In this document: positions 1-64,000 of the stretch, one piece after another
How positions within the stretch are numbered: the first letter of the stretch is position 1
How the letters are laid out: every line of letters begins with the position of its first letter
Virus record (IMG/VR): IMGVR_UViG_3300042691_048368
Coordinates: 1-64,000 of that record
DNA length: 64,000 nucleotides
DNA from: a virus
Reading direction: 5' to 3' (one strand)
The notes under the pieces: generated by a model
What the model saw: only the letters and a program-made list of their open reading frames with translations
Told to the model about the DNA's origin: nothing
Database searches by the model: none
Translations under genes and position numbers: made by a program

Positions 1-1429
1 TTCTAATGTAACTTCTACCCTTACCAGTATTCAATCTATTGAATATTTCCTGAGCACCAAGTGGTCTAGCATTTTCAAACTTCAGAGAAATTTTAATTGT
101 TGATGGTAAATCATTGAAAGCCAATACCTTACCTAACTCCAAATCAACTGATTTGAGTAACATATCACCAGAAGAGAAAACTGGTTTTTTTGGATTACCG
201 ATAGTTATATGCCAAGGTGTTGATGGGCTACCAGTCAATGCATTTGTAATACCCATCAATCTTACTTTGTATTTACCTATAATAGCTGAAAATGATTTCT
301 TCGTAAATGTGAATGCTTTATTCAAAGGTTCTGTGAAATCGCTTTCTTTCAACTCACCATTCCCAGGTGGACTTACTAGCGCTCTGATAATTTTTTGAGC
401 AAATTCTTTAACTGCTTCAAATATCGATAAGACAATCTTTTTCAATGCATTAAAGATTGCACTAAAATTACCACTAACCAAATTTTGTATAAGTTTATTG
501 GTACCCCTAGCAAAAGCACTACCCATTTGGAAAGCCGCATCCGAAGTTCCAAACGTCAACGCATTTTGTATTATATCTAGATAAACTAAACTAGGATCAA
601 CCCCATTTATGAACTTTTGTTCATACTCAACCACCATACTAACTTCGACAGTAGTAGCCAAACCACTTTCTGCTTGGTCTTTACCAACTGTCTTTCTTCT
701 CTTTGCTTCCCTTATTAGGTTTGGATTACCTAGTGGCAATTGATATGGATTATTCAACAATCCCAGTTTTTCCATGATAACTCTTTGAAGTGGTTCACTG
801 AAGCCTGGAAATGGTAAAAGATTCAAACCTGCAGCAGCAAAATCACCCATATTAGCCATACCTTTTTGATCACTTGACATTTGTAAGTCTTTACCCATGT
901 CATTCAATACATCCGTATAACTAGCGTCAGCTTCAACCCAAACTTCATTATAACTGATATTGAAGAAATTATCCTGACTTTCTGGTATCCAGGATACCAA
1001 AGTAGCCATCGGACTCGAACTTACTGCATGTAAATCATTACCAACTGGTCCAGGAAATCTTCTAGCTACTATGAGTCTGTTGTTTGGATATACCCCTAGA
1101 TTCTTCAGATAAGCAAAATCAGCATAGTCCAATCTCATTGCGTGGTTTCCAGCTTCCCTTGTATACTTTATTATACTATCTATAGATAAATCATAAATAT
1201 TATCATTGTGTATGTCTTTTTGTTTTTTGATTTCCAAGACATTACCATTTTTATCGACACCACCTTTTGTGGGGTGTGGTGAAAATACACTATGATTGAA
1301 TAATGATTTTACCTTTTTACCGGCTTTCAATTTCCCATCAACTGTACCACCATCTATTATTTTATAATTGGGTCCTCTACCCGGTGAGGTTTTAGATGTA
1401 TTATGTGCCAATCCAAGTGGAGATGCCAT
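1..1429 (-). CDS. Virion structural protein, C-terminal part cut by window edge
   Basis: An open frame on the minus strand begins at ATG 1429 and runs off the left edge without a stop, giving at least 476 residues. It starts with a Gly/Pro/Ser-rich, probably extended N-terminus (begins MASPLGLAHNTS). The visible end holds a segment around WHITIGNP, then FSSGDMLLKSVDLELG and a block ending in NRLNTGKGR. From general familiarity this resembles the end of large tail or baseplate proteins of jumbo myophages, but I cannot name a T4 counterpart. There is no signal peptide and no catalytic motif. The gene is followed downstream by nothing in this window and is preceded by a small unknown minus-strand gene at 1463. 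A structural role is inferred from composition and neighbours; the exact position in the virion is unknown. Confidence 0.7.
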   Translation of the reverse strand, partial: MASPLGLAHNTSKTSPGRGPNYKIIDGGTVDGKLKAGKKVKSLFNHSVFSPHPTKGGVDKNGNVLEIKKQKDIHNDNIYDLSIDSIIKYTREAGNHAMRLDYADFAYLKNLGVYPNNRLIVARRFPGPVGNDLHAVSSSPMATLVSWIPESQDNFFNISYNEVWVEADASYTDVLNDMGKDLQMSSDQKGMANMGDFAAAGLNLLPFPGFSEPLQRVIMEKLGLLNNPYQLPLGNPNLIREAKRRKTVGKDQAESGLATTVEVSMVVEYEQKFINGVDPSLVYLDIIQNALTFGTSDAAFQMGSAFARGTNKLIQNLVSGNFSAIFNALKKIVLSIFEAVKEFAQKIIRALVSPPGNGELKESDFTEPLNKAFTFTKKSFSAIIGKYKVRLMGITNALTGSPSTPWHITIGNPKKPVFSSGDMLLKSVDLELGKVLAFNDLPSTIKISLKFENARPLGAQEIFNRLNTGKGRSYIR

Positions 1430-1462
1430 TGCAAAAGATTATTTTTCTTATATATTTAAGAA

Positions 1463-1903
1463 TTAATAATCTCTAATTATTTGGCTATTTGTAAACTTGG
1501 TTAGATTACCCAATACATCATCTAGTAATACATTATCTTTTCTAAAATCATTGAAAAAAATAAGGATATTAAAATTATTACTATCTCCCAATAATTTTTT
1601 AATATTCAAAAGTTTTTCTATAGAAAATTCATGCTCAAAATCTGGTACATAATAAATGTCTTTATCCTTTTCTATTGCTAATTGAATTTTCTGATTTACT
1701 AATATCTTAAGATATGTTCTGTCTTTATCGTAGTTTAATTCCTCTTCTTCTAATATTTTCTTAATGTCGACTATATACTTATTTTTAATACGATTAACCT
1801 TGACATACTTATCAAGCTTTTTTCTAGTCTTTACATATACACAATAGAACTCCATATAGAAGAATATTTCCATATTTATTCTATTTTGTTGTTTTCCTTC
1901 CAT
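1463..1903 (-). CDS. Hypothetical protein, 146 aa
   Basis: This is a complete frame starting at ATG 1903. A second in-frame ATG ten codons later (MEIFFYMEF) is an alternative start. The protein is rich in Lys, Asp, Glu and Ile, has no membrane segment, and shows no motif I recognise. It is divergent from the DHH gene at 1948 with about 44 bp between them, and this gap carries an AATATATAA-type promoter motif. It lies 33 bp upstream of the partial virion protein on the same strand and may be cotranscribed with it. Function unknown. Confidence 0.65.
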   Translation of the reverse strand: MEGKQQNRINMEIFFYMEFYCVYVKTRKKLDKYVKVNRIKNKYIVDIKKILEEEELNYDKDRTYLKILVNQKIQLAIEKDKDIYYVPDFEHEFSIEKLLNIKKLLGDSNNFNILIFFNDFRKDNVLLDDVLGNLTKFTNSQIIRDY

Positions 1904-1947
1904 TTCAGAATAATATAATGAAATAAAAATTGAATATATAATTTATT

Positions 1948-3411
1948 ATGAAGATAACTAGATTTCAAAACTGGAGCAAAATAAACGAGGAAGCATCACC
2001 TAGACTTCCAAAAAACGTTGATTATTGGAAAAAAAGAGGGAAAATCGGGAAGGATGTAGCTCTTTACACCCATGATGATATGGATGGTATATTCAGTGCT
2101 ATAGAAGTAAAAAAATATTTACTCAATGCTGGATTCAAAATTGTAAAATACGGTATATTGAACTACTCAGAAGGTTGGAAATATACATCATTAGATCCCA
2201 AACTAATAAATGTCGTTGTAGATTTTGCAAATATGCCTGGTGATGAAAGGGATGAAATGATCGATTTTTATCTTGACCATCATGGTGTCTTCAGTGAAGA
2301 GGAGATAAAAAAATACATGAAATCTCCTGTTCAAAAAAAGAAAACAGGATCTGCCTATGAGGCTATCTGTCAATCACTTGGTGTGCCTCAAGACTCTTTG
2401 ACTGTTTCAGTGATAGACATGATTGATTCTGCTAAATATCAACACTACGGAGTTTCTTGGCAAAGACTACTCGATTTCAATCTCTCAGATATAAAGAAAT
2501 CAGACAAAGCAAGACTTGAGTTTGCGGCAGCTTTCAATCAATTTTTGAAAAGATCTGATACTAAAACAATAATAGGTGTAATTGATAACTGTAATGACGC
2601 ATCTATCTTTGCTATCTATAATGCTATGAAAACTCTTTATCCAGAACATAATGTTGGTAGATATGGAGATCCAAAACAATTCATTGATGATTCATCTTGG
2701 AGATTAGGTGAGATGGGTAGAAGAGTAAGAGGTAGAGGTGAAAAGAAAGTTTATGACACACAAGAAGATTTCCTATCAGCTTTTCAAAGAAATGGTTTAA
2801 TACAACTTGATGGATATCAAATAATAGGTGATTTAGCATTTATTCCAACTGGCACGTGGGCAAATGCATTGAGAGCTAGATCAATCATAGAAAAAGAACT
2901 TTCAGAAGGTAAAATATCGAAAGAGCCGAAATTTATTCTTCTACAATATGGAGGCACACTGCAAGTTTGTTCTTATAAACCAATGGATGAATATGGTGAT
3001 GATTTACCAAAACTAAAATCAGGAGAGGCCGTGACAGATTTGGGAGCTTATATGACTAAATTATTGAAAAATTTTCAAGAACATTTAGGTTACCACAATC
3101 CTGACACATCCTTGGGCCAAGATGAGATTACGGTTTCCGGCGGACATGGAGGCATAGGATCAATTTCGAATATCTTCGGTGAATGTGACAAGGAACCATA
3201 TGTTGGTCAAAGATTTGTAGATATGTTCAAGAATAAAATAATAACAGATTTATCTGGTGTTTCTTTCAATCTTAACATAAAATGGTCCGAACCAAAAGAA
3301 TTTAAGAGTAAGGATCCAGAAATGGACAACAAAGTTATTAGTGCTGAGGATGTAACGAAAATTGGACGTAGCGGTAAGATACTAAGATTTGATGGTTTGA
3401 AAGAAGATTAA
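1948..3411 (+). CDS. DHH/DHHA1 phosphoesterase with N-terminal capsid-tag-like sequence
   Basis: The protein has 487 aa. Residues 41-47 (THDDMDG), 90-94 (VVDFA) and 109-113 (LDHHG) are motifs I-III of the DHH superfamily, whose aspartates and histidines bind two metal ions. Near residues 398-403 a GGHGGIG loop matches the glycine-rich substrate loop of DHHA1 domains. Known family members are RecJ, nanoRNase/pAp phosphatases and GdpP-type cyclic-dinucleotide phosphodiesterases; which activity applies here cannot be told. The first 15 residues (MKITRFQNWSKINEE) do not belong to the enzyme fold and resemble the tag at the start of the core-like protein at 25736, with an INE|E site like the T4 gp21 protease consensus. 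The gene is convergent with the amidoligase (stops adjacent). Enzyme class is well supported; packaging into the virion is inference. Confidence 0.88.
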   Translation: MKITRFQNWSKINEEASPRLPKNVDYWKKRGKIGKDVALYTHDDMDGIFSAIEVKKYLLNAGFKIVKYGILNYSEGWKYTSLDPKLINVVVDFANMPGDERDEMIDFYLDHHGVFSEEEIKKYMKSPVQKKKTGSAYEAICQSLGVPQDSLTVSVIDMIDSAKYQHYGVSWQRLLDFNLSDIKKSDKARLEFAAAFNQFLKRSDTKTIIGVIDNCNDASIFAIYNAMKTLYPEHNVGRYGDPKQFIDDSSWRLGEMGRRVRGRGEKKVYDTQEDFLSAFQRNGLIQLDGYQIIGDLAFIPTGTWANALRARSIIEKELSEGKISKEPKFILLQYGGTLQVCSYKPMDEYGDDLPKLKSGEAVTDLGAYMTKLLKNFQEHLGYHNPDTSLGQDEITVSGGHGGIGSISNIFGECDKEPYVGQRFVDMFKNKIITDLSGVSFNLNIKWSEPKEFKSKDPEMDNKVISAEDVTKIGRSGKILRFDGLKED

Positions 3412-4797
3412 TTACTTCTTGAACGACTTCAAAACACCCTTATCCTTTTTCCTATCGTATTGATCATCATCAAACTTTGTATCAAAGAAGTTATCAGTTT
3501 CGGAAACAATTTTAGTTTCCGAACTTATGTTAGCGTAAGGACCTAATTTTCCACTTCTAAACACACCACCTATCATATCACAATTCAAATATCCACCCAT
3601 AAAGAAACAATCTTTTAGTTGGGTAGCTTCTACCTCACAGTTAAGAATTTTAGTACCAACTATTTCACAACCGTGGATTCTAGATTTAATGATTTGACAA
3701 TTATCGACTTCAGAATTAACGAAGTGACAATTTTCAAAGATACCATTCGTTACTATACAATTTATAAAATCAAACCCTGAGACATTTTGAGAAGTCTTCA
3801 GATTAGCATCGATTATTTCAATTTTTTGTGTTGAGGTAACAAAGTTGATTATACAATCCTCCAACTTTTCGGTAGAGTCAACTAATTTGTGAAGCTTGGG
3901 AAATATTCTATCGTAATATGCGTTTACTATATCATAGGAATATTGTTGGTCAATCTGTAGTGTCACAGTTGGGAAATCAACTATGAAGTTATCATACTTT
4001 GAAAAATTTTTAAAGTTGTTTATATTTTCTTCCAAATATTTTTCCAACTGCTCAATATCTTCATCATTAAATGTAGCTTCTATTGATTTATACACATCTA
4101 ATATGAATCTATCGAAGAAGTAAGTAATTTGACCTATATTTTTCTCGTAATCTTTTCCCCCAATATATCTGAATTCCAATCTTTGAGATTCTTTTGGATT
4201 ATTAATATGTAAGAAGTTTACACCATAGTATTTATCATCGGGTAGTCTTAGAGTATTCTTTACAACATCGATTGGTACACTATTGTAGTCATATTCTTTG
4301 AATGGTATCATTTTCTTTATGGATTTAGCGTAAACATTTCCTTTCCTTGATGGATAGGAACTGTATATCTCATCCTCATCAACCATCAGAATTAATTTCA
4401 AAACATTCAAATCATTCAAGTTTCTATTTTCATCAGCAAATGATATATTAAAGTGTATAGATGATTTTTCATTTGTGTATCCATACATTTGAATGAATTT
4501 TAATATTTTAACCATATAATACTTCGCCTCAAAGTACTCTAATGGTCCAGTTATCATCTCGACCATGTTTGCACCCCCTGACAAGTCTGGCTCAATTTTG
4601 AAATTCTGAGAATCTGGCTTAAAATCGGTATGATATTTTCTAAAACCCCAAACTTTTACAGGTGCTAAATATTGATTCAACAATTCTAAAGTTTTGTAGA
4701 AAGATAGATCTTTCATATAAAATTCAAATTCAAGACCACACTTGGACTTCTTAAGAATTTCCGAATCATTTAAAAACTTTTCTGAATATTTCCTCAT
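3412..4797 (-). CDS. Amidoligase-like enzyme fused to pentapeptide-repeat domain
   Basis: The protein has 461 aa. The N-terminal part matches the amidoligase branch of the carboxylate-amine ligase (GCS) fold: GLEFEFY at residues 21-27 (acidic metal/ATP-binding strand), a KIEPDLSGG...VEMITGPL segment, SSIHFNIS in place of the usual H-x-H strand, and RLEFRYIGG as the E-x-R strand. Family members make amide bonds with ATP. After about residue 340 the chain becomes a run of five-residue repeats with a central aliphatic or Phe residue and frequent Cys/Asn/Ser/Thr, as in right-handed pentapeptide-repeat beta-helices. The gene overlaps the upstream 112-aa gene by one base (TAATG), so the two are translationally coupled. 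Its substrate is unknown. The enzyme family is fairly clear; the fusion is unusual. Confidence 0.75.
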   Translation of the reverse strand: MRKYSEKFLNDSEILKKSKCGLEFEFYMKDLSFYKTLELLNQYLAPVKVWGFRKYHTDFKPDSQNFKIEPDLSGGANMVEMITGPLEYFEAKYYMVKILKFIQMYGYTNEKSSIHFNISFADENRNLNDLNVLKLILMVDEDEIYSSYPSRKGNVYAKSIKKMIPFKEYDYNSVPIDVVKNTLRLPDDKYYGVNFLHINNPKESQRLEFRYIGGKDYEKNIGQITYFFDRFILDVYKSIEATFNDEDIEQLEKYLEENINNFKNFSKYDNFIVDFPTVTLQIDQQYSYDIVNAYYDRIFPKLHKLVDSTEKLEDCIINFVTSTQKIEIIDANLKTSQNVSGFDFINCIVTNGIFENCHFVNSEVDNCQIIKSRIHGCEIVGTKILNCEVEATQLKDCFFMGGYLNCDMIGGVFRSGKLGPYANISSETKIVSETDNFFDTKFDDDQYDRKKDKGVLKSFKK

Positions 4798-5135
4798 TAT
4801 TTAAATTGGGTATTATCTTGTAAATGTTTCCTCAAAAAGGTTTGTAACTTTGGACATTTATTTTCAACATCATTTTTCATTTGATTAAAACCGGATATAG
4901 TAGTGGGATTGTCAAAAATATTTTTTATTGCCATAATTTCCAAATCCGTGACAGTGTTCGAATTTTTGTATTTATTAGAAGTTTTGTAAAGTTCCAAATA
5001 CTCATCTATTAGTTTTTCCTCACATTTTAAAGTACCATTTAAATAAAGTGGTATTATATATGAAGCATATCTTTTTAAAATACTTGGGTCAGGTATAAAT
5101 CTTTTAGATTCTACAACTTTTGTGAATTTTTCCAT
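4797..5135 (-). CDS. Hypothetical protein, 112 aa, coupled to amidoligase
   Basis: This is a small Lys-rich, mostly helical protein with no membrane segment and no recognised domain. Its stop codon shares a base with the start of the amidoligase gene (TAATG), which makes cotranslation and a joint role likely. The start, MEKFTKVVESKRF, loosely resembles the tag seen on several proteins in this window, but the match is too weak to rely on. It could be the amidoligase substrate or partner; that is inference from position only. Confidence 0.65.
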   Translation of the reverse strand: MEKFTKVVESKRFIPDPSILKRYASYIIPLYLNGTLKCEEKLIDEYLELYKTSNKYKNSNTVTDLEIMAIKNIFDNPTTISGFNQMKNDVENKCPKLQTFLRKHLQDNTQFK

Positions 5136-5211
5136 GATAAAAATTTATTTATAGAGTATATATTATTTTCATTTATTTGGAAATAAAAATGAAATTGTAT
5201 ATTTTTGTGTC

Positions 5212-6093
5212 ATGATAATCAAATCGGAAATAATCCAAAATAATTTAGATAAATTAGAGCAAGCAAAGAAAGATTTTTCACTTTTGAATGATTATGCATC
5301 GACTGATGACAATTCGATTCTGAGGGGTCTGTGGGAAGAAGGACGTGCTTATGGATTCATATCCTATATGAACTTCATTGATTTCATCAGACACACCAAA
5401 AAACTCAATCAAGAGGTTTTTTATAAGAATAAAATAAAAATACCAAACTTCAAAGAAGTCTTGATTGCAAATGCACCAGATCCTACTGTAAAAAAGATTT
5501 TGAAATCAAAGGGTAAAGTTTCTTTTACAAAGTTCATAAATTCTACAAAATGGGATCTTTATTCGGGCAATCGTAGAAGAAGAGGTGGTGTAAGATATAG
5601 TGATAATTTTGTCGCATCAGCTGCTATTATTGCTAACTTTTGTATTCAAAATGAAATTGAAGTAGAAGATTATTCTAGAATTTCTGATTATTATAGAACT
5701 AACCTATCGGATTTAGATCCTAGTTTGAAAAAGGAACTAGAACTCACAAAGAATATGATTGACTATATGGTCGAAAGTTTGTCTGAATCTAATTACGACT
5801 TCAGAAGATTGAATGTTGAACATCTAAGTAAATTTATAACCGAAGAATTAAAAAAGAAGTTAGTTTCGATTGAAAAAGGTGAGTCGGTAAAGTTGATAGA
5901 AGATACTGATTACTATGGCGCCTTGACACTAGGAAAAGTCTATGAAGTTGTGGACAAAGAAATTTCTTCGGGAAGACTACAAGTAATTATCAAAAATGAT
6001 CTTGATATATCAAGATCATATCCATATAGATTATTTGAGACTGTAAGTAATCTGAGAAATTCAGTCCTAGATGATCTTTTATATGATAGTTAA
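5212..6093 (+). CDS. Hypothetical protein, 293 aa
   Basis: A complete frame stands alone on the plus strand, with a TGTATATTTTTG region just upstream. The protein is mixed alpha/beta and charged. It has a basic patch around residues 121-128 (GNRRRRGGVR) and a C-terminal segment of about 70 residues (VKLIEDTDYYGALTLGKVYEVV...) that looks like a small SH3-like or KOW-like barrel. It contains no transmembrane segment. The 3' end overlaps the convergent minus-strand gene by 15 bp. A nucleic-acid contact is possible from the arginine cluster, but no family is recognised. Confidence 0.65.
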   Translation: MIIKSEIIQNNLDKLEQAKKDFSLLNDYASTDDNSILRGLWEEGRAYGFISYMNFIDFIRHTKKLNQEVFYKNKIKIPNFKEVLIANAPDPTVKKILKSKGKVSFTKFINSTKWDLYSGNRRRRGGVRYSDNFVASAAIIANFCIQNEIEVEDYSRISDYYRTNLSDLDPSLKKELELTKNMIDYMVESLSESNYDFRRLNVEHLSKFITEELKKKLVSIEKGESVKLIEDTDYYGALTLGKVYEVVDKEISSGRLQVIIKNDLDISRSYPYRLFETVSNLRNSVLDDLLYDS

Positions 6094-6843
6094 ACTGGTC
6101 AATGGTTGAGTTTCTAAAAAAAGATAATCTACACACATTGACTTTGTTTGGGTATAGGTTTCACTCAAAGTTTTCAAATCATTTATTTCTAGGTTCTTAT
6201 TTATAATAAGAGTTAAACAATCATAAGAACCAAAATACATTGTGGATTCTTTTTGGTCTGGATTTATATAAACACTCAAATGGTTATATCTTCCGAAGTA
6301 ATGTATAATCTTTTTCTGTTCGGATTCATTTATTATGAAGTTTTCATTCTTATAAAACAAATATTTGAGATTATTTGGTATGATTACCCAGGAATTATTA
6401 TTTGATATCTGATCTATTTTATTCAGTATATCTTTTGTTTTGATCGGACTTAATATTTTCTTAAAAAAATTCCTTTTAGACAAATTTATCTCATGTCTGA
6501 TTGTATTTTTGAATTTAGCGAATTCTTTCGAAAAAATATTATTCGTATTTCTAGCTATACACTCACAAAGAGGAGAATTTTCAGTTATTGTCTGATCATC
6601 AAGATCAGAAATTATGAGATTAAGATTTAATTTTTCATTCGACTTTATTAAAAGTCTAGTACATTTTAATTTGTAATCAATATTTTCAGTTATGTGTCTT
6701 AATGAATCCGAGTCTTTAATAGTTTTGGAAATCTCAATTGTCCCATTTGAATCATCGACCAAGATAGTCTGAATGATTCTGTCTAGACACAGTAAATCTG
6801 TAATTTGACTTACTAGAGAGTAAGATTTATCTACTAATTCCAT
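6079..6843 (-). CDS. Hypothetical protein, 254 aa
   Basis: The protein is rich in Asn, Ile and Leu, acidic to neutral, with no signal peptide. The pattern of alternating strands and helices, with a repeated segment YFGRYNHLSVYIN / YFGSYDCLTLIIN near residues 184-220, suggests a short internal duplication. Its start overlaps the end of the upstream 204-aa gene by 17 bp, so the two form a unit on the minus strand. No family is recognised. Confidence 0.6.
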   Translation of the reverse strand: MELVDKSYSLVSQITDLLCLDRIIQTILVDDSNGTIEISKTIKDSDSLRHITENIDYKLKCTRLLIKSNEKLNLNLIISDLDDQTITENSPLCECIARNTNNIFSKEFAKFKNTIRHEINLSKRNFFKKILSPIKTKDILNKIDQISNNNSWVIIPNNLKYLFYKNENFIINESEQKKIIHYFGRYNHLSVYINPDQKESTMYFGSYDCLTLIINKNLEINDLKTLSETYTQTKSMCVDYLFLETQPLTSLTII

Positions 6844-7441
6844 CTTCTTTGAAACTTAATTCTTTGTATCTTTTAGAGAATTTTTCAGATATTAATGTTA
6901 ACTGATTTTTCGAATAATTTAAATACTTAAAATTAGATTTCATTTTATTTGCCGTTTCTGCCATCAATAAAGCTTCCTCACTAGTAGCTGATTTCTTAAC
7001 TAAACTTTCCAAAAATTGTGGGAATCTTTCATCGTCACCATAGGTATCAAGTAATACCTTGATTCTGTTGATTTGTTTCTTATTCTGATTGAATTTGTTA
7101 TTTTCTTGTACTAATGAATTCAACTCATTAATTTTATTATCAACCACTTGCCAATCTCTTGTATCACCTTTTAATGATTCTAAAGTTTTGATTTGATCTT
7201 GTATTGATTTATCATTCATAAAATCTATGAGAGCTTCTATAAATAATTCTTTGCCACCAATTTTTACAGTGTTTTCAAGTATATTTCTTCTAGCTGATCC
7301 ATAGAATCTTAAAATCAAGTGCTCATCTATCATTCTGCTGATACTTGCTTTGAATGCATCCAATTGTAATTTATCTTTGTCTGTCACAATTTTTGGCAAA
7401 TCACCAACTTTTGATCCAGAAATATTACTAAATTTATCCAT
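6827..7441 (-). CDS. Hypothetical coiled-coil protein, 204 aa
   Basis: I start this gene at ATG 7441 (MDKFSNISGS). The longer frame from 7486 would begin inside the terminator hairpin at 7472-7506 and reads AT-rich intergenic DNA. An AT-rich TTAATATATATG motif lies just upstream of the chosen start. The product is predominantly helical, with long stretches of charged heptad-like sequence (residues about 80-140), so it is probably a coiled-coil or helical-bundle protein. It is followed by the 254-aa gene with overlap. No known family is recognised. Confidence 0.65.
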   Translation of the reverse strand: MDKFSNISGSKVGDLPKIVTDKDKLQLDAFKASISRMIDEHLILRFYGSARRNILENTVKIGGKELFIEALIDFMNDKSIQDQIKTLESLKGDTRDWQVVDNKINELNSLVQENNKFNQNKKQINRIKVLLDTYGDDERFPQFLESLVKKSATSEEALLMAETANKMKSNFKYLNYSKNQLTLISEKFSKRYKELSFKEDGISR

Positions 7442-7471
7442 TTTATTTTGAAAAGATTTAACATATATATT

Positions 7472-7506
7472 AAAAAAAATCTCCACATTTTAAAAGTGGA
7501 GATTTT
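7472..7506 (-). terminator. Rho-independent terminator after Hc1 gene
   Basis: An 11-bp perfect stem (7476-7486 with 7496-7506) surrounds a 9-nt loop. Read on the minus strand it ends in a run of eight T. It lies four bases after the stop of the Hc1-like gene and just before the next minus-strand unit, so it separates the two transcripts. Confidence 0.85.
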
Positions 7507-7509
7507 GAA

Positions 7510-7740
7510 TCAAAGATTTTGTTTATATGATTGGACATCGTTTCTTATTTCTTCCGAAGTCCTTCTTATAAGTTGCATAATCTTTCTAATACGTACACCA
7601 GCTGTTTTGTTTCCTTTGACAAAAAATTTTTCGAAGTCTTCTGAAAGTTTAACTTTTTTCCCATCAACTTCTACATCCTGTGTCATTATTTTCAATAAAT
7701 TATCATATTTATCTAAATATTCAACATTTTGTTTTTCCAT
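7510..7740 (-). CDS. Histone H1-like protein, Hc1 type, 76 aa
   Basis: The ATG at 7740 (MEKQNVEYL) is chosen; an upstream TTG is not needed. Residues 42-53 read KGNKTAGVRIRK, close to the KGNKAAGxRxRK signature of the small Hc1/histone-H1-like proteins widespread in Bacteroidota, and the following residues (a helix with TSEEIRNDV) fit the same short family of about 60 aa. An extra 20 residues precede the core (VEVDGKKVKLSEDFEKFF). Family members are thought to bind and compact DNA. Here it may act on phage or host DNA. It is the last gene of its unit and is followed by a strong terminator. Assignment rests on this motif and length; function in the phage is inference. Confidence 0.7.
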   Translation of the reverse strand: MEKQNVEYLDKYDNLLKIMTQDVEVDGKKVKLSEDFEKFFVKGNKTAGVRIRKIMQLIRRTSEEIRNDVQSYKQNL

Positions 7741-7790
7741 TTTCAAAAAATATTTTTACATATATATTGAAATTTCGGAACGCCTTTTAA

Positions 7791-8921
7791 TTATTCGATA
7801 TTGAAGTGACTCCTAAGTAGTTCATCTGCTGTATCTTTCGACTTAGCAATATACTTAGAACTTCCACCAGCTCTTATTATGCCAAGAGATCCCATCATTT
7901 TGAAAGCTGAAACCAAATCCTTATTTAAAAAAACAAGACCATTTACTTTACATATCTCTTGGATGGTTTTCATGCTTGGTAACTTATCATTTATTTTAGT
8001 GTCTTTGTTATAAAGTATATTTAAGAGTTGATTATAATTATACCATTTCTGGTAATTCTCATCTTTTTCTATTTTTTCTTTAAAATCACTGTAGGACCTA
8101 TATTTATAATACTCATTAAAATAAACACCGAAAAGAATTACAAGTTCAATTATGGTCGAAATCATAACAAAAAAGAATGAGTTATCTTTATTTTCTGTCT
8201 TTTTTTCATCACCTTTCAATTCTTCTGATTTCTTAAAAGATACAATTTTTCTTTCAGTCCTTTGTTGTATAGTATCAATTTCGGATTTCAATGTATTTTT
8301 TTCAATATTTAGGTCTTTTATTTGATTTCTAAGATCTTTTATTCTAGTTTTTCCTTGTCTAGTCAAGTCTGCTGAATTTTGCAATTCGGTTTGTTCTTGA
8401 TCTTTATCATCAATCTTTTTATCCAACGATTCTATTTTTGATTTCAAAGTGGAAACTTCAGTCTTTTCGATTGTTCTCAAACTATCTTCGAAAGATTTAA
8501 CATTACTTTCAACTTTAGATTCAATCTCTTTAGATTTCGTAGAGAACTCTTGAGCTCCTTTTATAGAAGAATAAAATGATATGGAAACAATCACCAAGCT
8601 AACTATCATCAGTGGTAATACGTCACTTTTAAATACGGTCTTGTATTTAATCTGTTGTAAAGAAAACTTATCAAATATTTCTCTTTTGAGTAACTCAAGA
8701 CCACTCAATAAAATTATCGATGATATAGAAACTAAAATTGGATTATCAATAATAGCGCCCGTTAATATCTTGGAAACTAAAAAGTAAGCAAGAAAGATAG
8801 ATGATATATGCCCAAAAATAGACAAAAAGAACATTACTTTGTTTATGTTCGCAAAACTTTTACTGAAGTCTTGTTCCTTTATAGACTCCTCCAACTTTTT
8901 AAATTCACTTAATTTCATCAT
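7791..8921 (-). CDS. Membrane protein with long coiled coil and C-terminal helical domain
   Basis: The protein has 376 aa with tandem ATG starts at 8921 and 8918. Hydrophobic segments lie at about residues 29-52, 61-78, 101-120 and 250-270, and a charged coiled coil of roughly 110 residues connects the third and fourth. The C-terminal 60-80 residues look soluble and winged-helix-like (SMKTIQEICKVNGLVFLNKDLVSAF). The first residues (MKLSEFKKLEES) resemble the tag found on other proteins here, but a membrane protein is an unlikely cargo. It overlaps the preceding 110-aa gene by 17 bp and lies in a minus-strand unit with an AAA ATPase. Its role is unknown; a membrane-anchored sensor or spacer is possible. 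Confidence 0.65.
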   Translation of the reverse strand: MMKLSEFKKLEESIKEQDFSKSFANINKVMFFLSIFGHISSIFLAYFLVSKILTGAIIDNPILVSISSIILLSGLELLKREIFDKFSLQQIKYKTVFKSDVLPLMIVSLVIVSISFYSSIKGAQEFSTKSKEIESKVESNVKSFEDSLRTIEKTEVSTLKSKIESLDKKIDDKDQEQTELQNSADLTRQGKTRIKDLRNQIKDLNIEKNTLKSEIDTIQQRTERKIVSFKKSEELKGDEKKTENKDNSFFFVMISTIIELVILFGVYFNEYYKYRSYSDFKEKIEKDENYQKWYNYNQLLNILYNKDTKINDKLPSMKTIQEICKVNGLVFLNKDLVSAFKMMGSLGIIRAGGSSKYIAKSKDTADELLRSHFNIE

Positions 8922-9237
8922 CCAAAATTATTTTTCCTTTGAACCTTTCTTTCCAACTCAAGTTTTTATTGATAAGTGTATTATATTTTTGTTCGAGTAT
9001 GAATTTTTGGTTCTGTATATTGTTTATTTCACAATTATAATAGTCTTTTTGTTTACTCATTTCCTCAAGAGTATTTTCCATTCTTTCTTTATAATGAATG
9101 ATACTACAAGAGGATATTCTGTAAAAGTTTCTGAATTTTATCAAAAGAAATTTCAACTCATCGAGATTTAGTCCTTCATTAAAATCTGAAGTCATCAAAA
9201 AATCTAGTATTTCATTTTCCGATAAATCATTAACCAT
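8905..9237 (-). CDS. Hypothetical coiled-coil protein, 110 aa
   Basis: This small acidic protein has a helical second half (heptad-like stretch around residues 45-90). No membrane segment or domain is recognised. Its 3' end overlaps the start of the membrane protein gene by 17 bp, and 18 bp separate it from the upstream AAA ATPase gene, so the three are one minus-strand operon. Confidence 0.6.
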   Translation of the reverse strand: MVNDLSENEILDFLMTSDFNEGLNLDELKFLLIKFRNFYRISSCSIIHYKERMENTLEEMSKQKDYYNCEINNIQNQKFILEQKYNTLINKNLSWKERFKGKIILDDEIK

Positions 9238-9255
9238 TTCTATTATATATTATTT

Positions 9256-10335
9256 TTACACAAAACCAATATCAGACTTAACTTCAATAAGATTTTTCTT
9301 TTTCAAGACATCTATCAGTCTCATATTTGATTTGGTTTTAGTCTTTCTTCCAAGATGGTTTGAAAGGTCTTTTATTTTTTTGATTTCTAGACTCTTCACA
9401 TCGATTATGTCTAACAAATTATTAGATTCCAATAATATATGGTCAACTTGATTAATATCGTCAACATTCAATATTACTAAAATATGAGCCTTGAGATTAT
9501 CTGAATCAAGACCATCAACAATTTGTAATAAATTATTTGTAAATATGTTAGATTTTGAATAAATCTCACTGAAAAATAATTCCGAATCATCTAATATCAA
9601 TAAACAATCATTATTACTCTTCAAATAGTTTCTGAAGTCTGGATTATTTATTGTAGTTTCAAATAAACTACATGGTATAAAAATAGATTTTTTATCGATA
9701 TTTTTTACGATTTCATGAACCAATGAACTTTTTCCAACTCCTCTTTCTCCATGAATTACGGTCAAACCTTTATTGAACTTTTTGATATTTTTTTCAAGTT
9801 TTGACTTTTTCTTTAATGTTTCATCATTATAATATAGATCAAAATTATCAGAATCTATTTCAATAAAGGGTGTTGGTGTTATTTCAAAACCAGAAGTTCC
9901 TACACTAAGAATGTAACTATTAATGTCACTATTTGAAATATCGTCATCTATTTTATCGGATATTTGTAACAACTCTTGGTATAAGATGTCAAGTTCATTA
10001 CTAAAAGCTTCTTTGTGAAACAAATGAATTTCATTTATTAGACTGTCTTCTTGTTCAATATCATACTCAGTGTAGGAAATGAAAATATCGTCATTATATT
10101 GTCCAATAGATCTTCTATTGACAATTGAATCATTTTCAAGTGGGAAAATTTCAGTAAATGTATTAATGGTCTTTATATCAAATTTCAAAAGAAAATTTTG
10201 AAAATCAATAGACTTGAAACTTGTTAATACAGAAGTTTTGTTCGGTCTTTTATCGAAAAGATTCCAGCAAAATAAAAAATCATTTAACTGATTGTCTTCC
10301 TTGTTAATGTTTAGATTAAGAAAAGATTTTTTCAT
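9256..10335 (-). CDS. AAA-type ATPase, 359 aa
   Basis: A P-loop is present at residues 196-203 (GERGVGKS) and a Walker B strand at 245-250 (LLILDD). The ATPase part occupies the C-terminal half; the first 180 residues are acidic and unrecognised. A sensor-1-like Asn lies in the strand around LVILNVDD, and a winged-helix-like tail ends the chain. Related folds serve in replication initiation, DNA translocation and protein remodelling, and the sequence does not tell which. It is the first gene of the operon that continues with a coiled-coil protein, a membrane protein and the Hc1-like protein. An ACTATATATAAATC motif upstream of the ATG fits the phage promoter pattern. Confidence 0.75.
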   Translation of the reverse strand: MKKSFLNLNINKEDNQLNDFLFCWNLFDKRPNKTSVLTSFKSIDFQNFLLKFDIKTINTFTEIFPLENDSIVNRRSIGQYNDDIFISYTEYDIEQEDSLINEIHLFHKEAFSNELDILYQELLQISDKIDDDISNSDINSYILSVGTSGFEITPTPFIEIDSDNFDLYYNDETLKKKSKLEKNIKKFNKGLTVIHGERGVGKSSLVHEIVKNIDKKSIFIPCSLFETTINNPDFRNYLKSNNDCLLILDDSELFFSEIYSKSNIFTNNLLQIVDGLDSDNLKAHILVILNVDDINQVDHILLESNNLLDIIDVKSLEIKKIKDLSNHLGRKTKTKSNMRLIDVLKKKNLIEVKSDIGFV

Positions 10336-10376
10336 ATTAATGATTTATATATAGTGTACATAACAATGTTTTTGAA

Positions 10377-10541
10377 ATGACGAAAAGGGAGAAAGAATCA
10401 ATAATTGTATTGAGCAAATACTTAGCTATTTGTAAAGATGATACTAAAAAGTTCTCAACAATAAGAAATTATTTACATCATAGAATTTCAAAAATTTTCG
10501 AAATGAGAATGATCGAAAATATTATTGTTTCTAAATCCTAG
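10377..10541 (+). CDS. Possible small protein, 54 aa
   Basis: A short frame fills the gap between the divergent ATPase and the 83-aa gene. It starts at ATG 10377 (MTKREKESIIVL) and ends at TAG 10541, overlapping the end of the convergent 83-aa gene by 11 bp. The product is basic and helical. An ATATATAGTGTAC stretch precedes it. Length and composition are plausible for a small phage protein, but no homologue is recognised and the frame could be chance. Confidence 0.4.
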   Translation: MTKREKESIIVLSKYLAICKDDTKKFSTIRNYLHHRISKIFEMRMIENIIVSKS

Positions 10542-10782
10542 GTCCTTCTACACCAATAGTGGACGGATCGGTTATCGGCATACCCATAGTTGGAATAACA
10601 GGATCAGGTAAATTCAACTTCTCAGGTGTATTATTGAAAAGTCCTTTTTCTTTTTCTTCTTGAATCAATTTCATGATAAACTCTTTTTGAGCTTTTTCCA
10701 TTTTTTTTCTTTCTTGATTCAAGATGTTATTCCTTTTAGCGACTCTTTTTTTATGCTCTTTTTTTGTTCTTACTTTTGCCAT
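10531..10782 (-). CDS. Small basic protein with proline-rich tail, 83 aa
   Basis: The first half is a highly basic helix (Lys/Arg/Glu-rich, starting MAKVRTKKEHKK). The second half is Pro/Gly-rich (LPDPVIPTMGMPITDP). It lies 29 bp downstream of the 1456-aa structural gene on the same strand, so it is probably made with the virion proteins. No family is recognised. Confidence 0.65.
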   Translation of the reverse strand: MAKVRTKKEHKKRVAKRNNILNQERKKMEKAQKEFIMKLIQEEKEKGLFNNTPEKLNLPDPVIPTMGMPITDPSTIGVEGPRI

Positions 10783-10811
10783 AATTGAAAATATTTGACC
10801 TTTATATTTTT

Positions 10812-13800
10812 TTAAATATTAAAGTTGAAAGTGTACTGAAGATCTGAATTATTTTCAATCCATTTTTCCATTTCTTGTTGATTCAAATCTCTCAAGTCTC
10901 TTCCATCAGAAGTTTTTATAAAATAAACAAATTTAAAAGAGTCTTCATTACCTTTGTCATTTAATGAGGGATTGAATGCTATTCCTTCGGTTGATGCACT
11001 TGGACCCGTATTTATATCTATTGGATTTAAATTTAACAATTTAGCAATATCTTTCGGACTCAAATCAGCATTGGTATCTTTACATATATTCAAATATGGT
11101 GGTTTCAATACAATCCATTTACCTGTTTCTGGTTCAATTAGACCTAACACCGCCCATACAAAATCAATAAAAGTATTTATAACTGCCTCAATGAAGCATA
11201 ATATAGCATTCAATATCATGATAGGTAATGGAAATTTGAGGAACGTGATAGCTTTGAATTCTTTGTAAGAATAAGTTGGCCAAGTGGTCCAAGGTAGTTT
11301 TATAATTTCATTTAAATCAAATGTCATAAATGAAAATGGATTCGGTAAATCAGGAGCACCTGGAATTTTTGGTGGGTTAGGAAAAGCTAAGACCGGTAAC
11401 CATTCTGTGAAAAATTTTTGTATATCGAAAAGTATACCAGCCATTGAAAACATACTGTTAGGACTTATTGGACTGAAAAAATCCAAAATCCATTTGAAAC
11501 TTACAAAATCTATTATCTTACCTGGTAAACTAAATGGATTAGCTAAACTTTTGAAAAAATTCATTATGTAGGTTATTATACCGAATATAACTTTTAGTGG
11601 TAACATAACTAAATTAAGAATAAAATCAAATATTGGTTGTGTGGAAAAATTCTTACGCAATTTCCTTAAATTTTCAATTTTACCTTTCACAAACCCATTT
11701 TTAGGATCAATACGAAGCGCGTCTTCTAATTTACCTAAAGCTTTACCAAGTGACGTATCGTCTCCTTGTTCCTCCAATTTTATTGCCTCTCTTACTAAGT
11801 CATTTACTTGATCACTAAGGTAAAAATATTCATACAAAACATCTTCCTTGAAAGTACCAGTAGAATATACTGTAGATGTTTCTTCGATACTTGGAATTCC
11901 ACCAGCCTCAGCAGGTATTACGTTTTTGAATGTAAGTACCGGTGTAAAGTTCGCATTATATAAGGATGCTTCTTTAATATCTTTACTCATATTATCACTC
12001 ATATTACCTAATAAATCAGGCAGTTTTCTTTGAGATCCACTCTTAGTCCTATTCAAACCAAAAATTAATTTGAATGGTGGTTTTGGATCTGGTGAAATCA
12101 AACTTCCAAGATTTGTTTCAATTCCGAAAACTAAACTTGGTAGATTTTTTAACAGTGGGGCATCTCCAAACAAGTTGATTGTCGCTGATCCATCTAACAC
12201 AAATCTACCTTGTCCTTTATCGGAAATAAAAACATAGTTTTTCAGAAGAGAGGTATTCAGATATAATTTGAGCTCATCCTTTATGTCTTGTTTCTTTTCC
12301 GGATCTCCTTGAGCATTTTTCAAATCCTCGGCGTACTTCTTGACTTTTCTCAGTTGATCTAAAAAGGGTTTAGAGAAAAAACCGAACTTTGGAACATCTG
12401 TGCCGAAATCATCACCCAACTTTGCTATGATGATATCTGAAATAGCTTGTGGGGGATTTTTGATCAGATTTATGAATGTCGTGATAGCTGGTATCAGTTT
12501 TGCAGCAATCTTTATTACGATTCTCACAAATTTCTTAATAATACCAACCAAACAAATTGGTATAGCCTCAATTGAGCAACATAAATAAATTCCTCCTCCA
12601 CCTCCGCCACTTCTTTGACCATTTCCACCTTTAGCTTTCAAATCATTTTCTTCATTGACTGATATCAAAACATTTTTATTTTTGGTTTTTAATACCGCCT
12701 CCACTATATAATATGTTTGTATATCATCTTCTGTTCTTGGATATCTATAGATTTGTTCTACTGTTTGATTTCTGGATTCACCTGGCTCTGAACTTATTAT
12801 TGGGCTACCATAAGGTTCTTTTCCAATGGGTCCACTACCATATAATTGTTGGTTTCTAATATTTGCTTGTGGTCCAAGACCTGTTATAATTTTGGGTATA
12901 TTTTGCCCACCATCTGTATCAAGTATTCTTATCAAGTTTGGCTTAGCTTCTCTAGAAGCCAATGTGACTTGACCGCTTTCAACATTCAAATCGACAGTAG
13001 TAATTTGCCCCTCACTAGGGATGAATTGCGATAAATTAGGTGTTTTTAAAATTCCATAAAAATTACCATTTTGATTTATTAATACTTTTTCATTTTTGAA
13101 GTTTATCTGAAACAAAATCATCGTTCCACCCTGTTGAGGTCTTACCGCACCACCAATAGTGCCTTGTAAAAATTCTCTGTAGAAAGGTGAATAATTGACT
13201 ATATTTGATGATGAATCATCTATCCAAGCAGCAGTTGCACCTGATCCCTTATATTCAAAAGTCAATTTATATGTATCACCATTGGGTTTGAAATAAGCTC
13301 TTTTATTCGTCTCATAATTCCAATAATTAGTTAGATTTGTTGAAATTTCCGCATCAGCGATCCTAATCGGAAATTGAGAGTTTGATAAGACATAACCACT
13401 ATCTCCAGATCTTGGATCTTCGACAATGATAGCTCTATCCACACCATCCTTTCTAATATAATCAAGTGTCAGAGAGGTCTGATTCATATTGAAAAAATTA
13501 CCTTCTGATGTGTATATTATATAATTAATTCTTTTTTGATTTAAGAGTCTGACTGAATAACTCTTTTTTATAAATCTAAGTATTTTTGCTTTTCTTTCCC
13601 TTTCACCTACATTTTCAAGGAATGTTATGTCGAATGTTATATCACATTTGATTATTTTCATATCATATTCAGATTCTATATCATACCAAACATTACCGAT
13701 TTTCTTAGCTTTGAAAGCAAAAGCTATGTTTCTGAATTTTTCCGTATTTATGAGGTTGGTTGTATTAGTCCTAGAAACACTCATAAAATTATTGCTTATT

Positions 13801-15182
13801 AGACCCTCTAATTGCATTGGTATCATACCAGCCTGACTAAGATCGGAAAATTTAGATTCTAAATCCTTTCTTGCCTCTTGTCTTGAATCCTTCACCGTAC
13901 CATCTTCATCGGTGTAGGTAGAAGCGGTATTACCAAAAGCTTTTTGCAATCTAATATCTGTGTATTCCATGTAATAGTTTTTATAATATTGGAATAAACT
14001 TTGAGTTTTTTCTGAATTGTAAGCTACTGCCAATTGTCCTTCTTTCAGAAACTTTCGAGAACCCTCTATATCTATGGTTGGGCCGTTACCTTCATATCTT
14101 AAAATTTCCCAACCGGCCGATTCATCAATCCAAATTGTATTGGGGTCATCCTCCGGTGGTCCACCAACCCTACTTGCCACTATGATTCCAAATAACTTTT
14201 TCACATACAAATAATCAAAACTTTCACCCGGTTTGATTTGTGGCCAAGGTCCACCAGCAACATATTTGTCAACTAGCCAAGGTAATCTTTCTTGTACTTG
14301 ACTATACCATAATGGTTCGTAATCTTGATTATACACTCCCAAAACAATAGTCTGGTTTTTTTCAGGTTCTTCATCCTCTTCTATTGCAGTAGACTCATCA
14401 TCTACAATCGGATTGAATTCCTCAAATAAATCAACATATTTGTAAGTATATTCAACACTTGGATCAAACTCCTCTGTTGAATAAACTGTTGAAATTGTAA
14501 TAGCTATATACTTACCTGTATATGGACTTGTGGACTCCTCAGCCGTAGACTGACTTGCGATATTTTCTGGTGAAAATTTATTATCGGACATTTTATTTTT
14601 CGGTGCAGGTTTTTTTCCAATTTTTCCCAAACTGTTCATACCAGCACCTGCACCACCAGTGCCATCTTTTTTGAAACCCTTCTGAGTGCCCTGAAAACCC
14701 AAAGCTCTGCGATTACCTCTTGGTTTTTTCGATGGACCACCGAAACCCAAAACATGAGCTACAATGTCTTCTAATTCGACAAATAGTCCAATAACAATTT
14801 TTGCGATTTCTATATATGGCTTTTGAGTTTCAAAAATTGATTGAAGCAGCGCCCTCTCAAAAGCATCGAGTCCTCCCAAATTCAAAGCGGATTTATCTAT
14901 CTTTACTTCGGTCGGTGGAGTCAGTTTTCCATTAACAAAAAATTGATCCGGATTGGATCCTAAATTAGCACCACTGACTTTTGAAAATTCTCTGAGCTCA
15001 CTCTTTTTTTTGAGTTTGGGAAGATTCTTTTGCATCATTCTCTGTTGAATCTTTTTACAAATTCCAACATTTCCATCTACAACTTTCAAAATGAAAGGAA
15101 CATTTGGAACAAATAAGATAGGCAATTCGTTCGGTTCTGTGCTTGTAAAACTAGGATATGGGGGTATAGAAAACGCAATCAT
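10812..15182 (-). CDS. Large virion (tail/baseplate) structural protein, 1456 aa
   Basis: This very long protein is rich in Pro, Gly, Asn and aromatic residues. A low-complexity Gly-rich linker with basic residues lies around residues 150-200, and a run of six glycines at about residue 865 is followed by a Cys-containing hydrophobic stretch (CCSIEAIPICLVGII). Long hydrophobic, Phe/Pro-rich segments occupy the C-terminal third. Internal beta-rich domains are likely; no enzyme motif is visible. Such size and composition, and its position with other virion genes, indicate a tail or baseplate component. I cannot match it to a named T4 protein. The hydrophobic C-terminal third suggests contact with a membrane or a buried assembly role, which is inference. 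Confidence 0.7.
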   Translation of the reverse strand: MIAFSIPPYPSFTSTEPNELPILFVPNVPFILKVVDGNVGICKKIQQRMMQKNLPKLKKKSELREFSKVSGANLGSNPDQFFVNGKLTPPTEVKIDKSALNLGGLDAFERALLQSIFETQKPYIEIAKIVIGLFVELEDIVAHVLGFGGPSKKPRGNRRALGFQGTQKGFKKDGTGGAGAGMNSLGKIGKKPAPKNKMSDNKFSPENIASQSTAEESTSPYTGKYIAITISTVYSTEEFDPSVEYTYKYVDLFEEFNPIVDDESTAIEEDEEPEKNQTIVLGVYNQDYEPLWYSQVQERLPWLVDKYVAGGPWPQIKPGESFDYLYVKKLFGIIVASRVGGPPEDDPNTIWIDESAGWEILRYEGNGPTIDIEGSRKFLKEGQLAVAYNSEKTQSLFQYYKNYYMEYTDIRLQKAFGNTASTYTDEDGTVKDSRQEARKDLESKFSDLSQAGMIPMQLEGLISNNFMSVSRTNTTNLINTEKFRNIAFAFKAKKIGNVWYDIESEYDMKIIKCDITFDITFLENVGERERKAKILRFIKKSYSVRLLNQKRINYIIYTSEGNFFNMNQTSLTLDYIRKDGVDRAIIVEDPRSGDSGYVLSNSQFPIRIADAEISTNLTNYWNYETNKRAYFKPNGDTYKLTFEYKGSGATAAWIDDSSSNIVNYSPFYREFLQGTIGGAVRPQQGGTMILFQINFKNEKVLINQNGNFYGILKTPNLSQFIPSEGQITTVDLNVESGQVTLASREAKPNLIRILDTDGGQNIPKIITGLGPQANIRNQQLYGSGPIGKEPYGSPIISSEPGESRNQTVEQIYRYPRTEDDIQTYYIVEAVLKTKNKNVLISVNEENDLKAKGGNGQRSGGGGGGIYLCCSIEAIPICLVGIIKKFVRIVIKIAAKLIPAITTFINLIKNPPQAISDIIIAKLGDDFGTDVPKFGFFSKPFLDQLRKVKKYAEDLKNAQGDPEKKQDIKDELKLYLNTSLLKNYVFISDKGQGRFVLDGSATINLFGDAPLLKNLPSLVFGIETNLGSLISPDPKPPFKLIFGLNRTKSGSQRKLPDLLGNMSDNMSKDIKEASLYNANFTPVLTFKNVIPAEAGGIPSIEETSTVYSTGTFKEDVLYEYFYLSDQVNDLVREAIKLEEQGDDTSLGKALGKLEDALRIDPKNGFVKGKIENLRKLRKNFSTQPIFDFILNLVMLPLKVIFGIITYIMNFFKSLANPFSLPGKIIDFVSFKWILDFFSPISPNSMFSMAGILFDIQKFFTEWLPVLAFPNPPKIPGAPDLPNPFSFMTFDLNEIIKLPWTTWPTYSYKEFKAITFLKFPLPIMILNAILCFIEAVINTFIDFVWAVLGLIEPETGKWIVLKPPYLNICKDTNADLSPKDIAKLLNLNPIDINTGPSASTEGIAFNPSLNDKGNEDSFKFVYFIKTSDGRDLRDLNQQEMEKWIENNSDLQYTFNFNI

Positions 15183-15206
15183 AAATTATATATTATGACA
15201 CATGAC

Positions 15207-15524
15207 TTACATCCTCTGGCTCCAAATAGATTTTGGTTTATTAACTTGAACGCCCGTTTTCCAAAGTCCAAGTCTTAATTTTGAGTCATTATTAAACTCA
15301 CCTCTCAATCTTCCACACTGTTTATCCGTCAAATAAATGTGAAACATCTCCGCATACATATTATCATCAACTGGATTCAAAAAGTATTCGCTATTCGATT
15401 CAAATTCATCCAAATCTTGTATTATGCCAGATCCCCACCCATGGGTTTTTTTTAATATTTTGATTATTCTATCATAATCATATGAATCTTCAAACATTTC
15501 AAAGAATTTCTTGATCCTCATCAT
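15207..15524 (-). CDS. Tagged small protein, 105 aa
   Basis: Tandem ATGs (15524, 15521) begin MMRIKKFFEMFEDSYDY, which fits the Phe-x-x-Phe-Glu tag seen on other proteins of this window. The body is a compact acidic alpha/beta domain without a recognised motif; it contains one Cys-Gly-Arg segment (DKQCGRLRGEF). The start overlaps the upstream 479-aa gene by 26 bp, suggesting translational coupling of two tagged proteins. Packaging in the virion is inferred from the tag only. Confidence 0.6.
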   Translation of the reverse strand: MMRIKKFFEMFEDSYDYDRIIKILKKTHGWGSGIIQDLDEFESNSEYFLNPVDDNMYAEMFHIYLTDKQCGRLRGEFNNDSKLRLGLWKTGVQVNKPKSIWSQRM

Positions 15525-16938
15525 CGGTGTTCGATCTCATTTTGTTCATAATAATCATATTGAAATTGTCAACTGGTTCGAAGTTATATTTAGCATTCAA
15601 TTTGCCCGACATTTCGCCACCACTGAATTTTATATCAATATTACAATTAATAAGAGGTTCATCGTCAAGTTCCATTCTCAGTTTTATTGAAAAGTCATTT
15701 TTTTCTTCTTCTTCATTATCAACAATCAATCTTACATGATAATCAAATTTGATATTTATATCATCATAGAAATCTCTGAAAAACTTTCTTGATGGTACTT
15801 GGTGAAAATCCTTTCCTTTCTTTCCTAAAAAATAAGTTGGTCTTTCTAAACAACCTAATTTTTCCACGAAAGTTTTAATCAATTTCATTTTTACATTGCC
15901 ATCCGCTTTTTTGAATCCATCATCTAATTTTGTAATTTCATCTTTACTATTCGTTAATAAGGAATCTGTAATTAAATGTTCCAATATTTTTGAATTTAGT
16001 AGATAAATTTTAACCTCCATCCACTCATTGAATACTTTTTCAACGTCCAAAAAGCATTGATCTTTATTTTTCCATATTTCACTCATCAAGTCTGAAAATT
16101 TCAAGATATTCTTATCAAATTGTTTGATGTGTTCACCAATATTTTTGAATCTCATATCTCTGTGTTTCAAGTCAAAATATTCAAAATAACCTAGTGTGTC
16201 AATTCTTTCTGGTTCTATAAACTTTTCTATGTGAATTTGAATTGGTTTATTAGCATTTTCATAAATTATTTTAACCCAACTTTGTGTTAATTTATCCCAC
16301 TTTTTGATATACTCCTCATTGTACAAATTTTCTATACCCTTTCCGATAAAATCATCGGCAAATGTATTGAATGATGAAGATTTGGATGTGGATAAAGTTT
16401 TATTTACAAAAATACTGAACTGAGCACCTGATTTCAATTCAATAACTAAATCTTCCCCGTGGTCTTTGTCTTTATTCGGACCAATCCAATAAACTTTTGA
16501 TATAAGGTCTTCTGACAATTTTTCTTCGACCAAAATTTTATCGATAATATTACGAGCTGTGATTCTCGCATCGACCAATTTATTCCAATCTTGTTCGATG
16601 TCAAATTTAACTTCTTCAAAATATCCATTTATTTTTGAATGTTCGGTATCTTCAACACATACGTTATTTTCAAACTTACCCAATTGTAATCTATTTTTCG
16701 CTATTAATAGATTTTTTAAATCCGTAAGAAAAACATTTGAATTTTCTGTATACCTACCTTTCAAACCTCGGTCAAGAAGATTATCTAGAAATTCATTATT
16801 CAATAATATCATACCTACACAAATTTCTGTTATTAAATTTTTTGGCTTATAAATAGTCTTTTCTAAATCATTCTGTGCTTGAACTTTGAATTGGTTTTGT
16901 GCTTCCAAAAAAAGTTCGTAACCTCTTAACCATCTCAT
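15499..16938 (-). CDS. Tagged protein with possible PD-(D/E)xK nuclease-like core, 479 aa
   Basis: The protein begins MRWLRGYELFLEAQNQF, a tag-like start with an LE|A site. Residues 163-190 read EDLVIELK, then SGAQFSIFVNK and a Ser-rich stretch ending in FNTF. The Asp...Glu-x-Lys spacing (D163, E167, K169) followed by a strand and Ser-rich loop recalls the catalytic strand of PD-(D/E)xK restriction-type nucleases, but I see no clear remaining motif. The last 100 residues are beta-rich and acidic. The gene shares a symmetrical promoter region with the divergent tagged gene at 16994. A nuclease function is tentative; the reading frame is certain. Confidence 0.7.
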   Translation of the reverse strand: MRWLRGYELFLEAQNQFKVQAQNDLEKTIYKPKNLITEICVGMILLNNEFLDNLLDRGLKGRYTENSNVFLTDLKNLLIAKNRLQLGKFENNVCVEDTEHSKINGYFEEVKFDIEQDWNKLVDARITARNIIDKILVEEKLSEDLISKVYWIGPNKDKDHGEDLVIELKSGAQFSIFVNKTLSTSKSSSFNTFADDFIGKGIENLYNEEYIKKWDKLTQSWVKIIYENANKPIQIHIEKFIEPERIDTLGYFEYFDLKHRDMRFKNIGEHIKQFDKNILKFSDLMSEIWKNKDQCFLDVEKVFNEWMEVKIYLLNSKILEHLITDSLLTNSKDEITKLDDGFKKADGNVKMKLIKTFVEKLGCLERPTYFLGKKGKDFHQVPSRKFFRDFYDDINIKFDYHVRLIVDNEEEEKNDFSIKLRMELDDEPLINCNIDIKFSGGEMSGKLNAKYNFEPVDNFNMIIMNKMRSNTDDEDQEIL

Positions 16939-16952
16939 TATTATTATCAGAG

Positions 16953-16975
16953 TATTTTAATATATATATTAAAAT
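16953..16975. promoter_or_regulatory. Palindromic AATATATATATT bidirectional promoter candidate
   Basis: A near-perfect inverted repeat (TTTTAATATATATATTAAAA at its core) lies midway between the divergent starts at 16938 and 16994. Each half presents the AATATATA motif found upstream of many units in the window, so one site could serve both genes. Confidence 0.6.
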
Positions 16976-16993
16976 CAATCAATCATTTTATAA

Positions 16994-17626
16994 ATGAGGT
17001 TCATCAAAGATTTCAAAAGGTACCAAGAATCATTAAGAATAGAATTTGGTTATATAGATATAGATATAAATGAGTCATTGGGCTTATTATACGATAACGT
17101 TTTAAAATCCATAGGGGCGGAAGAAATTGATATGTTCGATACATTCCATCTACCCAAAGATGATTTTGCAGATAAAATGAATTTGGATCTATTGACTGCA
17201 AGTACAGAATTTATAAACTCATTATCAAGTATAGGTTTAAAAAATTCGAATGTTACAAATAGTGATGATTTTGAAACTTTTTTCAAAAGACCTTGTAGAT
17301 TCATGATGATTTATCGTATAGAGGCAAATGAACTTGAAAACCCCTCATATATTATATTCCAACCTTGGAGTGATTTGTTAAATAAGTGGGAAGATTGCAA
17401 ATTGTATAAAGTAAATGGAGATATAAAGAATTTTTATGATAAACTCTCATCCAAAGTCATTGAGGTTGAGGATGGTGGTGAAAAATTCATATATCAAACT
17501 TCAAACGGCAACGAATGGAATTTACAAAATTTGGACAAAGCAAATGACACGTATTTGAAATATTTCAGAACTGAAGATTTCGAGAAATTACTCAAAGATA
17601 GAAAAGTTTCTATCAACATAATTTAA
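16994..17626 (+). CDS. Tagged protein of unknown function, 210 aa
   Basis: The start MRFIKDFKRYQESLR fits the tag pattern (hydrophobic, Phe, Tyr, QE|S). The remainder is an acidic alpha/beta protein of about 190 residues with no membrane segment or known motif. It is divergent from the tagged 479-aa gene across a palindromic promoter and ends convergent with the J-domain gene, overlapping its stop by a few bases. Virion packaging is inferred from the tag. Confidence 0.65.
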   Translation: MRFIKDFKRYQESLRIEFGYIDIDINESLGLLYDNVLKSIGAEEIDMFDTFHLPKDDFADKMNLDLLTASTEFINSLSSIGLKNSNVTNSDDFETFFKRPCRFMMIYRIEANELENPSYIIFQPWSDLLNKWEDCKLYKVNGDIKNFYDKLSSKVIEVEDGGEKFIYQTSNGNEWNLQNLDKANDTYLKYFRTEDFEKLLKDRKVSINII

Positions 17627-18207
17627 ATTATTTGAGCTTTGATAAAATCAAATACTATTTGATATCTTTGTTCAATATCAGACTCATTGAACCATTTCCA
17701 AGTATAAGTCGTCTCTAAAAAATTGTTTTTTGATTTTAACTTATCAATTTCTTTTTTTATATTTTCAAATTCATACTGATCTATATCAAAGGGAATTTTC
17801 AATTTATCACAAATTGATATTATCGGTAGTAATTCATTATTCTCATATGCTTTTGTGGCTTCCAGATAAATTTCGTTCAAAGAGCTGTCATTTTTTTTGT
17901 CTGGATGAGTAGCTTTAGCAATAACTCTGTATAAGTTTTTAACTTTTGGATTTTTTGGTGGATCTATGACATCATCTACTTCGAATTTGTTCATTTTCAA
18001 CTGTTCAGAAGTTTGATCATTGATCAAATTTACCGATTTTGTAAATACTTCTTCCAATTCTATATTAGTTTCTAGAAAATACTTTACCTCTTTTTTAAAT
18101 TCAAAATCAATCTCTCTTAACATTTCTGATTTATATTTGAACTCCGATTCAAGGTAATCTAACTCTTTTATAAGTTTAATAACCTCTAATTTTCTTAAAT
18201 TTTCCAC
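17623..18207 (-). CDS. J-domain (DnaJ-like) protein, GTG start, 194 aa
   Basis: A J-domain is visible in the C-terminal half: helix II (LYRVIAKAT), the HPD motif at residues 101-103 (ATHPDKK), then helix III (LNEIYLEATKAYEN). J-domains stimulate Hsp70 ATPase. The first 80 residues are a charged helical region, and the tail about 145-194 is helical. The open frame extends to 18402, but that would overlap the plus-strand gene starting at 18263. GTG at 18207, behind a TATATATTCAG stretch, gives a start compatible with the divergent layout, so I choose it. The phage protein could steer host DnaK toward virion assembly or replication; this is inference. Confidence 0.75.
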   Translation of the reverse strand: MENLRKLEVIKLIKELDYLESEFKYKSEMLREIDFEFKKEVKYFLETNIELEEVFTKSVNLINDQTSEQLKMNKFEVDDVIDPPKNPKVKNLYRVIAKATHPDKKNDSSLNEIYLEATKAYENNELLPIISICDKLKIPFDIDQYEFENIKKEIDKLKSKNNFLETTYTWKWFNESDIEQRYQIVFDFIKAQII

Positions 18208-18262
18208 CTGAATATATATTCTAACTGTCTGTTTTTGGTCTAAGGAAAATAATATATATTGA

Positions 18263-18829
18263 ATGATTAACGAAAATATTTCTTTGGAGGAACTTTTTGA
18301 ATTGAGATCAAAATTGATCTTAAAAGGAGAAAATGTTGATATAATAACTGAGAAAATTATGGAGATGGAATCGGAATACGTATCGTATATTTTGGAAGAC
18401 ACCGCGAGTGGGGGACCTTCTGGTGCGGCTGGCGCTTCAACTGTAGGTTATGGTGGTGGGGGTGTAGCATACGCAGATGCTTCAATAGGTGGTATGGGTT
18501 GGGTAGTTTCTCCACAACCATCAATTTTCACTGGTGTTACAACCGAACCCGGTTACTCAATGGGTGGTGGAAAAGTTGGATCAGGTGATATAAGTGTTCC
18601 ATATAATCCGGGTGGTAGAAAAAAAGTGTTCCAAAAAGTTCCAGTTGATAACAGAAAGGGTACTAATAAAAGGAGAAAAAATAAGATGATACAAGGTTTG
18701 AAAAATATTTTTTCTCAGAAACAAGATTACACAGCTGGTCAAGGTCAACCAAAACCCTCGAAGGTTATGAACTTTGATAATTTTTCGAAAGCTAGTATAA
18801 ATAAACCAACTAAAGTAAAAGATATTTAA
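18263..18829 (+). CDS. Gly-rich virion-associated protein, 188 aa
   Basis: A short acidic helix (residues 1-45) is followed by a Gly/Ala/Ser-rich stretch (about 49-120: GGPSGAAGAS, GYGGGGVAYA, MGWVVSPQPS, GSGDISVPYNPGG) and a basic tail (NKRRKNKMIQ). Gly-rich segments of this kind with VSPQPS and GDISVPYNP occur, to my knowledge, in large-phage virion proteins. Near the C-terminus the sequence VMNFDNFSKASINK resembles the N-terminal tags of other proteins here. The gene follows the TAATATATATTG promoter motif and is divergent from the J-domain gene. A structural or core role is likely but unproven. Confidence 0.6.
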   Translation: MINENISLEELFELRSKLILKGENVDIITEKIMEMESEYVSYILEDTASGGPSGAAGASTVGYGGGGVAYADASIGGMGWVVSPQPSIFTGVTTEPGYSMGGGKVGSGDISVPYNPGGRKKVFQKVPVDNRKGTNKRRKNKMIQGLKNIFSQKQDYTAGQGQPKPSKVMNFDNFSKASINKPTKVKDI

Positions 18830-18862
18830 ACTTTACATAATTTTTTTTAAATAAAAAATGTT

Positions 18863-19396
18863 ATGTCAGTTGATAAAAAAGAAAAAATTATTATATTGGG
18901 CCAAACCGGTTCCGGTAAAGATTTTCTTAGGAAAGAATTAGTAAAACTTGGATTGAAATATTCACCAAAATTTACCACAAGACCTAAGAGAGAATCTGAA
19001 ACAAATGGTGTAGAATACGATTTTATTGATTATAATTTATATATCGATTTGCATAAAAATGGAAAAATAAAGACATCTCAATCATTTATTATAAATGATG
19101 TAAATTGGTATTATGGGATTACAAATGAAAATTGGAATAACAATCAGATTTTCATAATGACCCCCTTTGAACTCGAACAAATTGATGAGGAGGAACTCAA
19201 AGGTTGTTTTGTTGTATATCTTAACATTGATTTGGAAACTAGAAGAGAGAGAGTAACAAGTCGTGACGATAAAAATGATTCTATCGAAAGAAGGTTAAAA
19301 GCTGATCTAAATGACTTTGATGGATTCAAAAAATACGATTTGTGTATAACTGATCCGGAATTTGAAGCTGATTGGATTTATGATTTGATGTATTAA
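18863..19396 (+). CDS. Guanylate-kinase-like nucleotide kinase, 177 aa
   Basis: The P-loop GQTGSGKD is at residues 13-20, followed by FTTRPKRESETNGVEYDF, the GMP-binding segment of guanylate kinases (TTRPxRxxExxGxxYxF). A lid-like segment TSRDDKNDSIERRLKADL lies near 131-148. The length is close to bacterial Gmk (about 200 aa) but slightly short at the end. It would convert GMP/dGMP to the diphosphate, supporting nucleotide supply for phage DNA. It lies 33 bp after the Gly-rich gene and ends overlapping a convergent gene by 4 bp. Confidence 0.8.
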   Translation: MSVDKKEKIIILGQTGSGKDFLRKELVKLGLKYSPKFTTRPKRESETNGVEYDFIDYNLYIDLHKNGKIKTSQSFIINDVNWYYGITNENWNNNQIFIMTPFELEQIDEEELKGCFVVYLNIDLETRRERVTSRDDKNDSIERRLKADLNDFDGFKKYDLCITDPEFEADWIYDLMY

Positions 19397-20109
19397 TTTT
19401 CGGTAATACCATCCATAGTTAGTCCTTTCAATTGGCCATTAATAGAATCACATATCGGACCAGAACTTGTAATTGTTTTGGCAAGTACTGATAACATAAT
19501 ATTCAATATCGAGTAAACTTTGAGAAGATTTTTTTCAGTGGAATAAAATTCACTATTACAAATTCCCTCCAATAAATCTATAGTGAATGATATTGCATCA
19601 TTATTTTTCACCTTCATCTTTTCGATAATAACCTTTGGAATACCAATATTTATCATTTCTTTTTCATAGTCATAAATGGTGGAGTTTATAAGTGATAATA
19701 TGCTTGTCCACAATTCAGAATGATCCATCTCTTCAAACTTTTTTGACGTTACCCAAGTGTGAAGGTTATTACGGTATTTTTGTAAATATATGGTTAAATA
19801 TTTTCTGAAAACAATTGTCCTATAATCAGATGAAAACTGAATAGTGGGTACCTGTGAATATATTAAAAAATCTAAATAGTTGAATATATCATGATTTATA
19901 ACATCTGATTCTTTTATTGTGGACATTTGTGGCAGTCCTTGTACTCGAATTTTGAGTAAATGATCTACCAATTTATAGAATAACTTTGATATAACAGATG
20001 GTATACCAAAAGTTTTTTCAATAATCCAATAAATAAAGGTCAAAAGTGAAATTATAACACCACCCAACCCAAATTCTCCGATACCATCTAGTATATTAAA
20101 AAAATCCAT
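19393..20109 (-). CDS. Membrane-anchored hypothetical protein, 238 aa
   Basis: A hydrophobic helix at about residues 14-33 (GLGGVIISLLTFIYWII) is followed by a soluble, mainly helical region of 200 residues. The helix is not a cleavable signal. The C-terminus has a second moderately hydrophobic helix (YSILNIMLSVLAKTI). No family is recognised. It is divergent from the gp6-like gene, with an ATATATATTTAGACG promoter-like stretch between them. Confidence 0.6.
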   Translation of the reverse strand: MDFFNILDGIGEFGLGGVIISLLTFIYWIIEKTFGIPSVISKLFYKLVDHLLKIRVQGLPQMSTIKESDVINHDIFNYLDFLIYSQVPTIQFSSDYRTIVFRKYLTIYLQKYRNNLHTWVTSKKFEEMDHSELWTSILSLINSTIYDYEKEMINIGIPKVIIEKMKVKNNDAISFTIDLLEGICNSEFYSTEKNLLKVYSILNIMLSVLAKTITSSGPICDSINGQLKGLTMDGITEN

Positions 20110-20174
20110 ATTTTGTCTTTAAATTGTTTAATTATATATATTTAGACGATATAATAGTATTTGAATAAGGTATC

Positions 20175-20192
20175 GTTTTTTTTAATATATAA
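20175..20192 (+). promoter_or_regulatory. AATATATA-type promoter motif before gp6-like gene
   Basis: A T-run followed by AATATATAA lies about 25 bp before the gp6-like start. It is flanked by CGTTTTT and AAAAACG, giving a small dyad. It belongs to the recurrent motif class of this window, comparable with the T4 late promoter TATAAATA. Confidence 0.55.
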
Positions 20193-20215
20193 AAACGACA
20201 AAATATATTCTAATA

Positions 20216-21931
20216 ATGAATTTAACAGAGATCTCCTTTGCTAAAGTAAAAACCGAAATAGAGAATTTCTTAAAAACTGAATACTCCAAATCGAGTATTG
20301 TATTTTCGAATGCTAGTCCATTTGGGCAAGTATTATCTGTACTCGAAAATCTTTATCAACTTTCCATCCTTTACATGAAGAATTCAATTAAGCAATTTGA
20401 CATGTTGGACCCATTAGCTGTAAATGCAAGAGCTATAAGAAATGCAGCTATCTTTGCTGGTCACATACCAGCTAGAGCTGTGAGTGCGACAGGTACTTTG
20501 AAATTCAGTATCAAAACCTCAGTCGATATAGCTAAGGAGGTACCTGGTTCGAGAGTCACGTTCCTAAACCGTATTAGTATGAAAAATAAGACTAATGGTT
20601 TGGAGTATGCAATAAATCTTGGTACAGATCAAGTTACTTATCAAGTTAGTTCATCTACTCAGTTTTTCGTATCGATAATACAAGGAAAATGGGAAAGTAA
20701 GAATTTCACTTCTTCAGGTGAACAAAACCAGACATTCCAAGTTAAAATAAGAGGTAAGAAAGAAGTTGAAAATTTTAACTATGAAGTTTTAGTAAATGGT
20801 GACTATTGGACAATAAAAAAACATTTGTATGACTTATTACCAGATGAGAATGCCTGTGTAATCAGAACTGGTTTCGAGGGTGGTATCGATGTGATTTTCG
20901 GCAATTCTGGTTTTGGCGCTATACCACAAATCGGATCATTAATCGAAATAAAATATTTGGTTAGTGATGGGTCAAATGGTTCCATATTTAGAAGAACACA
21001 AAATGATTGGACTTTTATTGATCAACCTCTAGATGGTAATGGTAATTCATTGGATGTTTCGAATATTTTCGACATAGCTATTTATAATGATATAAATTTT
21101 GGATCTGATTCTGAAAATTTACAGTTTACAAAAAATGTTCTACCTATAGTAAGTAACAATTTTGTTTTAGGTTTACCTCAACAATATGCTTATCAAATAA
21201 AGAAACTTGGTGTATTTTCACACGTAAATGCTTATGAAAGGTTTGGCACAATATATGTTGTTGCAACTCCGAATATAAAATTATTTAAAAGTCAAAATTC
21301 CAATTACTTCGAAATTAATATTTCAGCTTTTGATTTAGATGATTATGAGAAATCAAAAATTGACAGATACATAAGAACCGGTGGAAATATTCAACTTACT
21401 AGAAAGTATAAAATTACTTCACCAGTGCTTTCATACTACGTGATGAACGTATTTATAATAACTTATTCGGATGCGAAGGATGACAATGTAGACTCTCAAA
21501 TATATGAAAAAATTTCAGAGTATTTCCTTAATCTAAATCGTATAGATAGAATTCCAAAGAGTGATATGGTCCAAACATTATCATCTATAGGTGATATACA
21601 TTCGGTCGATGTGTCTTTCATATCAAGAAAAAATGAAGAATATCATAAAAATGCTATGATGGAAGATTCAAATCGTAGAAATACTTATGCTTCGAAAGAA
21701 GCGAATCAGATATCCAGACCTCTACCAACATATAACCCAAATACCACATTAGGTTTGGATAGCATATTAGGAGATATATTATTTGAACCAAGTGAAATTC
21801 CGATAATTCGTGGAGGTTGGTTTGATAGAAGTAGTTTTTATTATTCAGATGATTTGAAAGATAATGGATTGAAATCTGTTAACATTATAAGGAAGGGTAC
21901 TGTAGACTCTTCTAGAAGACAAAAATTATAA
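20216..21931 (+). CDS. Baseplate wedge protein, T4 gp6-like / baseplate J type
   Basis: The protein has 571 aa. The N-terminal helical part (LSVLENLYQLSILYMKNSI, then NARAIRNAAIFAGHIPARA) and the middle segment (RTGFEGGIDVIFGNSGFGAIP followed by LIEIKYLVSDG) match the gpJ/gp6 baseplate wedge family, in which a FGDGxxGxxP-type turn precedes a strand ending in L-x-x-G. gp6 dimers form the wedge ring that holds the tail tube hub. The C-terminus has a TYNPNTTLG segment like that of large-phage homologues. It is the first gene of a plus-strand cluster with the 84-aa gene 4 bp downstream. Family assignment is firm; the exact homologue name is inferred. Confidence 0.85.
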   Translation: MNLTEISFAKVKTEIENFLKTEYSKSSIVFSNASPFGQVLSVLENLYQLSILYMKNSIKQFDMLDPLAVNARAIRNAAIFAGHIPARAVSATGTLKFSIKTSVDIAKEVPGSRVTFLNRISMKNKTNGLEYAINLGTDQVTYQVSSSTQFFVSIIQGKWESKNFTSSGEQNQTFQVKIRGKKEVENFNYEVLVNGDYWTIKKHLYDLLPDENACVIRTGFEGGIDVIFGNSGFGAIPQIGSLIEIKYLVSDGSNGSIFRRTQNDWTFIDQPLDGNGNSLDVSNIFDIAIYNDINFGSDSENLQFTKNVLPIVSNNFVLGLPQQYAYQIKKLGVFSHVNAYERFGTIYVVATPNIKLFKSQNSNYFEINISAFDLDDYEKSKIDRYIRTGGNIQLTRKYKITSPVLSYYVMNVFIITYSDAKDDNVDSQIYEKISEYFLNLNRIDRIPKSDMVQTLSSIGDIHSVDVSFISRKNEEYHKNAMMEDSNRRNTYASKEANQISRPLPTYNPNTTLGLDSILGDILFEPSEIPIIRGGWFDRSSFYYSDDLKDNGLKSVNIIRKGTVDSSRRQKL

Positions 21932-21935
21932 GAGT

Positions 21936-22190
21936 ATGTATTTTGAAGAACAACATATACCAGAACTTTTTTTCTTGAAGCATAGACATGATTCGGAGGA
22001 AGACTTCGTCGACTATGAAAAAATGATACTTGATAAAACACTTACTCCATTTATATACAACAATGATCGAATGAACAATTTTCTGAAATTATTACAAAGA
22101 CCGATTGCGATTTTATTTGATAATGTGAATATCATCAAAAATTTCAAAAATTTTATGGTAGATAAATATTACTACAAACACAAAAGTTAA
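21936..22190 (+). CDS. Hypothetical protein following gp6-like gene, 84 aa
   Basis: This small charged protein starts four bases after the gp6-like stop and is surely cotranscribed with it. It has many aromatic and acidic residues (HDSEEDFVDYEKM), no membrane segment and no known motif. By position it may be a baseplate assembly factor, but nothing in the sequence proves that. Confidence 0.6.
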   Translation: MYFEEQHIPELFFLKHRHDSEEDFVDYEKMILDKTLTPFIYNNDRMNNFLKLLQRPIAILFDNVNIIKNFKNFMVDKYYYKHKS

Positions 22191-22204
22191 AAAAACACTA
22201 TAAG

Positions 22205-22220
22205 TATTTAATATATAAAT
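22205..22220 (+). promoter_or_regulatory. AATATATA-type promoter motif
   Basis: TATTTAATATATAAAT lies 18 bp before the start at 22238 and follows the end of the gp6 cluster. It is one of the clearest examples of the recurrent motif. Confidence 0.5.
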
Positions 22221-22237
22221 TAATAAATTATTTTGAT

Positions 22238-22876
22238 ATGATCAAGAAGAACGAAGAATCAAGTGGTGAGGAAAGGAAACTTTTTTCATTCAAAAAGTTT
22301 TCCGACTTAGGTAAAGGAAAAGAAAATGAATTGGAATCAGATGATCCAGCTTCTATACCAGCTAGACCTTTTGCTGATACCGACATGCCACAAGGACCAA
22401 ATGTTCATAAAGAAAAAACCAAAAAGGAAAAATTTATGGACACTAGTCACATGAAACCAAAGAAGACGGATTCTGACGACTCAAAACTTGAATCAAAGGA
22501 TGTTACATTTTTTGGTAAAATTGCTAAACTTCCAAAGGGTGTAAAAGCTTCTAAAGGTTATAATTTTTTAGAAAATATAAAAGTTTCGAAAAGTTCGATT
22601 TGGTATCTACTTGTTGAAAAACAAGATAACGAACTACAAATGGTAAAATACAATCACAAGAAAGGAGTTGATTTGTCAAAATTCGTAAAGGAGTTGAAAA
22701 CTTACTACATTTCAAAGAATTCTTCAAATAGTAAAATTTGTAATCTGATCGAAAACATTACGATTGACGGAAATGATAAATATTCTTGGATTAAGAATAT
22801 ACCAATGATAGAAGTTGAAGGTAAAAAGCTAGTGACTAAGATTACCGAAGACTTAATAAAATTATTAAGTAAGTAA
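22238..22876 (+). CDS. Hypothetical charged protein, 212 aa
   Basis: The first 100 residues are charged and probably disordered, with a FSFKKFSDLGKGKENE stretch near the start that resembles the tag of other proteins although it is not at the very N-terminus. The last 110 residues form a compact alpha/beta domain (VTFFGKIAKLPKGVKASKGY..., IWYLLVEKQD). Its stop overlaps the start of the small membrane gene (TAATG). No family recognised; possibly virion-associated. Confidence 0.6.
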   Translation: MIKKNEESSGEERKLFSFKKFSDLGKGKENELESDDPASIPARPFADTDMPQGPNVHKEKTKKEKFMDTSHMKPKKTDSDDSKLESKDVTFFGKIAKLPKGVKASKGYNFLENIKVSKSSIWYLLVEKQDNELQMVKYNHKKGVDLSKFVKELKTYYISKNSSNSKICNLIENITIDGNDKYSWIKNIPMIEVEGKKLVTKITEDLIKLLSK

Positions 22877-23070
22877 TGCCAAATTTAAGAATATTCGGTT
22901 CAGCGATTCATGACACTGCACTCGTAATGATTGTGACTTCATCACTATCTTCAATATTTTATTATGTGACAAGAGGGTACATTGAGAGAAATGAAGCAAA
23001 CATGAGCCTATTATTTGGTTTAGTTTGTTCCGGAATTTATTGGTATACTCAGTATAAGATTAAGAAATAA
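22876..23070 (+). CDS. Small membrane protein, 64 aa
   Basis: Two hydrophobic helices (about residues 13-31 and 42-58) are separated by a short basic/acidic loop, and the C-terminus is basic (YKIKK). It is translationally coupled to the preceding gene through TAATG. The arrangement resembles small inner-membrane proteins such as holins or exclusion proteins, but with no lysin nearby a holin role is not supported. Confidence 0.6.
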   Translation: MPNLRIFGSAIHDTALVMIVTSSLSSIFYYVTRGYIERNEANMSLLFGLVCSGIYWYTQYKIKK

Positions 23071-23617
23071 TCTTCTTCAAAACAAAATCTGGTCTTTTTC
23101 TCATATCGATAGTAGTTAGATCGATGTGAGCAATATTTTCTAATTCTAGATAAGATTTTATCCATCTATCTAATTTTTGAATTTCATTTTTATTCTGATA
23201 CCTTATACCATCCTCTACATTATCAAGAATTGGTGGTAAGTAAAAAACATAATCCCATTGATTTATGGATTTCAGTATTTCTTTTTGTAAGTGATTTATT
23301 ACTGCAATATCCTTTTGTGAAAGATTTGAATCATATAAGTTTCTAAAATAGAAATAATTCAAAATACCAGAAGAGTCACAGATTATGTAGTCTTTAGATC
23401 CAACAAACATTCTTTCTTTGTTCAACTGTTTATAAAATATAACAAGTTGATCTACGGGAGTGTTTGGAATTCCATATTCGGCTATATAATCTGTTGCTAC
23501 TTCTGGTACAAAAATTGAATTTTTACCCAACTTTTTTAGTTCAGTATGAACGTCTGTTGCTAATGTAGACTTACCACTACTCGGTGCCCCAATAAAAGTG
23601 ATTAGTTTACTTTCCAT
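23060..23617 (-). CDS. NadR-like P-loop nucleotide kinase/ATPase, 185 aa
   Basis: The P-loop GAPSSGKS is at residues 10-17, followed by VPEVATDYIAEYG, the segment that follows it in NadR kinase domains and the related AAA_28 family. A DSS strand (YIICDSSGILNYF) fits the Walker B position. NadR phosphorylates nicotinamide riboside in NAD salvage; many phages carry such genes. Substrate is not provable here. The gene lies 2 bp downstream of the glycosyltransferase gene on the same strand and may be cotranscribed. Confidence 0.7.
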   Translation of the reverse strand: MESKLITFIGAPSSGKSTLATDVHTELKKLGKNSIFVPEVATDYIAEYGIPNTPVDQLVIFYKQLNKERMFVGSKDYIICDSSGILNYFYFRNLYDSNLSQKDIAVINHLQKEILKSINQWDYVFYLPPILDNVEDGIRYQNKNEIQKLDRWIKSYLELENIAHIDLTTIDMRKRPDFVLKKIIS

Positions 23618-23619
23618 TT

Positions 23620-24777
23620 TTATTGAAAAAACTGAGCGTTCGAATTGATCTTCATAACATCCTCTTGTGTGAAATACTGAGGTGTCTTTTGAATTTGTGC
23701 TAGTAGATCTCGGTAGGTTGCAGCTCCCTCATCTTTACGTCCAGTGTAGAAACAAGCTGCAGCATGTACTTCCAAGAATCTCCAAACATATAGAGACTCA
23801 TCTACGAAAAGAAGTCTAGTTGGGTAAGGGTTTTTTCCATGAAGACTTTCTTTCGCAAACTTGGTGTAGATGTATGCATTGTGCCATTCACCATTACTAA
23901 GGTAATAATCAATAATTGCTTTGATTGGTTCAGCTCTGAGTGGGTCCATAGCATAAGCTTTGAGAAACTCTTGATGCACTTTATACCAAGGTTCTTCGAG
24001 AACCTTCATAATGGTTCCAACTCTGAATTGGGAATAAAATCTTTCTTCTTCATAACCATCACTTCTACCAATTCTTTCTTTGTAGTATTTAAGTGACCTC
24101 CTTAATCTTTCATCATTTTCTACTTTATTATCTGGTATAGAAGCTGAATCATGATAGGATTGTGCAGTATAGAAAACCCATCTAGCATTTCTATCTTTAT
24201 TATCAATATAATCTTCAAGAATCATTGAATGTTTCTTGTACTTATCTGGAATGTTACCTTTCCAAGAACCACCATCCATTTGTACCCTCACCGTAATACC
24301 TTCCATAAGACCAGATGAAATACCTTGGTCATCACAAACGATAAATTCATGAACAGGACCATACCATCTGAAATTCTTATTAGTATTCCAACACTCGTTT
24401 CTTGTATATTTCATATTACCGATATAGGTATTGAACATATAAAGATCTTTATCGAGTTTATGTTTATCAAAAGATGGATCAACATCAATAGTCTCGTCTG
24501 CATCAAGCCAAAAAGCGTAATCAGATTTATCCTTGACCATTTGCATAGCGTAATTTCTGCAATTTTCAAAATTGTCAAACGCTTTTTCATAAACAAAACA
24601 AGGAATATTATTATTTTCTCCCCATTTCTTTATGATTTCTTGGGTACCATCAGTTGAACCAGTGTCAACAAATACTGCACAATCAATTATTGATTTTATA
24701 GAGTTCAACATACGTTCTATAACATGTGCTTCGTTTTTAACGATTTGTGAAATTGCTAGTCTATATTGTTTTTTCAT
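23620..24777 (-). CDS. Family 2 glycosyltransferase with C-terminal TPR-like domain, 385 aa
   Basis: The GT-A fold motifs are clear: VKNEAHVIERML near residue 13, VDTGSTDGT at 38-45 (nucleotide-sugar binding) and WLDADE at 90-95 (DxD metal site). Later helical repeats (residues about 200-360) look like TPR units, a layout known in SunS-type and other protein or peptide glycosyltransferases. It could glycosylate a virion protein, modified DNA bases or host surface sugar; the sequence does not choose. The codon use is slightly richer in G/C than neighbours, which hints at acquisition. Confidence 0.82.
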   Translation of the reverse strand: MKKQYRLAISQIVKNEAHVIERMLNSIKSIIDCAVFVDTGSTDGTQEIIKKWGENNNIPCFVYEKAFDNFENCRNYAMQMVKDKSDYAFWLDADETIDVDPSFDKHKLDKDLYMFNTYIGNMKYTRNECWNTNKNFRWYGPVHEFIVCDDQGISSGLMEGITVRVQMDGGSWKGNIPDKYKKHSMILEDYIDNKDRNARWVFYTAQSYHDSASIPDNKVENDERLRRSLKYYKERIGRSDGYEEERFYSQFRVGTIMKVLEEPWYKVHQEFLKAYAMDPLRAEPIKAIIDYYLSNGEWHNAYIYTKFAKESLHGKNPYPTRLLFVDESLYVWRFLEVHAAACFYTGRKDEGAATYRDLLAQIQKTPQYFTQEDVMKINSNAQFFQ

Positions 24778-24827
24778 TAAAAATAAATAGTTTTTTTATT
24801 ATATAAGTTGTTTTTATCAAAGTTCTT

Positions 24828-25133
24828 TCAAACTGGTGATAAGAAAATTCTAATATTGGATGGATCTGAATTTATACTAACATCAATTACAGGTATTTTA
24901 TAAAAATTACCATTGTCAGTATATTCTTCTTCTGTAATCATATATCTGGAGATTAATCCCGAATTTCTGTAAGATTGCAGAATAGAATGAAAATCATTGA
25001 AATAACCAGGTTGCATTACTCCGGCTGATAAAAGATTTTTTTCGAAAATTGTCTGTAATTCATTTTTCAAAGGTAGTAAACCTTTGGGTACCATTTTATT
25101 ACGGTTTGATATATGTTCAAGAAGTCTTCTCAT
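24828..25133 (-). CDS. Hypothetical protein, 101 aa
   Basis: This small protein begins MRRLLEHISNRNKMV and has a probable alpha/beta fold with a helical basic N-terminus. Its start overlaps the stop of the MazG-like gene (ATG inside the last bases), so it is translated with it. No recognised motif. Confidence 0.55.
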   Translation of the reverse strand: MRRLLEHISNRNKMVPKGLLPLKNELQTIFEKNLLSAGVMQPGYFNDFHSILQSYRNSGLISRYMITEEEYTDNGNFYKIPVIDVSINSDPSNIRIFLSPV

Positions 25134-25669
25134 TGTTCTAAAATTAATCTTTCTTTATCTAAGTTTCTATTGATAGCTTTATCTGAGGAAAATTTTTCAC
25201 CGTATCTTGCTTTTAACTTTTCTATGTTAGTGTCCAAAATATTTTGGATGTTAATGTCATTATGATGACAAAATACACACATGGTTCCAAAAAGATTTTC
25301 CGTCATTTTGGAAAAATCATTTATGCTGATATCCTTATTGTAATAAATCTTTTTCTTAAGATAATCCAATAACGTACAAGATTGTTTTAATGCTTGGACA
25401 ATCAAGGCTTGATTTTTAATTTGAGTAAACTCTTTTTCGAATTGTGTGATCTCAAGTCCAATATTCAATTCTCTATCTAATAAAGCTATATACCAGAAAA
25501 CATCTGCTACTTCTTCTTTTTTATTTACTTCATCATTCCAAGAAAGTAATTCTTCAAGTTCTGTAAGCACTCCTATTACACCATGTAATAGATTCTCCAC
25601 TTGTTTTCCACAGTGAAACTCGGTGGATAGAGTTTTTTCTGAGAGTTGTTTATATTCATTCCATTCCAT
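25130..25669 (-). CDS. MazG-like NTP pyrophosphohydrolase, 179 aa
   Basis: The all-alpha NTP-PPase signature is visible: E37 and E40 (TELEELLSW) and the second helix KEEVADVFWYIALL with E52/E53 and D56. These acidic residues bind the metal ions that split nucleoside triphosphates to monophosphate. Phage MazG-type enzymes are thought to lower host (p)ppGpp or clean the nucleotide pool. The second half (about 90 residues) is helical with no known function. The downstream 101-aa gene overlaps. Confidence 0.72.
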   Translation of the reverse strand: MEWNEYKQLSEKTLSTEFHCGKQVENLLHGVIGVLTELEELLSWNDEVNKKEEVADVFWYIALLDRELNIGLEITQFEKEFTQIKNQALIVQALKQSCTLLDYLKKKIYYNKDISINDFSKMTENLFGTMCVFCHHNDINIQNILDTNIEKLKARYGEKFSSDKAINRNLDKERLILEQ

Positions 25670-25735
25670 ATCATTTATATGGTAATTTTTATTTGTGTTT
25701 TAAAAAATAAATATATAAAAAAAATATAAAATAGA

Positions 25736-26776
25736 ATGAAAGTCGTAAAATATTCGGAATATTCAAAAATTAATGAGGAATTTGTTTTGAGTGCTATAAA
25801 AGGTGCGCTTGGTAAATTGTTTGGATTTTTCGCAAATGCTTTCAAAGATTTGGGTGCTGATTTTAAATCTATGTTCAAAGAGGATGACCCTTCCACTATA
25901 AAAGACATAGTAATGAAAAATGTTGACCAAGCTGTTGATGGTGCTCAAAAGGAAATCACCAATCTAAAAAGTGATGGTGATGTATTGGGTATAGTGGATA
26001 ATATGGTGACTCAATTAGTTGAACTTGGTAATAACATTACTAAAGATGTTGAGGGTGCTTTAGGTAAGGAAAAATCAAAACCTGTTGAGGAAATCTCAAA
26101 AGCGTTACTACTTGGAAATAAAGAAGTGGATTGGGTTGGTATAGTTGGTGCATTGGATCCAGCGGCAGGAATTTTGAAAAAAGACATAAATTTTGCATAC
26201 TCGAAGAAGAAATTCGTTGAGTCAGTAAACAAGGGTAAAGATTTGAATCAGAAAAAAACCTTGGCTTCAAAGTTTCTTGATGATTTTCAAAAAACAATAA
26301 GGGCTGAATTAGAAAAAGCAGTGACCGATGAAGAGATAAAAACTCTTTATGATAAAATGAAGGGTGGAGACGCTGGTACTGATTTGGAATTGAAGGAAGG
26401 TGATATGGTTGTGTATCTCCTCAAAGGAAAGAAAAAAGAGGAATTTGATGAAAAGAAAAAACCTGAAGAACAAAAAGATGTAGTTGGTGTAAAGAAAATC
26501 GAAAAAATAGATGGTGATAAAATAACATTTCTAGATAAAGACGGTAAACCTACAATTTTAAAAACAAAAGCTGAAATACTAAAGAAGGTTGAAGTTGAAA
26601 TGGGCCAAAACGCAAAGAAGGTTGCAGACTCACTTGGAAAAATCAAACAAGACGAGGAAAAAATGGGTAAAGTTGCTACTTTCGCTGAATTTATTCAAGA
26701 TGATAAAAATAAAGACAAACTAGCTGAAATAGAAAAAATACTTTCTGGTGGTGAACAGCCAGCCGCACAAGCATAA
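25736..26776 (+). CDS. Core/internal head-type protein with capsid tag, 346 aa
   Basis: The start MKVVKYSEYSKINEEF contains the same SKINEE site as the DHH protein and matches the proteolysed T4-type capsid-targeting sequence. The body is Lys/Glu/Ala-rich and helical (ALGKLFGFFANAFKDLGADF, then long charged helices), with a small beta domain around residues 220-275 (GDMVVYLLKGKK...VVGVKKIEKIDGDKITFL) like an SH3/KOW unit. A TFAEFIQDDKN segment lies near the C-terminus. The composition suits an internal or scaffold core protein. The 240-aa gene follows with TAATG overlap. The role in the head is inferred. Confidence 0.65.
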   Translation: MKVVKYSEYSKINEEFVLSAIKGALGKLFGFFANAFKDLGADFKSMFKEDDPSTIKDIVMKNVDQAVDGAQKEITNLKSDGDVLGIVDNMVTQLVELGNNITKDVEGALGKEKSKPVEEISKALLLGNKEVDWVGIVGALDPAAGILKKDINFAYSKKKFVESVNKGKDLNQKKTLASKFLDDFQKTIRAELEKAVTDEEIKTLYDKMKGGDAGTDLELKEGDMVVYLLKGKKKEEFDEKKKPEEQKDVVGVKKIEKIDGDKITFLDKDGKPTILKTKAEILKKVEVEMGQNAKKVADSLGKIKQDEEKMGKVATFAEFIQDDKNKDKLAEIEKILSGGEQPAAQA

Positions 26777-27498
26777 TGAATTATAGGAAAGAAATTGATA
26801 AGATCTATAGGAAATTAGAGTCATTTGCCCAAAGAGGTGATGATGCAATAATGGATTTCAGAGAGTATATTGACCAAATTGTAGAATACGGTCTATACGG
26901 TATATTTATTGATGTTATGGATTTGAAATATTTCATAGACGTGAGAAAATATGCATCTGTAGAATTGATGAAAAAGGATGTTTTCGAAAAAATAAAGTTT
27001 CAGACTATGTCCAAGTTCAATAAGAACCTAAAAAGTTTGTACGATTCTAAAGGTGTGTTCACTAATGGTAGAAAATATTATGATAGTCAAACATCAAAAT
27101 TTTTGGGGGAAATTATAGAGATAGAGAATTATAGTAATAACAATTATGTTTATTACGACACAAGACTGAATAATCGTTTAAACCAATCTGAAGATTTGAA
27201 TCTTTCTATTTTAGTCGGAGTTTCATCTTCTCTATATAATGCAATCTCTAGATACGCACCCGATTCAAATAGAGTTGTGACATATGGTACCAATTCTCAA
27301 GTGGTTTATGGTGGTTTTATATATGATTGTATCAAAGAATATACCTGGACTTATGGGAGTCCAATTACACCTACTTATTCTGAGTACTGGACATTTTCTA
27401 ATGTCCCTACATACTCTGTATTTAGTGTTACAGGTTCGACTAAGACTTTATTAGACAAGTATGAGGAAGCAATTGATATAATCAAAAGTGTGAATTAA
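26776..27498 (+). CDS. Hypothetical protein with carbohydrate-binding-like module, 240 aa
   Basis: The protein begins with a helical region of 110 residues. In residues about 165-205 a module SQVVYGGFIYDC...WTYGSP...YSEYWTF is very similar to one in the 2625-aa baseplate protein (SQVLYGNSLYEC...HYWTATS...NKTYWDAP). Spaced aromatic residues in a Y-x-C...W...YW layout are typical of small CBM5/12-type carbohydrate-binding modules. It overlaps the preceding gene (TAATG) and the convergent RecB-like gene by 17 bp. A virion or host-surface role is plausible. Confidence 0.6.
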   Translation: MNYRKEIDKIYRKLESFAQRGDDAIMDFREYIDQIVEYGLYGIFIDVMDLKYFIDVRKYASVELMKKDVFEKIKFQTMSKFNKNLKSLYDSKGVFTNGRKYYDSQTSKFLGEIIEIENYSNNNYVYYDTRLNNRLNQSEDLNLSILVGVSSSLYNAISRYAPDSNRVVTYGTNSQVVYGGFIYDCIKEYTWTYGSPITPTYSEYWTFSNVPTYSVFSVTGSTKTLLDKYEEAIDIIKSVN

Positions 27499-28213
27499 GG
27501 TAATCTCTTAACTTATCTCTATAATCAATATATCTATGTAATTCTGGATCTCCCTCCGGTCCTATGTAAAGAATATAACCCATCTTTACGTCCAAACCAA
27601 CTTCTTCCAAAATAAGTGCATATAAGGAAATTTGAATGGAATATTCAGTTAGTTTACATTCATCTTCAGTTTCAAAGGGGCTCAATAACTTTTTATTGTA
27701 AGCACTTGTTGTGTCGAATTTTTTATTAGTTTTCCAATCTACAATAACAAGTTGATCTTTGTATGTAAACAAAGCGTCGAAAGTTCCAGCGAGTTTCCAT
27801 TTAGTTGAAAATACTTTCTGTTCGAATTTTACAGGTACTAGTTTAGTAAGTTTTTCATAATAAATTTTATGAAACTTATCCAATCTATCTATGATTTCAA
27901 AATCTCTAGGTATAGGTTGATAAACACCTTTGAAAAAGTTTTCAATCCATGCATGAGTAGCGTGTCCGATTTCGTTAGCTCGATCATTTAACTTTTTCCA
28001 TTCTTCTAAAACTTTATCTTGATCTTGTCCAGTTTTCTCAGCAGTAACCTTTGACCACTTATCCGAATCAAATTCCTCCTTGAACCTTTTGATAAAAGTA
28101 GTGACCGATTCATAATTTTTTCCATCATAGTAATATTTATGGTATTTTTCTTTGAACTCGAATAGAGTATTTTCATCAAAGAATTTTAACTTTTCTAGGA
28201 TTAAATCAGTCAT
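27482..28213 (-). CDS. PD-(D/E)xK (RecB/Cas4-type) nuclease, 243 aa
   Basis: The RecB-like catalytic set is complete: GHATHAWIE (83-91), a Glu strand VKFEQKVFS (E131), GTFDALF (D146), and IVDWKTNKK (D159, K161), followed by the Q/Y helix YSIQISLYALIL. This arrangement matches the single-domain RecB-family nucleases of many phages. It probably degrades or processes DNA ends during recombination or replication. Its neighbour upstream is a 72-aa gene on the same strand. The family is sure; the precise role is not. Confidence 0.85.
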   Translation of the reverse strand: MTDLILEKLKFFDENTLFEFKEKYHKYYYDGKNYESVTTFIKRFKEEFDSDKWSKVTAEKTGQDQDKVLEEWKKLNDRANEIGHATHAWIENFFKGVYQPIPRDFEIIDRLDKFHKIYYEKLTKLVPVKFEQKVFSTKWKLAGTFDALFTYKDQLVIVDWKTNKKFDTTSAYNKKLLSPFETEDECKLTEYSIQISLYALILEEVGLDVKMGYILYIGPEGDPELHRYIDYRDKLRDYLNSHF

Positions 28214-28246
28214 AATATATTATTATCAAATTAACAAACAATGTTT

Positions 28247-28465
28247 TTAAATAACTTTGAAGAAGCTCCAAGAACAAGGTACTCGACCTTCTTTAACAGT
28301 TATTATTTCACTAACTCGTTCTGCGTCAACAATTTCTCCTTCGATTATCTTTTCAAAATTTGAATCTTTGTGAAATCCTAATTCCAAATAATTAACATCG
28401 GTGTAATAATGGTGACCAACAAAACTATCACCCCTTTTTACTACTTTTATTTTACAAATTTCCAT
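28247..28465 (-). CDS. Hypothetical protein, 72 aa
   Basis: This short beta-rich protein (begins MEICKIKVVKRGDSFVGHHYY) has no recognised motif. It lies one base after the end of the 405-aa gene and so belongs to the unit behind the host-type promoter at 29692-29723. The RecB-like gene follows at 28213 after a gap of 33 bp with its own AATATATTATG start region. Confidence 0.6.
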   Translation of the reverse strand: MEICKIKVVKRGDSFVGHHYYTDVNYLELGFHKDSNFEKIIEGEIVDAERVSEIITVKEGRVPCSWSFFKVI

Positions 28466-28466
28466 G

Positions 28467-29684
28467 TCAAAAAGGTGTTAAATCTTCTTCAACTTGCTCG
28501 TCATCCAACGGGATGTAAAACATATTCGGTGAATTTATGTGTTCTTGTTGCGACTTTTTCTTACGTAATGATTCTAATAAAATATTATTGTTGAGGTCAT
28601 TGTCTTTGAAGATCCAATCATTCAGTGTAGGATCATACTGAGCATCATCCCTAAGAATGAAAGTGTCAAAGACATCAGAGTGTATACATAAATTCGAGTG
28701 AACGCGCATATCGAGGTAATTTAGATAAAGGGTCTCACTGAATTGGTAGTACAGTTTAGTTTTTTCACACAAAGTTAGATGATCCGAATCATAAGTAGAA
28801 CCATCGGCAGATGATAATGTCCTTATATTCGTATTAATCTGTGGTTTGTGGTTAGATATTTTACCCGACTTAAAATCTAAAAATTTGAATGTATCCATAT
28901 AAGGATAGTAATCGAATTTGAAATTATTAAGATCGAAATTTATTTCCTTATAAATTGTTTTTCCTTTGGACTCGAAAAACAAACTGTTGTTCCACTTTTG
29001 TTCTTTCTTATAAATAAACCCGTTTTCATCTGCCCATTTTTTAAAGTGGAACTGATAAGTTTCATCATCAATGGTATAAATTCTGTCCATTATCTTTTCA
29101 CCATTAATAGACCACAAGAGTGCTCGGCCAATCAACATATGATTATCTGTTAAAAGTACGAGTAAAGAAATTTTGTCTTTATTATCAGTATAAAGGCGCA
29201 GATAATCTTGACATTGATCATATTTCATGCAAGAATTACCAAGTGATCCAGACTCTGAGAGATAAGATTCATAGTGATAATAATGATAAATATTATCGCC
29301 ATTTACGACTTTGAAATTTGAATTAATTTTTGTCTGTACATTTTTAAAGAGCTGTGAGAAATTTTCTACTTCCCTTGGGTGGATGTTTCGGAAAAGTTTC
29401 GAAATGAATGCGCCGGGTTTGATGTGGAACCTTTTTGGAGAAGTCCACAAATCCTCTCCATTTTGCAAAAGATTTTCTATTCTTTCTTGAGTTAAATATG
29501 AAATCTTTGTTCTGTCTGATTGGGAAATAGAAATATAGTTGATGTGATTATCAACTAGGTTTTCTATTGAGTGTCTCTGTTTCAATAGAAGTCTAGCGAT
29601 TTCGGAATTATCCTTGATTTGTTCGAGGATGTAATCTAATTCTAATGATGTAATAATATCGGAGGTTTTTCTTGTATACGCCAT
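28467..29684 (-). CDS. Early paralogue of unknown phage family, 405 aa
   Basis: The central region (residues about 95-300) is clearly homologous to the protein encoded at 30868-32004. Shared blocks are F-x-(V/L)-V-x-G-(D/E)-x-I-x-x-YY, GxLGxSCMxYxxCQxY, GRAL(L/V)W and MDR(I/V)Y, then NxxKFxxYPxxDTxxxL and SSADGSxY / TSTDGDFY. I know this set of blocks from large-phage proteins but not its function; the conserved Cys pair (SCM...CQ) could be catalytic or metal-binding. Unlike the paralogue it has no tag at the start (MAYTRKTSD). The start is only some 6-8 bp downstream of the host-type promoter element at 29692-29699, so the transcript may be nearly leaderless. Confidence 0.7.
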   Translation of the reverse strand: MAYTRKTSDIITSLELDYILEQIKDNSEIARLLLKQRHSIENLVDNHINYISISQSDRTKISYLTQERIENLLQNGEDLWTSPKRFHIKPGAFISKLFRNIHPREVENFSQLFKNVQTKINSNFKVVNGDNIYHYYHYESYLSESGSLGNSCMKYDQCQDYLRLYTDNKDKISLLVLLTDNHMLIGRALLWSINGEKIMDRIYTIDDETYQFHFKKWADENGFIYKKEQKWNNSLFFESKGKTIYKEINFDLNNFKFDYYPYMDTFKFLDFKSGKISNHKPQINTNIRTLSSADGSTYDSDHLTLCEKTKLYYQFSETLYLNYLDMRVHSNLCIHSDVFDTFILRDDAQYDPTLNDWIFKDNDLNNNILLESLRKKKSQQEHINSPNMFYIPLDDEQVEEDLTPF

Positions 29685-29691
29685 AAGTTCA

Positions 29692-29723
29692 CAAAGGTAA
29701 AATTTTAATCTAACATATCCAAA
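29692..29723 (-). promoter_or_regulatory. Bacteroidota-type promoter (TTTG / TAnnTTTG)
   Basis: On the minus strand TTTG (29723-29720) is followed after exactly 20 bp by TACCTTTG (29699-29692). This is the -33/-7 form of Bacteroidota housekeeping promoters. The predicted start of transcription is close to the ATG of the 405-aa gene (29684). Confidence 0.65.
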
Positions 29724-30580
29724 AGTTGTGAAAGTTTATCTTCACGAATGAAGCACTGTGTGATTTGGAGAATTTTTTCAGTTTCCTTTCGAACAACATA
29801 TGAATCTTGATTGCGAAAAACATTCATATAAGCTTGAAATACCTTGAATGCATCTATGGAAAAATCATTGTACGATTCAATATTTAGTTTATCACTTGGG
29901 GTCATGAGTACATTAATTTGTGCTTTTGTAAAATCCTTGGAATGGTTCCAACGAAGGACGTTCTTTAGTGCATCAAACTTATTGTGATTTACTTTCTGGT
30001 CCTTATCAATGATAACATTACGAACTTGTGAAATCATTACTCGCTCCCCTACAAGTGATTTGATAGACTCAATTTGCTCATCAAAAGTCTCCACATCTAT
30101 ATTTTGAGCGGCAACTTCTGCTTTATCGGAAATACCTTTGATGTGTTTAGTGATAAGTGAAAAGTTTTTGATATTACTAACTAAATATGTACCATTATCA
30201 GCTTGATAAAGACCAAGATTCATACTGAGTCTACGAGACTTATCTGAAGAATTGAGTATGAAGAAAGCTTTGAAATACTTGATGCCAGCAATTTCAACTT
30301 CATCGGAGAGGAGAATGAGTTCTTGAATACCACCTCGAATGCGGAGATTTGAATAAGTAATATTGAAATTTGATTCAATATAATCGATTTTGGACTTCAT
30401 AAAAGACCGAATATCAAAAATCTCATAACGATTAGATACCAGTGTAGTGTTGATAACCCTACCGAAGTATTTGGTAACTACTTGGGATCCACTTTGACTG
30501 ATGTCAATTGCTTCGACACGACGAAAAAGGTCTGATTTGTTGTATTTTTGGTAACCGCGAGATAGTAGAAATGTTGACAT
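29705..30580 (-). CDS. Hypothetical, probably early protein, 291 aa
   Basis: This alpha/beta protein has no membrane segment and no catalytic motif I recognise (segments RGGIQELILLSDEVEIAG and YFKAFFILNSSDKSRRLSMN suggest a beta-rich core like that of small plasmid/phage DUF932-type proteins, weakly). It stands 20 bp upstream of the 405-aa gene on the minus strand and has its own host-type promoter 22-54 bp upstream of the start. The housekeeping-type promoter suggests early expression. Function unknown. Confidence 0.65.
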   Translation of the reverse strand: MSTFLLSRGYQKYNKSDLFRRVEAIDISQSGSQVVTKYFGRVINTTLVSNRYEIFDIRSFMKSKIDYIESNFNITYSNLRIRGGIQELILLSDEVEIAGIKYFKAFFILNSSDKSRRLSMNLGLYQADNGTYLVSNIKNFSLITKHIKGISDKAEVAAQNIDVETFDEQIESIKSLVGERVMISQVRNVIIDKDQKVNHNKFDALKNVLRWNHSKDFTKAQINVLMTPSDKLNIESYNDFSIDAFKVFQAYMNVFRNQDSYVVRKETEKILQITQCFIREDKLSQLLDMLD

Positions 30581-30602
30581 ATTGTATTTGATTTTGATAA
30601 TA

Positions 30603-30634
30603 CAAAGATAGTGGAAAGATTTATATAAAACAAA
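30603..30634 (-). promoter_or_regulatory. Bacteroidota-type promoter (TTTG / TAnnTTTG)
   Basis: TTTG (30634-30631) and TATCTTTG (30610-30603) are spaced by 20 bp on the minus strand, the same spacing as at 29692-29723. The gene at 30580 would have a leader of roughly 15-20 nt. Confidence 0.7.
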
Positions 30635-30845
30635 AAAAGTCTGAAATTTCTCTCAGACTTTTGGGGGTCATCAGAACATATGAGGAATAACGGTTTTTAC
30701 CTCAACCTTACCGTTCTCACAAGCATGATGTGAGATCTATTGCCAGGGTCAGACAGTCTGTGCTATTTTTAGCCCGTAAGTTTCCGAGAACTATTTTTAC
30801 ACCATTTTCTTATGACGGTGATTATATTTGGTAAATTTGATCAAG
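30635..30845 (-). ncRNA. Candidate structured noncoding RNA with terminator
   Basis: The gap of 287 bp holds no plausible gene, but it is G/C-richer than its surroundings and full of dyads. They are 30716-30734 (six-bp stem), 30689-30694 with 30710-30715 (six bp), 30762-30773 (four bp), and 30750-30760. The loop of the second hairpin (30700-30704) can pair with 30681-30685, which makes an H-type pseudoknot. The unit ends at 30635-30662 with a stem followed on the minus strand by seven T, a terminator that no minus-strand gene would need. A TATATTAATATAAA motif at 30846-30866 could start the transcript. It is not tRNA or tmRNA as far as I can see. Confidence 0.5.
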
Positions 30846-30866
30846 TTTTATATTAATATATAAATC
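30846..30866. promoter_or_regulatory. AATATATA-type promoter motif, possibly bidirectional
   Basis: The near-palindromic TTTATATTAATATATAAA sits directly before the start at 30868 and also before the ncRNA candidate on the other strand. It belongs to the recurrent phage motif class. Confidence 0.5.
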
Positions 30867-30867
30867 T

Positions 30868-32004
30868 ATGTTAAATAATTTTAATGGGTTCATTCTAGAG
30901 AAACAAGTAGTATCTTTATTATTGGAGAATGATTTAAACGCGTCACCTGAGTTTCTTGCAAGATTGAAAAAGATAAGAGATAGGAGTAAAGTAGCTCAAA
31001 TACTCTACGATTTATTCAGTGCAGAATACTATATTGTAAAAGATTTGCCTCAGAACTGGATTGATGTGACAAATGAGCCAGAAATGATTTCATTTTTATC
31101 TGATAGTAGAGCTAAAAGAACTCCGATGCAATGGGATGAAGATAGTTCAAAATATTATGATGTTTCTGGCAGAGGTCAAATAAAAGTTGGTAGGTTTGCA
31201 CAAGCTTTATTAAATGATCCAGATGTGATTGAAGATTTAGATTTATCCTTTGTTGAAAACTATATTCAAGGACTAACACCAAAAGATTTCGAAGATTTTG
31301 TAAACTTGTACAAATCTGAATTTGTAGTAGTTTCTAATGAGTTTAAATTGGTAAAGGGTGATGAAATCCCTTACTATTATGATTTTATGAACTATGCATA
31401 TCCCGACAAGGGACACTTGGGTGCATCTTGTATGAGGTATACACATTGTCAAAGATACTTCAGTATCTACAAAAAAAACCCAGAGGTGTGTCAATTATTG
31501 GCGTATGTAAATCAAGAAAATAAAGTTTTGGGTAGGGCACTTGTCTGGAAACTAGATAAGAAAGTTGATGGGTGTCCAGCAGAATATTTTATGGACAGAG
31601 TTTATTGTGCAAATGATAGTGATATGATAAAGTTCAAAAATTACGCTAAAGAGAAGGGTTGGGTTATGAAAAACAAAAATGCATCTGATGCGTATGAGGC
31701 TTTATTCTTCAACTACAATGATAAAGTCATTTTATCACACATTAGTGTTCAATTGAAAGAATCAAATTTTGCATTTTACCCTTTCATAGACACTCTGTCT
31801 TTATTGAACGAAACAAACGGTAAGTTACATAATGTTTTAGGGAAAAATTGTATTGAACTTACTTCGACAGATGGAGATTTTTACACGCCCGATACGAACA
31901 AAAGTAGGAGGGAAAATCTGAAAGAAATGCTAAACGAAATACTCAATGATAATAATTATTTGGGTTATAGAGACCTTATAGAAACTGCATTATCAAATCT
32001 TTAA
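30868..32004 (+). CDS. Late tagged paralogue of unknown phage family, 378 aa
   Basis: The second member of the family at 28467: blocks HLGASCMRYTHCQRYF, VLGRALVWKL, FMDRVYCAND, NFAFYPFIDTLS and TSTDGDFYTPD correspond one-to-one to blocks of the 405-aa protein. Its start differs: MLNNFNGFILEKQVV carries the Phe-x-x-Phe-I-L-E|K tag-like pattern found on presumed cargo proteins. The gene is preceded directly by the AATATATAAA motif, not a host-type promoter, so late expression is expected. It is convergent with the UvsY-like gene (stop codons adjacent). I infer that this copy may enter the host with the virion while the other is made from the genome; this is untested. Confidence 0.7.
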   Translation: MLNNFNGFILEKQVVSLLLENDLNASPEFLARLKKIRDRSKVAQILYDLFSAEYYIVKDLPQNWIDVTNEPEMISFLSDSRAKRTPMQWDEDSSKYYDVSGRGQIKVGRFAQALLNDPDVIEDLDLSFVENYIQGLTPKDFEDFVNLYKSEFVVVSNEFKLVKGDEIPYYYDFMNYAYPDKGHLGASCMRYTHCQRYFSIYKKNPEVCQLLAYVNQENKVLGRALVWKLDKKVDGCPAEYFMDRVYCANDSDMIKFKNYAKEKGWVMKNKNASDAYEALFFNYNDKVILSHISVQLKESNFAFYPFIDTLSLLNETNGKLHNVLGKNCIELTSTDGDFYTPDTNKSRRENLKEMLNEILNDNNYLGYRDLIETALSNL

Positions 32005-32496
32005 TTAACCACCTAAATAATTCATAAGTTCAATTATATTTTTAATCGTATAACCTAAACTTTCTAAATTTTTTGAACAGTTTCTTAAGAATTCGATGTA
32101 ATTGTCTATAAGTAGGATTGTTCTATCATTTTCCGCTAGATGAGCATCTATCAAAGTAGATTTTTCACCAGCATTTGTTTTCAGTCCTATTCCAAGAGCG
32201 TAAAATACAAACTTATCTTGTCTGATCTTTTTAACTTTTACTTCCTCTTTTGACCTTTTATTTAAAAAAAAGGAAATTTGTTCATTTATCATTTGTCGAT
32301 AACTCAAAGCTATAGATTGGCATTCAAAAACTTTCGATGAATTATCTATAGTCAATCTATTTTTGATGACCTCAAAAAGTGGTTCTAAATTCTTATTCCA
32401 TTCCTCACGTTTTTGGTTGAAAAACTCTTCTAACTTATCATTGGTATCTTTTGTCTTATTGATCCTTTCAAGTTCTTCTGGTGGGTAAAGGTTCAT
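32005..32496 (-). CDS. UvsY-like recombination mediator, 163 aa
   Basis: The C-terminal 40 residues (YIEFLRNCSKNLESLGYTIK then NIIELMNYLGG) align by pattern with the end of T4 UvsY (short helix, Cys, then a G-F/Y-x-I-K-x-I segment). The N-terminal part is helical and charged. UvsY loads the UvsX recombinase on single-stranded DNA covered by gp32. Together with the gp47-like protein at 45619 it indicates T4-type recombination-dependent replication. The similarity is confined to the C-terminus, so confidence is moderate. It is 26 residues longer than T4 UvsY. Confidence 0.6.
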   Translation of the reverse strand: MNLYPPEELERINKTKDTNDKLEEFFNQKREEWNKNLEPLFEVIKNRLTIDNSSKVFECQSIALSYRQMINEQISFFLNKRSKEEVKVKKIRQDKFVFYALGIGLKTNAGEKSTLIDAHLAENDRTILLIDNYIEFLRNCSKNLESLGYTIKNIIELMNYLGG

Positions 32497-32543
32497 AAAA
32501 ATAGGGTTTTTTATTTATATATACTTCAAATAGGTAAGTTATC

Positions 32544-33266
32544 ATGAAAATAAAAACTCTTTTCATTAGTGACATACATCTTGGAAATCCAAATTCTCAA
32601 GCTGATAAATTGTTAAGAATTTTAAAAGAGTATGATTTTGAAAATCTTTTCATAATTGGTGACTTCATCGATATGACTTATCTCAAAAGAAAGTTTTATT
32701 GGGATCAAAATCATTCGACTGTTATACAGAAGATCTTGAGACTATCAAGAAAGGGTTGTAAGGTGACTTACATTTTGGGAAATCATGACTATTATATAAG
32801 AAGTGTAATTGAAGAAGGAAATATACATTTCGGAGAAATCCTAATTTGTGATGATTATGTTTATCAAACTAAAGGTGGTGAAAAAATCTACCTTACACAT
32901 GGTGACTGTTTTGATGGTTTTGTGAGAATAAGTCCGTGGTTATATTGGTTGGGGGATGTTTCATATGAGTTGTCAATAAAAATAAACAAAATATACAATT
33001 GGTTCAGGAGATTATTCAAATTAGAATACTGGTCCTTTTCAGCTTACATGAAAACAAAAGTAAAAAGTGCAATTAGTTTCTTGTCTGAGTATAGGAAGAT
33101 TTCTGAAGTCAAAATCAAGGAAATGAACTGTGACTCAATAATGATTGGTCATACTCATAATCCTGAAATAAGTAATAATTATTATAACACTGGCGATTTT
33201 TGCGAAAGTTGTTCTTATATCATTGAGGATCTTGATGGTAATATAAAATTATTATATGTGAAGTGA
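32544..33266 (+). CDS. LpxH-like calcineurin-type phosphoesterase, 240 aa
   Basis: All metallophosphoesterase motifs are present: SDIHLG (9-14), GDFID (39-43), GNHDYY (79-84), THGD (118-121) and GHTHNPE near residue 202. A following NTGDFCESCSY segment is typical of UDP-2,3-diacylglucosamine hydrolase (LpxH-like) proteins, which cut the nucleotide from a lipid A precursor. It overlaps the GT28-like gene by 4 bp with a GTG start. The two are presumably one operon whose function is change of the host envelope. LpxH identity is likely but not distinguishable from other members by sequence alone. Confidence 0.78.
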   Translation: MKIKTLFISDIHLGNPNSQADKLLRILKEYDFENLFIIGDFIDMTYLKRKFYWDQNHSTVIQKILRLSRKGCKVTYILGNHDYYIRSVIEEGNIHFGEILICDDYVYQTKGGEKIYLTHGDCFDGFVRISPWLYWLGDVSYELSIKINKIYNWFRRLFKLEYWSFSAYMKTKVKSAISFLSEYRKISEVKIKEMNCDSIMIGHTHNPEISNNYYNTGDFCESCSYIIEDLDGNIKLLYVK

Positions 33267-34219
33267 AAATATTATATGGTATTCAGTCAACAGGAAACGG
33301 TCATATATCAAGATCAGCAAAAATAGTAAATAAACTTATTAGAAAAGGTTTCATGGTGGATATCCTTTTCTCTGGTAAAAATTCACAATTGGCATTTCCA
33401 TTTCCTATAAAATATAATTTCACCGGTCTGACATTTCATTATGACGGTAGTGGTAATATTTCCTATTGGAAAACATTTAAGGACATACACATCATACAAT
33501 TCTTAAATGATATTAAACTAGACCTTACATCTTATGACTTGGTAATTTCAGATTTTGAGCCAATCACTGCCTGGGCGTCAAAGTTACAAAAAAGGAAATG
33601 TGTAGGTATAAGTAACCAATGTTCTTACATTTCAAATAAAGTACCTAGACCTGAAAAAAAAGATTTTCTTGGTGAATCAATACTCAAATGGATGGCTCCT
33701 GTGTCAAATCCAATTGGATTACATTTTGAAAAATATGACGATTTTATATACACTCCGATTATAAAAGAATCCTTGATGAAAATATCAACAAGTGATAAAG
33801 GTCATTATGTGATTTATTTGCCAACTTTTGAACTCGAAAATGTGTTAAGTCAGGTATATAAAATAAAAACGGTTAGGTTTGACATCTTCACTCACATAAA
33901 AAAACCTCATTGGATTGGTAAATGTCATGTTTTACCAATAAAAAAAGATTTATTTGATGAAAGTATAAGGACTTGTCACGGTGTAATAAGTACAGGAGGG
34001 TTTCAAACTTCAGTTGAATCCTTATACTTAGGTAAAAAATTGATGGTCATACCAACAAAAGGTCAATATGAGCAGTTATGTAATGCTGAATCATTATCCA
34101 AAATGGGATGTGATGTGGGTTTATTAACCGATATACCAAAATTTATAGATGGGGGTAAAAACATTAAAATCGAATGGGATGACCCGTCTGATGAAATTAT
34201 TAAAAGATTGTTGAATTAG
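33263..34219 (+). CDS. MurG/GT28-like glycosyltransferase, GTG start, 318 aa
   Basis: The GTG start overlaps the preceding stop (GTGA). The N-terminal Gly-rich GNGHISRS at residues 11-18 is the acceptor-side loop of GT-B enzymes related to MurG/UDP-glycosyltransferases. The C-terminal domain has HGVISTGGFQTSVESLYLGKK and the donor-binding VIPTKGQYEQLCNAESL, the pattern of GT28 nucleotide-sugar binding. In Bacteroidota such a gene often stands next to an LpxH-like hydrolase, which suggests the pair was taken from a host. Substrate unknown; envelope glycolipid modification is inferred. Confidence 0.75.
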   Translation: MKILYGIQSTGNGHISRSAKIVNKLIRKGFMVDILFSGKNSQLAFPFPIKYNFTGLTFHYDGSGNISYWKTFKDIHIIQFLNDIKLDLTSYDLVISDFEPITAWASKLQKRKCVGISNQCSYISNKVPRPEKKDFLGESILKWMAPVSNPIGLHFEKYDDFIYTPIIKESLMKISTSDKGHYVIYLPTFELENVLSQVYKIKTVRFDIFTHIKKPHWIGKCHVLPIKKDLFDESIRTCHGVISTGGFQTSVESLYLGKKLMVIPTKGQYEQLCNAESLSKMGCDVGLLTDIPKFIDGGKNIKIEWDDPSDEIIKRLLN

Positions 34220-35118
34220 ATTTTTTTATCAAACAAGAAAACATCGAATATATTATTGCCTTTTACTCTTTTTATTTTTTTCAAAGTTTCACCGGCTATT
34301 GAATCCATGACTTTGAAAACCCCAAGATTCGTACCTTTTTCATCAATTACTTTAACAGTATTGCCCGCTTGACCAAGTGCTCCAAGAATCGCAAAGTATT
34401 TATTACCATAAATGCTTTTCAGGAAAGACATTCTAACATTTGCTATGTCTTTCATATTATTCACGTAAGGATTGTCAAGTGGGTTATTCAAATCAATTTT
34501 AGTATCAGTAGTTTTGACTCTAATTGTAGCAAATTGTCTAGTTTCTTCACCAAGAGAAATATCTTCTTTATTTTGTATCTCTTGCGCTTTTAGAAGAGCT
34601 TGTTGATTCTTTCTTATTTCATTAAAATCAGCTCTAGCAATGATTCCACCTCTCATTCCTTTATCATTCATATTGTAACCTTGAGGTGGAAGTCTGTAGA
34701 AAGATCCAGTGAACGTGATTGACAAAACTCGATCAAGTCTAAACATTCTCCAAATTTTATTTATGTGTCTGTTGGCCGATACAGACCAACCGTTAAGGTG
34801 ATATCCTCTAACTAATTCTTTACCTTTTTGTGAACGTCCCAAAACCATAGGATAAATAACTCTTTCGTGTCCAGCAAAATGTTTATCCTTTGCACCTTTA
34901 TAGTTTATGAGGAATACCATACCATATTTAATGGCTTTGATTAGAATTTCTTCTGTTGGTTTTATAGGTTCATTAATTGGTATATCAGCAATCTTGGTTG
35001 CTTTTTTTATGTTAAATCTTGGTACATAAGTATTATCTTCTTTGAGTTCATATTTTTCTTTTATAACAAACTCAACTGGCTTTGTATTGTAATATTGCCT
35101 ATACTCACTTAGTGTCAT
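34216..35118 (-). CDS. WYL-domain-like protein, 300 aa
   Basis: Residues 65-135 resemble a WYL domain: YGMVFLINYKG, then ERVIYPMVLGRSQKG, a GYHLNG strand and WRMFRLDRVLSITF. WYL domains bind nucleic-acid ligands and regulate transcription or defence systems. The rest is unrecognised; the C-terminal 90 residues are beta-rich (GNTVKVIDEKGTNLGVFKVM). No helix-turn-helix is seen, so it is not a classical WYL regulator. It ends convergent with the GT28 gene (4-bp overlap). Domain call moderate, function unknown. Confidence 0.6.
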   Translation of the reverse strand: MTLSEYRQYYNTKPVEFVIKEKYELKEDNTYVPRFNIKKATKIADIPINEPIKPTEEILIKAIKYGMVFLINYKGAKDKHFAGHERVIYPMVLGRSQKGKELVRGYHLNGWSVSANRHINKIWRMFRLDRVLSITFTGSFYRLPPQGYNMNDKGMRGGIIARADFNEIRKNQQALLKAQEIQNKEDISLGEETRQFATIRVKTTDTKIDLNNPLDNPYVNNMKDIANVRMSFLKSIYGNKYFAILGALGQAGNTVKVIDEKGTNLGVFKVMDSIAGETLKKIKRVKGNNIFDVFLFDKKI

Positions 35119-35124
35119 AATCTA

Positions 35125-35230
35125 TATATAAAAAGTAAAAAGTCAGACACATTTGTATCTGACTTCAAGAGGTCGACCGATTAGGTCAAATTCCACCAAC
35201 TTGTTATGTAGAGGTAACAAGTAACCTTTA
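35125..35230 (-). ncRNA. Structured 3' region of lipoprotein transcript with terminator
   Basis: On the minus strand, 12 bases after the lipoprotein stop, there is an eight-bp perfect hairpin (35199-35206 with 35215-35222), a four-bp hairpin at 35175-35187 and a terminator stem of ten pairs (35141-35150 with 35155-35164) followed by a T-rich tract. One of the ten pairs is G-U on the minus strand but C-A on the plus strand, so the minus RNA is the functional one. It resembles the terminator of the ncRNA candidate at 30635. It may be only a long 3' UTR or a separable small RNA. No tRNA fold fits. Confidence 0.5.
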
Positions 35231-35233
35231 TTC

Positions 35234-35422
35234 TTAGTGTGCAGCTGAGTCAACTTTAACACTGTCTGCGCAACAAGCTTTAGTTGTGTCACAAGCAGTA
35301 GAATCACAAGAAGTTGAATCCTTAACTACCGCAGTAGAATCTGTAGCAGTTCCTTCTTCAGAAGAAGAACCACATGAAACTAGGAAAGAAACAACTGCAA
35401 ACATCAAAAATAGTTTTTTCAT
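35234..35422 (-). CDS. Small outer-membrane-type lipoprotein, 62 aa
   Basis: The first 17 residues are a lipoprotein signal (MKKLFLMFAVVSFLVSC) with lipobox LVSC; C17 would be lipid-modified. The following GSSSEEG resembles the S plus acidic residues that direct surface exposure in Flavobacteria. The rest is Ser/Thr/Asp/Cys-rich and low-complexity (repeats of DSTxC), probably flexible, with several extra Cys. Small lipoproteins of phages can block receptors against superinfection; nothing in the sequence proves this. Its transcript continues through the structured region at 35125-35230. Confidence 0.75.
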   Translation of the reverse strand: MKKLFLMFAVVSFLVSCGSSSEEGTATDSTAVVKDSTSCDSTACDTTKACCADSVKVDSAAH

Positions 35423-35461
35423 AATTTTTTTATTTTTTTAATTTTTTATACTTTTCTATAT

Positions 35462-36259
35462 ATGCAAAATGAAAACAAAGGTTTTGGGAAGAGTAGATTT
35501 TTTATGATGAAATTTTTAATTGGTTTCTTTTTTAATATATATAGATGTATGAAAAAGATTTCGAATAGAAAAGAGGCTAACACTTATTATAAAATTGTGA
35601 ATGATGCTATAGATAAATTTTCTAATGAAACTAAATCTACACCGTCGGAGATCCATAGATATTTATCTCGCAATGGAAAAAGTTTTCTCAAAAGACTTGA
35701 AATAAATGATATAGAAGGAATAGACAGTGTGTTGAATGATGTTTTGGTACACAGAAAAAATATAGCTGAAGATAATATCATGTCTTTTGAGAATTTCAAT
35801 ACATTAAATGAAAATATTTTGACGTTATCCCCTCCGACCGTAGAACATGAAAAGGTTTTGGCAGATTATTTCAATACAAGTTTGGGTCATATAGATTTAC
35901 TCGATCCTTCTGTACATTTGTACAGTATTAGTGACTTTGGTGATAAAATATTTGCTATAATTATTCATGAATCTGAAATCGATGTGATTCGAAAAGAGAT
36001 GTGTAACAATATAAAGTCCGAAATACTTTCTAAGACAATTAGTATTTCTGAATGTAAAGGGGTGTCAATTAATCCTATCAAATTTTGGGTTGATGATTTT
36101 TCTCAGTCAGATTTGATTGATGATTATATATCTTCTAAGGTGACTGACTCACATTTGTTCGAGTTCTTTATAGGTGGTCTATCCACTACAAACTCATATG
36201 ACTTATCAGACTTGTCCTCTAAGGGTAAGATCGGGGAGTACTACCTTTGGTCTAAGTAA
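35462..36259 (+). CDS. Hypothetical protein with internal tag-like start, 265 aa
   Basis: The full frame starts directly behind a TATAT motif with a hydrophobic-aromatic stretch (FFMMKFLIGFFFNIY) at residues 13-27. Residues 107-120 (MSFENFNTLNENIL) look exactly like the N-terminal tags of other proteins, with a Met at residue 107 (ATG 35780) that could serve as a second start for a 159-aa product. The C-terminal part is acidic alpha/beta. No domain is recognised. Two products from one gene are possible but not shown. Confidence 0.6.
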   Translation: MQNENKGFGKSRFFMMKFLIGFFFNIYRCMKKISNRKEANTYYKIVNDAIDKFSNETKSTPSEIHRYLSRNGKSFLKRLEINDIEGIDSVLNDVLVHRKNIAEDNIMSFENFNTLNENILTLSPPTVEHEKVLADYFNTSLGHIDLLDPSVHLYSISDFGDKIFAIIIHESEIDVIRKEMCNNIKSEILSKTISISECKGVSINPIKFWVDDFSQSDLIDDYISSKVTDSHLFEFFIGGLSTTNSYDLSDLSSKGKIGEYYLWSK

Positions 36260-36313
36260 ATCCTACTAATTTATGTAACATCATGATATAGATACTATAT
36301 TTGGAGTCTTCAC

Positions 36314-36327
36314 TTTTAATATATATG
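36314..36327 (+). promoter_or_regulatory. AATATATA-type promoter motif before tail-fibre cluster
   Basis: TTTTAATATATATG lies 17 bp before the start of the first tail-fibre gene. It is one of the best matches to the motif. Confidence 0.55.
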
Positions 36328-36343
36328 TAAAATCTTATCTAAT

Positions 36344-37369
36344 ATGCAAGAGTATGGGTTGAGTGGTTCGGGTACATATGCCGTGTCATTTCTAAATGTT
36401 GATGACATGATGGCGGTATTACCGAACAATAATGTAAATCAAATTTCTGCTAGAAATCTAAGGGACGTAATTTATACTCTTTGGGTAAATGGTGGGGGTG
36501 CTGGTGGTTCTTTTTCTTATACACAAGGGTTCCCATTGGATAGAACATCTATCGAGGTAGGCGGTGTCCCGAAGGGTACTAACTTTGTCAATGTCCCTCT
36601 ACAAGTTGTTTTAGATACTTTATTTTTCAAACAAAGTGATAACACTGTATCGATACAAGGTACCGGAGAATTCGAGTATGGTTTTTCAAATCCAAGGGTC
36701 AATCTGACCGTTAAATTGAATCAAAATAATGATAATTTGATAAACTTTGCTGAGATTAGACGTTCTAGTGAGAATGCACGTATTCCAACTTGGCCTCTAT
36801 TGGGCACTACTTTGGAACCAATTCCTAATCTTCCGACAGCAGTCAATACCGTAGCCCAAACTCCTTATAACAATGAAGAAGTTCACAGAAATAACAAAAC
36901 TACTTGGACTTTGACTGCTAGGGATATTAATAATAAAACTTACACTGCTAAAACAGATGCTACATGGTTTTTGAGGAGATTTTGGGGTTCTATTGATTTA
37001 TCAAGTTTTGGTCTCACTTTCAATATATTCTCCGCAACACCAGCTCAACTCACAGCAATAATAAATGCTTTAGCTGATATACCAGTAAGGACACCTGGTG
37101 TCGAACCTTTGAATTCCTCTAGTTCTCAGTCTCAACTTTTCAAAGTAGATTTTGTAGTACCTGGTCTAAGACATATTTGGTTTGCTTGGCCTAGTACAGA
37201 CTACACAAATGGAGTACCTTCTCAATTTCAAGATGCCAATAGAAATGAAGCTAATATTTTCAGAAGAGTGATAACAAGAAATTTCGAAAATCAATATGGT
37301 TATGTTACCAGTTATGATTTTTGGGTTGTAAATTACCCACAAGGATCTACAACTGTTTATGTTTTATAA
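36344..37369 (+). CDS. Tail fibre/virion protein, 341 aa
   Basis: The N-terminal 50 residues (VSFLNVDDMMAVLPNNNVNQ, then ISARNLRDVIYTLW) form the short helical module I associate with large-phage tail-attached proteins. A Gly-rich segment follows and then beta-rich domains rich in Asn, Thr and Phe. It is the first of four virion genes in the same direction (36344-42723). No enzyme motif. Role as an adhesion or baseplate-attached fibre is inferred from composition and context. Confidence 0.65.
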   Translation: MQEYGLSGSGTYAVSFLNVDDMMAVLPNNNVNQISARNLRDVIYTLWVNGGGAGGSFSYTQGFPLDRTSIEVGGVPKGTNFVNVPLQVVLDTLFFKQSDNTVSIQGTGEFEYGFSNPRVNLTVKLNQNNDNLINFAEIRRSSENARIPTWPLLGTTLEPIPNLPTAVNTVAQTPYNNEEVHRNNKTTWTLTARDINNKTYTAKTDATWFLRRFWGSIDLSSFGLTFNIFSATPAQLTAIINALADIPVRTPGVEPLNSSSSQSQLFKVDFVVPGLRHIWFAWPSTDYTNGVPSQFQDANRNEANIFRRVITRNFENQYGYVTSYDFWVVNYPQGSTTVYVL

Positions 37370-37389
37370 AATAAAAAATGATATAAGAA

Positions 37390-40236
37390 ATGCCTACAAA
37401 GAATCAAGGAACGTTAGTACTAGGTACAGTAAAAACCCAATATCAAGAACAATTATTTCCTGTAGCAGAAAATAATGATTTAAAAGGTGGTATACACGGT
37501 ATTACTAATAGTGTTCGTGGAAGTCTCATCGAAGGTTTTGGTACTATAAACGAACTACGTAGGGCTTGGGGTATGATGGTGTATGTTTATGATGAGAACA
37601 GGTTATACCAATTACAACCAGTTGCAAGTGGTGCTATCTCGAATGACAACAACTTTGTACCATTGCAAGTAGGACAAAAATCTACAACAGAATGGATCGA
37701 TTCTGTTATTGGGATTGCAGTGGATGCAACAGATATCAGTACAAAAGTTAATGGAGATAGGTACTTAGTAAGTCAGAATCCATCTGGTGCTGATTTTAGT
37801 GGTAAGATGAACCAAATAGCTGTTTGGAACTCTGTTAAAAATATTACTGGTGGTTGGGATACAACTGAACCAACAAATGGTACGACACTAAGAGTCGACA
37901 CTGACCCATATGCTACTTATGTCTTTTTAGGAACTAGTAGTACTGCTGGTAAATGGTATAGAGAAGTACAGAATGCAGTTAGGTATATAGAACCAACTTC
38001 GAATAATGGTAGAACATTTAGTTTTATTAGTAATAGTCAGACTCCAATATCACCAGTGATGGGTTATACATCGTCTGTTTACTATGCGTCTTTTGGAACT
38101 GCAAATTCGGGTACAGTCTCTTTATCTATAGATGGAAACTTTTATGTTCCCATCAAAAAAGTCGCTAATGGGTTATTGACTGAACTTGTTGCAAATGATT
38201 TTGAAGCAGATATACGATATCAACTCACATATGACAGAGGTGTTTTTCAAATAAATCTTCCCTCCTCAGGTTCAGGTGTTATAGGTGACGCGGAAGACGC
38301 CGCTGGATATTCTGATGGTCTGTTTACTGATTTCACAACTAGTACTCCAGTCGGTACTGCGGTTGATAGATTCAATGAGATTCTGAAATTTTTGGTACCC
38401 TCACCAGCACCGGATCTCAGTTCATGGGGTGTTCTGTCAGCAAACTTGACCAATTTCGTATCAGGAAAAATATCCTATCAATTCACTGACGAACCAGGTA
38501 TAGATGGTGGTTTAGTTTCTACTACTTTTTCTGATATAGATGGTACTCCAGCTTCTGGTACTGGAATCACTAGAGGAGGTTTATTCGAAAAGAGTAATCC
38601 GACTAGACGTTTGGGCGTCAAACCTTTCAATGATGTAGATGTGAGTGGTATACTAAACATAGGTGTCAATGGACATCCGTCCCAACCATCGCCAGCTTAT
38701 GCGACTTACTCTTTCGGTAATGGTATAACTGGTAGTGTAGTTTTATATGTGAATGATGTAGCTGTATCTAGTGTTGATTTAGGAGCTAATTTGGGGTCGG
38801 TTAACACAACATCAACTAACACTACCTCTGGACTTATATTATCAGCAGCGACTGCTTCGAAGTTTTCAACTGGTGTTCCATTCGAAAATTTCTGGTATAG
38901 AACGGGTACATTCTTAGTCAAGTATAATGATGCTAACATGAAAAGAGGTTTCAACTTCATACAGGTCAAACATTTGTTACCTACGTCTACTTTAAGTTTG
39001 GCTAAGATTGAGTTTCTTACTGATTCGTCCACGTCCGCAACTGACCTGAAAACTCCATCTCCTAGTGCATGGGTAACAACCAATAAGAAATTCCTTTCTG
39101 GTATCCAATATTTATCCACTGGAACTACATTTCAACACAATCAACAAGCGGATAATATCTACAAAAATACTTATTATCCAGGTGATGACGCTGGTACTTT
39201 TACAGATGAAACCCAAATATCAAATAGTCCTATTTATAATAACGCTAGTCCAACAGATAACACTTCTTATCAGACCAATTCACCAGTAACATCTGGCGTT
39301 TTGCAAAAAATATTTGATCCAGATGGTGATTTTCAATCATTGTCAACTCCGAATGGTGTTAATAGTTCATTTGTATTTACAAAAAAATTTATTGTCAAAA
39401 CACCGGCTCGAAAGATAGGTACATCGACAACTACTTTTGTTTCTGCAAAACGTACAGTACAAGCTACTGTCAAAAACAACCCATTGACAGTACCTGGTTG
39501 GTTTATTGATACATATCCAATCAGTAGTGGGGATAGAGTTGAAAATTTTGATGATGAAGATAGGAGACTTGTATTGGGTGACTATAATACTGTTGTTAGT
39601 TTTCCTACCTCTGCACCATATTCGAATTGGAGTTCATCTACAAGTATCAGAACTTCAAATGATTTACAAATTGCCGATGGTAGGTTATTTTACCCACATT
39701 ATAATTTCACATCAGCAGGAGATGCAAATACTAATCCAAACTTCAATTTGGGCATAACCCGTAACTATTTGAATTGTAAGGCTTCTACCTCTGGTACATC
39801 AAAGGGTGCCGGTACAAGGGCTTATATAAGAGCTTTTTATGTTGGTAACGTTCCAACAGATAAAATCAGAGTGACAATGAACTGGGTAAACACCAACTTT
39901 GTAAAAGCTACGACCACTTTGACTGGTGGTAATAACCAAAACTGTACTCTAGAATTCAAGATCCCTTATAACACAAGTACACCATTTCCATCTGGTACAA
40001 GTATTGGTGGAGCTGCTACTGGTTGGTTAGACGCTTATGTCCCTTTTTTACCAGACCAATTCCAAAATGGTGATGGTTGTTTAGAAGGAACGAGACCCAC
40101 AACTAGTGGTAATGTTTGGAAAATATATTTCGGTACAAGGACTACTGCTTTTTCAAATGGGTGGGTATTGATGAGGTTTACAGCGGGTTCTGAATGGACT
40201 GGATATTTATCGGACATAAACGTTACTCTGACTTAA
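37390..40236 (+). CDS. Large tail fibre/adhesin-type virion protein, 948 aa
   Basis: Residues 30-70 contain a module (GFGTINELRRAWGMMVYVYD then RLYQLQP) that is matched in the 235-aa protein at 42016 (DIPLEKRRAGMVVGVADTSN ... YYYKLKP). The remainder is Ser/Thr/Gly/Asn-rich and beta-stranded, with many aromatic residues, as in receptor-binding fibres. No signal peptide. Its place between other fibre genes supports a tail-fibre role. Receptor unknown. Confidence 0.65.
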   Translation: MPTKNQGTLVLGTVKTQYQEQLFPVAENNDLKGGIHGITNSVRGSLIEGFGTINELRRAWGMMVYVYDENRLYQLQPVASGAISNDNNFVPLQVGQKSTTEWIDSVIGIAVDATDISTKVNGDRYLVSQNPSGADFSGKMNQIAVWNSVKNITGGWDTTEPTNGTTLRVDTDPYATYVFLGTSSTAGKWYREVQNAVRYIEPTSNNGRTFSFISNSQTPISPVMGYTSSVYYASFGTANSGTVSLSIDGNFYVPIKKVANGLLTELVANDFEADIRYQLTYDRGVFQINLPSSGSGVIGDAEDAAGYSDGLFTDFTTSTPVGTAVDRFNEILKFLVPSPAPDLSSWGVLSANLTNFVSGKISYQFTDEPGIDGGLVSTTFSDIDGTPASGTGITRGGLFEKSNPTRRLGVKPFNDVDVSGILNIGVNGHPSQPSPAYATYSFGNGITGSVVLYVNDVAVSSVDLGANLGSVNTTSTNTTSGLILSAATASKFSTGVPFENFWYRTGTFLVKYNDANMKRGFNFIQVKHLLPTSTLSLAKIEFLTDSSTSATDLKTPSPSAWVTTNKKFLSGIQYLSTGTTFQHNQQADNIYKNTYYPGDDAGTFTDETQISNSPIYNNASPTDNTSYQTNSPVTSGVLQKIFDPDGDFQSLSTPNGVNSSFVFTKKFIVKTPARKIGTSTTTFVSAKRTVQATVKNNPLTVPGWFIDTYPISSGDRVENFDDEDRRLVLGDYNTVVSFPTSAPYSNWSSSTSIRTSNDLQIADGRLFYPHYNFTSAGDANTNPNFNLGITRNYLNCKASTSGTSKGAGTRAYIRAFYVGNVPTDKIRVTMNWVNTNFVKATTTLTGGNNQNCTLEFKIPYNTSTPFPSGTSIGGAATGWLDAYVPFLPDQFQNGDGCLEGTRPTTSGNVWKIYFGTRTTAFSNGWVLMRFTAGSEWTGYLSDINVTLT

Positions 40237-40271
40237 TAAAAAAAATATATAATAAAAATCGATTGTAAAAA

Positions 40272-42011
40272 ATGGCCATAGATTCAAGTGTACAGGGTAA
40301 GATAGCCTTTAAAAATCTTGCTGGTAAATCCCAAACAACAGACAACTTAGAGTTAAATGGAGAAGCTTATGGTATAAGTTTCGAAGTTCAGGCGAAAGAT
40401 GTAACAATCGATAGAATTAGTTCAACATCTTCAATTACTATTCAAAATGGTTTGGCGATAAGGGTGAGAGCGGATCTTGTACAAGAGGCAAGTGCTGGTA
40501 CGAAAGGTTACTTAGCTAAATGGCCATCAACTCTTACCGGTAATATATTGTTACAACCACCTGGTGGTGATCCAAATAATGGATTACAACCTTTCGAGTA
40601 CGGTAAAGGCTCTTTAAAAGATGTGAAAGCAGGTGACCGTATAACAAATTTGATTTCTAACTCAATATCGGGCGACTACAGAGCGATTCTAAGAGGATCT
40701 GGGTTAGATGAGATACCCCCTCTCGATGCAGGTGATTGGCTTTTTCAATATAACTCTGGTATATTATATGTTGATAAACCTACTAGCATTAGTTACACAC
40801 CTACATACATAGATGTTTATTATTATATTGGTACAAGACTGACTGACTTTAGTACAAAAACTCAAACCAATATAAGAATCTCAGCAACTGGATCCGATAG
40901 TTATTTTGCAACCTATAGTTCTCCATCTATTGACGCTTATCAGTCTAATTATATATTTTTAGTAGATTTTTTTGGTTATAATACAGGGGCTACTGTTACA
41001 CTTAATATTAATTCCATAGGGACATTATCAGTTTATAAACCTTCATCATCTGGTCCTATGCCATTGACAAATGGTGATATCATTGGTGCTACCGGAGGTA
41101 CTGGTGGTCCAATTTACTATTTGACTTATAATCAAGGGGGTAAATATTTTGAATTCTTCTACACAAACCCTGTAGCAATGAGTGGTAACTTTACAAATCC
41201 AGTATCTACCAATTATAATGTTGGTGGTATACAGAGTGGGTATTCATTTAACGATGTGAAGATAGTTGATATGTTGAAAGATATATTCTATCCTGAATCT
41301 ATGGGAAGAATAGGTACTTTTAGTATGACCTCAGAAGGGGTACAGGTTTCGAAATCTTATGAAATAGGACAAACAATAAGTGGTGGTTTGTATTATACAT
41401 TCAGTTGGGTTTTTGATAATCAGGGTGATTTGAAAGATAAGACTTTGAGAATCGAAGATGTGACACCCGTCACACAAACTCAAACATATTGGCAACCACC
41501 ATCTGCAACTCCATTTACACAAAGTACAGGATTGACTGGTCCGATGGGATTTTTCTTTGCGAATTCAATCAAAAGTAATGTACCAGCTAAGAGGGTCTTC
41601 AGATTATCAGTTGAGAGGTCAAATGGTACAAGAGTACACAAGGACTACGAAATTGATTGGATGTGGAGGGTTTACCATGGTTCGTCTACATTTTCTACTC
41701 TGACGGCTAGTCAAGTAAGGGATTTGTCAAACAAAACTCTCTCAAAACAGTCAAGTGGTACTTGGAGTCTACCTGGTGATGGTTTCAAATATATTGCATT
41801 TCCTGAAGATAGTGATTATAATTTTCAAAATATTACTTATAAGAATCTTCCTCTCGCTATGGCTGGAACAAACAGTGGGTATAGTTATAGTTTTGCTGAT
41901 TTAAATTATTTATTTGTCACTGTGAGTAATGCATTTGGTTTGGAAAAACAATATAAGATATATAGAACAAAAAATGAAATTAACGCAACTTTTTCAGTAA
42001 ATATAAGTTAA
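40272..42011 (+). CDS. Tail fibre-type virion protein, 579 aa
   Basis: Beta-rich, low in charge, with Ser/Thr/Gly/Tyr-rich segments and no recognised enzyme motif. Preceded by an AAAATATATAATAA motif. It starts 35 bp after the 948-aa gene and is 4 bp before the 235-aa gene, so at least the last two are cotranscribed. By composition and order it is part of the tail fibre set. Confidence 0.6.
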   Translation: MAIDSSVQGKIAFKNLAGKSQTTDNLELNGEAYGISFEVQAKDVTIDRISSTSSITIQNGLAIRVRADLVQEASAGTKGYLAKWPSTLTGNILLQPPGGDPNNGLQPFEYGKGSLKDVKAGDRITNLISNSISGDYRAILRGSGLDEIPPLDAGDWLFQYNSGILYVDKPTSISYTPTYIDVYYYIGTRLTDFSTKTQTNIRISATGSDSYFATYSSPSIDAYQSNYIFLVDFFGYNTGATVTLNINSIGTLSVYKPSSSGPMPLTNGDIIGATGGTGGPIYYLTYNQGGKYFEFFYTNPVAMSGNFTNPVSTNYNVGGIQSGYSFNDVKIVDMLKDIFYPESMGRIGTFSMTSEGVQVSKSYEIGQTISGGLYYTFSWVFDNQGDLKDKTLRIEDVTPVTQTQTYWQPPSATPFTQSTGLTGPMGFFFANSIKSNVPAKRVFRLSVERSNGTRVHKDYEIDWMWRVYHGSSTFSTLTASQVRDLSNKTLSKQSSGTWSLPGDGFKYIAFPEDSDYNFQNITYKNLPLAMAGTNSGYSYSFADLNYLFVTVSNAFGLEKQYKIYRTKNEINATFSVNIS

Positions 42012-42015
42012 AAGT

Positions 42016-42723
42016 ATGGAGAATATACCGTTTTCGGGATTGATAACCCCAATAAATTTATCAGACAAGTATCCTGTAATAGACCCAATATATGGAGTTG
42101 ATGGATTCAGAAATTTATCCACCACTCAGAGTATGTATGATATACCTTTGGAAAAAAGGAGAGCTGGTATGGTGGTTGGTGTAGCCGATACTTCTAATAC
42201 AAATGTTTACTATTACAAACTAAAACCCCAAAATAATGGTGTCACTTGGTCTGTTGGTGATTCTACAAATTGGGATAGTTTTCTTATGTCTGCTACAGCT
42301 GCAATTCCTGTAAAACATACTATCATAAATGAAACACTTGAGGTACCTTCAAATTATATGTACGTTGTATATAAAGATTTACTAATAGGAGCAACTGGTG
42401 TTTTGAATAATTATGGTAGGGTGGTAATTATAAATGGTAATTTGGTCACACAAAGTAATGGAGTTTTGAACAACTTATCGGGTGGTGAGTATATTACTGC
42501 TAGTTTTTATGTACAAAAAGTTGTCAAAACATTTTCTAGTATATCTAATAACGGTATAACTGTGTCGCACAATTTGGGGACAACTGATTTCACTTACACC
42601 GTCAGAGATGGTTATAATTTTGTCTATGCTAATGTAGAATTAGCCTCAAGTGATCCGGCAAATAAAGTGGTAGTAACGTGTGCGACGTCAATCAATTATT
42701 TGACTATGACTTTTGTTGGTTAA
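42016..42723 (+). CDS. Tail-attached virion protein, 235 aa
   Basis: The N-terminal 90 residues carry the module NLSTTQSMYDIPLEKRRAGM ... YYYKLKP shared with the 948-aa protein; I know similar stretches from fibre and collar-type proteins of large phages. The C-terminal half ends in a beta domain (SNNGITVSHNLGTTDFTYTV) that resembles phage fibre tips. It is the last gene of the fibre run. A 72-bp AT-rich gap follows, with AATATATAATT before the gp26-like gene. Confidence 0.6.
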   Translation: MENIPFSGLITPINLSDKYPVIDPIYGVDGFRNLSTTQSMYDIPLEKRRAGMVVGVADTSNTNVYYYKLKPQNNGVTWSVGDSTNWDSFLMSATAAIPVKHTIINETLEVPSNYMYVVYKDLLIGATGVLNNYGRVVIINGNLVTQSNGVLNNLSGGEYITASFYVQKVVKTFSSISNNGITVSHNLGTTDFTYTVRDGYNFVYANVELASSDPANKVVVTCATSINYLTMTFVG

Positions 42724-42795
42724 TTTTTTGAAAATTTTGGACTTAAGGTAAAACAATCCATATAATATATAATTTCAAAAAAAAATTATATATTT

Positions 42796-43734
42796 ATGTC
42801 TAAACAAGAAGAGTCAAACTTATCTGAGGAAGATTACCTCAGAAAACATTTAGAAAGTTTAGAAAAACCAAAACAAACAAACTTCGAAGAACCAAAAGTT
42901 AAGGTTAGCGTTGATACTTCTCGTGCTTCGGATCTTCACTATTTCGCATTCGATGTAAAGGAATTTCCCTGTGGTATGTTCTACCCAGATGGTTCTACAA
43001 TTCAAGTGAGAGCTGCCCAAGTAAAAGAAATTCAAGCTTACTCAATGGTCGATGATAATAATTTTTATGATATCGTCGAAAAAATGAATGACATGCTTTC
43101 TTCTTGTGTTCGAATAAAATACCTTGACGGCACTATTGGTTCCTACCTAGAGATCAAAGATCCAGATAGATACTTCCTCATTTTCTTAATACGTGAGTTA
43201 ACCTTTCAGAAAGGTACTTCTCTTACCACAACTGCGGTTTGTGAATGTGGAAATGAAGTTTCAATCGAACTAAGAAGGGATAATTTTAAACTGTTCGAAC
43301 AGAGTGAACGTCTTTTGAGTTTTTTCGATCCTATCACGTTGTCTTTTAGATTTGAGGTTAAAAATGGTCGTGTATTCAATTTAGCGCCACCATCGATCGG
43401 TTTACAGAAATCTTTTACCGAATACATCATAAAAGAGAATCAAGAGAAGAAAAAACCAAACCTTTCTTTCTTAAAGATTATTCCATTCCTTTTGTATGAT
43501 CGTACTTCGATTACAATTGAAGGGATTAAATCTAAGTTAGAAGAGTACCAAAAGATGGATGATGTTTCATTTCAGTTTTTGAATGCTGCTGTTGAAAAAA
43601 TGACTTTTGGTATTGAAAAGTTAAGGAAGCAGTGTGAGTGTGGTCTAGAGAGCCACACTGATATGATATTTCCCGACGGACCGTCAGCTATTTTCGTTGT
43701 TCATGACGCCTTTGAACAGTTTATTAAAGAATAA
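42796..43734 (+). CDS. Baseplate protein, T4 gp26-like with zinc ribbon, 312 aa
   Basis: The protein has a disordered acidic N-terminus, then a domain with FPCGMFYPDGSTIQVRAAQV, and two Cys pairs, CECG at about residue 149 and CECG at about residue 278, that probably hold one zinc ion. This is the layout of the T4 gp26 / T4 baseplate-hub family in myophages. T4 gp26 is a hub assembly component. A second gene overlaps its end by 32 bp in another frame. Two genes later lies the tail tube on the other strand. Confidence 0.72.
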   Translation: MSKQEESNLSEEDYLRKHLESLEKPKQTNFEEPKVKVSVDTSRASDLHYFAFDVKEFPCGMFYPDGSTIQVRAAQVKEIQAYSMVDDNNFYDIVEKMNDMLSSCVRIKYLDGTIGSYLEIKDPDRYFLIFLIRELTFQKGTSLTTTAVCECGNEVSIELRRDNFKLFEQSERLLSFFDPITLSFRFEVKNGRVFNLAPPSIGLQKSFTEYIIKENQEKKKPNLSFLKIIPFLLYDRTSITIEGIKSKLEEYQKMDDVSFQFLNAAVEKMTFGIEKLRKQCECGLESHTDMIFPDGPSAIFVVHDAFEQFIKE

Positions 43735-43945
43735 ACTTTTACTTCAAAAAAATTACCATTTGCAAGAGTTTGCTATAGATTCCTGGCCTTTTTGGATGTT
43801 GGAAGAAAATATCAAAATAGTCAATGAATTAACTGAAGAAGAGGATAAACAAAGGAAGAAAGAAGAAGGGTCCCAAAAAATGCCAAACTTCAACCCATCC
43901 TCAATAATGAATAATATGTCCTCAATGGCTAATAAGTTTAAATAA
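43703..43945 (+). CDS. Small baseplate-associated protein overlapping gp26-like gene, 80 aa
   Basis: The frame starts at ATG 43703 (MTPLNSLLK) inside the end of the gp26-like gene, in the +1 frame; a TTG at 43697 is an alternative. The product has a WPFWMLEENIKIV segment and then a charged, helical tail (EEEDKQRKKEE). Position after gp26 and overlap suggest a hub assembly factor like T4 gp51, or a C-terminal extension reached by frameshift; neither is proved. It ends just before the terminator at 43944. Confidence 0.55.
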   Translation: MTPLNSLLKNKLLLQKNYHLQEFAIDSWPFWMLEENIKIVNELTEEEDKQRKKEEGSQKMPNFNPSSIMNNMSSMANKFK

Positions 43946-43975
43946 AAAAAAACCACCTTTTGGTGGTTTTTTTTT
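43944..43975. terminator. Bidirectional terminator between gp26 cluster and tail tube gene
   Basis: A six-bp core stem (ACCACC with GGTGGT, 43952-43967) is extended by A-run/T-run pairs and has a TTTT loop. It gives a T tract on both strands and so serves both the plus-strand hub genes and the convergent tail tube gene. Confidence 0.9.
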
Positions 43976-43991
43976 ATTTAGGAGAATAAGA

Positions 43992-44609
43992 TTAGTATCC
44001 TGCGATGAGTGGTGGGGTGATTGTGAATGAACCATCGATATATTCATCAACCCAGTAGTCAGCTACGAATTTAGCTTCTACGTTATTAAGAATCTCTGTT
44101 GATGACCAGTCTAGTGAATAACCTTGTAGACCAGTGATTTGACAGTTTTGGAAAGTAACCCTTCTTAAAACAACACCTTTTTTATCATGTTGATTCACAA
44201 TTACCGTTCCAATGATATCAGATTTATAGTTCACGGTACCATTTTGAGAGTTCCAAACTACATCATACCAAGCTTTCAAAGTATTCCAAGTAATCATATT
44301 ACCCTTATCGTTCACGTTAACATTGTGTTTGATTGTGAATTCGATATGGGTTTTTTCTGGCATACCCATGTAAGCTCTGGTTGAATACTTGAACCTCTGA
44401 TCTTTAACACCAATATCTGGAGTAAGATTCAAATCAACAGACGATGCTTGTTGAAGTTGCATAATTGGATCTCTACCCTGTGCTTGGAGGATAGTAGGGA
44501 AAATGAAAGTAATCTCAAACAGGTTAAGATATACTACCTCATCTGGTTTTGTACCGGGACCCCCTGGTGAACCTGTCATCAAGAGTTGTGTAAAATGTGG
44601 TAATGGCAT
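43992..44609 (-). CDS. Tail tube protein, T4 gp19-like, 205 aa
   Basis: The sequence has the tail-tube hallmarks: a first strand and helix (FEITFIFPTIL), an extended arm, and the closing segment VTFQNCQITGLQGYSLDWSS followed by NVEAKFVADYWVD, which corresponds to the tube-forming beta-sheet of gp19-type proteins. The length is 40 aa above T4 gp19. It polymerises around the tape measure to form the DNA channel. It stands alone on the minus strand between a terminator and the homing endonuclease. Confidence 0.82.
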   Translation of the reverse strand: MPLPHFTQLLMTGSPGGPGTKPDEVVYLNLFEITFIFPTILQAQGRDPIMQLQQASSVDLNLTPDIGVKDQRFKYSTRAYMGMPEKTHIEFTIKHNVNVNDKGNMITWNTLKAWYDVVWNSQNGTVNYKSDIIGTVIVNQHDKKGVVLRRVTFQNCQITGLQGYSLDWSSTEILNNVEAKFVADYWVDEYIDGSFTITPPLIAGY

Positions 44610-44731
44610 AGAATTTTAAATTATTTTTTATAATATTATATATTTTGTCAATAATCTTTCTAGTCATTTTTTAATATAAATAGGTTTAGAAAATTGCCAT
44701 TTCCACTTTTAGTATGTGATATATATTAAAT

Positions 44732-45562
44732 ATGAAGTGCAACTATAGATATTGTGGTAGAGAAATAAACTTCGGTAGACCAGATAGAAAGTTTTGTAAT
44801 AAAAACTGTAAAATAAAAGAAAATAATTTAATTAAAGAATTAAAATCACTGGATAACAAATCTATTAAGACTAAAGATTTTATAGAAAAATCAAAAGAAA
44901 TACATAATAATAAATATGGATATGAATTATCGATATATGTTAATTGTAGAACAAAAATTAAAATAATATGTCCGATACACGGTGTGTTCGAGCAAACCCC
45001 AAGTAATCATTTATATAATAAACAAGGATGTGATAAATGTGCTAGAGATGAACATAAACTTACTAAGCTATCTGATTCCAGAATAGATAATCTTAAAAGA
45101 GTCCATAATAATAAATATCTATATAATGATACATCCATTAATGAGGGATTTATAAATATAACTTGTCCAGATCATGGCGTCTTCACACAATATTTATATT
45201 TTCACGAATATGGACATGGATGTTCACAATGTAATTCCTATTCTAGAGGAGAAAATTACATAAAAAGATACCTTGACAAAAGAGGAATAAGATACCACAG
45301 GAATTTTATATTTGAGAATTGTAAAAATAAGAAAGGATTAAGATTTGATTTCTATCTATACAATGAAAATACTATTATTGAGTATCATGGAGAGCATCAT
45401 TTTATTGAAAATAAATATTTTGGAAATGCAAATCTAGAATATGTTAGAAAAAATGATGAAATCAAAAAAGAATATTGTTTATTGAACTCAATAAGACTAG
45501 TAAGGATACCATATTATGATTACAATAATATTGAGAGTATATTAAATAGTGTCATAGTTTAA
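44732..45562 (+). CDS. Homing endonuclease-like protein with DUF723-type repeats, 276 aa
   Basis: A small zinc finger is at the start (C3, C7, C22, C26). Two repeats follow, each with a CPxHGVF...Q...H...GCxxC pattern (residues about 80-105 and 145-170), the DUF723-like DNA-binding unit of phage homing enzymes. The C-terminus holds a compact PD-(D/E)xK/Vsr-like core, LRFDFYLYN ... IIEYHGEHHF, then a final strand LVRIPYYD. Such free-standing enzymes copy themselves into cognate alleles at conserved genes. It sits between the tail tube gene and the gp47-like gene and is more AT-rich, typical of a mobile insertion. Confidence 0.82.
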   Translation: MKCNYRYCGREINFGRPDRKFCNKNCKIKENNLIKELKSLDNKSIKTKDFIEKSKEIHNNKYGYELSIYVNCRTKIKIICPIHGVFEQTPSNHLYNKQGCDKCARDEHKLTKLSDSRIDNLKRVHNNKYLYNDTSINEGFINITCPDHGVFTQYLYFHEYGHGCSQCNSYSRGENYIKRYLDKRGIRYHRNFIFENCKNKKGLRFDFYLYNENTIIEYHGEHHFIENKYFGNANLEYVRKNDEIKKEYCLLNSIRLVRIPYYDYNNIESILNSVIV

Positions 45563-45618
45563 AAAAAAATCATTTTTACCCGATTTGAACTATGATCAAC
45601 TAAGTTTATATAATAGTG

Positions 45619-46743
45619 ATGTCAAAAATTCTAATTATTGGTGATACCCACTTAGGTCTTGGTTACCCGAATTCGATTGATAAATGGTTTAAAGTACACA
45701 GGGAATATTTTGAAGAATTTTTAATTCCTTTAGTTCGGAAAGAAATGACCGAAGATGATATTATAATCCACTGTGGAGATTTATTTGACAATCGGTCAGT
45801 GGTTCCGATTAATATACTCAATTACGCACAAGATCTCCTCGAAAAACTATCTTCTATATGTCCGGTGCATATACTAATTGGTAATCATGATTTGTACACT
45901 AAAGCCTCTAATGATGTGAATACTGTCAAATTATATAAGTATATACCAAACATTACCGTTTACGAAAAGCCTACCAAAATTGATTTTTGTGGAAAGTCAA
46001 TATTGATGTTACCTTGGGTTGAGAAAAAACAAGACCAAATTGACATACTAAAAAGATTTTCTGGTTGTGATTATCTTTTCTGTCATTCGGATTTGAACGG
46101 TGCAAAAATGCATTTGACCTCTGTTGCACATAAAAATCAAGATAAAATAGATGTGGAAGATTTTTCAGGTTACAAAAATGTATATTCTGGTCATATACAC
46201 ATCTTGCAAGTCACAAAAAATTTCACTTTTGTCGGTAATAATTTTGAAATGGATCGAAATGACATTAACAATCAAAAGGGAATTTTTATCTTAGATACTT
46301 TGGTTGACGAGGAGAGATTCATTCCTAATAATATTTCACCGAGATACAAAAAGATATACATAAGAACTCAAGAGGATATTGATCAATTAGAAAACACTTC
46401 GACAAAAGATTATATTGATCTTTTCATATCAAATTCATTGTTGATAAACAATAGGAAATTAAGAAGAAAGTTAGAGTTAATGTTGGAATCCGGTAACTTT
46501 GCTTCAGTTGACTACATCGATGATTTAGTTTTGGAAAAAAATGAAGAAACTAAATCTGTGATTGAAGAAATTACTGAAGAAGAATTAAACAATGGTGTGG
46601 TTCCATCTATTCAATTAGAATATACTGATTTAATTAGACAATACATTAATACTCAGAAATATGAAAGTGAGAAGATCAAAAATGGCGTCTTACAAGAGTT
46701 TAATGAAATTGCTAGAATATATGATGAGGGTTATTTAGAATAG
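45619..46743 (+). CDS. gp47/SbcD-like nuclease subunit, 374 aa
   Basis: I use ATG 45619; a GTG one codon earlier is in frame. Motifs of the Mre11/SbcD/T4 gp47 family are complete: GDTHLG (8-13), HCGDLFDNR (51-59), GNHDLY, FCHSDLNG and SGHIHILQ. gp47 with gp46 resects DNA ends for recombination and degrades host DNA. A gp46 (SbcC-like) gene is not in this window. The C-terminal 130 residues are charged and helical, the likely partner-binding part. The end overlaps a convergent tagged gene by 13 bp. Confidence 0.85.
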   Translation: MSKILIIGDTHLGLGYPNSIDKWFKVHREYFEEFLIPLVRKEMTEDDIIIHCGDLFDNRSVVPINILNYAQDLLEKLSSICPVHILIGNHDLYTKASNDVNTVKLYKYIPNITVYEKPTKIDFCGKSILMLPWVEKKQDQIDILKRFSGCDYLFCHSDLNGAKMHLTSVAHKNQDKIDVEDFSGYKNVYSGHIHILQVTKNFTFVGNNFEMDRNDINNQKGIFILDTLVDEERFIPNNISPRYKKIYIRTQEDIDQLENTSTKDYIDLFISNSLLINNRKLRRKLELMLESGNFASVDYIDDLVLEKNEETKSVIEEITEEELNNGVVPSIQLEYTDLIRQYINTQKYESEKIKNGVLQEFNEIARIYDEGYLE

Positions 46744-47033
46744 TTTGGTTTTCTTCCACTACCTTTAGATCCGGTACTCTCTGCTTTTCTTTTCCTAGCA
46801 ACCGCTGCTTTCTTTTGTTTCGCCGACATCTTAGCGGCAACCCTTACTTTTCTGCATTTGGGATATCCACCTTTACTTGTGTCAGACCTTCCGCATGGTG
46901 GATGAGACCCATCTTTATTTGTCTTGGAAATATCAACCCATTTTTCTTTGAACCATTTATCGAGTCCACCATGAGAACCCTTATATGATTTTTCCTCATG
47001 GATGAAATCTTCAAATAATAGTAGATGTTCCAT
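46731..47033 (-). CDS. Tagged small basic protein, DUF5872-like, 100 aa
   Basis: The start MEHLLLFEDFIHEEKSY is a clear tag with IHE|E site. The remainder, LDKWFKEKWVDIS, HPPCGRS, GGYPKCRKVRVA and then a Lys/Arg-rich tail (KQKKAAVARKRKAE), matches the small Cys-containing unit I know as DUF5872 from large phages and giant viruses. Two Cys may form a metal site or disulfide. It overlaps its upstream neighbour by one base. The basic tail could bind DNA in the head. Family recognition from memory; function unknown. Confidence 0.72.
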   Translation of the reverse strand: MEHLLLFEDFIHEEKSYKGSHGGLDKWFKEKWVDISKTNKDGSHPPCGRSDTSKGGYPKCRKVRVAAKMSAKQKKAAVARKRKAESTGSKGSGRKPNYSK

Positions 47034-47251
47034 TATCTTTTCTTAGACTTTTTAACTTTTGACTTTCTCCAAGTGCCACCTTTTTTCTTATATCTTTTTG
47101 CAGCAGCTCCATTAGCATAAGCTGATGGATAAACGTCATAGGTATTTTTTGCCCAAGCTTTACAGGAAGCCCATAAAGATGGGTTATTTGGCACGTTTTT
47201 CTCAACTACAAGTGATTCTTTAAAATCTTCGAAAGGTAATAAATGATTCAT
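47033..47251 (-). CDS. Tagged small basic protein with CKAWAK/YPSAYANG domain, 72 aa
   Basis: The start MNHLLPFEDFKESLVVEK is nearly the same as the tag of the next gene. The core NNPSLWASCKAWAKNTYDVY then PSAYANGAAAKRYKKKGG is a compact domain known to me from phage and giant-virus virion proteins, with conserved Trp, Cys and Tyr. A basic end follows (WRKSKVKKSKKR). It shares a base with the downstream gene. Packaging is inferred from the tag, DNA contact from the charge. Confidence 0.72.
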   Translation of the reverse strand: MNHLLPFEDFKESLVVEKNVPNNPSLWASCKAWAKNTYDVYPSAYANGAAAKRYKKKGGTWRKSKVKKSKKR

Positions 47252-47261
47252 AACATATATA

Positions 47262-47528
47262 TTATTTTATTTTAGTAACTTTTAATACTAAATCACCAGT
47301 GCCCTTTATTAGTCTGTGGTAGACCCCTTTAGGTACAAATATTTTTTCATCTATTTTTTTGGGTAATTCGTTATCAATTTGAAAGGTCCAATCTGTTGGA
47401 TGAGTTGGTTCTATTATTCTGTCCTCTCTGTCACGATGCCAATGTAAGTTTCCATTATCTACATTTTCATGGAATGTTCTTAAATAAGTCAAGTCATTCA
47501 ATTTGGATTCTTCAAATGGTAAAATCAT
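47262..47528 (-). CDS. Tagged cupin-like protein, 88 aa
   Basis: I start at ATG 47528 (MILPFEESKLND), 7 bp after the stop of the upstream gene; the longer frame from 47579 would run into it. The body has LHWHRDREDR (H-x-H of cupin motif 1) and IFVPKGVYHRLIKG (P-x-G-x-x-H of motif 2), so a small single-domain cupin is likely, with His residues for a metal. Its substrate is unknown. Third gene of the tagged cassette. Confidence 0.65.
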   Translation of the reverse strand: MILPFEESKLNDLTYLRTFHENVDNGNLHWHRDREDRIIEPTHPTDWTFQIDNELPKKIDEKIFVPKGVYHRLIKGTGDLVLKVTKIK

Positions 47529-47535
47529 AAATAAA

Positions 47536-48114
47536 TCACCAGAAACCTGGATATGTTTTTCCTCCCCAAAGATTTGCATATCTATTAGCCCTACAAGCCC
47601 AGTAACCTGGTTTGGTCTTATCCTTTTTCAAATGGCACTGATGTCTTGCAGCAAAAGCTTTTCTAGCTTTAGGATCAGAAACCTTTGCACTCAGACCACC
47701 TTTAGCATCACCAAAGTTTACTACTTTAACTTTTTTTGTCTTGGGATTAATCACATAAACTTTGTATTTTTTTGGACCCGAGCTTCTCATAGGTTTGCCT
47801 ATTGGAACTTTTTTTCCATGATATTCGGCTTCGTTCAAATCTTCGACTTCTTCTAATGGTAAGTCCAAAGGTACCATTTCACCTTCGTATTCTGCAAATT
47901 TACCAATATCAGTTGTTTCAAATAAAATTTTATCTATTCCCGATAATTCTACTTTATTAGTATCAAACAAAATTCTAGCTTCCTTTATTAGATCATAGAA
48001 CGAATTGGAACCAGGTCTGAACACATTTTCCAAAACGGGAAGGTTGTTATCGACATGATATTTTAGATTCTCACTGATTGGATGAAAATTATCGAATAGA
48101 TTAATATATTTCAT
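47536..48114 (-). CDS. Tagged protein with basic Cys domain, 192 aa
   Basis: The start MKYINLFDNFHPISENLK is tag-like with an ISE|N site. The C-terminal 75 residues (KYKVYVINPKTKKVKVV..., DPKARKAFAARHQCH, KTKPGYWACRANRYANLW) form a basic unit with two Cys that I know from other large-phage proteins. The middle is acidic and flexible. It is the first gene of the cassette 48114-46731 and is divergent from the giant baseplate gene. The tag and basic domain fit a packaged DNA-binding cargo. Confidence 0.72.
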   Translation of the reverse strand: MKYINLFDNFHPISENLKYHVDNNLPVLENVFRPGSNSFYDLIKEARILFDTNKVELSGIDKILFETTDIGKFAEYEGEMVPLDLPLEEVEDLNEAEYHGKKVPIGKPMRSSGPKKYKVYVINPKTKKVKVVNFGDAKGGLSAKVSDPKARKAFAARHQCHLKKDKTKPGYWACRANRYANLWGGKTYPGFW

Positions 48115-48170
48115 TGGAGTATGTTTTTTATTGTAGATATATATTATTTATTTTAGTATTAAAACTCTTC

Positions 48171-48182
48171 TTTTAATATATA
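48171..48182 (+). promoter_or_regulatory. AATATATA-type promoter motif before giant baseplate gene
   Basis: TTTTAATATATA lies 22 bp before the ATG at 48205. The minus-strand cassette has its own AATATATATC motif around 48136-48150. Confidence 0.55.
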
Positions 48183-48204
48183 CATAAAATACGACAGTCT
48201 TTTA

Positions 48205-51200
48205 ATGCAATCACTTATATTTTTCAACAAAGAAGGGGACAATTTAAATTTTAGATACAACGAGGATGATGAAAGGTGGGAAGGTGATATGATTTTCCAC
48301 GCTAATAGTGATGACACTTTTAAGACAGCTGGTCTTTATATGTTTGAAAGAATACCTTCTTTTGAATATGAAAAACCTGGTGACCTTTTTTTACAGAAAT
48401 TCCAATTATTTAATGAATATAGATTCAACATAACGGGTTGTTCTTACTTCAATCGACCCGTTACAAGAGTTGAATTGCCAAATAATGATCAATTATTTTT
48501 CTCAAAATGGATTTACGGGAACAATTTTGAGAAAATGTTTCCAATAGGAACTCAAATAATGTTCGATAAAAAATACTTGGAATTTACAAATATAAATCAA
48601 TCATACACTGTAGTTAAAACGAAGAAAAATGGCATAATGATTATGTCAAATCTTGACAATAGAAGTTTCAACAGTAAATATGGTTCGGTAATTGAGGGGA
48701 CTGCGTCACTTGAAGGCATTTCAGTAAGTGGAGTTAATTCTATCGGAGTTTACAACTACATCGACGATCAATACAAAGATAATTTATCTTCTTGGTCTGA
48801 GCCAGATTTTTATGATAAGTATTATAATGGTAAAGTTTTGAACCTTTTTGGAACTGAACGAAACGATGGTATTTATACGGTGAGAAATTATTTGCTCAAT
48901 GATAAAGTTTATAAAAGATATGAGTTGGACGCTAAATCACTTACACAAAGTTATGATTTATTAATTGATATTTTATTAAAAACGGAATTGCCGACAGTTT
49001 ACACTGGAGGATTATATCTGACTGCGAGTAGGATTTATTTCACGGATGGTGTACCAAAGATTCTAAAGCCAGGTGTAGAATTTCACTTACCAAATGCTTC
49101 TATAAATACAAATTCATTAAAGATCCTAGATGTTGTCAAATTCGAAGGTATCAACAAATTAACTTATTTTGCTACCCAATCACAAGTTCTTTACGGAAAT
49201 TCTCTCTATGAATGTGTTTTGTCTCATTATTGGACAGCGACCTCATCAATTCTACCAGATAATAAAACTTATTGGGATGCTCCCACGTATTTATCAGTCA
49301 GCGGCATTTCGGATTATGAAGTTTTTCAATCTGCTGAAGTGCAGTTGACAAAAAATAGATTCACATATTCTTTTTCGTTTACACAAAGCATGCCTGTGAC
49401 GTTAGCGTCATCTGTGGAAAAATATAAAGAAGATTTTAAGTTTTTCTTATTGGATTATTATTTCGAGAACAAAAAACTTCATTTGGATCTTTTATATCCT
49501 AGTAATTATGTGGATGCTAAGATACTATTATCGTTAGATGGTGTTAATTATGAAAATAGAGCGGTCACAAAAAATATCTATGAACAGAATGTTGAAATAG
49601 AGGAGGTTTTATTGCCAGAGATCACTGAGAATATTTGTGAGAATTTTTCATACAATATAGTTTTTACAGATATAGATGAATTTGGAATAAGATTGACCAT
49701 TAATGGACAAGTATATTATCAAGAAGTTGAATTTATTTATGATTCTTTGAATGTTAATATGGAAAGAACCATAGATAAAACCCTTAGAAATTGGCTTACA
49801 ACTTGGTACATCGAATTATCGATGACAGGTATATATCCAAAATTGAAGTTTACCGGTAAAGATTATTCCTTCTACCTGAACACTATACAGCTAACAACTG
49901 AATATCCGAATGTTGAACTCACTTTTAGTGTTGAGGTTGGAACTACAGCAGACTTTTATCTCCAAAGAGCTCAAATTGTTTTTAATAATATTGGTTCTTA
50001 CTTTGTAGTCACAATCAATGATCGAAATTATGGTCAAAAATCGAGTTACTTTTCAAATGGTAAAGTTGATTTTGCCAGTTCTTTGAATGAGTGGGTAGAA
50101 ACATATGGTGATATATTAGAAGGTTATGGAATTTATGCTAAATCCGTACTATCGATGTTGACCTTTGACGTGAAGGAAATAGATACAAGATTTGAAGTTT
50201 CTGTAAATACCGGAGTATTCAGTCTACCTGGTAACGAAACATATTTCATAAAAAATCTCTTCAGAGGTCACTTAGGAGCATTTTTAACTTCAAATGAAAT
50301 AATATTGTCCGGACCTTCATATTCATTCGAGGATGAAAATTTTGCGACAGGACAACTTGTTGCTATTAATAACAGTAGCAGGCCTTGGAATAATCAAGAA
50401 TATAATATCGAATACTTAGGTCCGAAAGATCTTGTTTTGAGTTATCAGGGACCATTTTGGCCCACTACAGATCCATTGTGTAATATAGCACCATTTATAA
50501 CTATAGCTTTGAGTAATGGTTTTGGCGCTACAGGTTGTACACCCGCAGTATTGGCGAAACCCAATAATGGGGAATTTGGTCTTTTAGATTTTTCAGATGC
50601 TTTCAGTATTAGGTTTGGGGCTACCAATAGTTATGTGATTAACAAAAACTTCCCAATTAATGACGAGGCCAAATTTGTTGACTTGATATATCTAGGTTTG
50701 GTAAACAAGATCTATGTATTTGGTGAAAGGCTGACAGTGATAGATTCTGTGAGTGGTAGGGTCGAAACGGAAGTTAAGTTGCCTAATTTCACATCGGGCA
50801 TATCAATGACTTTCAACCCATATAATAATTATTTATATTGTCTCTCTACAGATAAAATATACCTTATAGATCCTCTATTTCCTAAATTGGATCATATTAT
50901 AAATCTTTCTCTGCCTGGTAAAAAATGTGTTGTGAATCCGAATAATGGTGATGTATATGTTGCATATAATTCAACAAAATTCGACATTTGGTATGATAAT
51001 AACTTCACATCAACACCATCAAAGTCCTATCCATCGGTACCTACAAATAAAAGATATTATAATTTTATTTATAATGCGTCTGAGAAGGACATTTATGTGT
51101 GTTCTGATGATGAGCTTTTGAGATTCGATGGTTCATCTCGTAATTTACAAGCCTCTATTTCGGTACCTGGTCTGAAAAATAATTTTTTATACGAACCAAT

Positions 51201-54200
51201 AAGGTCGTCAATATATCTATTTGACACCACAAGGATTTTAAATTTGAACGGCGGTGTAGTAACCCCATTGAATGCTCCAAATATTACAATATCTCCCTGG
51301 TTAGCTTCACCATCTGGTATAACAAACTCAACATTAAGAGATGTACATTTTGGATCTACTGCTTCTGGTTTTGTAGTTGGAGATAAAGGTTTGGTATTGA
51401 AAACAACTAGCGCTGGAGAAAACTGGGGTACACAATCAAGTGAAATAACAGAGAATTTAAGATCTGTATATTCCACAACATATAGCACTGTTTGGGCAGT
51501 TGGTGAGAAAAATAGGGTCATAAGATCACTAAATGGAGGATTGAATTGGCAGACCATCCTTGGACCCGCTGGACCTAATACGACGCTGAATAGTGTTAGA
51601 GTAATACAAAATAATTTAGTTTTAATTTGTTCGGATGATAGTAGGTTACACTTATGGAATGGCTCAGCATACCAAAACGTACCACTTAGTCAGAAACCAA
51701 AAGCTATTTGGGCCAATGATAATGGTAGTGTGTGTTTCATAGTAGGTGAAAATGGGTTGATTGTAAAATATAATGCTCAACTACTTACCCAATCGGTTCA
51801 AACAACCAAATCTAAATTATTATCTGCCCATTTCAAGGTTTCTGCAACATCAAATGTGATGGTAGTCGGAGGTGAGAATGGGTCACTATTATTTACAAGT
51901 AATGGCACTGATTGGTATACGAATTTTACTGGACTTACTACATCATCGATTAATTCAATTTATTTTGTACCCAATACAAATATAGGTTGGTTAGTTGGTG
52001 GAGATGGAATGATAAGGAAGACAACAAATAATGCTGTAACTTGGTCTAGACAAACATCACCAACTACAAATAATTTGAATTCTGTGAATTTTGCAACTTC
52101 TACATTTGGTATTGCGGTTGGAAATAATGGATCGATTTTGTTTACAGAAGATGGATCAGGTTGGAATGCTCATACAAATTTAACATCTCAAAACTGGACC
52201 ACATATAAATTAAACAGTGTTTATGTCTCAAATCCGCAAGTAAAAAATATAGTTGGTGACCTAGGTACCATTCTACGATCCGATGCAACAAGATTCAGAA
52301 GAGTGAGAATCGTATCTGTTATTGGTGTATTTGCGACACAATCTTATGGTTTATCTAATTTCATAGCAAATCAAACCTCTGCTGACACCAACGTTTGGGG
52401 AGGTGGAACTGGTGCTGTTTTCAATTTGTCTATTTCTTCGAGTGGTATCGTCACCATAAACTCATATGTAAATCGAGGTGTGAATTACGTTGGTGGGAAT
52501 AAGATTACTGTTAGTGGATTCAATCCTTCTTTTCCAAATGATTATATAGAATTCAACGTTGCTAGTACAATTACTGAATACTATACTGTACCTACCCCAT
52601 CTGGTATTGCTGCAAATGAGAATTTACTTGCAGTCCACTTCAGTTCGAATTATGGTTATGCTATAAGTGATTTTGGTAAAATTATAAGAACAGCTGATAC
52701 TGGACAAAGTTGGCAATTGATAATTACTCCAACTAATAGTAAATTATCTTCTGTATTCTTTATTAGTGTAACAATCGGTTGGGTAGGTGGAACCAATGGT
52801 AGGATTTGGAAAACGGTTGATTTTGGTAATAGTTGGGGATTACCAGTGACTGTTTCAACCTCTACAGGAGATATAACTTCGATATCTTTCAAAGATACAT
52901 CGAATGGTATTTGTTGTGATAGCAATGGTAGATTTTTCACTACTATAAATGGTGGTAGCAGCTGGTCACCTGTGGAGTTCAACTTTACTGATGTAAATTT
53001 CGTGAATGACACAACTGGATGGATTGTCGGTAATAACGGTATAATGTTAAAAACAACAGATGGTGGTAACAAATGGGATTATGTCTATACGGGTTTATCT
53101 GCAAGTTTGACATCTGTTGATTTTGCAGACACTACGGTTGGTTATCTTGTGGGTGAGAATGGAATAATTAGGAAATCAGAACAATCCGGTATAAATAATA
53201 GTTGGATCAGGCAAGATAAAGGATCAAGAAATTTCAATTCCATTTACATGTTAGACTCGAATGTTGGGTTTGTAGTTGGTGATAGTGGTGCTCTATATAA
53301 ATCAGAGATAGACCCACCATTTGTAAGAAACCTATTATTCAATAATTTAAAAAATGAAATAGTTTTGTCCACACCAGAGGGTATATCAGTTTTTGACTTG
53401 GAAGGGAACCAATTAGCCTTTGGTGAAACACCGGAATATGGTCCATTAGCTTTGAATCAATATGATGGTGACATATATCTTGCTTCTCAAAATACCCAAC
53501 AATTATTTGTGGTTGATACTGATAACTATAAAATAAAACATTCCGAAACATTTTTTGAAGGATCGATCAAAGAGGTTTTATATAATCCTGACCGACAGAG
53601 TATTTTTGCAATTATTCCCAATGATATAATCCAAATACAATCACTCGTTGAGGTACAAGTTATTTTAGCAACTAGTTTACAACAAAATACTTTATCAACT
53701 ATTGAAGTTGGAGAAAATAATTATGGCACATTAGATCCTAATTACCAAAAACATCCAGATATTTGGCTTAAAACAAGAGAATACATTAGAAGACCAAGGG
53801 AAAACTACAATGATGAACCTTTTGCGGATTTAATATTCAAATGGGAAGACGACCAAATACCTGAAATATTTTTATACGATTTTTCTGGAGAACAATTGCC
53901 AGTGGGTGGAATTTATGATTATACTGGAGAAAGACCTTTGCCAATAGTATCTTTGAATCGTAAGCCTAATACAAAACTTACCAGAGTAGCTTTACCGGAG
54001 TTCCAACAAACAATATTTGATGAGTTGACTTATACATTGGATCATGTTGATTCAGTGGTAGATTTTACTAATAAGCCAACACCTATTGAAGTTTTTATTG
54101 GCATGAATGGAACTAATGAGGGTGTTTTATCTTCTAGATTAAATCTTTATAAAAGAGAATCTATAAAGTTCACGGTTTATGCAAATGCTACAAATAGTGA

Positions 54201-56082
54201 TGTCTTATCATTCTCGATGGGAGTAAATGATGAAGATGGTCTATACGGTATGATTGCGTTTGATTTGAATTCCAAAACAAATTTCCGACAAGATGATGAT
54301 GGTGTCACAAGGGGTTTGAAACCCGGTCAGTTATTAAAAATAACAATAAAAGACGATAGTAATCAGAAAAACAAATATATTTCACTAAACAGTGGAATAA
54401 CTGTTAAGATACTTAAAGTTTTTACAAAATATTTGGTTGTGACGTTTATAGATAGGTATTTTACAAATGAGTTTACTCAAGTCGATGATTATCCAACAAA
54501 TGGTTCAACTACATACTTGACGGTTAGTTTTGAAGTAGTAGATAAATTGATAGGTACTTTTGAGATAAAGTCACAAACTGAAATAGAAGATGTGAGATTT
54601 AAAATTGAGTTAGCTAACTCTGGTCATTTGGTAGATCCATATGACACTTTTATTTTCAAGACATATGATATCAATGAACAAGGTATAGATTGGAATTTCC
54701 TAAACAAAAAGAGAAAAGAAATGCTCTTAGTCAGGGATCAGATTTTTCCTTATATTGGATCTTATAAAGCTATTATAAACTCAATAAATTTCTTCGGGTA
54801 CAATGATTTAGAATTATACGAATACTATAGAAATATCAATATAAGTTCACCCGACTTTTATAAATTGTTCAAAGTAGAAATACCTGACATCTTTGATAAC
54901 TCAGTTGAGGGATGGAAAGAAAACGATTTTATAAAACACACTTTGCCGAACCCGAATTTCGAAGAGACAAATTTATTCAACTTAACATATCGTATAACTG
55001 ACAAAGAAGGTACGAATGTTCTGTTGTATTCATTAGCCGAAGTAATTATGAAACTGCAAGGTTTGAAAATGTGGTTGGAAAGAAAAGTAATTCCGATAAC
55101 TCATAGAATATTAGATATTACAGGAAGAGCTGACTTTGTTGGAGTTGATACAATACAACATAGAAATTATGATACACGTATAGTAAACATAAAACAATCC
55201 TTTTCCCCTATAGATTTCAGTTTGAATGAGGCATATTTGATGCCAATCAATAGTGGATCCACTGTTTATACATGTCAAGTCGATTTTTATATGTCACTTG
55301 GTTTGACACAATCTGAAGTACCGGACTATTTCACTGTTAGAATAAAGACTTACAAAACTTATAAAGAATGGGATCCGTTTTTCACTTACAAATTGGGAGA
55401 TAGAGTAACATACTACGACAAAATATATGAATCTGTCATAGAGAGTAATAAACTAAAAAACCCTTTAAAATATAGTGGAATTTCTTCTTGGAATGGAAAT
55501 GTTAATTATCTATTAGGCCAATTTGTTGAATATAAAAGAGAAATTTATCAATATATCGGTACTCAATCATCATTCACTATTTTTGGAACAGTTTCTACAG
55601 TAAGTCCCTTCTTGGATTTGCAGAATAGAAAATCTTTCTCAAGTTGGTTCTATATGACTGAGTGGCGTTTGACAGATTTAGTACCTGTGCAAAATCTTTT
55701 AGAATATCGTTTAGTCGCTACATATAGTTTGGAAGATAATAAACCAAAAATTGGTGAAAGAAAAAAACCTATAAAGGCTGGTCATTCTTACAATTTTACG
55801 ATTGATGCTAATATTGATCCTTTCATTTATATAGAAGTGAGTTCCGATAATGGTTACGGTCAAACTTATACAACCAAAAAAACTTATGAGATAAGAGGAC
55901 TGAATGATCTTTCTGCTAATAAAACAGAGGGTGATCCGATAGGACCATTTGTACCTGTCAAGACACATAAGACATTAGTGGGCCTAGCTAGTTTACCACC
56001 TGATGAAAGGATTGGTGCACCAGGAGGTGGTCCAGAACCTGGTGGCCCTGATAGACCGGGGGGTAGTGGTGGTGGTGGTTAA
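48205..56082 (+). CDS. Giant baseplate/tail protein with beta-propellers, 2625 aa
   Basis: Residues 1-850 are beta-rich with a carbohydrate-binding-like module (SQVLYGNSLYEC...YW) near 330. Residues about 860-1030 look like an NHL/YVTN propeller. From about 1040 to 1720 there are many Ycf48-like units (patterns VGxxGxIxKTxxGGxxW and xTGWxVGxxG), split by an inserted beta domain near 1370-1460. The region 2170-2330 (FPYIGSYKAIINSINFFGYN ... YEYYRNINI) resembles the baseplate wedge gp7-type proteins of large phages. A second binding-like module (WDPFFTYKLGDRVTYYDKIY) and a Gly/Pro tail end the chain. It probably builds the baseplate periphery and presents a carbohydrate-binding surface. The gene ends at a strong terminator. 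Confidence 0.75.
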   Translation: MQSLIFFNKEGDNLNFRYNEDDERWEGDMIFHANSDDTFKTAGLYMFERIPSFEYEKPGDLFLQKFQLFNEYRFNITGCSYFNRPVTRVELPNNDQLFFSKWIYGNNFEKMFPIGTQIMFDKKYLEFTNINQSYTVVKTKKNGIMIMSNLDNRSFNSKYGSVIEGTASLEGISVSGVNSIGVYNYIDDQYKDNLSSWSEPDFYDKYYNGKVLNLFGTERNDGIYTVRNYLLNDKVYKRYELDAKSLTQSYDLLIDILLKTELPTVYTGGLYLTASRIYFTDGVPKILKPGVEFHLPNASINTNSLKILDVVKFEGINKLTYFATQSQVLYGNSLYECVLSHYWTATSSILPDNKTYWDAPTYLSVSGISDYEVFQSAEVQLTKNRFTYSFSFTQSMPVTLASSVEKYKEDFKFFLLDYYFENKKLHLDLLYPSNYVDAKILLSLDGVNYENRAVTKNIYEQNVEIEEVLLPEITENICENFSYNIVFTDIDEFGIRLTINGQVYYQEVEFIYDSLNVNMERTIDKTLRNWLTTWYIELSMTGIYPKLKFTGKDYSFYLNTIQLTTEYPNVELTFSVEVGTTADFYLQRAQIVFNNIGSYFVVTINDRNYGQKSSYFSNGKVDFASSLNEWVETYGDILEGYGIYAKSVLSMLTFDVKEIDTRFEVSVNTGVFSLPGNETYFIKNLFRGHLGAFLTSNEIILSGPSYSFEDENFATGQLVAINNSSRPWNNQEYNIEYLGPKDLVLSYQGPFWPTTDPLCNIAPFITIALSNGFGATGCTPAVLAKPNNGEFGLLDFSDAFSIRFGATNSYVINKNFPINDEAKFVDLIYLGLVNKIYVFGERLTVIDSVSGRVETEVKLPNFTSGISMTFNPYNNYLYCLSTDKIYLIDPLFPKLDHIINLSLPGKKCVVNPNNGDVYVAYNSTKFDIWYDNNFTSTPSKSYPSVPTNKRYYNFIYNASEKDIYVCSDDELLRFDGSSRNLQASISVPGLKNNFLYEPIRSSIYLFDTTRILNLNGGVVTPLNAPNITISPWLASPSGITNSTLRDVHFGSTASGFVVGDKGLVLKTTSAGENWGTQSSEITENLRSVYSTTYSTVWAVGEKNRVIRSLNGGLNWQTILGPAGPNTTLNSVRVIQNNLVLICSDDSRLHLWNGSAYQNVPLSQKPKAIWANDNGSVCFIVGENGLIVKYNAQLLTQSVQTTKSKLLSAHFKVSATSNVMVVGGENGSLLFTSNGTDWYTNFTGLTTSSINSIYFVPNTNIGWLVGGDGMIRKTTNNAVTWSRQTSPTTNNLNSVNFATSTFGIAVGNNGSILFTEDGSGWNAHTNLTSQNWTTYKLNSVYVSNPQVKNIVGDLGTILRSDATRFRRVRIVSVIGVFATQSYGLSNFIANQTSADTNVWGGGTGAVFNLSISSSGIVTINSYVNRGVNYVGGNKITVSGFNPSFPNDYIEFNVASTITEYYTVPTPSGIAANENLLAVHFSSNYGYAISDFGKIIRTADTGQSWQLIITPTNSKLSSVFFISVTIGWVGGTNGRIWKTVDFGNSWGLPVTVSTSTGDITSISFKDTSNGICCDSNGRFFTTINGGSSWSPVEFNFTDVNFVNDTTGWIVGNNGIMLKTTDGGNKWDYVYTGLSASLTSVDFADTTVGYLVGENGIIRKSEQSGINNSWIRQDKGSRNFNSIYMLDSNVGFVVGDSGALYKSEIDPPFVRNLLFNNLKNEIVLSTPEGISVFDLEGNQLAFGETPEYGPLALNQYDGDIYLASQNTQQLFVVDTDNYKIKHSETFFEGSIKEVLYNPDRQSIFAIIPNDIIQIQSLVEVQVILATSLQQNTLSTIEVGENNYGTLDPNYQKHPDIWLKTREYIRRPRENYNDEPFADLIFKWEDDQIPEIFLYDFSGEQLPVGGIYDYTGERPLPIVSLNRKPNTKLTRVALPEFQQTIFDELTYTLDHVDSVVDFTNKPTPIEVFIGMNGTNEGVLSSRLNLYKRESIKFTVYANATNSDVLSFSMGVNDEDGLYGMIAFDLNSKTNFRQDDDGVTRGLKPGQLLKITIKDDSNQKNKYISLNSGITVKILKVFTKYLVVTFIDRYFTNEFTQVDDYPTNGSTTYLTVSFEVVDKLIGTFEIKSQTEIEDVRFKIELANSGHLVDPYDTFIFKTYDINEQGIDWNFLNKKRKEMLLVRDQIFPYIGSYKAIINSINFFGYNDLELYEYYRNINISSPDFYKLFKVEIPDIFDNSVEGWKENDFIKHTLPNPNFEETNLFNLTYRITDKEGTNVLLYSLAEVIMKLQGLKMWLERKVIPITHRILDITGRADFVGVDTIQHRNYDTRIVNIKQSFSPIDFSLNEAYLMPINSGSTVYTCQVDFYMSLGLTQSEVPDYFTVRIKTYKTYKEWDPFFTYKLGDRVTYYDKIYESVIESNKLKNPLKYSGISSWNGNVNYLLGQFVEYKREIYQYIGTQSSFTIFGTVSTVSPFLDLQNRKSFSSWFYMTEWRLTDLVPVQNLLEYRLVATYSLEDNKPKIGERKKPIKAGHSYNFTIDANIDPFIYIEVSSDNGYGQTYTTKKTYEIRGLNDLSANKTEGDPIGPFVPVKTHKTLVGLASLPPDERIGAPGGGPEPGGPDRPGGSGGGG

Positions 56083-56112
56083 AAAAAAACCGTCGAGGAC
56101 GGTTTTTTTTTT
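56081..56112. terminator. Bidirectional terminator after giant baseplate gene
   Basis: A CCGTC stem with GACGG (56090-56102), a three-base loop and flanking A/T runs form a terminator for both strands. It separates the giant gene from the convergent 208-aa gene. Confidence 0.9.
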
Positions 56113-56114
56113 AT

Positions 56115-56741
56115 TTAGATATTTACACCAGCTTCGTCGAAACTTGCGACCCAATCTTGAATTGCCTTTGATAAACTTTTAGCATGTGTGTCATAGTATG
56201 AAACAATCTTGGAAATCTCACCAATTCTAAGTAGAATGTCGGCAAATGTCATAGTATCCTTTCCGAGCCCTACCACTTTATGTTTAGCAATTAAGTGATA
56301 GATATAAGTAGTTTCAGTCGCATCGGCTAGATACCCTTTGAGATCTGAGGTTTCTGGTGAACCTTCTTCTTCCCATTTACCTAACAATTTTACTAATTCG
56401 ATTGCAAAAAACACTGTGTTTGCATCATACTCTAGTTTGTTATTTAATAAGTCTAAGAGTAATGTGTGTTGGTCCTTATTCAGATAGATCGTATAAACAA
56501 CTTCTTTGAACTCAGAGATAAAGCTTTTCCATAGATTTTTTGCATCCTCGTATAGTTTATCTTTTTCTTCTTCGCTGCAATATTTACCATCATTGTTTTT
56601 CATGTAATTTTCAATTTCAATGATCTTGCTGTCAAGACTAAGTTCGTGCATAAATGGCATTAGTCTGTACTCAACGCTATCATTTTGAATTGAAAGTTGT
56701 GGTTTTATTACATGATTTTCTAAATGCTGTTTGTTTTCCAT
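56115..56741 (-). CDS. Hypothetical helical protein, 208 aa
   Basis: This helical, acidic protein has no membrane segment and no recognised motif. It is the last of three small genes after the tape measure gene on the minus strand. A tail assembly chaperone is often found near a tape measure, but no specific sign of one is seen here. Confidence 0.6.
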   Translation of the reverse strand: MENKQHLENHVIKPQLSIQNDSVEYRLMPFMHELSLDSKIIEIENYMKNNDGKYCSEEEKDKLYEDAKNLWKSFISEFKEVVYTIYLNKDQHTLLLDLLNNKLEYDANTVFFAIELVKLLGKWEEEGSPETSDLKGYLADATETTYIYHLIAKHKVVGLGKDTMTFADILLRIGEISKIVSYYDTHAKSLSKAIQDWVASFDEAGVNI

Positions 56742-56762
56742 ATATTTAAAATTATTTTTTTA

Positions 56763-57188
56763 TTATAAAAGAAAGTCCTCTTGGGCATCTTCTTTTTGTT
56801 GATTGTACAATTCCTCAACTTTATTAGCTTTTGCAATCTTTTCTATTCCGTACTTATTTATGAGACTTGAAAAGGTAGTCAAATCGGGTTTAACCATTTT
56901 TATTTTTCCAGTGTCCATATTTACAGAAATTTTATCAATTTCTTGCTCGAATAAAATTTGAATTGATTCTGGGTCAAATACAGACATCAAATCTTCATTT
57001 ATTTGTACTAATAACTCTTTTTCCAAAATGAAAGAAAACTGATCAGGCATTTTGGAAATTTTGATAAGGTTTTTTTGTGATTCGCACCCAACAAATTCGA
57101 AACCTACATTGAATGGAAATGATTTCCTATTGAAAGTGGTCTTGAATGTGCTTATACTATCGTCCGAAAGTTTGTAAAATTTACTCAT
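56763..57188 (-). CDS. Hypothetical protein, 141 aa
   Basis: Mixed alpha/beta, acidic tail (KEDAQEDFLL), no membrane segment. It lies 21 bp upstream of the 208-aa gene on the same strand. Position after the tape measure makes a tail-assembly role possible; unproven. Confidence 0.6.
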   Translation of the reverse strand: MSKFYKLSDDSISTFKTTFNRKSFPFNVGFEFVGCESQKNLIKISKMPDQFSFILEKELLVQINEDLMSVFDPESIQILFEQEIDKISVNMDTGKIKMVKPDLTTFSSLINKYGIEKIAKANKVEELYNQQKEDAQEDFLL

Positions 57189-57219
57189 ATTGTATTATAT
57201 TTTGTTTTGGTATAAGGTT

Positions 57220-57651
57220 TCAGATTACTGATAATGTAATTATTGATAATATTGTAAGTATTAATATTACAGGTGTCCAAAAATAAATAAGTCTATTTGC
57301 TAGACGTTTGGTATTCATCAATGAATAACCGAAAACTAAGAGATAACTATATTTGTCAACCTTTTCCATATCATATAACATATATAGTTCTGTCAAACCA
57401 TTTGCATTTAGGAACTGAGATAATTGAGATGTATATTCTTGTATATAAGTTTTGCTCATTGTATTAATATCAGATCTTCTGAAATTGTATGGTTCTTCAA
57501 AAATTTGTTCAGGTATATTCAGTACGGTGTATAGTCTGTATATACTATCGATTCTGATATTATATTGTATTTTAAGATCTGTTTCGATATTCAAAATCTT
57601 ATTTCGAAATACAAAAAAAAGAATAATGCGTCTGAAAAAATTAGTTTTCAT
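57220..57651 (-). CDS. Hypothetical tail-anchored membrane protein, 143 aa
   Basis: I use ATG 57651; the TTG one codon earlier is unnecessary. The first residues are basic-hydrophobic (MKTNFFRRIILFFVFR) and the C-terminus is a hydrophobic helix (FWTPVILILTILSIITLSVI). The middle is helical and soluble. It lies 31 bp after the tape measure gene on the same strand. It may act at the membrane, but no family is recognised. Confidence 0.6.
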   Translation of the reverse strand: MKTNFFRRIILFFVFRNKILNIETDLKIQYNIRIDSIYRLYTVLNIPEQIFEEPYNFRRSDINTMSKTYIQEYTSQLSQFLNANGLTELYMLYDMEKVDKYSYLLVFGYSLMNTKRLANRLIYFWTPVILILTILSIITLSVI

Positions 57652-57682
57652 CAAATAATTATATTTGAATCAAAAAAAAAGT

Positions 57683-60600
57683 TTAGTCGTCAATTAGACT
57701 TGATTTTTCTTTCTTTTTAGCATTAAGATATTCTTGTAGAGAAACCTTGCCATCTTTAGATCCACCAACTATGACACCAGCTATTGACCCGACGATTGAG
57801 TTGAGTGCTTTGATTGCCTCAGTCAAATTCTTCATTGTATCTTCTGGTGTCTGTTTCGGAGTGGTGGCAGTTGGAGTTTTTACTGCAGCAGTCGTAGTTG
57901 GTTTGGTGCCTGGTTTAACTTCTGCTGGTTTTGTAGGTTTAGCTTCCATTGCAGCTGGTGCTGATGATTGGGTATCTTTCATCACATCTACAAATATCTT
58001 AGCTTTACTCTCTAAGGATGTCATCATTGACTCGAATTGAGCGGAATCCATAAGAGATAACATTACTATAGAACCAGAAAGATTTTTTAACATAGTCATT
58101 CTCTCCATATCAACCGCTCCTAATTGTCCATTAAGATTTGTTAATGCTTGTGATAGTCTATCATATGCTTTAGCTAATTCAACCATCGAATCAGCCATAT
58201 CGCTCACCGAATCATAATCAGCATCAGCTTCTTCAAGTGATTTTGTTATGTTGATGTATGATGTAGTACTATCAGCTAAGTTTTTGAAATATTTTGGGTC
58301 TAATATTTTATCGAATTTACCTCTAGCTAATTTTTGTGAAACAATTACTAATGAGTCTGCTATGGCACTGACACCTGATTTGAATTTATCTTCGCCACCA
58401 GATAATAAACCTTCATTTTGTTGAATGTAATTAAGTCCTGGTAGTACAGCATTTATTGCAGTGCTGAAACCTTGTGACCATTCCAATTTTGGTACTTTTC
58501 TTAAATCGAAAGGTACCTTATTCTCATTAAATTTGGTCGCAAGTTGAATTATACCATCGGCTAATTGATTAACTTTATCAGTTGTGGACGTTGAAAGAAA
58601 GGAAAATAAACCATCCCCTTTGAATGTATTCAGCATCTGTGAGAATGATACAAGATTAACTCTCAAAGAATCCATCCAAGCTTTTGGAATTACTTTACTG
58701 AAGTTTCCTCTAGCTATAATGTGTGATACATTTTTAAGATTTGTAGCCAATTCTATCATTTTCTCAAGTTTGTCCTCATCAACTTTGTAGGCTTCCATTA
58801 CTTTTGTGATGCTCAAAAACGTCGAAATGTTAATCTTAGTGTTAGCCATGTAATTTGCTGGGATGTCCTTGTAATTACCTGTCGACAATTTATTACTTAT
58901 AGAAACTAGTGTGTCGGTAGCTTTGGACAATTTATAGAAGTCGCCATCTTCATCCATATCGATGTCGGCTTCATCTAGTTGTTGAAGTATCAATGTAAAT
59001 TCATTGAAGGTGAGTTTCACATTCTGTCCCCATTTAGGATCGATTATTGTTGTGAAATTCCCCCCACTTATAGTTCTACCAGCTTCAGCAATAGCTTGTG
59101 ATATCGCTCTCATATTAGTCACAGTGGTTTCGGCACCATCTGTAAACCAACCACTTTGTTCACTGATATATTTCAATGCTGGTATAAATGCTTGGAACGT
59201 GTCATTGACTGCCTGTCCCCATGCTTTTTTAGGAACTTTATTCAAATCATACGAAACACCCTCTCCCCCAAGAGCTTTTGCGGCTTCAGCAAGACCCATA
59301 CCTATAGACTGAATTGCTAACTTGTATGTTTCTGGTTTGATTGGTCCACTAAACCAACCCGAATCAGCATTGAGAACTTGGAAAACACCAGTAAAGGCTT
59401 GTAATGCTGTTGACACGCCTTCTGCCCAAGCTTTAGTCGGACCTTTCTTGTAATCTTCGGTGCCCCTACCAAGCTCTGTAGCTGCTGTGACTATACCTTG
59501 ACTTATAGAAACTATTGCATTTTTAAAGTCATCTACACTCACACCACTTTTCCAAACACCTTGATTATCGACCAAAATTTTGTATATAGGTGCAAATCCA
59601 CCAAGGGCTAGTGATACACCCTCTGACCATTCTTTACTAGGTCCTTTCTTATACTCTTGTTCTCCCTTAGCTAATTCTGTGGCGGCGGATTTTATACCTT
59701 GTGAGATTGTTACAATAGCAGTGGCAAATTGTTCGGGTGTGACACCGCTTCTAAAGAATTCGATACCAGCATTATCTAGTAACATCTTATAGACTTGTCC
59801 AAATGCACCTATAGCTAGAGATACTCCTTGTGACCATTTGAAATCTGGTCCACCTTTGAAATTCCCTTTACTCAGATAAAAGGCTGCTGTGTTAATCGAT
59901 TTGGAGATAGTTACGATAGCTTCTCCAAACTCTTTTGGTCCAACTCCACCACCGAACAAGTCAAATATTGCATTAGCGAGAAGCATTTTGTATACCTGTC
60001 CAAATGCACCAAGTGCAATCGCAACTGAAGAAGCCCACTGTTTAGTAGGTCCACCCGTGAAATTTCCTTTTGATAATTTATTAGCTGCTTCTACTATTGA
60101 ATCGGAGATCATCAATATTGACTCAGAAAATGCTTTTGGTCCAATATCTGCTCCTCCAAATAAGGACATAACAGAATTTGCTACCAACATCTTATAAATG
60201 TCACTAAATGCAGCTAGTGATAGAGCAACACCACTAGCCCATTGTACAGTGGGCCCATTGCCATATTTACCTTTAGATAATATTTCAGATGCCAAGACAA
60301 CAGTCTCAGCCACTCCTAATACCGCAGCAGCACCGAGTGCTAAAGCTGCGGCACCTAGTCCAAAGGATCCTGCAATAATTGCACCAAGTGTACCCATGCC
60401 CGTTGCAAATCCAGTCAACGCAAGTCCAACACCTTTCGTCCATTCTATTGATGGATAATTAGTATATTTACCAACCGATAGTATTTTGTCTGTAGCCACT
60501 ACAACTGCTGCGACAGCTAATAATGCGACACCTCCTACTATGACTAATGGTAACATTGGTCCTAATAATACAGCAGCTAAACCAAATGGCACCATAGCGG

Positions 60601-63600
60601 CGGCTGTCTGTAAAGTCCACTGATATGGTACTGGTTTGGTATAATCACCTTTGTTTAGTATCATACTAACCGCCATAACGGTTCCTGCTATAGCTATTAT
60701 TGCAACTAATCCTGCTAAAATTGCTAGGGCACCAACACCAGAGCTTGCTATAGTACCTAACAGTACGGCTGCTATACCAAAAGGTATCATGGCGGCAGCT
60801 GCTCCTAAAGTCCAGGCAAAACTTGGGTATTTGTTGTATTCGCCCATATTTAGTAAAAGAGATGAGACGTATATAGTAGCTGCAATTGCGATAATTGCGA
60901 TTCCCCCCTTTATTGCTTGTGCAACTGATAAGCCTACTTTATCAAGTAGGTATATTGCAAAACCAAAAGATACCATAGATAGTGCAGCATTGATCAACCA
61001 AGTGAATGATGGGTATTTATCGTAAGTACCCTTACTCAATATTAAAGAAGTTGCAAGAATTGCTGCTGATATGACAACAAGAGAAATAGCACCTTTCAAT
61101 ACTTTTGTTGGTGTCATTTTTAGTTTATCAAGTGCAAAAATTGCGTAACCAAATCCAACCATTGCGATTCCCGCAAAGAAAATCCAAGTAATAGATGGAT
61201 ATTTATCATACTTGCCAATTGACAAAATTAGAGATGTGGCAACAACTGCAGCCGATATTATTACCAAATTGATTGCCCCATCTATCATTGTTTTCTTATT
61301 GAACTTCGAAAGTCTATTGAAAACAAAACTCATTCCAACTCCTATCAGACCAAGTACTATCGATATACCAACAGCATTGACCAATTTACTGAATGGTACT
61401 ATTTTGATTTCCGACAAAATATAGGAGCTTAACATTATTGTCAATGCCATTGCTACCAATATTATTGGGACTAGAGCCATCTTGGCGGGACTTACATTTG
61501 ATATACCTTTAGTTATGTAAGGTATAGCAAATGATATAGGTATAAACACAATTGCTATCAATACAGCGGTCAGTGCTTGGAATAATCCTATCGGTTTTAC
61601 ACCAGCAAGAAGGAATGATGATCCCAAAATTGCCGCTGAAACTGCTATTAGAAGTATGGGTAGTATCACGGATGCTAAGATCGCTTTTCCTTTACTGATC
61701 CCTTCCATACCTTTCAGTAGTTTACCTAGACCATAACCTATTACTGCAAATACACCAGCTATAAAAACAGATGTAATAAGTTGGAATAAACCAACTGGTT
61801 TTACACCAGCTAATAGGAATGATGAACCTAAAATAGCTGCTGAAATTGCAACCAAGACTAATGGTAGTAGTGGTATCATTGCTATACTTTTCACACCCAA
61901 CTTACCTAAGCCACTCAATAAACCACCTAAACCATAGGAGACTGCTGAAAACATTGCAGCAATTAGTATCGAAGTTATCATTTGGAATAAACCAACTGGT
62001 CTTACCATTCCGAGTATCTGTGATGACGCGGCGATTGCTAAAGAAATACCTACCATTATGAAAGGTAAAAGAGGTACCATTAAAAGTCCTTTACCACTAA
62101 TCTTACTTATACCAATCAACATTTTACCGAGACCATATGACAATACGGTAAACATACCTGCAATCAATATGGCGGTAATCATTTGTAATACTCCGACCGG
62201 TCTTACCGCTGCTAAAATAAATGATGATAACATTACTGCGAGTGATATACCAACCAATACTGCGGTGAGTCCAGCTGCCCTTCCTGGTGTCAAATTTTTA
62301 GCTTCAGCTAATTTAGTGAAAGCAATTGCGAGTACCGATATAGCAATACCGAGACCTAGCACAGAAGCGAAATTAACATTTCCTACTATTTTAAGTGCTA
62401 GACCAATTGCTAGTACGCCAGCCGCTATCAATATTATTATCTTGAGACCAGACTGTATCTTTTGTGTCTCTTTCGGATCACCAGCTTTTCCAAATATTCC
62501 ACCATCTTTATCAGACTTAGCTTGTGATTCAATAGTCCTAGGTTTTGGTTTTTTGTACTTAACTTCTACTTCAACTGGTTTAGGTTGTGGTAGTATTGGG
62601 GGTTTTGGTCTACCAAATTTTAAACCTATTTCAGGCATTTTTGGTAAAGATGGAAACTTAGGTAGTTTCGGTTTCAAAAATTCCAAATTTATGTTTGGCA
62701 TCTTTGGTAAAGATGGGAACTTTGGAAGTTTTGGTTTTTGTATTGATAAAGATAAATCCGGTAGTTTTGGTAACTTTGGTAACTTTGGAAGTTTCGGAGT
62801 TGTAAAACCAAGATCTATTTTCGGAAATCTTGGTAATTTTGGCATTTGGGGCAATTTAGAGACTGCAAAATCAATACTCGATTTTATTTTTGGTACAGTA
62901 GGTAATTTTGGTAACTTAGATACCGTAAAATCGATACTTGATTTAATATTTGGTACATTTGGTAATTTTGGCAGTTTTGATACGGTAAAGTCAATAGTTG
63001 ATTTGAGACTCTTTACCGTCGGTAACTTTGGTAATTTAGATACGGCAAACTCAATACTCGACTTCAAATTCTTCACCGTCGGTAATTTTGGCAGTTTTGA
63101 TACGGCAAAGTCAATAGTTGATTTGAGACTTTTTACCGTCGGTAATTTCGGAAGCTTCGATACTGCGAAATCAATACTTGACTTTAAATTCTTTACCGTC
63201 GGTAATTTTGGTAATTTGGATATGGCAAAGTCAATACTCGATTTCAAATTCTTCACCGTCGGTAACTTTGGTAATTTGGTTACGGCAAAGTCAATAGTTG
63301 ATTTGAGACTCTTTACTGTCGGTAATTTTGGCAGTTTTGATACGGCAAAGTCAATAGTTGATTTGAGACTCTTTACTGTCGGTAATTTCGGAAGCTTCGA
63401 TACTACGAAATCAATACTTGACTTTAAATTCTTTACCGTCGGTAATTTCGGAAGCTTCGATACTACGAAATCAATACTTGATTTCAATCTAGGTACCGAT
63501 GGGAATTTTGGAAATTTGCCAATTATAAACTCAACAGTTGATTTTATATTTGGTATTGTTGGAAGCTTAGGAATTTTCGAAAAAGATAGATCGATACTTT

Positions 63601-64000
63601 GTTTTAGTTTTCCAAGTGTTGGAAATTTTGGAAGTTTGGAAAATACTAAATCTATCGATATTGGGTTGATAGTGGGTAACTTGGGAATGGTTGGTATTTT
63701 ACTAAAGACAATACTCAAAATAATTGGTTTTGGTATTGGTAACATCAGTGGATCCAGTTTACCATATCTAAGTGGTATTATCAAAGTCCTCGGTTTCGGT
63801 AATTTAGACAATTGATCGGTTGTTACTAATTGGGTTTCTGTGTTTGAAATAGATTTTTGAATATCCAAAAGCTGCTTAGTTGATGAGGAAAGTAATTTCT
63901 TTACTGTAAGTTCTATCTGATTTATTTTTTTAGAAAATTCTACTGAACTGTTATCCTTAGTTGGTTTCTTTGCAGTTTTTTGACTTTCCTCTATAGATTC
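57683..64000 (-). CDS. Tape-measure-like protein, 5' end outside window
   Basis: At least 2105 residues are encoded; the frame stays open to the right edge, so its start is missing, and the apparent TTG start at 63868 is only internal. The visible N-terminal part is a set of 20-residue repeats (KLPKLPTVKSLKSTIDFAV type), then a Pro/Lys-rich stretch. A long series of hydrophobic membrane-like segments follows in repeated units (GLFQLITSVFIAGVFAVIGY, then YDKYPSITWIF types), and then soluble repeats with KGNFxGGPxKxW. Length, repeats and hydrophobic helices match the tape measure of contractile tails, which sets tail length and enters the host membrane. The family name is inferred from these features. 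Confidence 0.72.
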   Translation of the reverse strand, partial: ESIEESQKTAKKPTKDNSSVEFSKKINQIELTVKKLLSSSTKQLLDIQKSISNTETQLVTTDQLSKLPKPRTLIIPLRYGKLDPLMLPIPKPIILSIVFSKIPTIPKLPTINPISIDLVFSKLPKFPTLGKLKQSIDLSFSKIPKLPTIPNIKSTVEFIIGKFPKFPSVPRLKSSIDFVVSKLPKLPTVKNLKSSIDFVVSKLPKLPTVKSLKSTIDFAVSKLPKLPTVKSLKSTIDFAVTKLPKLPTVKNLKSSIDFAISKLPKLPTVKNLKSSIDFAVSKLPKLPTVKSLKSTIDFAVSKLPKLPTVKNLKSSIEFAVSKLPKLPTVKSLKSTIDFTVSKLPKLPNVPNIKSSIDFTVSKLPKLPTVPKIKSSIDFAVSKLPQMPKLPRFPKIDLGFTTPKLPKLPKLPKLPDLSLSIQKPKLPKFPSLPKMPNINLEFLKPKLPKFPSLPKMPEIGLKFGRPKPPILPQPKPVEVEVKYKKPKPRTIESQAKSDKDGGIFGKAGDPKETQKIQSGLKIIILIAAGVLAIGLALKIVGNVNFASVLGLGIAISVLAIAFTKLAEAKNLTPGRAAGLTAVLVGISLAVMLSSFILAAVRPVGVLQMITAILIAGMFTVLSYGLGKMLIGISKISGKGLLMVPLLPFIMVGISLAIAASSQILGMVRPVGLFQMITSILIAAMFSAVSYGLGGLLSGLGKLGVKSIAMIPLLPLVLVAISAAILGSSFLLAGVKPVGLFQLITSVFIAGVFAVIGYGLGKLLKGMEGISKGKAILASVILPILLIAVSAAILGSSFLLAGVKPIGLFQALTAVLIAIVFIPISFAIPYITKGISNVSPAKMALVPIILVAMALTIMLSSYILSEIKIVPFSKLVNAVGISIVLGLIGVGMSFVFNRLSKFNKKTMIDGAINLVIISAAVVATSLILSIGKYDKYPSITWIFFAGIAMVGFGYAIFALDKLKMTPTKVLKGAISLVVISAAILATSLILSKGTYDKYPSFTWLINAALSMVSFGFAIYLLDKVGLSVAQAIKGGIAIIAIAATIYVSSLLLNMGEYNKYPSFAWTLGAAAAMIPFGIAAVLLGTIASSGVGALAILAGLVAIIAIAGTVMAVSMILNKGDYTKPVPYQWTLQTAAAMVPFGLAAVLLGPMLPLVIVGGVALLAVAAVVVATDKILSVGKYTNYPSIEWTKGVGLALTGFATGMGTLGAIIAGSFGLGAAALALGAAAVLGVAETVVLASEILSKGKYGNGPTVQWASGVALSLAAFSDIYKMLVANSVMSLFGGADIGPKAFSESILMISDSIVEAANKLSKGNFTGGPTKQWASSVAIALGAFGQVYKMLLANAIFDLFGGGVGPKEFGEAIVTISKSINTAAFYLSKGNFKGGPDFKWSQGVSLAIGAFGQVYKMLLDNAGIEFFRSGVTPEQFATAIVTISQGIKSAATELAKGEQEYKKGPSKEWSEGVSLALGGFAPIYKILVDNQGVWKSGVSVDDFKNAIVSISQGIVTAATELGRGTEDYKKGPTKAWAEGVSTALQAFTGVFQVLNADSGWFSGPIKPETYKLAIQSIGMGLAEAAKALGGEGVSYDLNKVPKKAWGQAVNDTFQAFIPALKYISEQSGWFTDGAETTVTNMRAISQAIAEAGRTISGGNFTTIIDPKWGQNVKLTFNEFTLILQQLDEADIDMDEDGDFYKLSKATDTLVSISNKLSTGNYKDIPANYMANTKINISTFLSITKVMEAYKVDEDKLEKMIELATNLKNVSHIIARGNFSKVIPKAWMDSLRVNLVSFSQMLNTFKGDGLFSFLSTSTTDKVNQLADGIIQLATKFNENKVPFDLRKVPKLEWSQGFSTAINAVLPGLNYIQQNEGLLSGGEDKFKSGVSAIADSLVIVSQKLARGKFDKILDPKYFKNLADSTTSYINITKSLEEADADYDSVSDMADSMVELAKAYDRLSQALTNLNGQLGAVDMERMTMLKNLSGSIVMLSLMDSAQFESMMTSLESKAKIFVDVMKDTQSSAPAAMEAKPTKPAEVKPGTKPTTTAAVKTPTATTPKQTPEDTMKNLTEAIKALNSIVGSIAGVIVGGSKDGKVSLQEYLNAKKKEKSSLIDD
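62840..63600 (-). repeat. 60-bp tandem repeats in the tape-measure gene, about 12 copies
   Basis: A unit of 60 bp (20 codons) recurs about 12 times in register, with strongest identity from about 62990 to 63500 and divergence at both ends. The unit encodes a Lys-Leu-Pro-rich start and a Ser-Thr-Ile-Asp-Phe end. Copies differ mainly in two forms (NLKSS and SLKST). Tandem units of a tape measure allow length change by unequal exchange. Confidence 0.9.

Follow-up and report, generated by a model that had tools for sequence, protein, structure and literature searches.

A shared N-terminal tag on unrelated proteins of huge phages is probably a capsid-targeting leader

Tagged genes at the locus

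The 64,000-nt stretch analysed here (the window) comes from a 95-kb fragment of a huge phage of the Mahaphage type, a clade of huge phages named by Al-Shayeb et al. 2020 (PMC7162821). Its capsid protein (MCP) lies near those of the 634–735-kb genomes: it is 66–67% identical to its counterparts in LR756502.1 (642 kb) and in LR745206.1 (635 kb), and 49% identical to that in LR756501.1 (735 kb). The AT content of the phage genome is 68%. The initial annotation had listed ten similar N-termini in the window, and all are present in the sequence. They are given below with scores from a PSSM trained on the N-termini of other phages (cut-off 4; about 0.2–0.5 proteins above 4 are expected in a shuffled 76-protein genome).

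1948..1992, plus strand: tag MKITRFQNWSKINEE before a DHH-family phosphoesterase; PSSM −0.7, weak alone
1993–3411, plus strand: cargo body, DHH-family phosphoesterase; motifs HDDMDG and DHH; Pfam DHH E=7.5e-4, below the Pfam cut-off
15489..15524, minus strand: tag MMRIKKFFEMFE of ORF 15207–15524; PSSM 7.2
16903..16938, minus strand: tag MRWLRGYELFLE of ORF 15499–16938; PSSM 12.2
16994..17029, plus strand: tag MRFIKDFKRYQE of ORF 16994–17626; PSSM 1.7
25736..25780, plus strand: tag MKVVKYSEYSKINEE of ORF 25736–26776; PSSM −0.1
30854..30862, plus strand: TAATATATA, candidate late-promoter element upstream of tagged ORF 30868–32004
30868..30900, plus strand: tag MLNNFNGFILE of ORF 30868–32004; PSSM 5.9
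46995..47033, minus strand: tag MEHLLLFEDFIHE of ORF 46731–47033; PSSM 14.0
47216..47251, minus strand: tag MNHLLPFEDFKE of ORF 47033–47251; PSSM 14.8
47256..47264, minus strand: TAATATATA element upstream of ORF 47033–47251
47508..47528, minus strand: doubtful tag MILPFEE at an internal Met of ORF 47262–47579; PSSM 2.9 there, −9.5 from the ORF start
48070..48114, minus strand: tag MKYINLFDNFHPISE of ORF 47536–48114; PSSM 6.9

Two of the ten starts had to be revised: the one read as MRIKKFFEMFEDS at 15521 (−) exists but begins as MMRIKKF at 15524 (−), and MILPFEESK is present but starts at an internal Met (47528, −) and is the weakest of the ten; an orthologue of its ORF was looked for and none was found. 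Three window tags (at 16994, 25736 and 1948) fall below the cut-off on their own, but their orthologues are clearly tagged. Orthologues of the 1948 ORF carry the strong tags MISKYNQFINEE and MLRKYGQFINEE, and a four-way alignment shows I12, E14 and E15 to be invariant; compared with the homologue in G004, a genome fragment, the body is 88% identical from ASPRLPKN onward, whereas the tag has diverged. Orthologue tags of ORF 16994–17626 (MKYLKKYKKYKES, MRYIKSYKTFKES and MDYIKSFKKFQES) score 12.4–13.9 and those of ORF 25736–26776 score 12.8–13.2, with MKHLRNFDKFKKSNVNEE and MKYVRTFESFRNKK as clear examples. The window tag of the latter, KYSEYSKINEE, is similar to the capsid-protein N-arm EYAEFHSINEN and to the scaffold repeat SYSEYLAEN.

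Most of the other tags also recur in relatives. The G004 homologue of ORF 15207–15524 starts MKIKKFFEMFK, and orthologues of ORF 15499–16938 start with MKWLRGYKLFTES (W01) and MKWIKGWELFVEK (G004); a related-loci search with this ORF found no relatives. ORF 46731–47033, with a weakly DUF5872-like body, has a 91% identical orthologue tagged MEHLLPFEDFINEE; the orthologue tags of ORFs 47033–47251 and 47536–48114 are MNHLLLFEDFQEY and, in G004, MRYINLFNKFQPISE. ORF 30868–32004, with a weak GNAT-like fold match, belongs to a family with eight tagged members across three phages, and F8 of its tag is invariant in 22 relatives. In its AF2 model, the body is confident and residues 1–13 have pLDDT<50. 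The claimed DHH enzyme behind a tag is borne out by its HDDMDG and DHH motifs, whereas the 'cupin-like' and 'nuclease-like' bodies were not confirmed among the window genes. A PDB sequence search with the DHH and isochorismatase-like bodies gave no match. Further tagged genes lie just beyond the window at 69588(−), 72608(−), 79079 and 79675.

A start-anchored motif in huge phages

Tag motif discovery used the relatives W01 and W02, whose genomes are complete and measure 642 and 635 kb. Unsupervised analysis yielded the start-anchored motif M-[KR]-x-[LI]-[KR]-x-[FY]-x-x-F...E-[SNEA], and an unsupervised mixture model placed MKYLKkYeeFe on ~17% of N-termini. Training on one genome and scanning the other recovered 143/848 proteins against 2.0 for shuffled N-termini, and 128/849 against 1.9 in the reverse direction, which excludes chance as the cause of the tags genome-wide. 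Counts also exceeded expectation in W03 (50 vs 1.2), W07 (39 vs 2.5) and G004 (46 vs 2.0), and the tag occurs in relatives of 735, 464 and 462 kb. Large tag-bearing genomes, whole or partial, encode 46–185 tagged proteins each, except W07, and the tagged share of genes is about 8–22%. The shared tag first noticed on about ten proteins is real, and its extent is roughly ten times what that first look could reveal.

The motif columns with [FYW] at position 0 and [FY] at +3 belong to the most informative ones, and the usual huge-phage tag, MKHLKxYxxF, is three residues longer than MKTYQEF of T4. Regex patterns, tried first, had little power in T4 and PTm1; Lak-C1 and PTm1, considered as extra carriers, were dropped when the gapped tag model revealed no enrichment in Lak or PTm1. 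A strict DNA pattern combining upstream element and tag proved too strict and matched only two contigs. Filter-detected signal peptides after the tag are rare (6/504, some doubtful).

Unrelated bodies behind a conserved tag

The tag is an N-terminal leader common to unrelated bodies, as is a capsid-targeting sequence (CTS): the 369 bodies behind tags form 260 clusters. Enzymes are among them, as had been proposed, and Pfam types include PPK2, RNA ligase, Acb1-like anti-CBASS, DHH, NUDIX and methyltransferases; replication enzymes are untagged. The Acb1-like body of W01 spans 473773–474312. The suggested paralogue family is also real, with 27 members in W01/W02, and clustering of tagged genes is seen (87 adjacent pairs vs 40 shuffled). 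Both facts would suit common descent from one duplicated family in which the bodies changed more quickly than the start, but the unrelated known folds that follow the tag already contradict this. Moreover, the alignment of T4 RNA ligase 1 with its tagged homologues begins at residue 6 of the T4 enzyme and at residues 28 and 24 of the homologues, which marks the tag as an addition, and T4 itself has the same kind of tag. We give common descent next to no chance.

Tag status is concordant among orthologues (63 both tagged, 21 one, 328 none), and one cargo keeps its tag in 80/80 IMG/VR relatives. An orthologue between W01 and W02 exists for 32% of tagged and 50% of untagged genes; this quicker turnover of tagged genes is as expected for accessory cargo. 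The dN/dS is 0.11 for the tag, 0.48–1.4 for the linker and 0.10 for the body, and the tag is under purifying selection at the protein level. A basic charge of the cargo, as in the T4 internal proteins (IPs), was not seen; the bodies lie slightly to the acidic side of the average.

The element TAATATATA is enriched in front of genes with a tag (43% vs 12% and 41% vs 11%), and AATATATA precedes 14/24 structural orthologues but 3/28 replication genes. The AATATATA element, common to tagged and structural genes, is not significant in W03. Its position near the ATG, together with 68% AT, could point to a nucleotide-level feature of translation starts, an A-rich 5′ coding region that translates alike by chance. 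However, codons within tags match the codon mix of the genome and the tag dN/dS is low, which already contradicts such a feature; the spacing is also variable, and F-x-E-S late in the tag belongs to the motif. This explanation is accordingly extremely improbable.

Protease, scaffold and T4 internal proteins

A gp21-like protease, anticipated in the rest of the genome, was found 25 kb past the window as an S77 protease (PHROG head maturation protease, E=2e-30) with invariant GExxHP and SSRxxG blocks. Pfam S77 is present in G000, W01, W02, W03 and W07, and a search of the G004 fragment gave no match. The protease is fused to a scaffold of tag-like 14-residue repeats, KNIxYSEY[LI]AENLD (fusion at G000 89463–91577), and the scaffold half contains 12–13 [LI][ANS]E[NS] sites against 0.2–0.3 expected, those in repeats including KNISYSEYLAENLD. 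Among proteins of ≥300 aa, the scaffold ranks first for density of tag-like internal windows in W01, W02 and the window genome, although composition-preserving shuffles of it occasionally match the observed count; in W03 and W07 it ranks 6/111 and 16/117. The MCP N-arm YAEFHSINEN and FGSFLTEA of T4 gp23 both fit the same extended pattern as the tag. An S77 protease and a related MCP also occur in Lak and PTm1, which show no tag enrichment; the presence of the tag is thus not strictly coupled to that of the protease.

A h-x-E|small site follows the tag in 43–60% of cases against 7–19% in a non-circular test. Within residues 5–20, hNE[NSAEG] occurs in 127/504 tagged (25%) and 46/2492 untagged proteins (1.8%), and farther inside the protein in 3/504. 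Hydrophobic-x-Glu is thus strongly enriched, but the putative cleavage end often reads F-N-E|S or F-E|S instead of the strict (L/I)-x-E, and about half of tagged proteins have no textbook h-x-E|small site directly after the aromatics. Basic/aromatic N-terminal extensions have been published for phage S21 (PMC7162821); their identity with this tag was considered and rejected for the phages studied here, in which S21 starts without it.

In T4, CTS residues 4, 7 and 8, 10 govern targeting and processing, as established by mutagenesis (PMC9026906), and the tag aromatics at 0 and +3 followed by h-x-E correspond to these residues. The T4 CTS is three residues shorter, so a fixed-position PSSM fails on T4 and a gapped model was used. 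Trained on huge phages only, it ranked IPI, IPII, IPIII and gp61.1 as the top 4/222 T4 proteins; all three annotated IPs would enter a random top four with a probability of about 2e-6. The function of the T4 CTS was established in E. coli, a system distant from huge phages.

These data bear on two further explanations. The tag could be an address elsewhere in the infected cell, such as a membrane-binding amphipathic helix or a signal for a phage-made compartment: it is short, basic and amphipathic with hydrophobics at 4, 7 and 10, and many huge phages reorganise the host cell. The AF2 tag helix is uninformative on its partner because it is short and of low confidence. Against a cellular address stand the recovery of T4 internal virion proteins by the same model, the conserved h-x-E/S end, the occurrence of the motif in scaffold repeats and MCP N-arm, the upstream element common to tagged and structural genes, and the replication enzymes, expected residents of a replication compartment, which are untagged. 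We consider it very improbable. Similarly slim is the chance that the tag is a core-building signal and tagged proteins are mainly prohead core parts, with little active cargo delivered. T4 IPIII also assists head assembly (PMC9026906), and some conserved tagged genes (69588(−), 72608(−)) lie amid structural genes; yet PPK2, RNA ligase, Acb1-like, NUDIX and methyltransferase bodies make no structural sense, and tagged genes turn over faster.

Proposed mechanism and implications

The T4-type reading made in the initial annotation is supported, with nearly all its computable predictions positive (S77 protease, T4 IP recovery, CTS residue match). From the motif, scale, selection, unrelated bodies, T4 IP match, protease and scaffold, and upstream element, all computed directly, we conclude that the tags are very probably capsid-targeting leaders like those of the T4 internal proteins; the prohead protease would remove them from a cargo that is very large and would be injected. 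Docking, cleavage, packaging and injection are inferred, as is what the individual cargo proteins do. Tagged proteins would be produced late, together with structural proteins. The short helical tag (aromatics three apart, basic and acidic flanks) may then dock in the prohead core through its likeness to the 14-residue scaffold repeat. The scaffold-fused S77 protease would cut scaffold, MCP N-arm and tags after hydrophobic-x-Glu, and the freed cargo would remain in the head during DNA packaging and enter the host along with it, to act there immediately on nucleotides, RNA and DNA and on defence signalling.

These results suggest that well over a hundred different proteins are injected with DNA by these viruses; 150 or more may be too many for one head, and some may be conditional or minor. 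A bolder version, to which we give an even chance, is that one code, Y-x-x-[FY]-...-[IL]-x-E|[NSA], serves as scaffold repeat, MCP maturation site and cargo address. Since the tag would mimic a scaffold unit, any gene gaining ~12 codons would become head cargo, and the head would deliver >100 proteins per phage, including anti-CBASS, RNA-repair and nucleotide-signal enzymes that would act before any phage transcript is made.

The majority of huge-phage genes lack an assigned role; a tag that can be read would place 10–20% of them in the virion interior, with delivery at infection, and tag-addressed cargo would be one answer to the large heads and genomes of some phages. Per-protein predictions follow, namely a cut after a named Glu (just before ASPRLPKN in the DHH protein, after SINE in the MCP and, in T4, after MKTFKEFIKE of gp61.1) and a location in the head, and Acb1-like, DHH, RNA ligase and NUDIX proteins can be listed as candidate injected anti-defence proteins. 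The tags may also offer new packaging signals to load enzymes into large capsids.

Comparison with known systems

In phage P1, DarA/Hdf are likewise anti-defence proteins tied to the head and DNA ejection; they are few and dedicated, and PMC12810830, as far as its accessible text goes, describes no shared tag. The giant phages phiKZ and SPN3US resemble the phages studied here in that many of their head proteins undergo prohead-protease cleavage and are delivered to the cell by ejection (PMC10052503, PMC7411985, PMC13282480), with ~50 proteins in the SPN3US head; these papers, as far as consulted, describe no short universal tag on unrelated bodies.

The closest features are found in T4, which also encodes an S77 prohead protease and whose IPI–III carry a CTS of the same design, a 10–19-residue N-terminal leader on unrelated bodies with aromatics three apart and a hydrophobic-x-Glu end, the last enriched in the huge phages but not in textbook form in every member. 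Among T4 proteins the motif is seen at the gp23 site, whereas gp22, gp67 and gp68 lack it and show no repeat likeness; in the tagged huge phages it stands in scaffold repeats and MCP N-arm. T-evens have at least 10 reported IPs (PMC12373910), which are diverse anti-defence proteins (PMC3012670, PMC12373910). T4 has three IPs, whereas the large genomes with the tag encode 46–185 tagged proteins (39 in W07), many of them enzymes; a mechanism established for just a few proteins of T4 would extend to phages of another host phylum.

A shared N-terminal tag in huge phages

The IMG/VR record is 94,997 bases long, the window being bases 1–64,000, and its major capsid protein (MCP) gene lies beyond the window end.

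91656–93419, MCP, assigned by identity to huge-phage MCPs

This MCP is 66–67% identical to those of W01 (LR756502.1, 642 kb) and W02 (LR745206.1, 635 kb), and 49% identical to that of W03 (LR756501.1, 735 kb). All three are among the huge phages described by Al-Shayeb et al. (2020) and belong to the Mahaphage clade, whose hosts are predicted to be Bacteroidetes (PMC7162821); judged by this likeness, the record is a piece of a huge-phage genome. W01, W02, PTm1 and T4 were compared in full, and W03, W07 (LR756500.1, 462 kb), Lak-C1 and G004 (464 kb), a close relative from IMG/VR, over 400 kb each. Genes were called by a purpose-written, self-trained codon-usage caller, and gene starts are therefore predictions.

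The ten similar N-termini listed in the initial annotation are all present in the sequence. A mixture model fitted to W01 and W02 N-termini, independently of that list, gave a single sharp component, MKYLKkYeeFe, on ~17% of all proteins. Trained on W01, the model gave 128 of the 849 W02 proteins a score over 3 bits (shuffled N-termini, 1.9); trained on W02, it scored 143 of 848 W01 proteins (shuffled, 2.0). In this genome, the fixed model tagged 7–8 of 76 proteins at >3 bits against 0.2 when shuffled, and a gapped model, with the first aromatic free to sit at residue 4–9 and a cut-off of 4 bits, tagged 10/76 (W01, 185/848; W02, 174/849). Typical starts are MKHLKTYKLFES, MKHLKKFNES and MIKKWNQFINES. 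Enrichment extended to W03 (50 tagged, 1.2 expected), W07 (39, 2.5 expected) and G004 (46, 2.0 expected), and was absent from Lak-C1 (2, 0.7 expected) and PTm1 (1). Searched with two exact patterns for DNA encoding tag variants, IMG/VR yielded 48 and 33 stretches, many of them on 50–600 kb contigs. The model scored the W02 PPK2 (143761–144921; start MPVYNFHKFINEE) as untagged though its motif is plain, and tagged counts therefore leave out some variants. A search of open-access literature found no paper on such tags in huge phages; a word search of a 2026 jumbo-phage review returned, among internal proteins of this kind, only the phiKZ inner body.

The tag is a selected peptide

Tag codons do not differ in usage from those elsewhere in the genome; the tag is a peptide rather than a DNA signal, and it is under selection. 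One gene just beyond the window was followed through its family.

79675–80286, isochorismatase-like gene (weak fold match)

Its tag was kept in 80/80 relatives retained from IMG/VR, with dN/dS of 0.11 for tag codons 2–9 (0.19 in the smaller subgroup), 0.48–1.41 for the linker and 0.10–0.13 for the body. AlphaFold2 gave pLDDT <50 at residues 1–9 and modelled the body confidently from residue 11; D19 and C173 in this body are invariant. Of the W01/W02 orthologue pairs, 63 carried the tag on both members, 21 on one and 328 on neither (odds ratio 188). Between this genome and G004, the DHH gene product is 88% identical in its body from ASPRLPKN onward, and the tag differs (FQNWSKINEE versus FNNWKKIFEE).

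Tagged genes also shared an upstream element. TAATATATA occurred within 60 nt upstream of 43% of tagged versus 12% of untagged genes in W01 (W02, 41% versus 11%) and, where the upstream gap exceeded 40 nt, of 47/71 versus 49/309 (W01) and 45/63 versus 52/297 (W02); no significant enrichment was found in W03. In this genome, AATATATA stands 12–39 nt ahead of the portal, protease, MCP, baseplate wedge, tail tube and other genes, and in W01/W02 it precedes 14/24 structural orthologues (some so labelled by position only) versus 3/28 replication genes. We regard it as a candidate late-promoter element.

Bodies behind the tag

Clustering the bodies of the 369 tagged proteins gave 260 groups; 196 had a single member, and the largest was a paralogue family of 27 members. 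A Pfam search of 200 tagged proteins matched PPK2, T4-type RNA ligase, NUDIX, methyltransferases, phage lysozyme, 2′-5′ RNA ligase/Acb1 anti-CBASS, SET, GNAT, HNH, RNase_T, nucleotide cyclase, DHH, Zn-protease and MazE-like domains. PPK2 starts with the tag in both W01 and W03, and in W02 with a tag-like MPVYNFHKFINEE; the Acb1-like body sits behind the tag in W01 as well as W02. Window bodies include the DHH domain of the DHH gene and one further family.

30868–32004, ORF, weakly GNAT-like by fold

This family has 145 IMG/VR loci, is very common on large viral contigs with several copies per contig, and includes a member (L021:16423–18378, W01_0216) with a His-rich MCKNHNHNHSKKIF ahead of the motif KFEDFVNES. 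The 27-member paralogue family among the body clusters is marked by the motif DILxDLxDDGF and occurs, for example, at W01 11122–44954 and 51733–97000; the 27 are the members linked in W01/W02, and more can be picked out by eye.

The alignment of T4 RNA ligase 1 with two tagged homologues starts at its residue 6 and at their residues 28 and 24; the tag is an addition to the body. No tag was found on homologues of the T4 helicase, clamp loader, recombinase, ribonucleotide reductase, topoisomerase, terminase, portal or sheath, the T4 genes being identified by position. In a few W01 proteins (56658, 395896 and 580926 regions), an export-signal or lipobox-like stretch such as MKNIKTYEDFVNEEINWKGVVAGAMSLLATACSN directly follows the tag, so that tag removal would expose a secretion signal. 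The window also encodes an untagged small protein.

35234–35422 (minus), predicted lipoprotein MKKLFLMFAVVSFLVSCGSSSEEG with a Cys-rich tail

Protease, scaffold and capsid N-arm

The initial annotation had called for a gp21-like protease in the rest of the genome, and one was found.

89463–91577, head maturation protease fused to scaffold (PHROG E=2e-30; Pfam S77 E=1e-6, below the Pfam cut-off)

Such a fusion also occurs in PTm1, and conservation of the GExxHP and SSRxxG blocks extends from T4 to this phage. In the scaffold half, a 14-residue unit, KNIxYSEY[LI]AENLD, is repeated in series, with 12–13 [LI][ANS]E[NS] sites against 0.2–0.3 expected. Among proteins of at least 300 residues, the scaffold ranked first in density of internal tag-like windows in W01 (1/154), W02 (1/171) and this genome (1/28), and lower in W03 (6/111) and W07 (16/117); it held 14–15 such windows against a mean of 6–7 in shuffled scaffolds, rare shuffles reaching as high. 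The MCP N-arm contains a conserved YAEFHSINEN, close to KYSEYSKINEE, the tag of the protein at 25736. Residues 59–66 of T4 gp23, FGSFLTEA, match the same pattern as the tag and MCP N-arm, and include the gp23 maturation site. Both W01 and W02 have a gene for a protein of 80-odd residues in which a tag is followed by a copy of the MCP N-arm downstream of Asn-Glu; here the tag takes the place of the MCP propeptide at the same position. A hydrophobic-x-Glu followed by a small residue was enriched behind the tag when those positions were excluded from tag selection. Separately, W01 (315773–316270) and W02 (291407–291880) encode untagged 157–165-residue copies of the MCP propeptide and N-arm (for example, MTQSSKEDIFKKWAPIIESMGVTGSKADWMSHYAEMHSINENN...); these may compete in, or regulate, assembly of the shell.

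Tag, scaffold repeat and capsid N-arm resemble one another, which suggests a leader that poses as a scaffold unit; by mimicking one such unit, a short leader would suffice.

Comparison with T4 internal proteins

When the tag model trained on huge phages alone was applied to 222 T4 proteins, the top four were gp61.1, IPIII, IPI and IPII; a random four would hold all three annotated internal proteins with a chance of ~2e-6. The best-scoring, gp61.1 (18966–19130, 54 residues, MKTFKEFIKEDMVAG...), is predicted to be a further T4 head protein bearing a capsid-targeting sequence. Mutagenesis of the IPIII leader MKTYQEFIAE assigned targeting mainly to residues 4 and 7 and processing to residues 8 and 10 (PMC9026906), which coincide exactly with the two aromatics and the hydrophobic-x-Glu of the huge-phage tag. 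The tags are most simply read as T4-type capsid-targeting leaders, carried by roughly 8–22% of these phages' genes and, we infer, cut by the cognate prohead protease; tagged proteins would then be packaged, cleaved and injected. A cargo of anti-CBASS-like, DHH, RNA-ligase and NUDIX proteins fits the action against host defence known for injected T-even proteins (PMC12373910, PMC3012670).

Follow-up and report, generated by a model that had tools for sequence, protein, structure and literature searches.

A DHH-family phosphoesterase of a probable huge Bacteroidota phage carries a predicted T4-type capsid-targeting tag

Might a huge phage carry a phosphoesterase in its head and inject it into the host along with its DNA, and what would such an enzyme do there? 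One gene raises this question in a 64,000-nucleotide stretch of viral DNA (the window), itself a segment of a virus record 94,997 bases long. Our analysis points to a DHH-DHHA1-type small-nucleotide phosphoesterase that would be made late, packaged through a capsid-targeting sequence (CTS), trimmed by the head protease and injected; we put the probability of this full explanation at about 0.62.

The window most likely derives from a huge phage of Bacteroidota. We base this genome size and host on the major head protein encoded elsewhere in the same record, which showed 66–67% identity to its counterparts in uncultured phages (635 and 642 kb), 49% to that in the 735-kb phage LR756501.1 (W1) and 25–28% to those in Tenacibaculum and Prevotella Lak phages. 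The window also holds an HNH homing-endonuclease-like gene (44732–45562, plus strand; phrog_559, 1.4e-48) and a 2061-aa open reading frame (ORF; 57683–63868, minus strand) overlapped on the opposite strand by one of 585 aa (62058–63815, plus strand); one of these two is probably spurious. The features at the locus itself are the following.

1932–1940, plus strand: GAATATATA box at −16 of the DHH gene, a putative late promoter common to virion genes (from upstream comparison)
1948–3411, plus strand: DHH-family phosphoesterase gene, 487 aa, ATG start (from ORF, motifs, orthologs and model)
1948–1992, plus strand: N-terminal capsid-targeting-like tag MKITRFQNWSKINEE with aromatics F6 and W9 and a predicted protease site after INE14 or E15 (from ortholog pattern and model)
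2071–2088, plus strand: DHH motif I, HDDMDG, residues 42–47; H42, D43, D44, D46 and G47 invariant in 24 sequences, M45 replaced by Leu in a few
2275–2283, plus strand: DHH motif III, Asp-His-His, residues 110–112, invariant in 24 sequences
3139–3147, plus strand: GGH loop of a DHHA1-type domain, residues 398–400, invariant in 24 sequences, in a loop region of low pLDDT

Orthologs of the DHH ORF were found at 29 loci in viral contigs and at one in the 735-kb phage, and the protein of a 464-kb relative (IMGVR_UViG_3300023174_000033; G1 or G001) was 88% identical to the window copy. We aligned 24 sequences with 46–87% identity to the window copy. Motif I reads YTH42DDMDG47, the further motifs are D92, D110-H111-H112 and D160, and SGG399H400 lies near the C terminus; H42, D44, D46, D92, D110–H112, D160 and G398–H400 are invariant. 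All metal-binding motifs of subfamily 1 of the DHH superfamily (HxDxDG, D, DHH, D) are thus present in the window protein, bearing out a preliminary description of this DNA that had called the DHH motifs complete. The same description had named a DHHA1 GGH loop: the loop is indeed invariant and the fold agrees, but Pfam DHHA1 matched none of the 24 orthologs, so the DHHA1-type assignment is made from the loop and the fold. Pfam DHH scored the window copy at 20.2 bits against a gathering cutoff of 28.1 and matched 19 of the 24 members at E values up to 1 (best 1.3e-6). By themselves, Pfam and NCBIfam gave weak matches or none for this protein, and a sequence search of solved structures returned nothing useful. 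One pattern-based scan of bacterial and archaeal genomes, which distant relatives could escape, yielded 19 pattern matches and no relative, and searches run without a positive control found no homologs in the jumbo phages Atu_ph07, PTm1 and pT24. The adjoining ORF (3412–4797, minus strand) contains a weak pentapeptide-repeat region (Pfam 5e-6, under the cutoff).

An AlphaFold2 model of the DHH protein (mean pLDDT 82.7, pTM 0.81) had pLDDT values below 50 at residues 1–18, the tag region, which is disordered, and at residues 386–390 and 392–399. DHH-DHHA1 structures aligned with the model across residues 33–438. The best structural match, starting at residue 33, was a PAP phosphatase from Methanothermococcus thermolithotrophicus (8a8k; Z 19.0, 284 residues aligned, 3.5 Å), followed by the pGpG-specific hydrolase PggH (7d62; Z 15.1), tied with RecJ in third place (Z 14.8, 311 residues aligned), and, lower down, by DhhP (Z 13.5), NrN with SAM-AMP-type ligands (12.8) and NrnA (12.7). 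The phage protein resembles PAP phosphatase and PggH in its DHH-DHHA1-type fold at 14–15% identity, but it is longer (487 versus about 300–320 aa) and begins with roughly 32 additional residues at the N terminus. With the NrN SAM-AMP phosphodiesterase of type III CRISPR (9lqb), NrnA and DhhP it shares superfamily and fold (Z 12–13.5); NrN and NrnA are cellular enzymes, and the likeness to the c-di-AMP/linear dinucleotide phosphodiesterases (GdpP, DhhP, NrnA) is one of fold only. Because identities to solved structures were about 10–15%, we treat the substrate class as a lead, not a result. We judge it moderately likely that the protein is a small-nucleotide phosphoesterase. The preliminary suggestion that it may destroy small nucleotides agrees with the fold, PAP phosphatase being clearly first and PggH and RecJ sharing the place behind it.

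The DHH protein had also been said to share a SKINEE tag with a core-like protein (25736–26776). Exactly these two ORFs of the window contain the string, at residues 10–15 in both; what is conserved, however, is a pattern and not the string, and far more proteins are tagged. DHH orthologs have KKIFEE, NLIKEE, SINEEA or ELITEGA instead, and tags such as MRILKKYFNFINEEAS, MLKRYAEFINEEAS, MIKKWQEFNIIKEESS and MRIKKFNRFELITEGAA differ in their letters while the pattern stays: aromatic-x-x-aromatic, then [ILV]xE. The aromatic pair is kept in 22 of 24 orthologs, and the hydrophobic-x-Glu end is INE14-E15 in the window copy and LIKE, LLNE, INE, VNE or ITE in orthologs. The family had a mean motif score of 7.3 bits, which 0 of 2000 column permutations (mean −2.2, sd 2.1) attained. 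On its own, the window tag scored 3.9 bits, too weak for a call by itself, because W replaces F/Y and the stretch ahead of the Glu is longer; orthologs scored up to 15.5, and it is on them that the case for a tag on the window protein rests. Two orthologs (L095 and L096) have a short tag without aromatics (MKKLRRLNEE), and another (L099:3001–4419), which lacks both the tag and the upstream box, could be a form that is not packaged. We rejected SKINEE identity as a sign of common descent of the DHH and core-like tags because the two closest DHH orthologs have KKIFEE and KQVFEE. Also rejected as a second tag were KFEKFx-type or FxxF C-terminal tails (in orthologs L081, L086, L091, L100 and L103), which were not enriched genome-wide.

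Many proteins of the 464-kb relative begin like MKHLKSFNQLNE or MKYLKLFESF. Using a seed pattern obtained by reading these N-termini, we ran expectation-maximisation on N-termini of the 464-kb relative and the 735-kb phage separately, and both models converged on [LI]-K-x-[FY]-E-x-[FY]-x-x-E. The model from the 464-kb relative found 51 ORFs of at least 10 bits in the 735-kb phage (shuffle mean 2.0, maximum 4), and the reverse search found 37 (shuffle mean 1.5, maximum 6). An average of the two models, partly trained on the genomes that it then scored, gave at least 8 bits for 74 of 531 ORFs in the 464-kb relative and 137 of 987 in the 735-kb phage (2.6 and 4.0 expected from shuffles, respectively), as well as for 12 of 93 in the window's own record (0.7 expected); these denominators include some spurious genes because ORFs were called mechanically. 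The specificity for N-termini was more than 100-fold, 14% of N-termini scoring at least 8 bits compared with 0.12% and 0.08% of internal Met windows. Stripped of their tags, the proteins (at 7 bits) fell into 72 clusters in the 464-kb relative and 118 in the 735-kb phage, where the largest clusters had 28 and 11 members, which weak links may join. Some tags in these two genomes occur on tandem arrays of small genes (39–44 kb and 411–414 kb in the 464-kb relative). Tagging tended to coincide in orthologs: of the reciprocal pairs that link the window's record with the 464-kb relative, both members were tagged in 11 of 79 (about 2 expected if independent), and of those that link the 464-kb relative with the 735-kb phage, in 9 of 126 (about 2 expected).

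The control jumbo phages had 4 (Atu_ph07; 1.2 expected), 2 (PTm1; 1.1 expected) and 6 (pT24; 1.35 expected) ORFs of at least 8 bits, two AT-rich Tenacibaculum phages being among these controls. Since the motif is rare or missing in the three, a generic N-terminal bias of AT-rich phage genes is not the cause of the tag signal; pT24 may hold a few tags. Three plus-strand ORFs of Atu_ph07 (MF403008; at 26390, 165981 and 424781) have the N-terminal pattern LRK[FY]xNIxxESY in common, possibly a packaging tag of that lineage.

Besides the DHH protein, the window encodes the following proteins with predicted tags.

7791–8921, minus strand: candidate tagged protein, MKLSEFKKLEES, 8.2 bits; ortholog tagged too
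15207–15524, minus strand: tagged protein, MMRIKKFFEMFED, 12.1 bits; ortholog tagged too
15499–16938, minus strand: tagged protein, MRWLRGYELFLEA, 12.4 bits; ortholog in the 464-kb phage tagged too
16994–17626, plus strand: tagged protein, MRFIKDFKRYQES, 7.8 bits; from motif score
25736–26776, plus strand: core-like 346-aa protein, tag MKVVKYSEYSKINEEF, 2.0 bits alone; the 464-kb relative has a tagged protein of 350 aa that is weakly similar to it at the N terminus
30868–32004, plus strand: tagged protein, MLNNFNGFILEK, 10.8 bits; ortholog tagged too
46731–47033, minus strand: tagged protein, MEHLLLFEDFIHEE, 11.3 bits; ortholog tagged too
47033–47251, minus strand: tagged protein, MNHLLPFEDFKES, 9.6 bits; ortholog tagged too
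47536–48114, minus strand: tagged protein, MKYINLFDNFHPISE, 7.4 bits; ortholog tagged too

A Pfam search of 132 tagged proteins revealed Acb1, NUDIX, tRNA nucleotidyltransferase, tRNA-synthetase-like, methyltransferase, GNAT, PPK2 and CoaE members, and PADLOC gave a viperin-like match. The tagged Acb1-family (anti-CBASS) 2H phosphoesterase (L017:11060–11611, plus strand; about 108.6–109.1 kb in the 464-kb relative) matched at E 2e-10, above the cutoff, contains the HxT motif twice and carries the tag MGKIKTYSEFMFISED. Another tagged protein that is 2H-like is encoded at L013:3454–3960 (minus strand).

We scored the 278 ORFs of T4 with the huge-phage motif, which contains no T4 training data, allowing the initiator Met as motif position one, a choice that followed inspection of how the T4 decapeptide aligns. 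gp61.1 ranked first, and IPIII, IPII and IPI ranked second to fourth. Alt, gp22, gp68 and gp21 had no outstanding score; because packaged Alt and these three proteins were not picked out, the motif describes an IP-type tag only. The T4 IPs are packaged into the head and then injected (PMC9026906). Mutagenesis of the T4 CTS assigned targeting to residues 4 and 7 and processing to residues 8 and 10, the determinants being aromatics three residues apart and a cleaved Glu (PMC9026906); judged by sequence, these are the places that the motif fills with its aromatic pair and its hydrophobic-x-Glu end. We liken the huge-phage tag to the T4 CTS because the blind motif picks out IPIII, IPII and IPI and the determinants match. 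As in IPI, IPII and IPIII, with their CTS MKTYQEFIAE, the tag is N-terminal and about 10–19 residues long, its aromatics are spaced three apart, and a Glu marks the known or predicted point of cleavage; a gp21-type protease is encoded in the genome, and the mature bodies are unrelated. Whereas T4 has three IPs and the gp61.1 candidate, the tag is predicted from sequence on dozens to more than 100 proteins per huge-phage genome, and in the window it sits on a 487-aa metallo-phosphoesterase that is presumably packaged. T4 Alt, an ADP-ribosyltransferase, is likewise a head-carried enzyme that is packaged and injected, but its tag, MELITELFDE, does not fit the motif. Two further T4 observations concern gp61.1 (AF158101 18966–19130, minus strand; MKTFKEFIKE), the top match, which may be an unrecognised CTS protein, and gene 57B (Acb1; 73952–74410, minus strand), which adjoins ipI, starts MMEFKDFSTG and ranked 8 of 278, possibly by chance.

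Beyond the window, the same record encodes a portal (phrog_213, 5e-58), a gp21-type head maturation protease (phrog_207, 2e-30), a gp23-type major head protein (phrog_138, 2e-24), with SINE-NAYVNATL close to its N terminus, and a tail sheath; by these matches, its head gene set is T4-type. An exact TAATATATA box lies within 45 bases upstream of 34% of tagged genes in the 464-kb relative and 25% in the 735-kb phage, compared with about 8% of most untagged genes. Large untagged genes also often have the box (38% of 13 and 21% of 14 longer than 900 aa), as do 18% of untagged genes of 400–900 aa in the 735-kb phage. In the window's own record, the box is exact at the portal gene and has one mismatch each at the protease, capsid and sheath genes. 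Within 45 bases upstream of the DHH orthologs, AATATATA is exact in 18 of 25 and absent at L099; shuffling the single AT-rich upstream regions of orthologs with an exact box produced it by chance in 1–11% of trials. The TAATATATA box, which may serve these huge phages as a late promoter, differs from that of T4, TATAAATA. We consider it likely that the DHH enzyme is packaged through a T4-type CTS. Its packaging and injection, proposed in the preliminary description, thus gain good, if indirect, support from the conserved CTS-type tag, the gp21-type protease and gp23-type capsid genes and the shared box.

We infer a course for the DHH enzyme from the conserved tag pattern, its match to packaged T4 proteins, the genes for protease and capsid, the box in common with virion genes, the catalytic motifs and the fold of the model. 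The gene would be expressed late, from a TAATATATA-type promoter common to head and tail genes, and the first 15 or so residues of its product would act as a T4-type CTS that carries it into the prohead core. There, the gp21-type prohead protease would cleave behind the glutamate of INE/EE and so remove the tag, leaving the mature enzyme in the head beside the DNA, with which it would enter the host. Ahead of phage gene expression, the injected enzyme could hydrolyse small phosphorylated nucleotides (pAp, linear dinucleotides or nucleotide-type immune signals), so that nucleotide-based defence would be blunted or host nucleotide metabolism taken over.

We rate an anti-defence role as somewhat less probable than its absence; anti-CBASS activity of the DHH enzyme itself is speculation. 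A packaged enzyme might instead do housekeeping, recycling the pAp or nanoRNA released when host RNA and DNA are degraded, with no part in immune evasion, a reading that we regard as a substantial minority possibility. PAP phosphatase tops the structural matches, and the tagged tRNA nucleotidyltransferase, tRNA-synthetase-like, NUDIX, PPK2 and CoaE homologs would suit a metabolic take-over. It would be strange, however, to inject an enzyme whose task comes later in infection, and the 464-kb relative has an Acb1-like protein with the tag. Those T4 CTS proteins whose effect is known also oppose host defence, or are believed to, or act on host range: IPI inhibits a restriction enzyme of type IV, and T4 depends on IPIII in strain ECOR17.

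Packaging itself could be doubted if the N-terminal peptide were some other shared signal, such as a helix that binds scaffold or membrane, or a feature of early translation, with the enzyme acting late in the infected cell. The amphipathic F/Y pattern might bind something else, and DHH enzymes of other jumbo phages have been reported with no packaging claim (PMC7824862). We think this improbable in view of the blind match to the proven CTS proteins of T4, the cleavage-like [ILV]xE ends, the N-terminal specificity, the co-encoded protease and capsid, and the scarcity or absence of the motif in other jumbo phages. Slightly less probable still is a RecJ-like single-strand DNA exonuclease for phage replication or recombination, with an incidental tag. 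RecJ ties with PggH and covers more residues, but PAP phosphatase is better in both Z and rmsd, and an ortholog-conserved tag and a virion-gene box would be unexpected for a replication enzyme.

Packaged, injected enzymes and DHH proteins directed against signals have precedents. The cellular DHH enzyme NrN degrades SAM-AMP (PMC10600005), phiKZ injects Tad1 against CBASS and Thoeris (PMC13282480), and jumbo-phage DHH enzymes are proposed to counter CRISPR and SMODS signals (PMC7824862). An anti-defence use of phage DHH enzymes has thus been put forward before. Tad1 and the jumbo-phage DHH phosphodiesterases resemble the present proposal as injected anti-signal proteins or as DHH enzymes proposed to act against CRISPR/SMODS signals; phiKZ belongs to a different head lineage, and the accessible text mentions no CTS-type tag for Tad1 or the jumbo-phage DHH enzymes. 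In P1 DarB, N-terminal residues suffice to package a reporter (PMC9024508), but that signal is another than the huge-phage tag, and no consensus emerged among the Dar proteins (PMC9024508). Open literature on 'capsid targeting sequence' dealt with T4, P1 and SPN3US, with no title on huge phages of this lineage, and 'targeting sequence' was not found in the text of a 2026 jumbo-phage review. A packaging tag on a DHH enzyme and tagging on this scale were likewise not found there, which is weak evidence of novelty because the open literature omits most subscription papers. Virion proteomics and cleavage data for this lineage did not turn up either.

Since the largest phages have come to light through metagenomes, little has been learned of what they carry into the cell. 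Should the tag prove to be a CTS, the proteins that they inject would be readable from sequence alone, and each tagged protein would be a candidate for anti-defence or take-over in the first minute of infection; the DHH enzyme would then be a packaged metallo-phosphoesterase. We give even odds to the broader view that the T4-type CTS of this lineage is a portable general address for a head-delivered arsenal of largely unrelated bodies, the Acb1-like anti-CBASS protein among them, the DHH enzyme being one of several injected destroyers of nucleotide immune signals. Tagging on dozens to more than 100 proteins suggests a large injected toolkit that would be active from the first minute of infection.

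Follow-up and report, generated by a model that had tools for sequence, protein, structure and literature searches.

A predicted amidoligase fused to a pentapeptide-repeat beta-helix beside tail genes of huge phages

Introduction

Ligases of the glutamine synthetase (GS) type activate a carboxylate with ATP and transfer it to an amine. The Pup ligase PafA, which has a GS-type fold, acts on carboxylates and amines of proteins. The pentapeptide-repeat proteins MfpA and Qnr form helices that are long and strongly acidic. Among jumbo phages, gp196 of Atu_ph07 and gp125 of Salicola phage SCTP-2 show detectable similarity to the enzyme core described here, and gp125 is not detected by the Amidoligase_2 family (PF12224), which groups putative bacterial and phage amidoligases. 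Both carry a long extra sequence in their first half, and no C-terminal pentapeptide repeats are visible in either. The Atu_ph07 amidoligase, which is gp196 when genes are numbered backwards from gp215, the major capsid protein, lies two genes from the portal. According to PMC6102473, the cluster that contains it (CDS 170-215) has a high proportion of virion proteins detected by mass spectrometry.

We analysed a 64-kb stretch of viral DNA (the window), taken from a virus record of 94,997 bases, and found a gene that joins an amidoligase core to a predicted pentapeptide-repeat beta-helix. The fold and both domains are already known. No description of the amidoligase-pentapeptide fusion was found in the literature searched, nor do those papers appear to describe that it is fixed or that it occurs widely, as a single copy, in huge phages.

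Results

Domain layout and amidoligase core

The 461-aa ORF and the 112-aa ORF beside it lie exactly where the sequence-only reading had placed them (Table 1), and the two overlap by one base (TAATG). At the other end of the enzyme gene, at 3411/3412, its stop codon abuts that of a convergent DHH-like gene with zero bases between them.

Table 1 Features of the amidoligase locus and related tail genes in the window.
Feature	Position	Strand	Basis or remark
Amidoligase/pentapeptide-repeat fusion protein, 461 aa	3412..4797	-	ORF; 85 distinct full-length homologs; whole AlphaFold2 model with mean pLDDT 87.6, pTM 0.81
Amidoligase (predicted GS-fold) core, residues ~16-240	4078..4752	-	hhalign, structural match, conservation
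Helical linker, residues 241-311; predicted helices 245-264, 268-274, 288-308	3865..4077	-	AlphaFold2 model
Predicted pentapeptide-repeat beta-helix and cap, residues 332-432	3502..3804	-	Pentapeptide_4, period-5 test, model, AlbG-like/MfpA match
C-terminal tail, residues 433-461	3415..3501	-	Poorly conserved (0.42); low confidence (pLDDT <50 from residue 433)
112-aa clade-specific protein, not a conserved partner	4797..5135	-	Start-stop overlap with enzyme gene
DHH-phosphoesterase-like protein, 487 aa, family F1	1948..3411	+	Convergent; frequent neighbour in the window's clade
F4, small conserved protein, ~130 aa, first gene of hub/wedge operon	1463..1855	-	Start from homologs (MEFYCVY); ORF opens at 1903
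F3, large tail-operon protein, cut by window edge	1..1429	-	In relatives precedes gp53-like wedge F2 and hub F5
Baseplate wedge subunit (gp6-like)	20216..21931	+	phrog_219 1.5e-13; N13 profile 1.6e-161

The 461-aa protein has no strong match to any annotated family. Taken alone it gives no match to PF12224 at E<=1, the window's own record gives none, and NCBIfam returns matches at chance level only; a family profile is needed for detection. Relatives at 32-36% identity do match PF12224, three distant ones above the curated cut-off (L121, 5.5e-6; L094, 3.1e-5; L104, 1.2e-4). A family profile built from 59 relatives matched five PF12224-type proteins with 98.4% probability (hhalign, E 4.6e-15), and an unrelated adaptor profile, used as a negative control against the same target, reached 0.1%.

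The two families share the same core in the same order, namely E-x-E, D-x-S, E-(I/L/M)-(V/I)-(S/T)-(P/G), H-x-(H/N), R, (K/R)-Y-x-G-x-N and E-F-R-x-x-G, and differ in that the second histidine of HxH in PF12224 is N117 in the window family. The aligned motif pairs (window family/PF12224 proteins) are EPDLSGG/VADGSL, VEMITGP/AEIVSPI, SSIHFNIS/CGVHVHL, PSRK/NERR, KYYGVNF/RYRGLNL and RLEFRYIGG/TVEFRYFNG. The strands on which the enzyme had originally been recognised, GLEFEFY (21-27), SSIHFNIS (~113-119) and RLEFRYIGG (~207-214), are all present and form part of this core. In 59 aligned rows E23, E25, D71, S73, E80, R151, K189, Y190, N194, E208 and R210 are invariant and H115 and N117 nearly so; conservation across the protein is among its highest at the catalytic motif residues.

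The modelled first ~250 residues match glutamine synthetases, with a Z score of 12.5 over 195 residues. The predicted fold over residues ~1-250 is that of glutamine synthetase and gamma-glutamylmethylamide synthetase (Z 11-12.5); identity to these enzymes is ~10%, and no GS family is matched by sequence. The closest viral models (BFVD) include proteins named amidoligase. A sequence search of the PDB, run with the profile of the distant clade, returned no relative of GS; the link to GS is drawn from the structural match together with PF12224 membership. The proposed amidoligase identity is thus borne out by the profile-profile comparison, the Pfam matches of relatives and the predicted GS fold. 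With its catalytic residues mapped by sequence and family profile, the gene product is a PF12224-type amidoligase with a predicted GS-type active site.

Predicted pentapeptide-repeat beta-helix

The C-terminal five-residue repeats that had been read by eye are real and span ~80-90 residues, as judged by Pentapeptide_4, a period-5 test and the model. The Pentapeptide_4 match in the window protein has an E value of 5.4e-6, with a Pfam score of 26.8 that lies below the curated 38. Residues ~332-418 carry strong period-5 hydrophobic and small-residue signals that are absent elsewhere in the protein. In 80-residue windows the hydrophobic signal is ~14 in the repeat region, whereas every window inside residues 1-360 gives 0.05-1.2; none of 20,000 shuffles reached the value of the repeat region. 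The period is strong in most family members and weaker in the most distant clade.

AlphaFold2 models this region as a solenoid, with short strands every five residues from ~342 to 380 and longer strands from there to 418. The helix ends in a conserved GG(V/I)FRxG (GGVFRSGKLG in the window), in which R414 is invariant. The family profile matches the solved pentapeptide proteins McbG-like/AlbG and MfpA, and Qnr weakly. The confidently predicted solenoid and the sequence match to solved members are compatible with a putative right-handed quadrilateral beta-helix. AlbG/McbG-like proteins, MfpA and Qnr have the five-residue repeat and, by prediction, the beta-helix in common with the C-terminal arm of the window family, which differs in being short, mildly charged and permanently fused to an enzyme. 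The helical linker and the beta-helix behind the core were not seen in Atu_ph07 or in the bacterial PF12224 members compared.

A fixed fusion in huge phages

The fusion is kept in every relative that was found: all 85 distinct members collected are full-length fusions, with ORFs of 432-483 residues. Scanning the viral collection with a pattern gave at least 502 relatives. Each of ten complete or large huge-phage records carrying the family has one full-length copy, the extra short matches in W01 and W03 being partial. Among the ten are the largest phages described in PMC7162821, with genomes of 634-735 kb. Of the complete genomes found, the nearest belong to two uncultured huge phages, LR756502 (642 kb) and LR745206 (635 kb), with 62-63% identity at the protein level. 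The bacterial genome collection yielded a single match, to a MAG contig of 5.9 kb that is probably phage DNA.

The 112-aa neighbour is not a conserved partner

The 112-aa protein had been suggested as a coupled small partner or possible substrate of the enzyme, an idea that fails because most enzyme-bearing loci lack it. Its gene occurs in 5 of the 85 distinct members, the window and four close relatives, which form one clade in the tree (support 96) with a single inferred gain; a separate scan of the viral collection revealed no further copy in any other contig. The C-termini of the protein vary (QFK, LD, VD, TFK), with no conserved Pup-like GGE/GGQ end among them. The family has the predicted GS-type fold in common with the Pup/PafA system but lacks a conserved Pup-like partner. 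The model of the 112-aa protein is helical, of low confidence (pLDDT 51) and not interpretable.

In other members the gene beside the enzyme belongs to F4, F7, F34, F35 or F40 or is unrelated, and F7 and F34 are among the neighbours that also overlap the enzyme gene, by 1-4 bases. Since several different neighbours do so, overlap alone is no mark of a partner. We rejected the 112-aa protein as a conserved partner; it is at most a lineage-specific accessory and a recent add-on.

Tail and neck gene context

In the window's clade the enzyme adjoins the F4-F3-F2-F5 operon, which encodes the hub and a gp53-like wedge. F2 matches baseplate wedge families, and F5 has an endolysin domain and is homologous to the hub of the distant clade (hub family common to both clades, hhalign 1.6e-30). 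In the window's clade the hub lies within ~5-8 kb of the enzyme. No homology was detected between F3 and N23, the large pre-hub proteins of the two clades.

The examined contigs of the distant clade have a near-constant gene order of S1-domain protein, amidoligase, head-tail adaptor, sheath-initiator-like protein and baseplate wedge; in the longer loci, hub, N23 and spike come before these genes. These assignments rest on matches of 1.2e-25 for S1, 3.3e-15 for the adaptor Ad2 (phrog_211), 1.9e-24 for the baseplate wedge (phrog_219) and 2.7e-26 for the spike (phrog_37871); the Sheath_initiator match is weak. The protein immediately upstream of the amidoligase within this tail operon has three S1 RNA-binding domains (L121:3653-4894), and it holds the same position across the distant clade. 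The 64-kb window yielded no match to the distant clade's adaptor, sheath initiator or S1 protein, the record being a fragment. A homolog of the window's gp6-like wedge sits in the distant clade's amidoligase operon.

In seven loci of the main clade on the window's side, the adaptor lies no more than 4 kb from the enzyme. It is far from the enzyme in several huge phages, including the nearest complete relatives of the window, so adjacency to the adaptor is not obligatory.

The DHH-like F1 family is present in most loci compared. Its PF01368 match is 7.5e-4 for the window protein and 2.4e-5 for an ortholog, both below the Pfam cut-off. Endonuclease-like ORFs also adjoin the amidoligase: F35, GIY-YIG-like by eye, lies directly upstream in L012, L016 and L033, and F12 is adjacent in L005, L021, L040, L074, L081 and others. 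Both look like mobile insertions.

Discussion

We tentatively propose that the fusion protein is a late ATP-dependent amide-forming enzyme that is brought by its beta-helix to a protein of the phage tail, neck or baseplate. The enzyme would be made late in infection and its beta-helix would serve as the docking arm. The core would then activate a carboxylate with ATP and join it to an amine, supplied by another chain, by an amino acid or by a polyamine; a virion protein would in this way be modified or cross-linked before or during assembly. Amide-forming chemistry is proposed because the protein belongs to the amidoligase family. The target is suggested by gene position, a weak pointer, which makes a tail, neck or baseplate protein possible and in any case a better candidate than the 112-aa protein. 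A wider claim is more doubtful, namely that a dedicated GS-type ligase, aimed by a beta-helix, introduces amide or isopeptide bonds into the tail, neck or baseplate proteins of huge phages, as an ATP-driven covalent maturation of the contractile tail.

Other readings of the same gene have to be weighed against this one. The enzyme could act on the host envelope late in infection, where it would attach amino acids or amines to surface carboxylates such as those of peptidoglycan peptides and so block superinfection. Such a role has already been proposed for phage amidoligase/GATase pairs, as stated for phiEco32 in PMC10580990, citing Iyer 2009. Scanning of the recurrent neighbours, however, turned up no recognisable glutamine amidotransferase, and the reading accounts neither for the fixed beta-helix nor for the location among tail/neck genes; we consider it rather unlikely. 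GS-fold ligases often use small molecules, and the protein might accordingly make a soluble amide metabolite or decorate modified DNA bases. This is distinctly unlikely, for a docking beta-helix suggests a macromolecular target and no base-modification genes were recognised beside the amidoligase. The recurring structural gene context would also suit an enzyme fold that has been retained as a part of the virion and no longer catalyses anything, yet the catalytic motif residues are among the best conserved in the protein, which makes such an exaptation improbable.

The resemblance of the family profile to AlbG-like, MfpA and, weakly, Qnr structures raises the idea that the helix binds host gyrase, which the enzymatic part would then modify or block. 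That resemblance may reflect the shared repeat alone. The earlier suggestion of DNA mimicry is weakened by the helix itself, which at ~80-90 residues is short and, with a median net charge of -4, no more than mildly acidic in comparison with the long, strongly acidic helices of MfpA and Qnr, and a topoisomerase role is in our opinion very improbable. Least credible is a dedicated enzyme-substrate pair in which the 112-aa protein is the tag: the start-stop overlap suggests co-translation within the window's small clade, but the protein's restriction to that clade, its variable C-terminus and the lack of any other occurrence found speak against such a pair. The reading that we prefer, if tentatively, remains that of an enzyme docked on a protein of the tail, neck or baseplate. 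Modification of a virion protein, if it does occur, would add a new type of enzymatic step to tail assembly; failing that, the gene still provides a marker for the huge-phage lineage and a concrete enzyme for assay.

Other features of the window

Similar short leaders (M-K/R-x-x-x-x-F...I-N-E-E-A, e.g. MKITRFQNWSKINEEAS) open the proteins of the window's ORFs at 1948-3411, 25736-26776, 15207-15524, 15499-16938, 16994-17626, 46731-47033 and 47536-48114, and a similar one is found on the F1, F7 and F34 proteins of relatives. We take these short leaders to resemble those that target T4 internal head proteins to the capsid. The window also contains a gene for a calcineurin-like metallophosphoesterase (32544-33266; PF00149, 5.2e-14), and two long ORFs that overlap on opposite strands, at 57683-63868(-) and 62058-63815(+).

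Follow-up and report, generated by a model that had tools for sequence, protein, structure and literature searches.

Two paralogous genes in a 64,000-nucleotide stretch of viral DNA (the window; positions 1 to 64,000 of the 94,997-base IMG/VR record IMGVR_UViG_3300042691_048368) probably represent a GNAT-fold, host-modifying protein family that is supplied by two routes in the manner of Alt, ModA, and ModB of phage T4, where packaging, ejection, timing, host targets, and chemistry are what we infer. The family has expanded in T4-like Bacteroidetes megaphages. Its tagged members would be produced late, brought into the prohead core by a T4-type capsid-targeting sequence of the form YxxF[IL]xE, freed of the tag by a gp21-like protease cutting after Glu, and ejected with the DNA into the next host. 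The untagged paralogue, A405, would be transcribed from a host-type sigma-A promoter as soon as a new cell is infected. Together, the two kinds of member would bring the host-modifying activity, a predicted acyl- or other group transfer, into the cell with the particle and afterwards through early expression.

Both open reading frames (ORFs) of the preliminary description were confirmed: untagged A405 (405 aa; 28467–29684, minus strand) and tagged B378 (378 aa; 30868–32004, plus strand). The similarity claimed for them is significant, as BLASTP aligned the two proteins with 122 bits, E = 1e-35, and 28% identity over 330 residues, and the ordered blocks said to be common to both were found, in order, in this alignment. 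A405 and B378 are thus paralogues; at 28% identity they may but need not share one activity, although the modeled fold is common to both. Directly upstream of A405 lies a 291-aa gene (29705–30580, minus strand) with a host-type promoter. Matches to this gene were identified by tblastn at A405-orthologue loci of other huge phages (45–82% identity), and A405 and the 291-aa gene therefore look like a conserved early unit. Between the A405 and B378 genes lies a conserved non-coding element (30635–30830) whose minus strand carries a terminator-like site. No Rfam families were detected at the locus, no tRNAs within the 64-kb window, and no DNA methylase (PF00145) in the 94,997-base record.

The tag-like start of the 378-aa protein was identified as MLNNFNGFILEK (30868–30903, plus strand), and the YxxF[IL]xE motif in B378 and its orthologues matches the T4 capsid-targeting sequence. 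The tag is followed by a second phi-x-E site, LLLEN, at residues 17–21, and residues 1–20 of the AlphaFold model have a low pLDDT of about 50; the start region of A405 is modeled with a pLDDT of 86–95. The three orthologues of B378 (G001, G002, and G003; support 100) are all tagged, as are W01, W02, and L147, which lie near them in the tree (W01 as judged by eye). Across the family, typical tagged starts are MIKKYLDFIKES, MISKYLDFITES, and MKYLEFINEA. Of the 136 non-redundant members, 60 have an exact [YF]xx[FY][ILVMF]xE motif within their first 40 aa, compared to a mean of 1.2 and a maximum of 6 upon shuffling; in 42 of the 59 members with the motif near the start, a second phi-x-E site lies no more than about 20 aa away. 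Under a looser tag rule, 84/165 family members were tagged versus 53/665 other ORFs of the same loci (OR 12, p = 3e-33). When compared with the residue letters of T4 IPIII, the tag spacing in the family equals that of IPIII positions 4 and 7 and positions 8 and 10. The first ten residues of IPIII are enough for packaging, with positions 4 and 7 acting in targeting and positions 8 and 10 in processing (PMC9026906). By motif match and spacing, the tag is predicted to be a T4-type capsid-targeting sequence that would direct head entry and be cleaved.

The corresponding capsid machinery was searched for in the same phages. Each of the seven huge-phage records tested has a gp23-type capsid gene. 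Six of the seven also gave a match to a gp21-like prohead protease, but these matches were weak (E 6e-8 to 1e-4) and passed the Pfam cut-off in one record only. The tested records of Cellulophaga and Thermus phages contained neither gene, and the family homologues of these phages are untagged. In the huge-phage capsid proteins, the propeptide has a conserved site of the HxINEN type at about residue 45 (HQMNEN and HQIHEN in two of them), which follows the same phi-x-E logic as the tag.

The promoter classes of the preliminary description were also present. Upstream of A405, a host-type -7 box, TACCTTTG (29692–29699, minus strand), starts 15 nt and ends 8 nt before the ATG and is part of a TTTG-N20-TACCTTTG arrangement with a TTTG box at 29720–29723 (minus strand); in flavobacteria, TAnnTTTG serves as the -7 box of sigma-A promoters (PMC9723704). 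The 291-aa gene has its own host-type box, TATCTTTG, at -30 (30603–30610, minus strand). Upstream of B378, the phage motif AATATATA (30855–30862, plus strand) starts 13 nt before the ATG within TTAATATATA, which starts 15 nt before it. Of the 51 window genes of at least 100 aa, 23 have an [AT]ATATATA motif within 60 nt, a baseplate wedge gene (20216–21931) among them; shuffled sequences gave a mean of 3.1 and a maximum of 9. TAnnTTTG with an upstream TTG was found for only four window genes, at 5212 (plus), 7791 (minus), 28467 (minus), and 29705 (minus). The promoter classes in the window are not due to chance. Because of its distribution in the window, baseplate wedge gene included, and its occurrence at tagged genes, the AT-rich motif is read as a putative late promoter. 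TAnnTTTG strings also precede the B378 gene, one at -45 and one at -36; no such string was found upstream of the orthologues G001 and G002 (by script) or G003 (by eye). The late motif is present upstream of G001–G003, W01, and W02.

Tag and promoter class are associated across the family. In the uncurated, non-redundant set, AATATATA occurred within 80 nt of the start in 41/71 tagged versus 9/65 untagged members (p = 1e-7), and TAnnTTTG was upstream of 4/71 tagged versus 17/65 untagged members (p = 0.0015). With ambiguous N-termini set aside by eye, the counts for tagged versus untagged members, which depend on the author's judgement of the N-termini, were 41/66 versus 2/51 for AATATATA and 4/66 versus 17/51 for TAnnTTTG. 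Most late motifs are positioned at -13/-12 or close to -30. Both promoter motifs are missing from several untagged members, and the late motif from some tagged ones, of which some may be operonic. In a phylogeny-aware test, the association was inseparable from shared ancestry because only 3 pairs of independent changes lie on supported branches, which leaves no power. A405 itself sits in a 15-row clade (support 95, two long distant rows included) in which all 15 rows are untagged. A host box is within 31 nt of the start in 9 of the 13 clade members examined (L001, L002, L038, L043, L044, L173, L174, L175, and L176), or 9–10 of 13 with the near-match of L045, and the late motif was found upstream of none of these 13. 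The proposed split into an early, untagged copy and a late, tagged copy holds insofar as orthologues in several huge phages keep the tag state and promoter class of each copy, the tag matches the T4 capsid-targeting sequence, and a gp21-like protease gene is present, but the notion of a pair does not, as related megaphages encode 7 to 15 members.

Searches with tblastn and further scans yielded 174 family ORFs in some 220 loci. The Bacteroidetes megaphages of 634–735 kb carry 7 to 15 copies each, with 7 distinct family ORFs in LR756502, 8 in LR745206, 15 in LR756501, and 14 in LR756504; a 465 kb IMG/VR contig has 6, a 106 kb contig has 3, and the 95 kb record of the window has 2. Several members are held in tandem clusters. 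Besides the 634–735 kb metagenomic phages, tblastn identified homologues in the Cellulophaga phages phi38:1, phi40:1, and Calle_1-3 and, weakly, in Thermus phage TSP4. Collection scans were run with sub-family alignments, an initial alignment of the whole family (A1) having proved too diverse for them. Among 84,980 bacterial and archaeal genomes, the only matches to one sub-family query were two short contigs of metagenome-assembled genomes, and the family therefore looks essentially viral. Pfam and PHROGs scans of A405 and B378 gave nothing significant, a Pfam scan of 68 members gave scattered weak matches only (no acetyltransferase among the matches listed, 25 families), and a sequence profile search of the PDB returned nothing below E 0.1. 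No description of the family or its packaging was found in the open-access papers searched, and the published main text of the phi38:1 infection proteomics does not name the homologue gp037. The two-route strategy is already known from T4; neither the family nor its amplification seems to have been described.

AlphaFold models of A405 (pLDDT 93.2) and B378 (pLDDT 90.4) were used to examine the conserved domain, a check that the preliminary description had proposed. Both models contain a GNAT-like fold, in residues about 119–287 of A405 (28824–29330, minus strand) and about 154–329 of B378 (31327–31854, plus strand), but the CoA-binding loop is missing. The top PDB matches of both models among those listed by Foldseek and VIA are nearly all GNATs, and the VIA-align rows listed for the A405 region are GNATs or putative GNATs. 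The best matches of B378 were 1wk4 (Foldseek E 2.8e-3) and a VIA Z of 6.6; A405 matched human GCN5 (Foldseek E 6.8e-3, probability 0.99) and, with the best VIA Z of 8.8, VipF (3.3 Å over 108 residues). These scores are moderate, and E values of about 3e-3 and 7e-3 and Z values of 6.6 and 8.8 lie in a range where common arrangements score as well. No ADP-ribosyltransferase was among the structural matches listed. Profile comparison of the family with GNATs by hhalign was weak (probability 2%, E 0.024, reversed control 0.38); it lined up KIxGRALLW...FMDRIYT...YAKENG, weakly, with GNAT strands and helix, and left the family without residues exactly at the place of the GNAT CoA pyrophosphate loop. 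The loop motif [QR]xxGx[GA] was found after strand 4 in 1 of 137 members (a stray match) versus 20 of 29 GNAT controls, in which it was counted anywhere in the sequence. On account of the missing loop residues and the absence of this motif from 136 of the 137 members, the modeled fold is described as GNAT-like and the family is not classed as a GNAT enzyme; with the CoA-binding loop absent, acetyl transfer is not secure. A link to PcfJ (PF14284), prompted by weak BFVD hits and a similar-looking 'HCV' block, was examined separately and rejected, as hhalign gave a probability of 0.26% and no PF14284 match was found in the phages.

Residues S186, C187, R222, Y241, P298, and D301 are invariant in the 137 non-redundant core sequences, and Y171, W226, D238, and R239 are nearly so, in a numbering that counts aligned columns only and differs by as many as 7 positions from that of the full-length sequence (S187, C188, R223, Y246, P305, and D308; Y171, W227, D243, and R244). 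An active site is suggested by the invariance of the Cys, Arg, and Asp residues. The C-termini vary, as CxxC-type clusters occur at the C-terminal end of 45/169 members, about a quarter. A more specific and tentative proposal is that the family is a new GNAT-fold enzyme class without the CoA loop, in which the invariant Ser-Cys(-Met) and the conserved Arg and Asp would serve a different group transfer, and that most of its up to 15 paralogues, with their variable C-terminal parts, would be packaged as an injected host-modification arsenal, with one early copy.

The main rival for the target is an anti-defence role, in which the packaged copies, like T4 IPI, would each neutralize a restriction or abortive system of its own, and the family would owe its diversity to an arms race and not to host takeover. 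Packaging and two-route supply are common to this and the host-modification reading, which differ in the target. T-even internal proteins have only the CTS in common and form a diverse set directed against modification-dependent restriction enzymes (PMC3012670), and the family copies are numerous, divergent, and partly clustered. We nevertheless regard this role as somewhat unlikely, for the putative active site is strictly conserved in all members, which points to a single chemistry and not to a collection of binding inhibitors; enzymatic anti-defence is compatible with this conservation.

That the tagged members are structural or core/scaffold parts of the prohead, cleaved and then retained or lost rather than injected as effectors, would agree with the T4 core proteins, which are also cleaved by gp21 and of which most fragments are removed on maturation (PMC9026906). 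Such a role is improbable: the globular domain of the tagged proteins is conserved and enzyme-like, with Cys, Arg, and Asp residues that never vary, the same domain occurs in untagged members, which by the same logic cannot be core proteins, and copy number and C-terminal parts differ between phages. Least credible is an incidental early/late difference, with both motifs arising by chance in AT-rich upstream regions and the tag being a generic N-terminus. The upstream regions are indeed AT-rich and the motifs short, but the shuffle controls and the conservation of motifs and tag in orthologues make this account scarcely tenable.

To our knowledge, little has been learned about what the largest phages inject besides DNA. 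If the two-route reading holds, the tag and promoter rule would predict, gene by gene, which megaphage proteins ride in the head and would point to a large, unnamed, enzyme-like family as main head cargo. The homologue gp037 of the isolated Cellulophaga phage phi38:1 makes the function of the family testable.

The closest parallel is found in T4, where Alt is packaged and injected and its paralogues ModA and ModB are not (PMC5512222), and where the packaged paralogue bears a cleaved propeptide (PMC5512222, PMC9026906). The T4 family thus comprises a packaged paralogue and early ones, and the same division is predicted here from sequence. The T4 proteins are three paralogues with an ADP-ribosyltransferase fold, whereas the present family has a GNAT-like fold and 7–15 members per megaphage, which would extend the Alt/Mod logic to another fold and another bacterial phylum. 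With T4 IPI–IPIII, the family has in common the type of N-terminal tag and its spacing, and the phages in both cases encode a gp21-type protease, but these T4 proteins are small and unrelated, unlike a large family with one conserved domain. GNATs are predicted widely in jumbo phages (PMC7824862). Rac, a predicted Gcn5-related acetyltransferase of phiKMV-like phage, is reported to act on host RNA polymerase with cleavage of alpha (PMC7552054) and is likewise a phage protein of predicted GNAT type directed at host takeover; the likeness is one of predicted type, and the CoA loop is absent in the megaphage family. Finally, the virion and non-virion RNA polymerases of phiKZ-type phages place one activity in the particle and supply it again as an expressed paralogue (PMC7824862, PMC13282480), the same combination of particle and expression by paralogues that is proposed here for different proteins.

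Comparison with relatives identified a conserved non-coding element (30635–30830) between the untagged gene for the 405-aa protein (A405) and its tagged, 378-aa paralogue (B378). The mean column identity of this element is 90% across three relatives. It includes a hairpin whose two arms differ in step, TCTCAC/GTGAGA in one form and TCCTAC/GTAGGA in the other, and its minus strand carries a terminator-like site. The element was also found in two more contigs of huge phages, with one copy located near an A405 orthologue. Its folding energy is not out of the ordinary, and a search of Rfam with the element resulted in 0 matches. We consider it a candidate small RNA or control site. On its other side, B378 adjoins a gene for a UvsY-like recombination mediator (32005–32496, minus strand; PHROG E-value 1.5e-7).

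Seven other genes in the window encode N-termini resembling capsid-targeting sequences: 1948–3411 (+; MKITRFQNWSKINEE), 15499–16938 (−; MRWLRGYELFLEA), 16994–17626 (+; MRFIKDFKRYQES), 25736–26776 (+; MKVVKYSEYSKINEE), 46731–47033 (−; MEHLLLFEDFIHEE), 47033–47251 (−; MNHLLPFEDFKES), and 47536–48114 (−; MKYINLFDNFHPISE). Judged by these N-terminal sequences, their products are possibly additional head cargo. Beyond the predicted early unit of the pair, the host-type TAnnTTTG box with an upstream TTG precedes only two genes in the window, 5212–6093 (+) and 7791–8921 (−), making these candidate early genes based on upstream sequence.

Within the wider family, the matches at L073 and L044 (at about 496 kb and 566 kb in LR756502.1) were reported with in-frame TAA stops, which may reflect decay or frame effects. 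Among the gp23-type capsid proteins of the huge phages (L231–L237), the propeptides share an HxINEN-type site, which provides a ready prediction for the cleavage point of the prohead protease.
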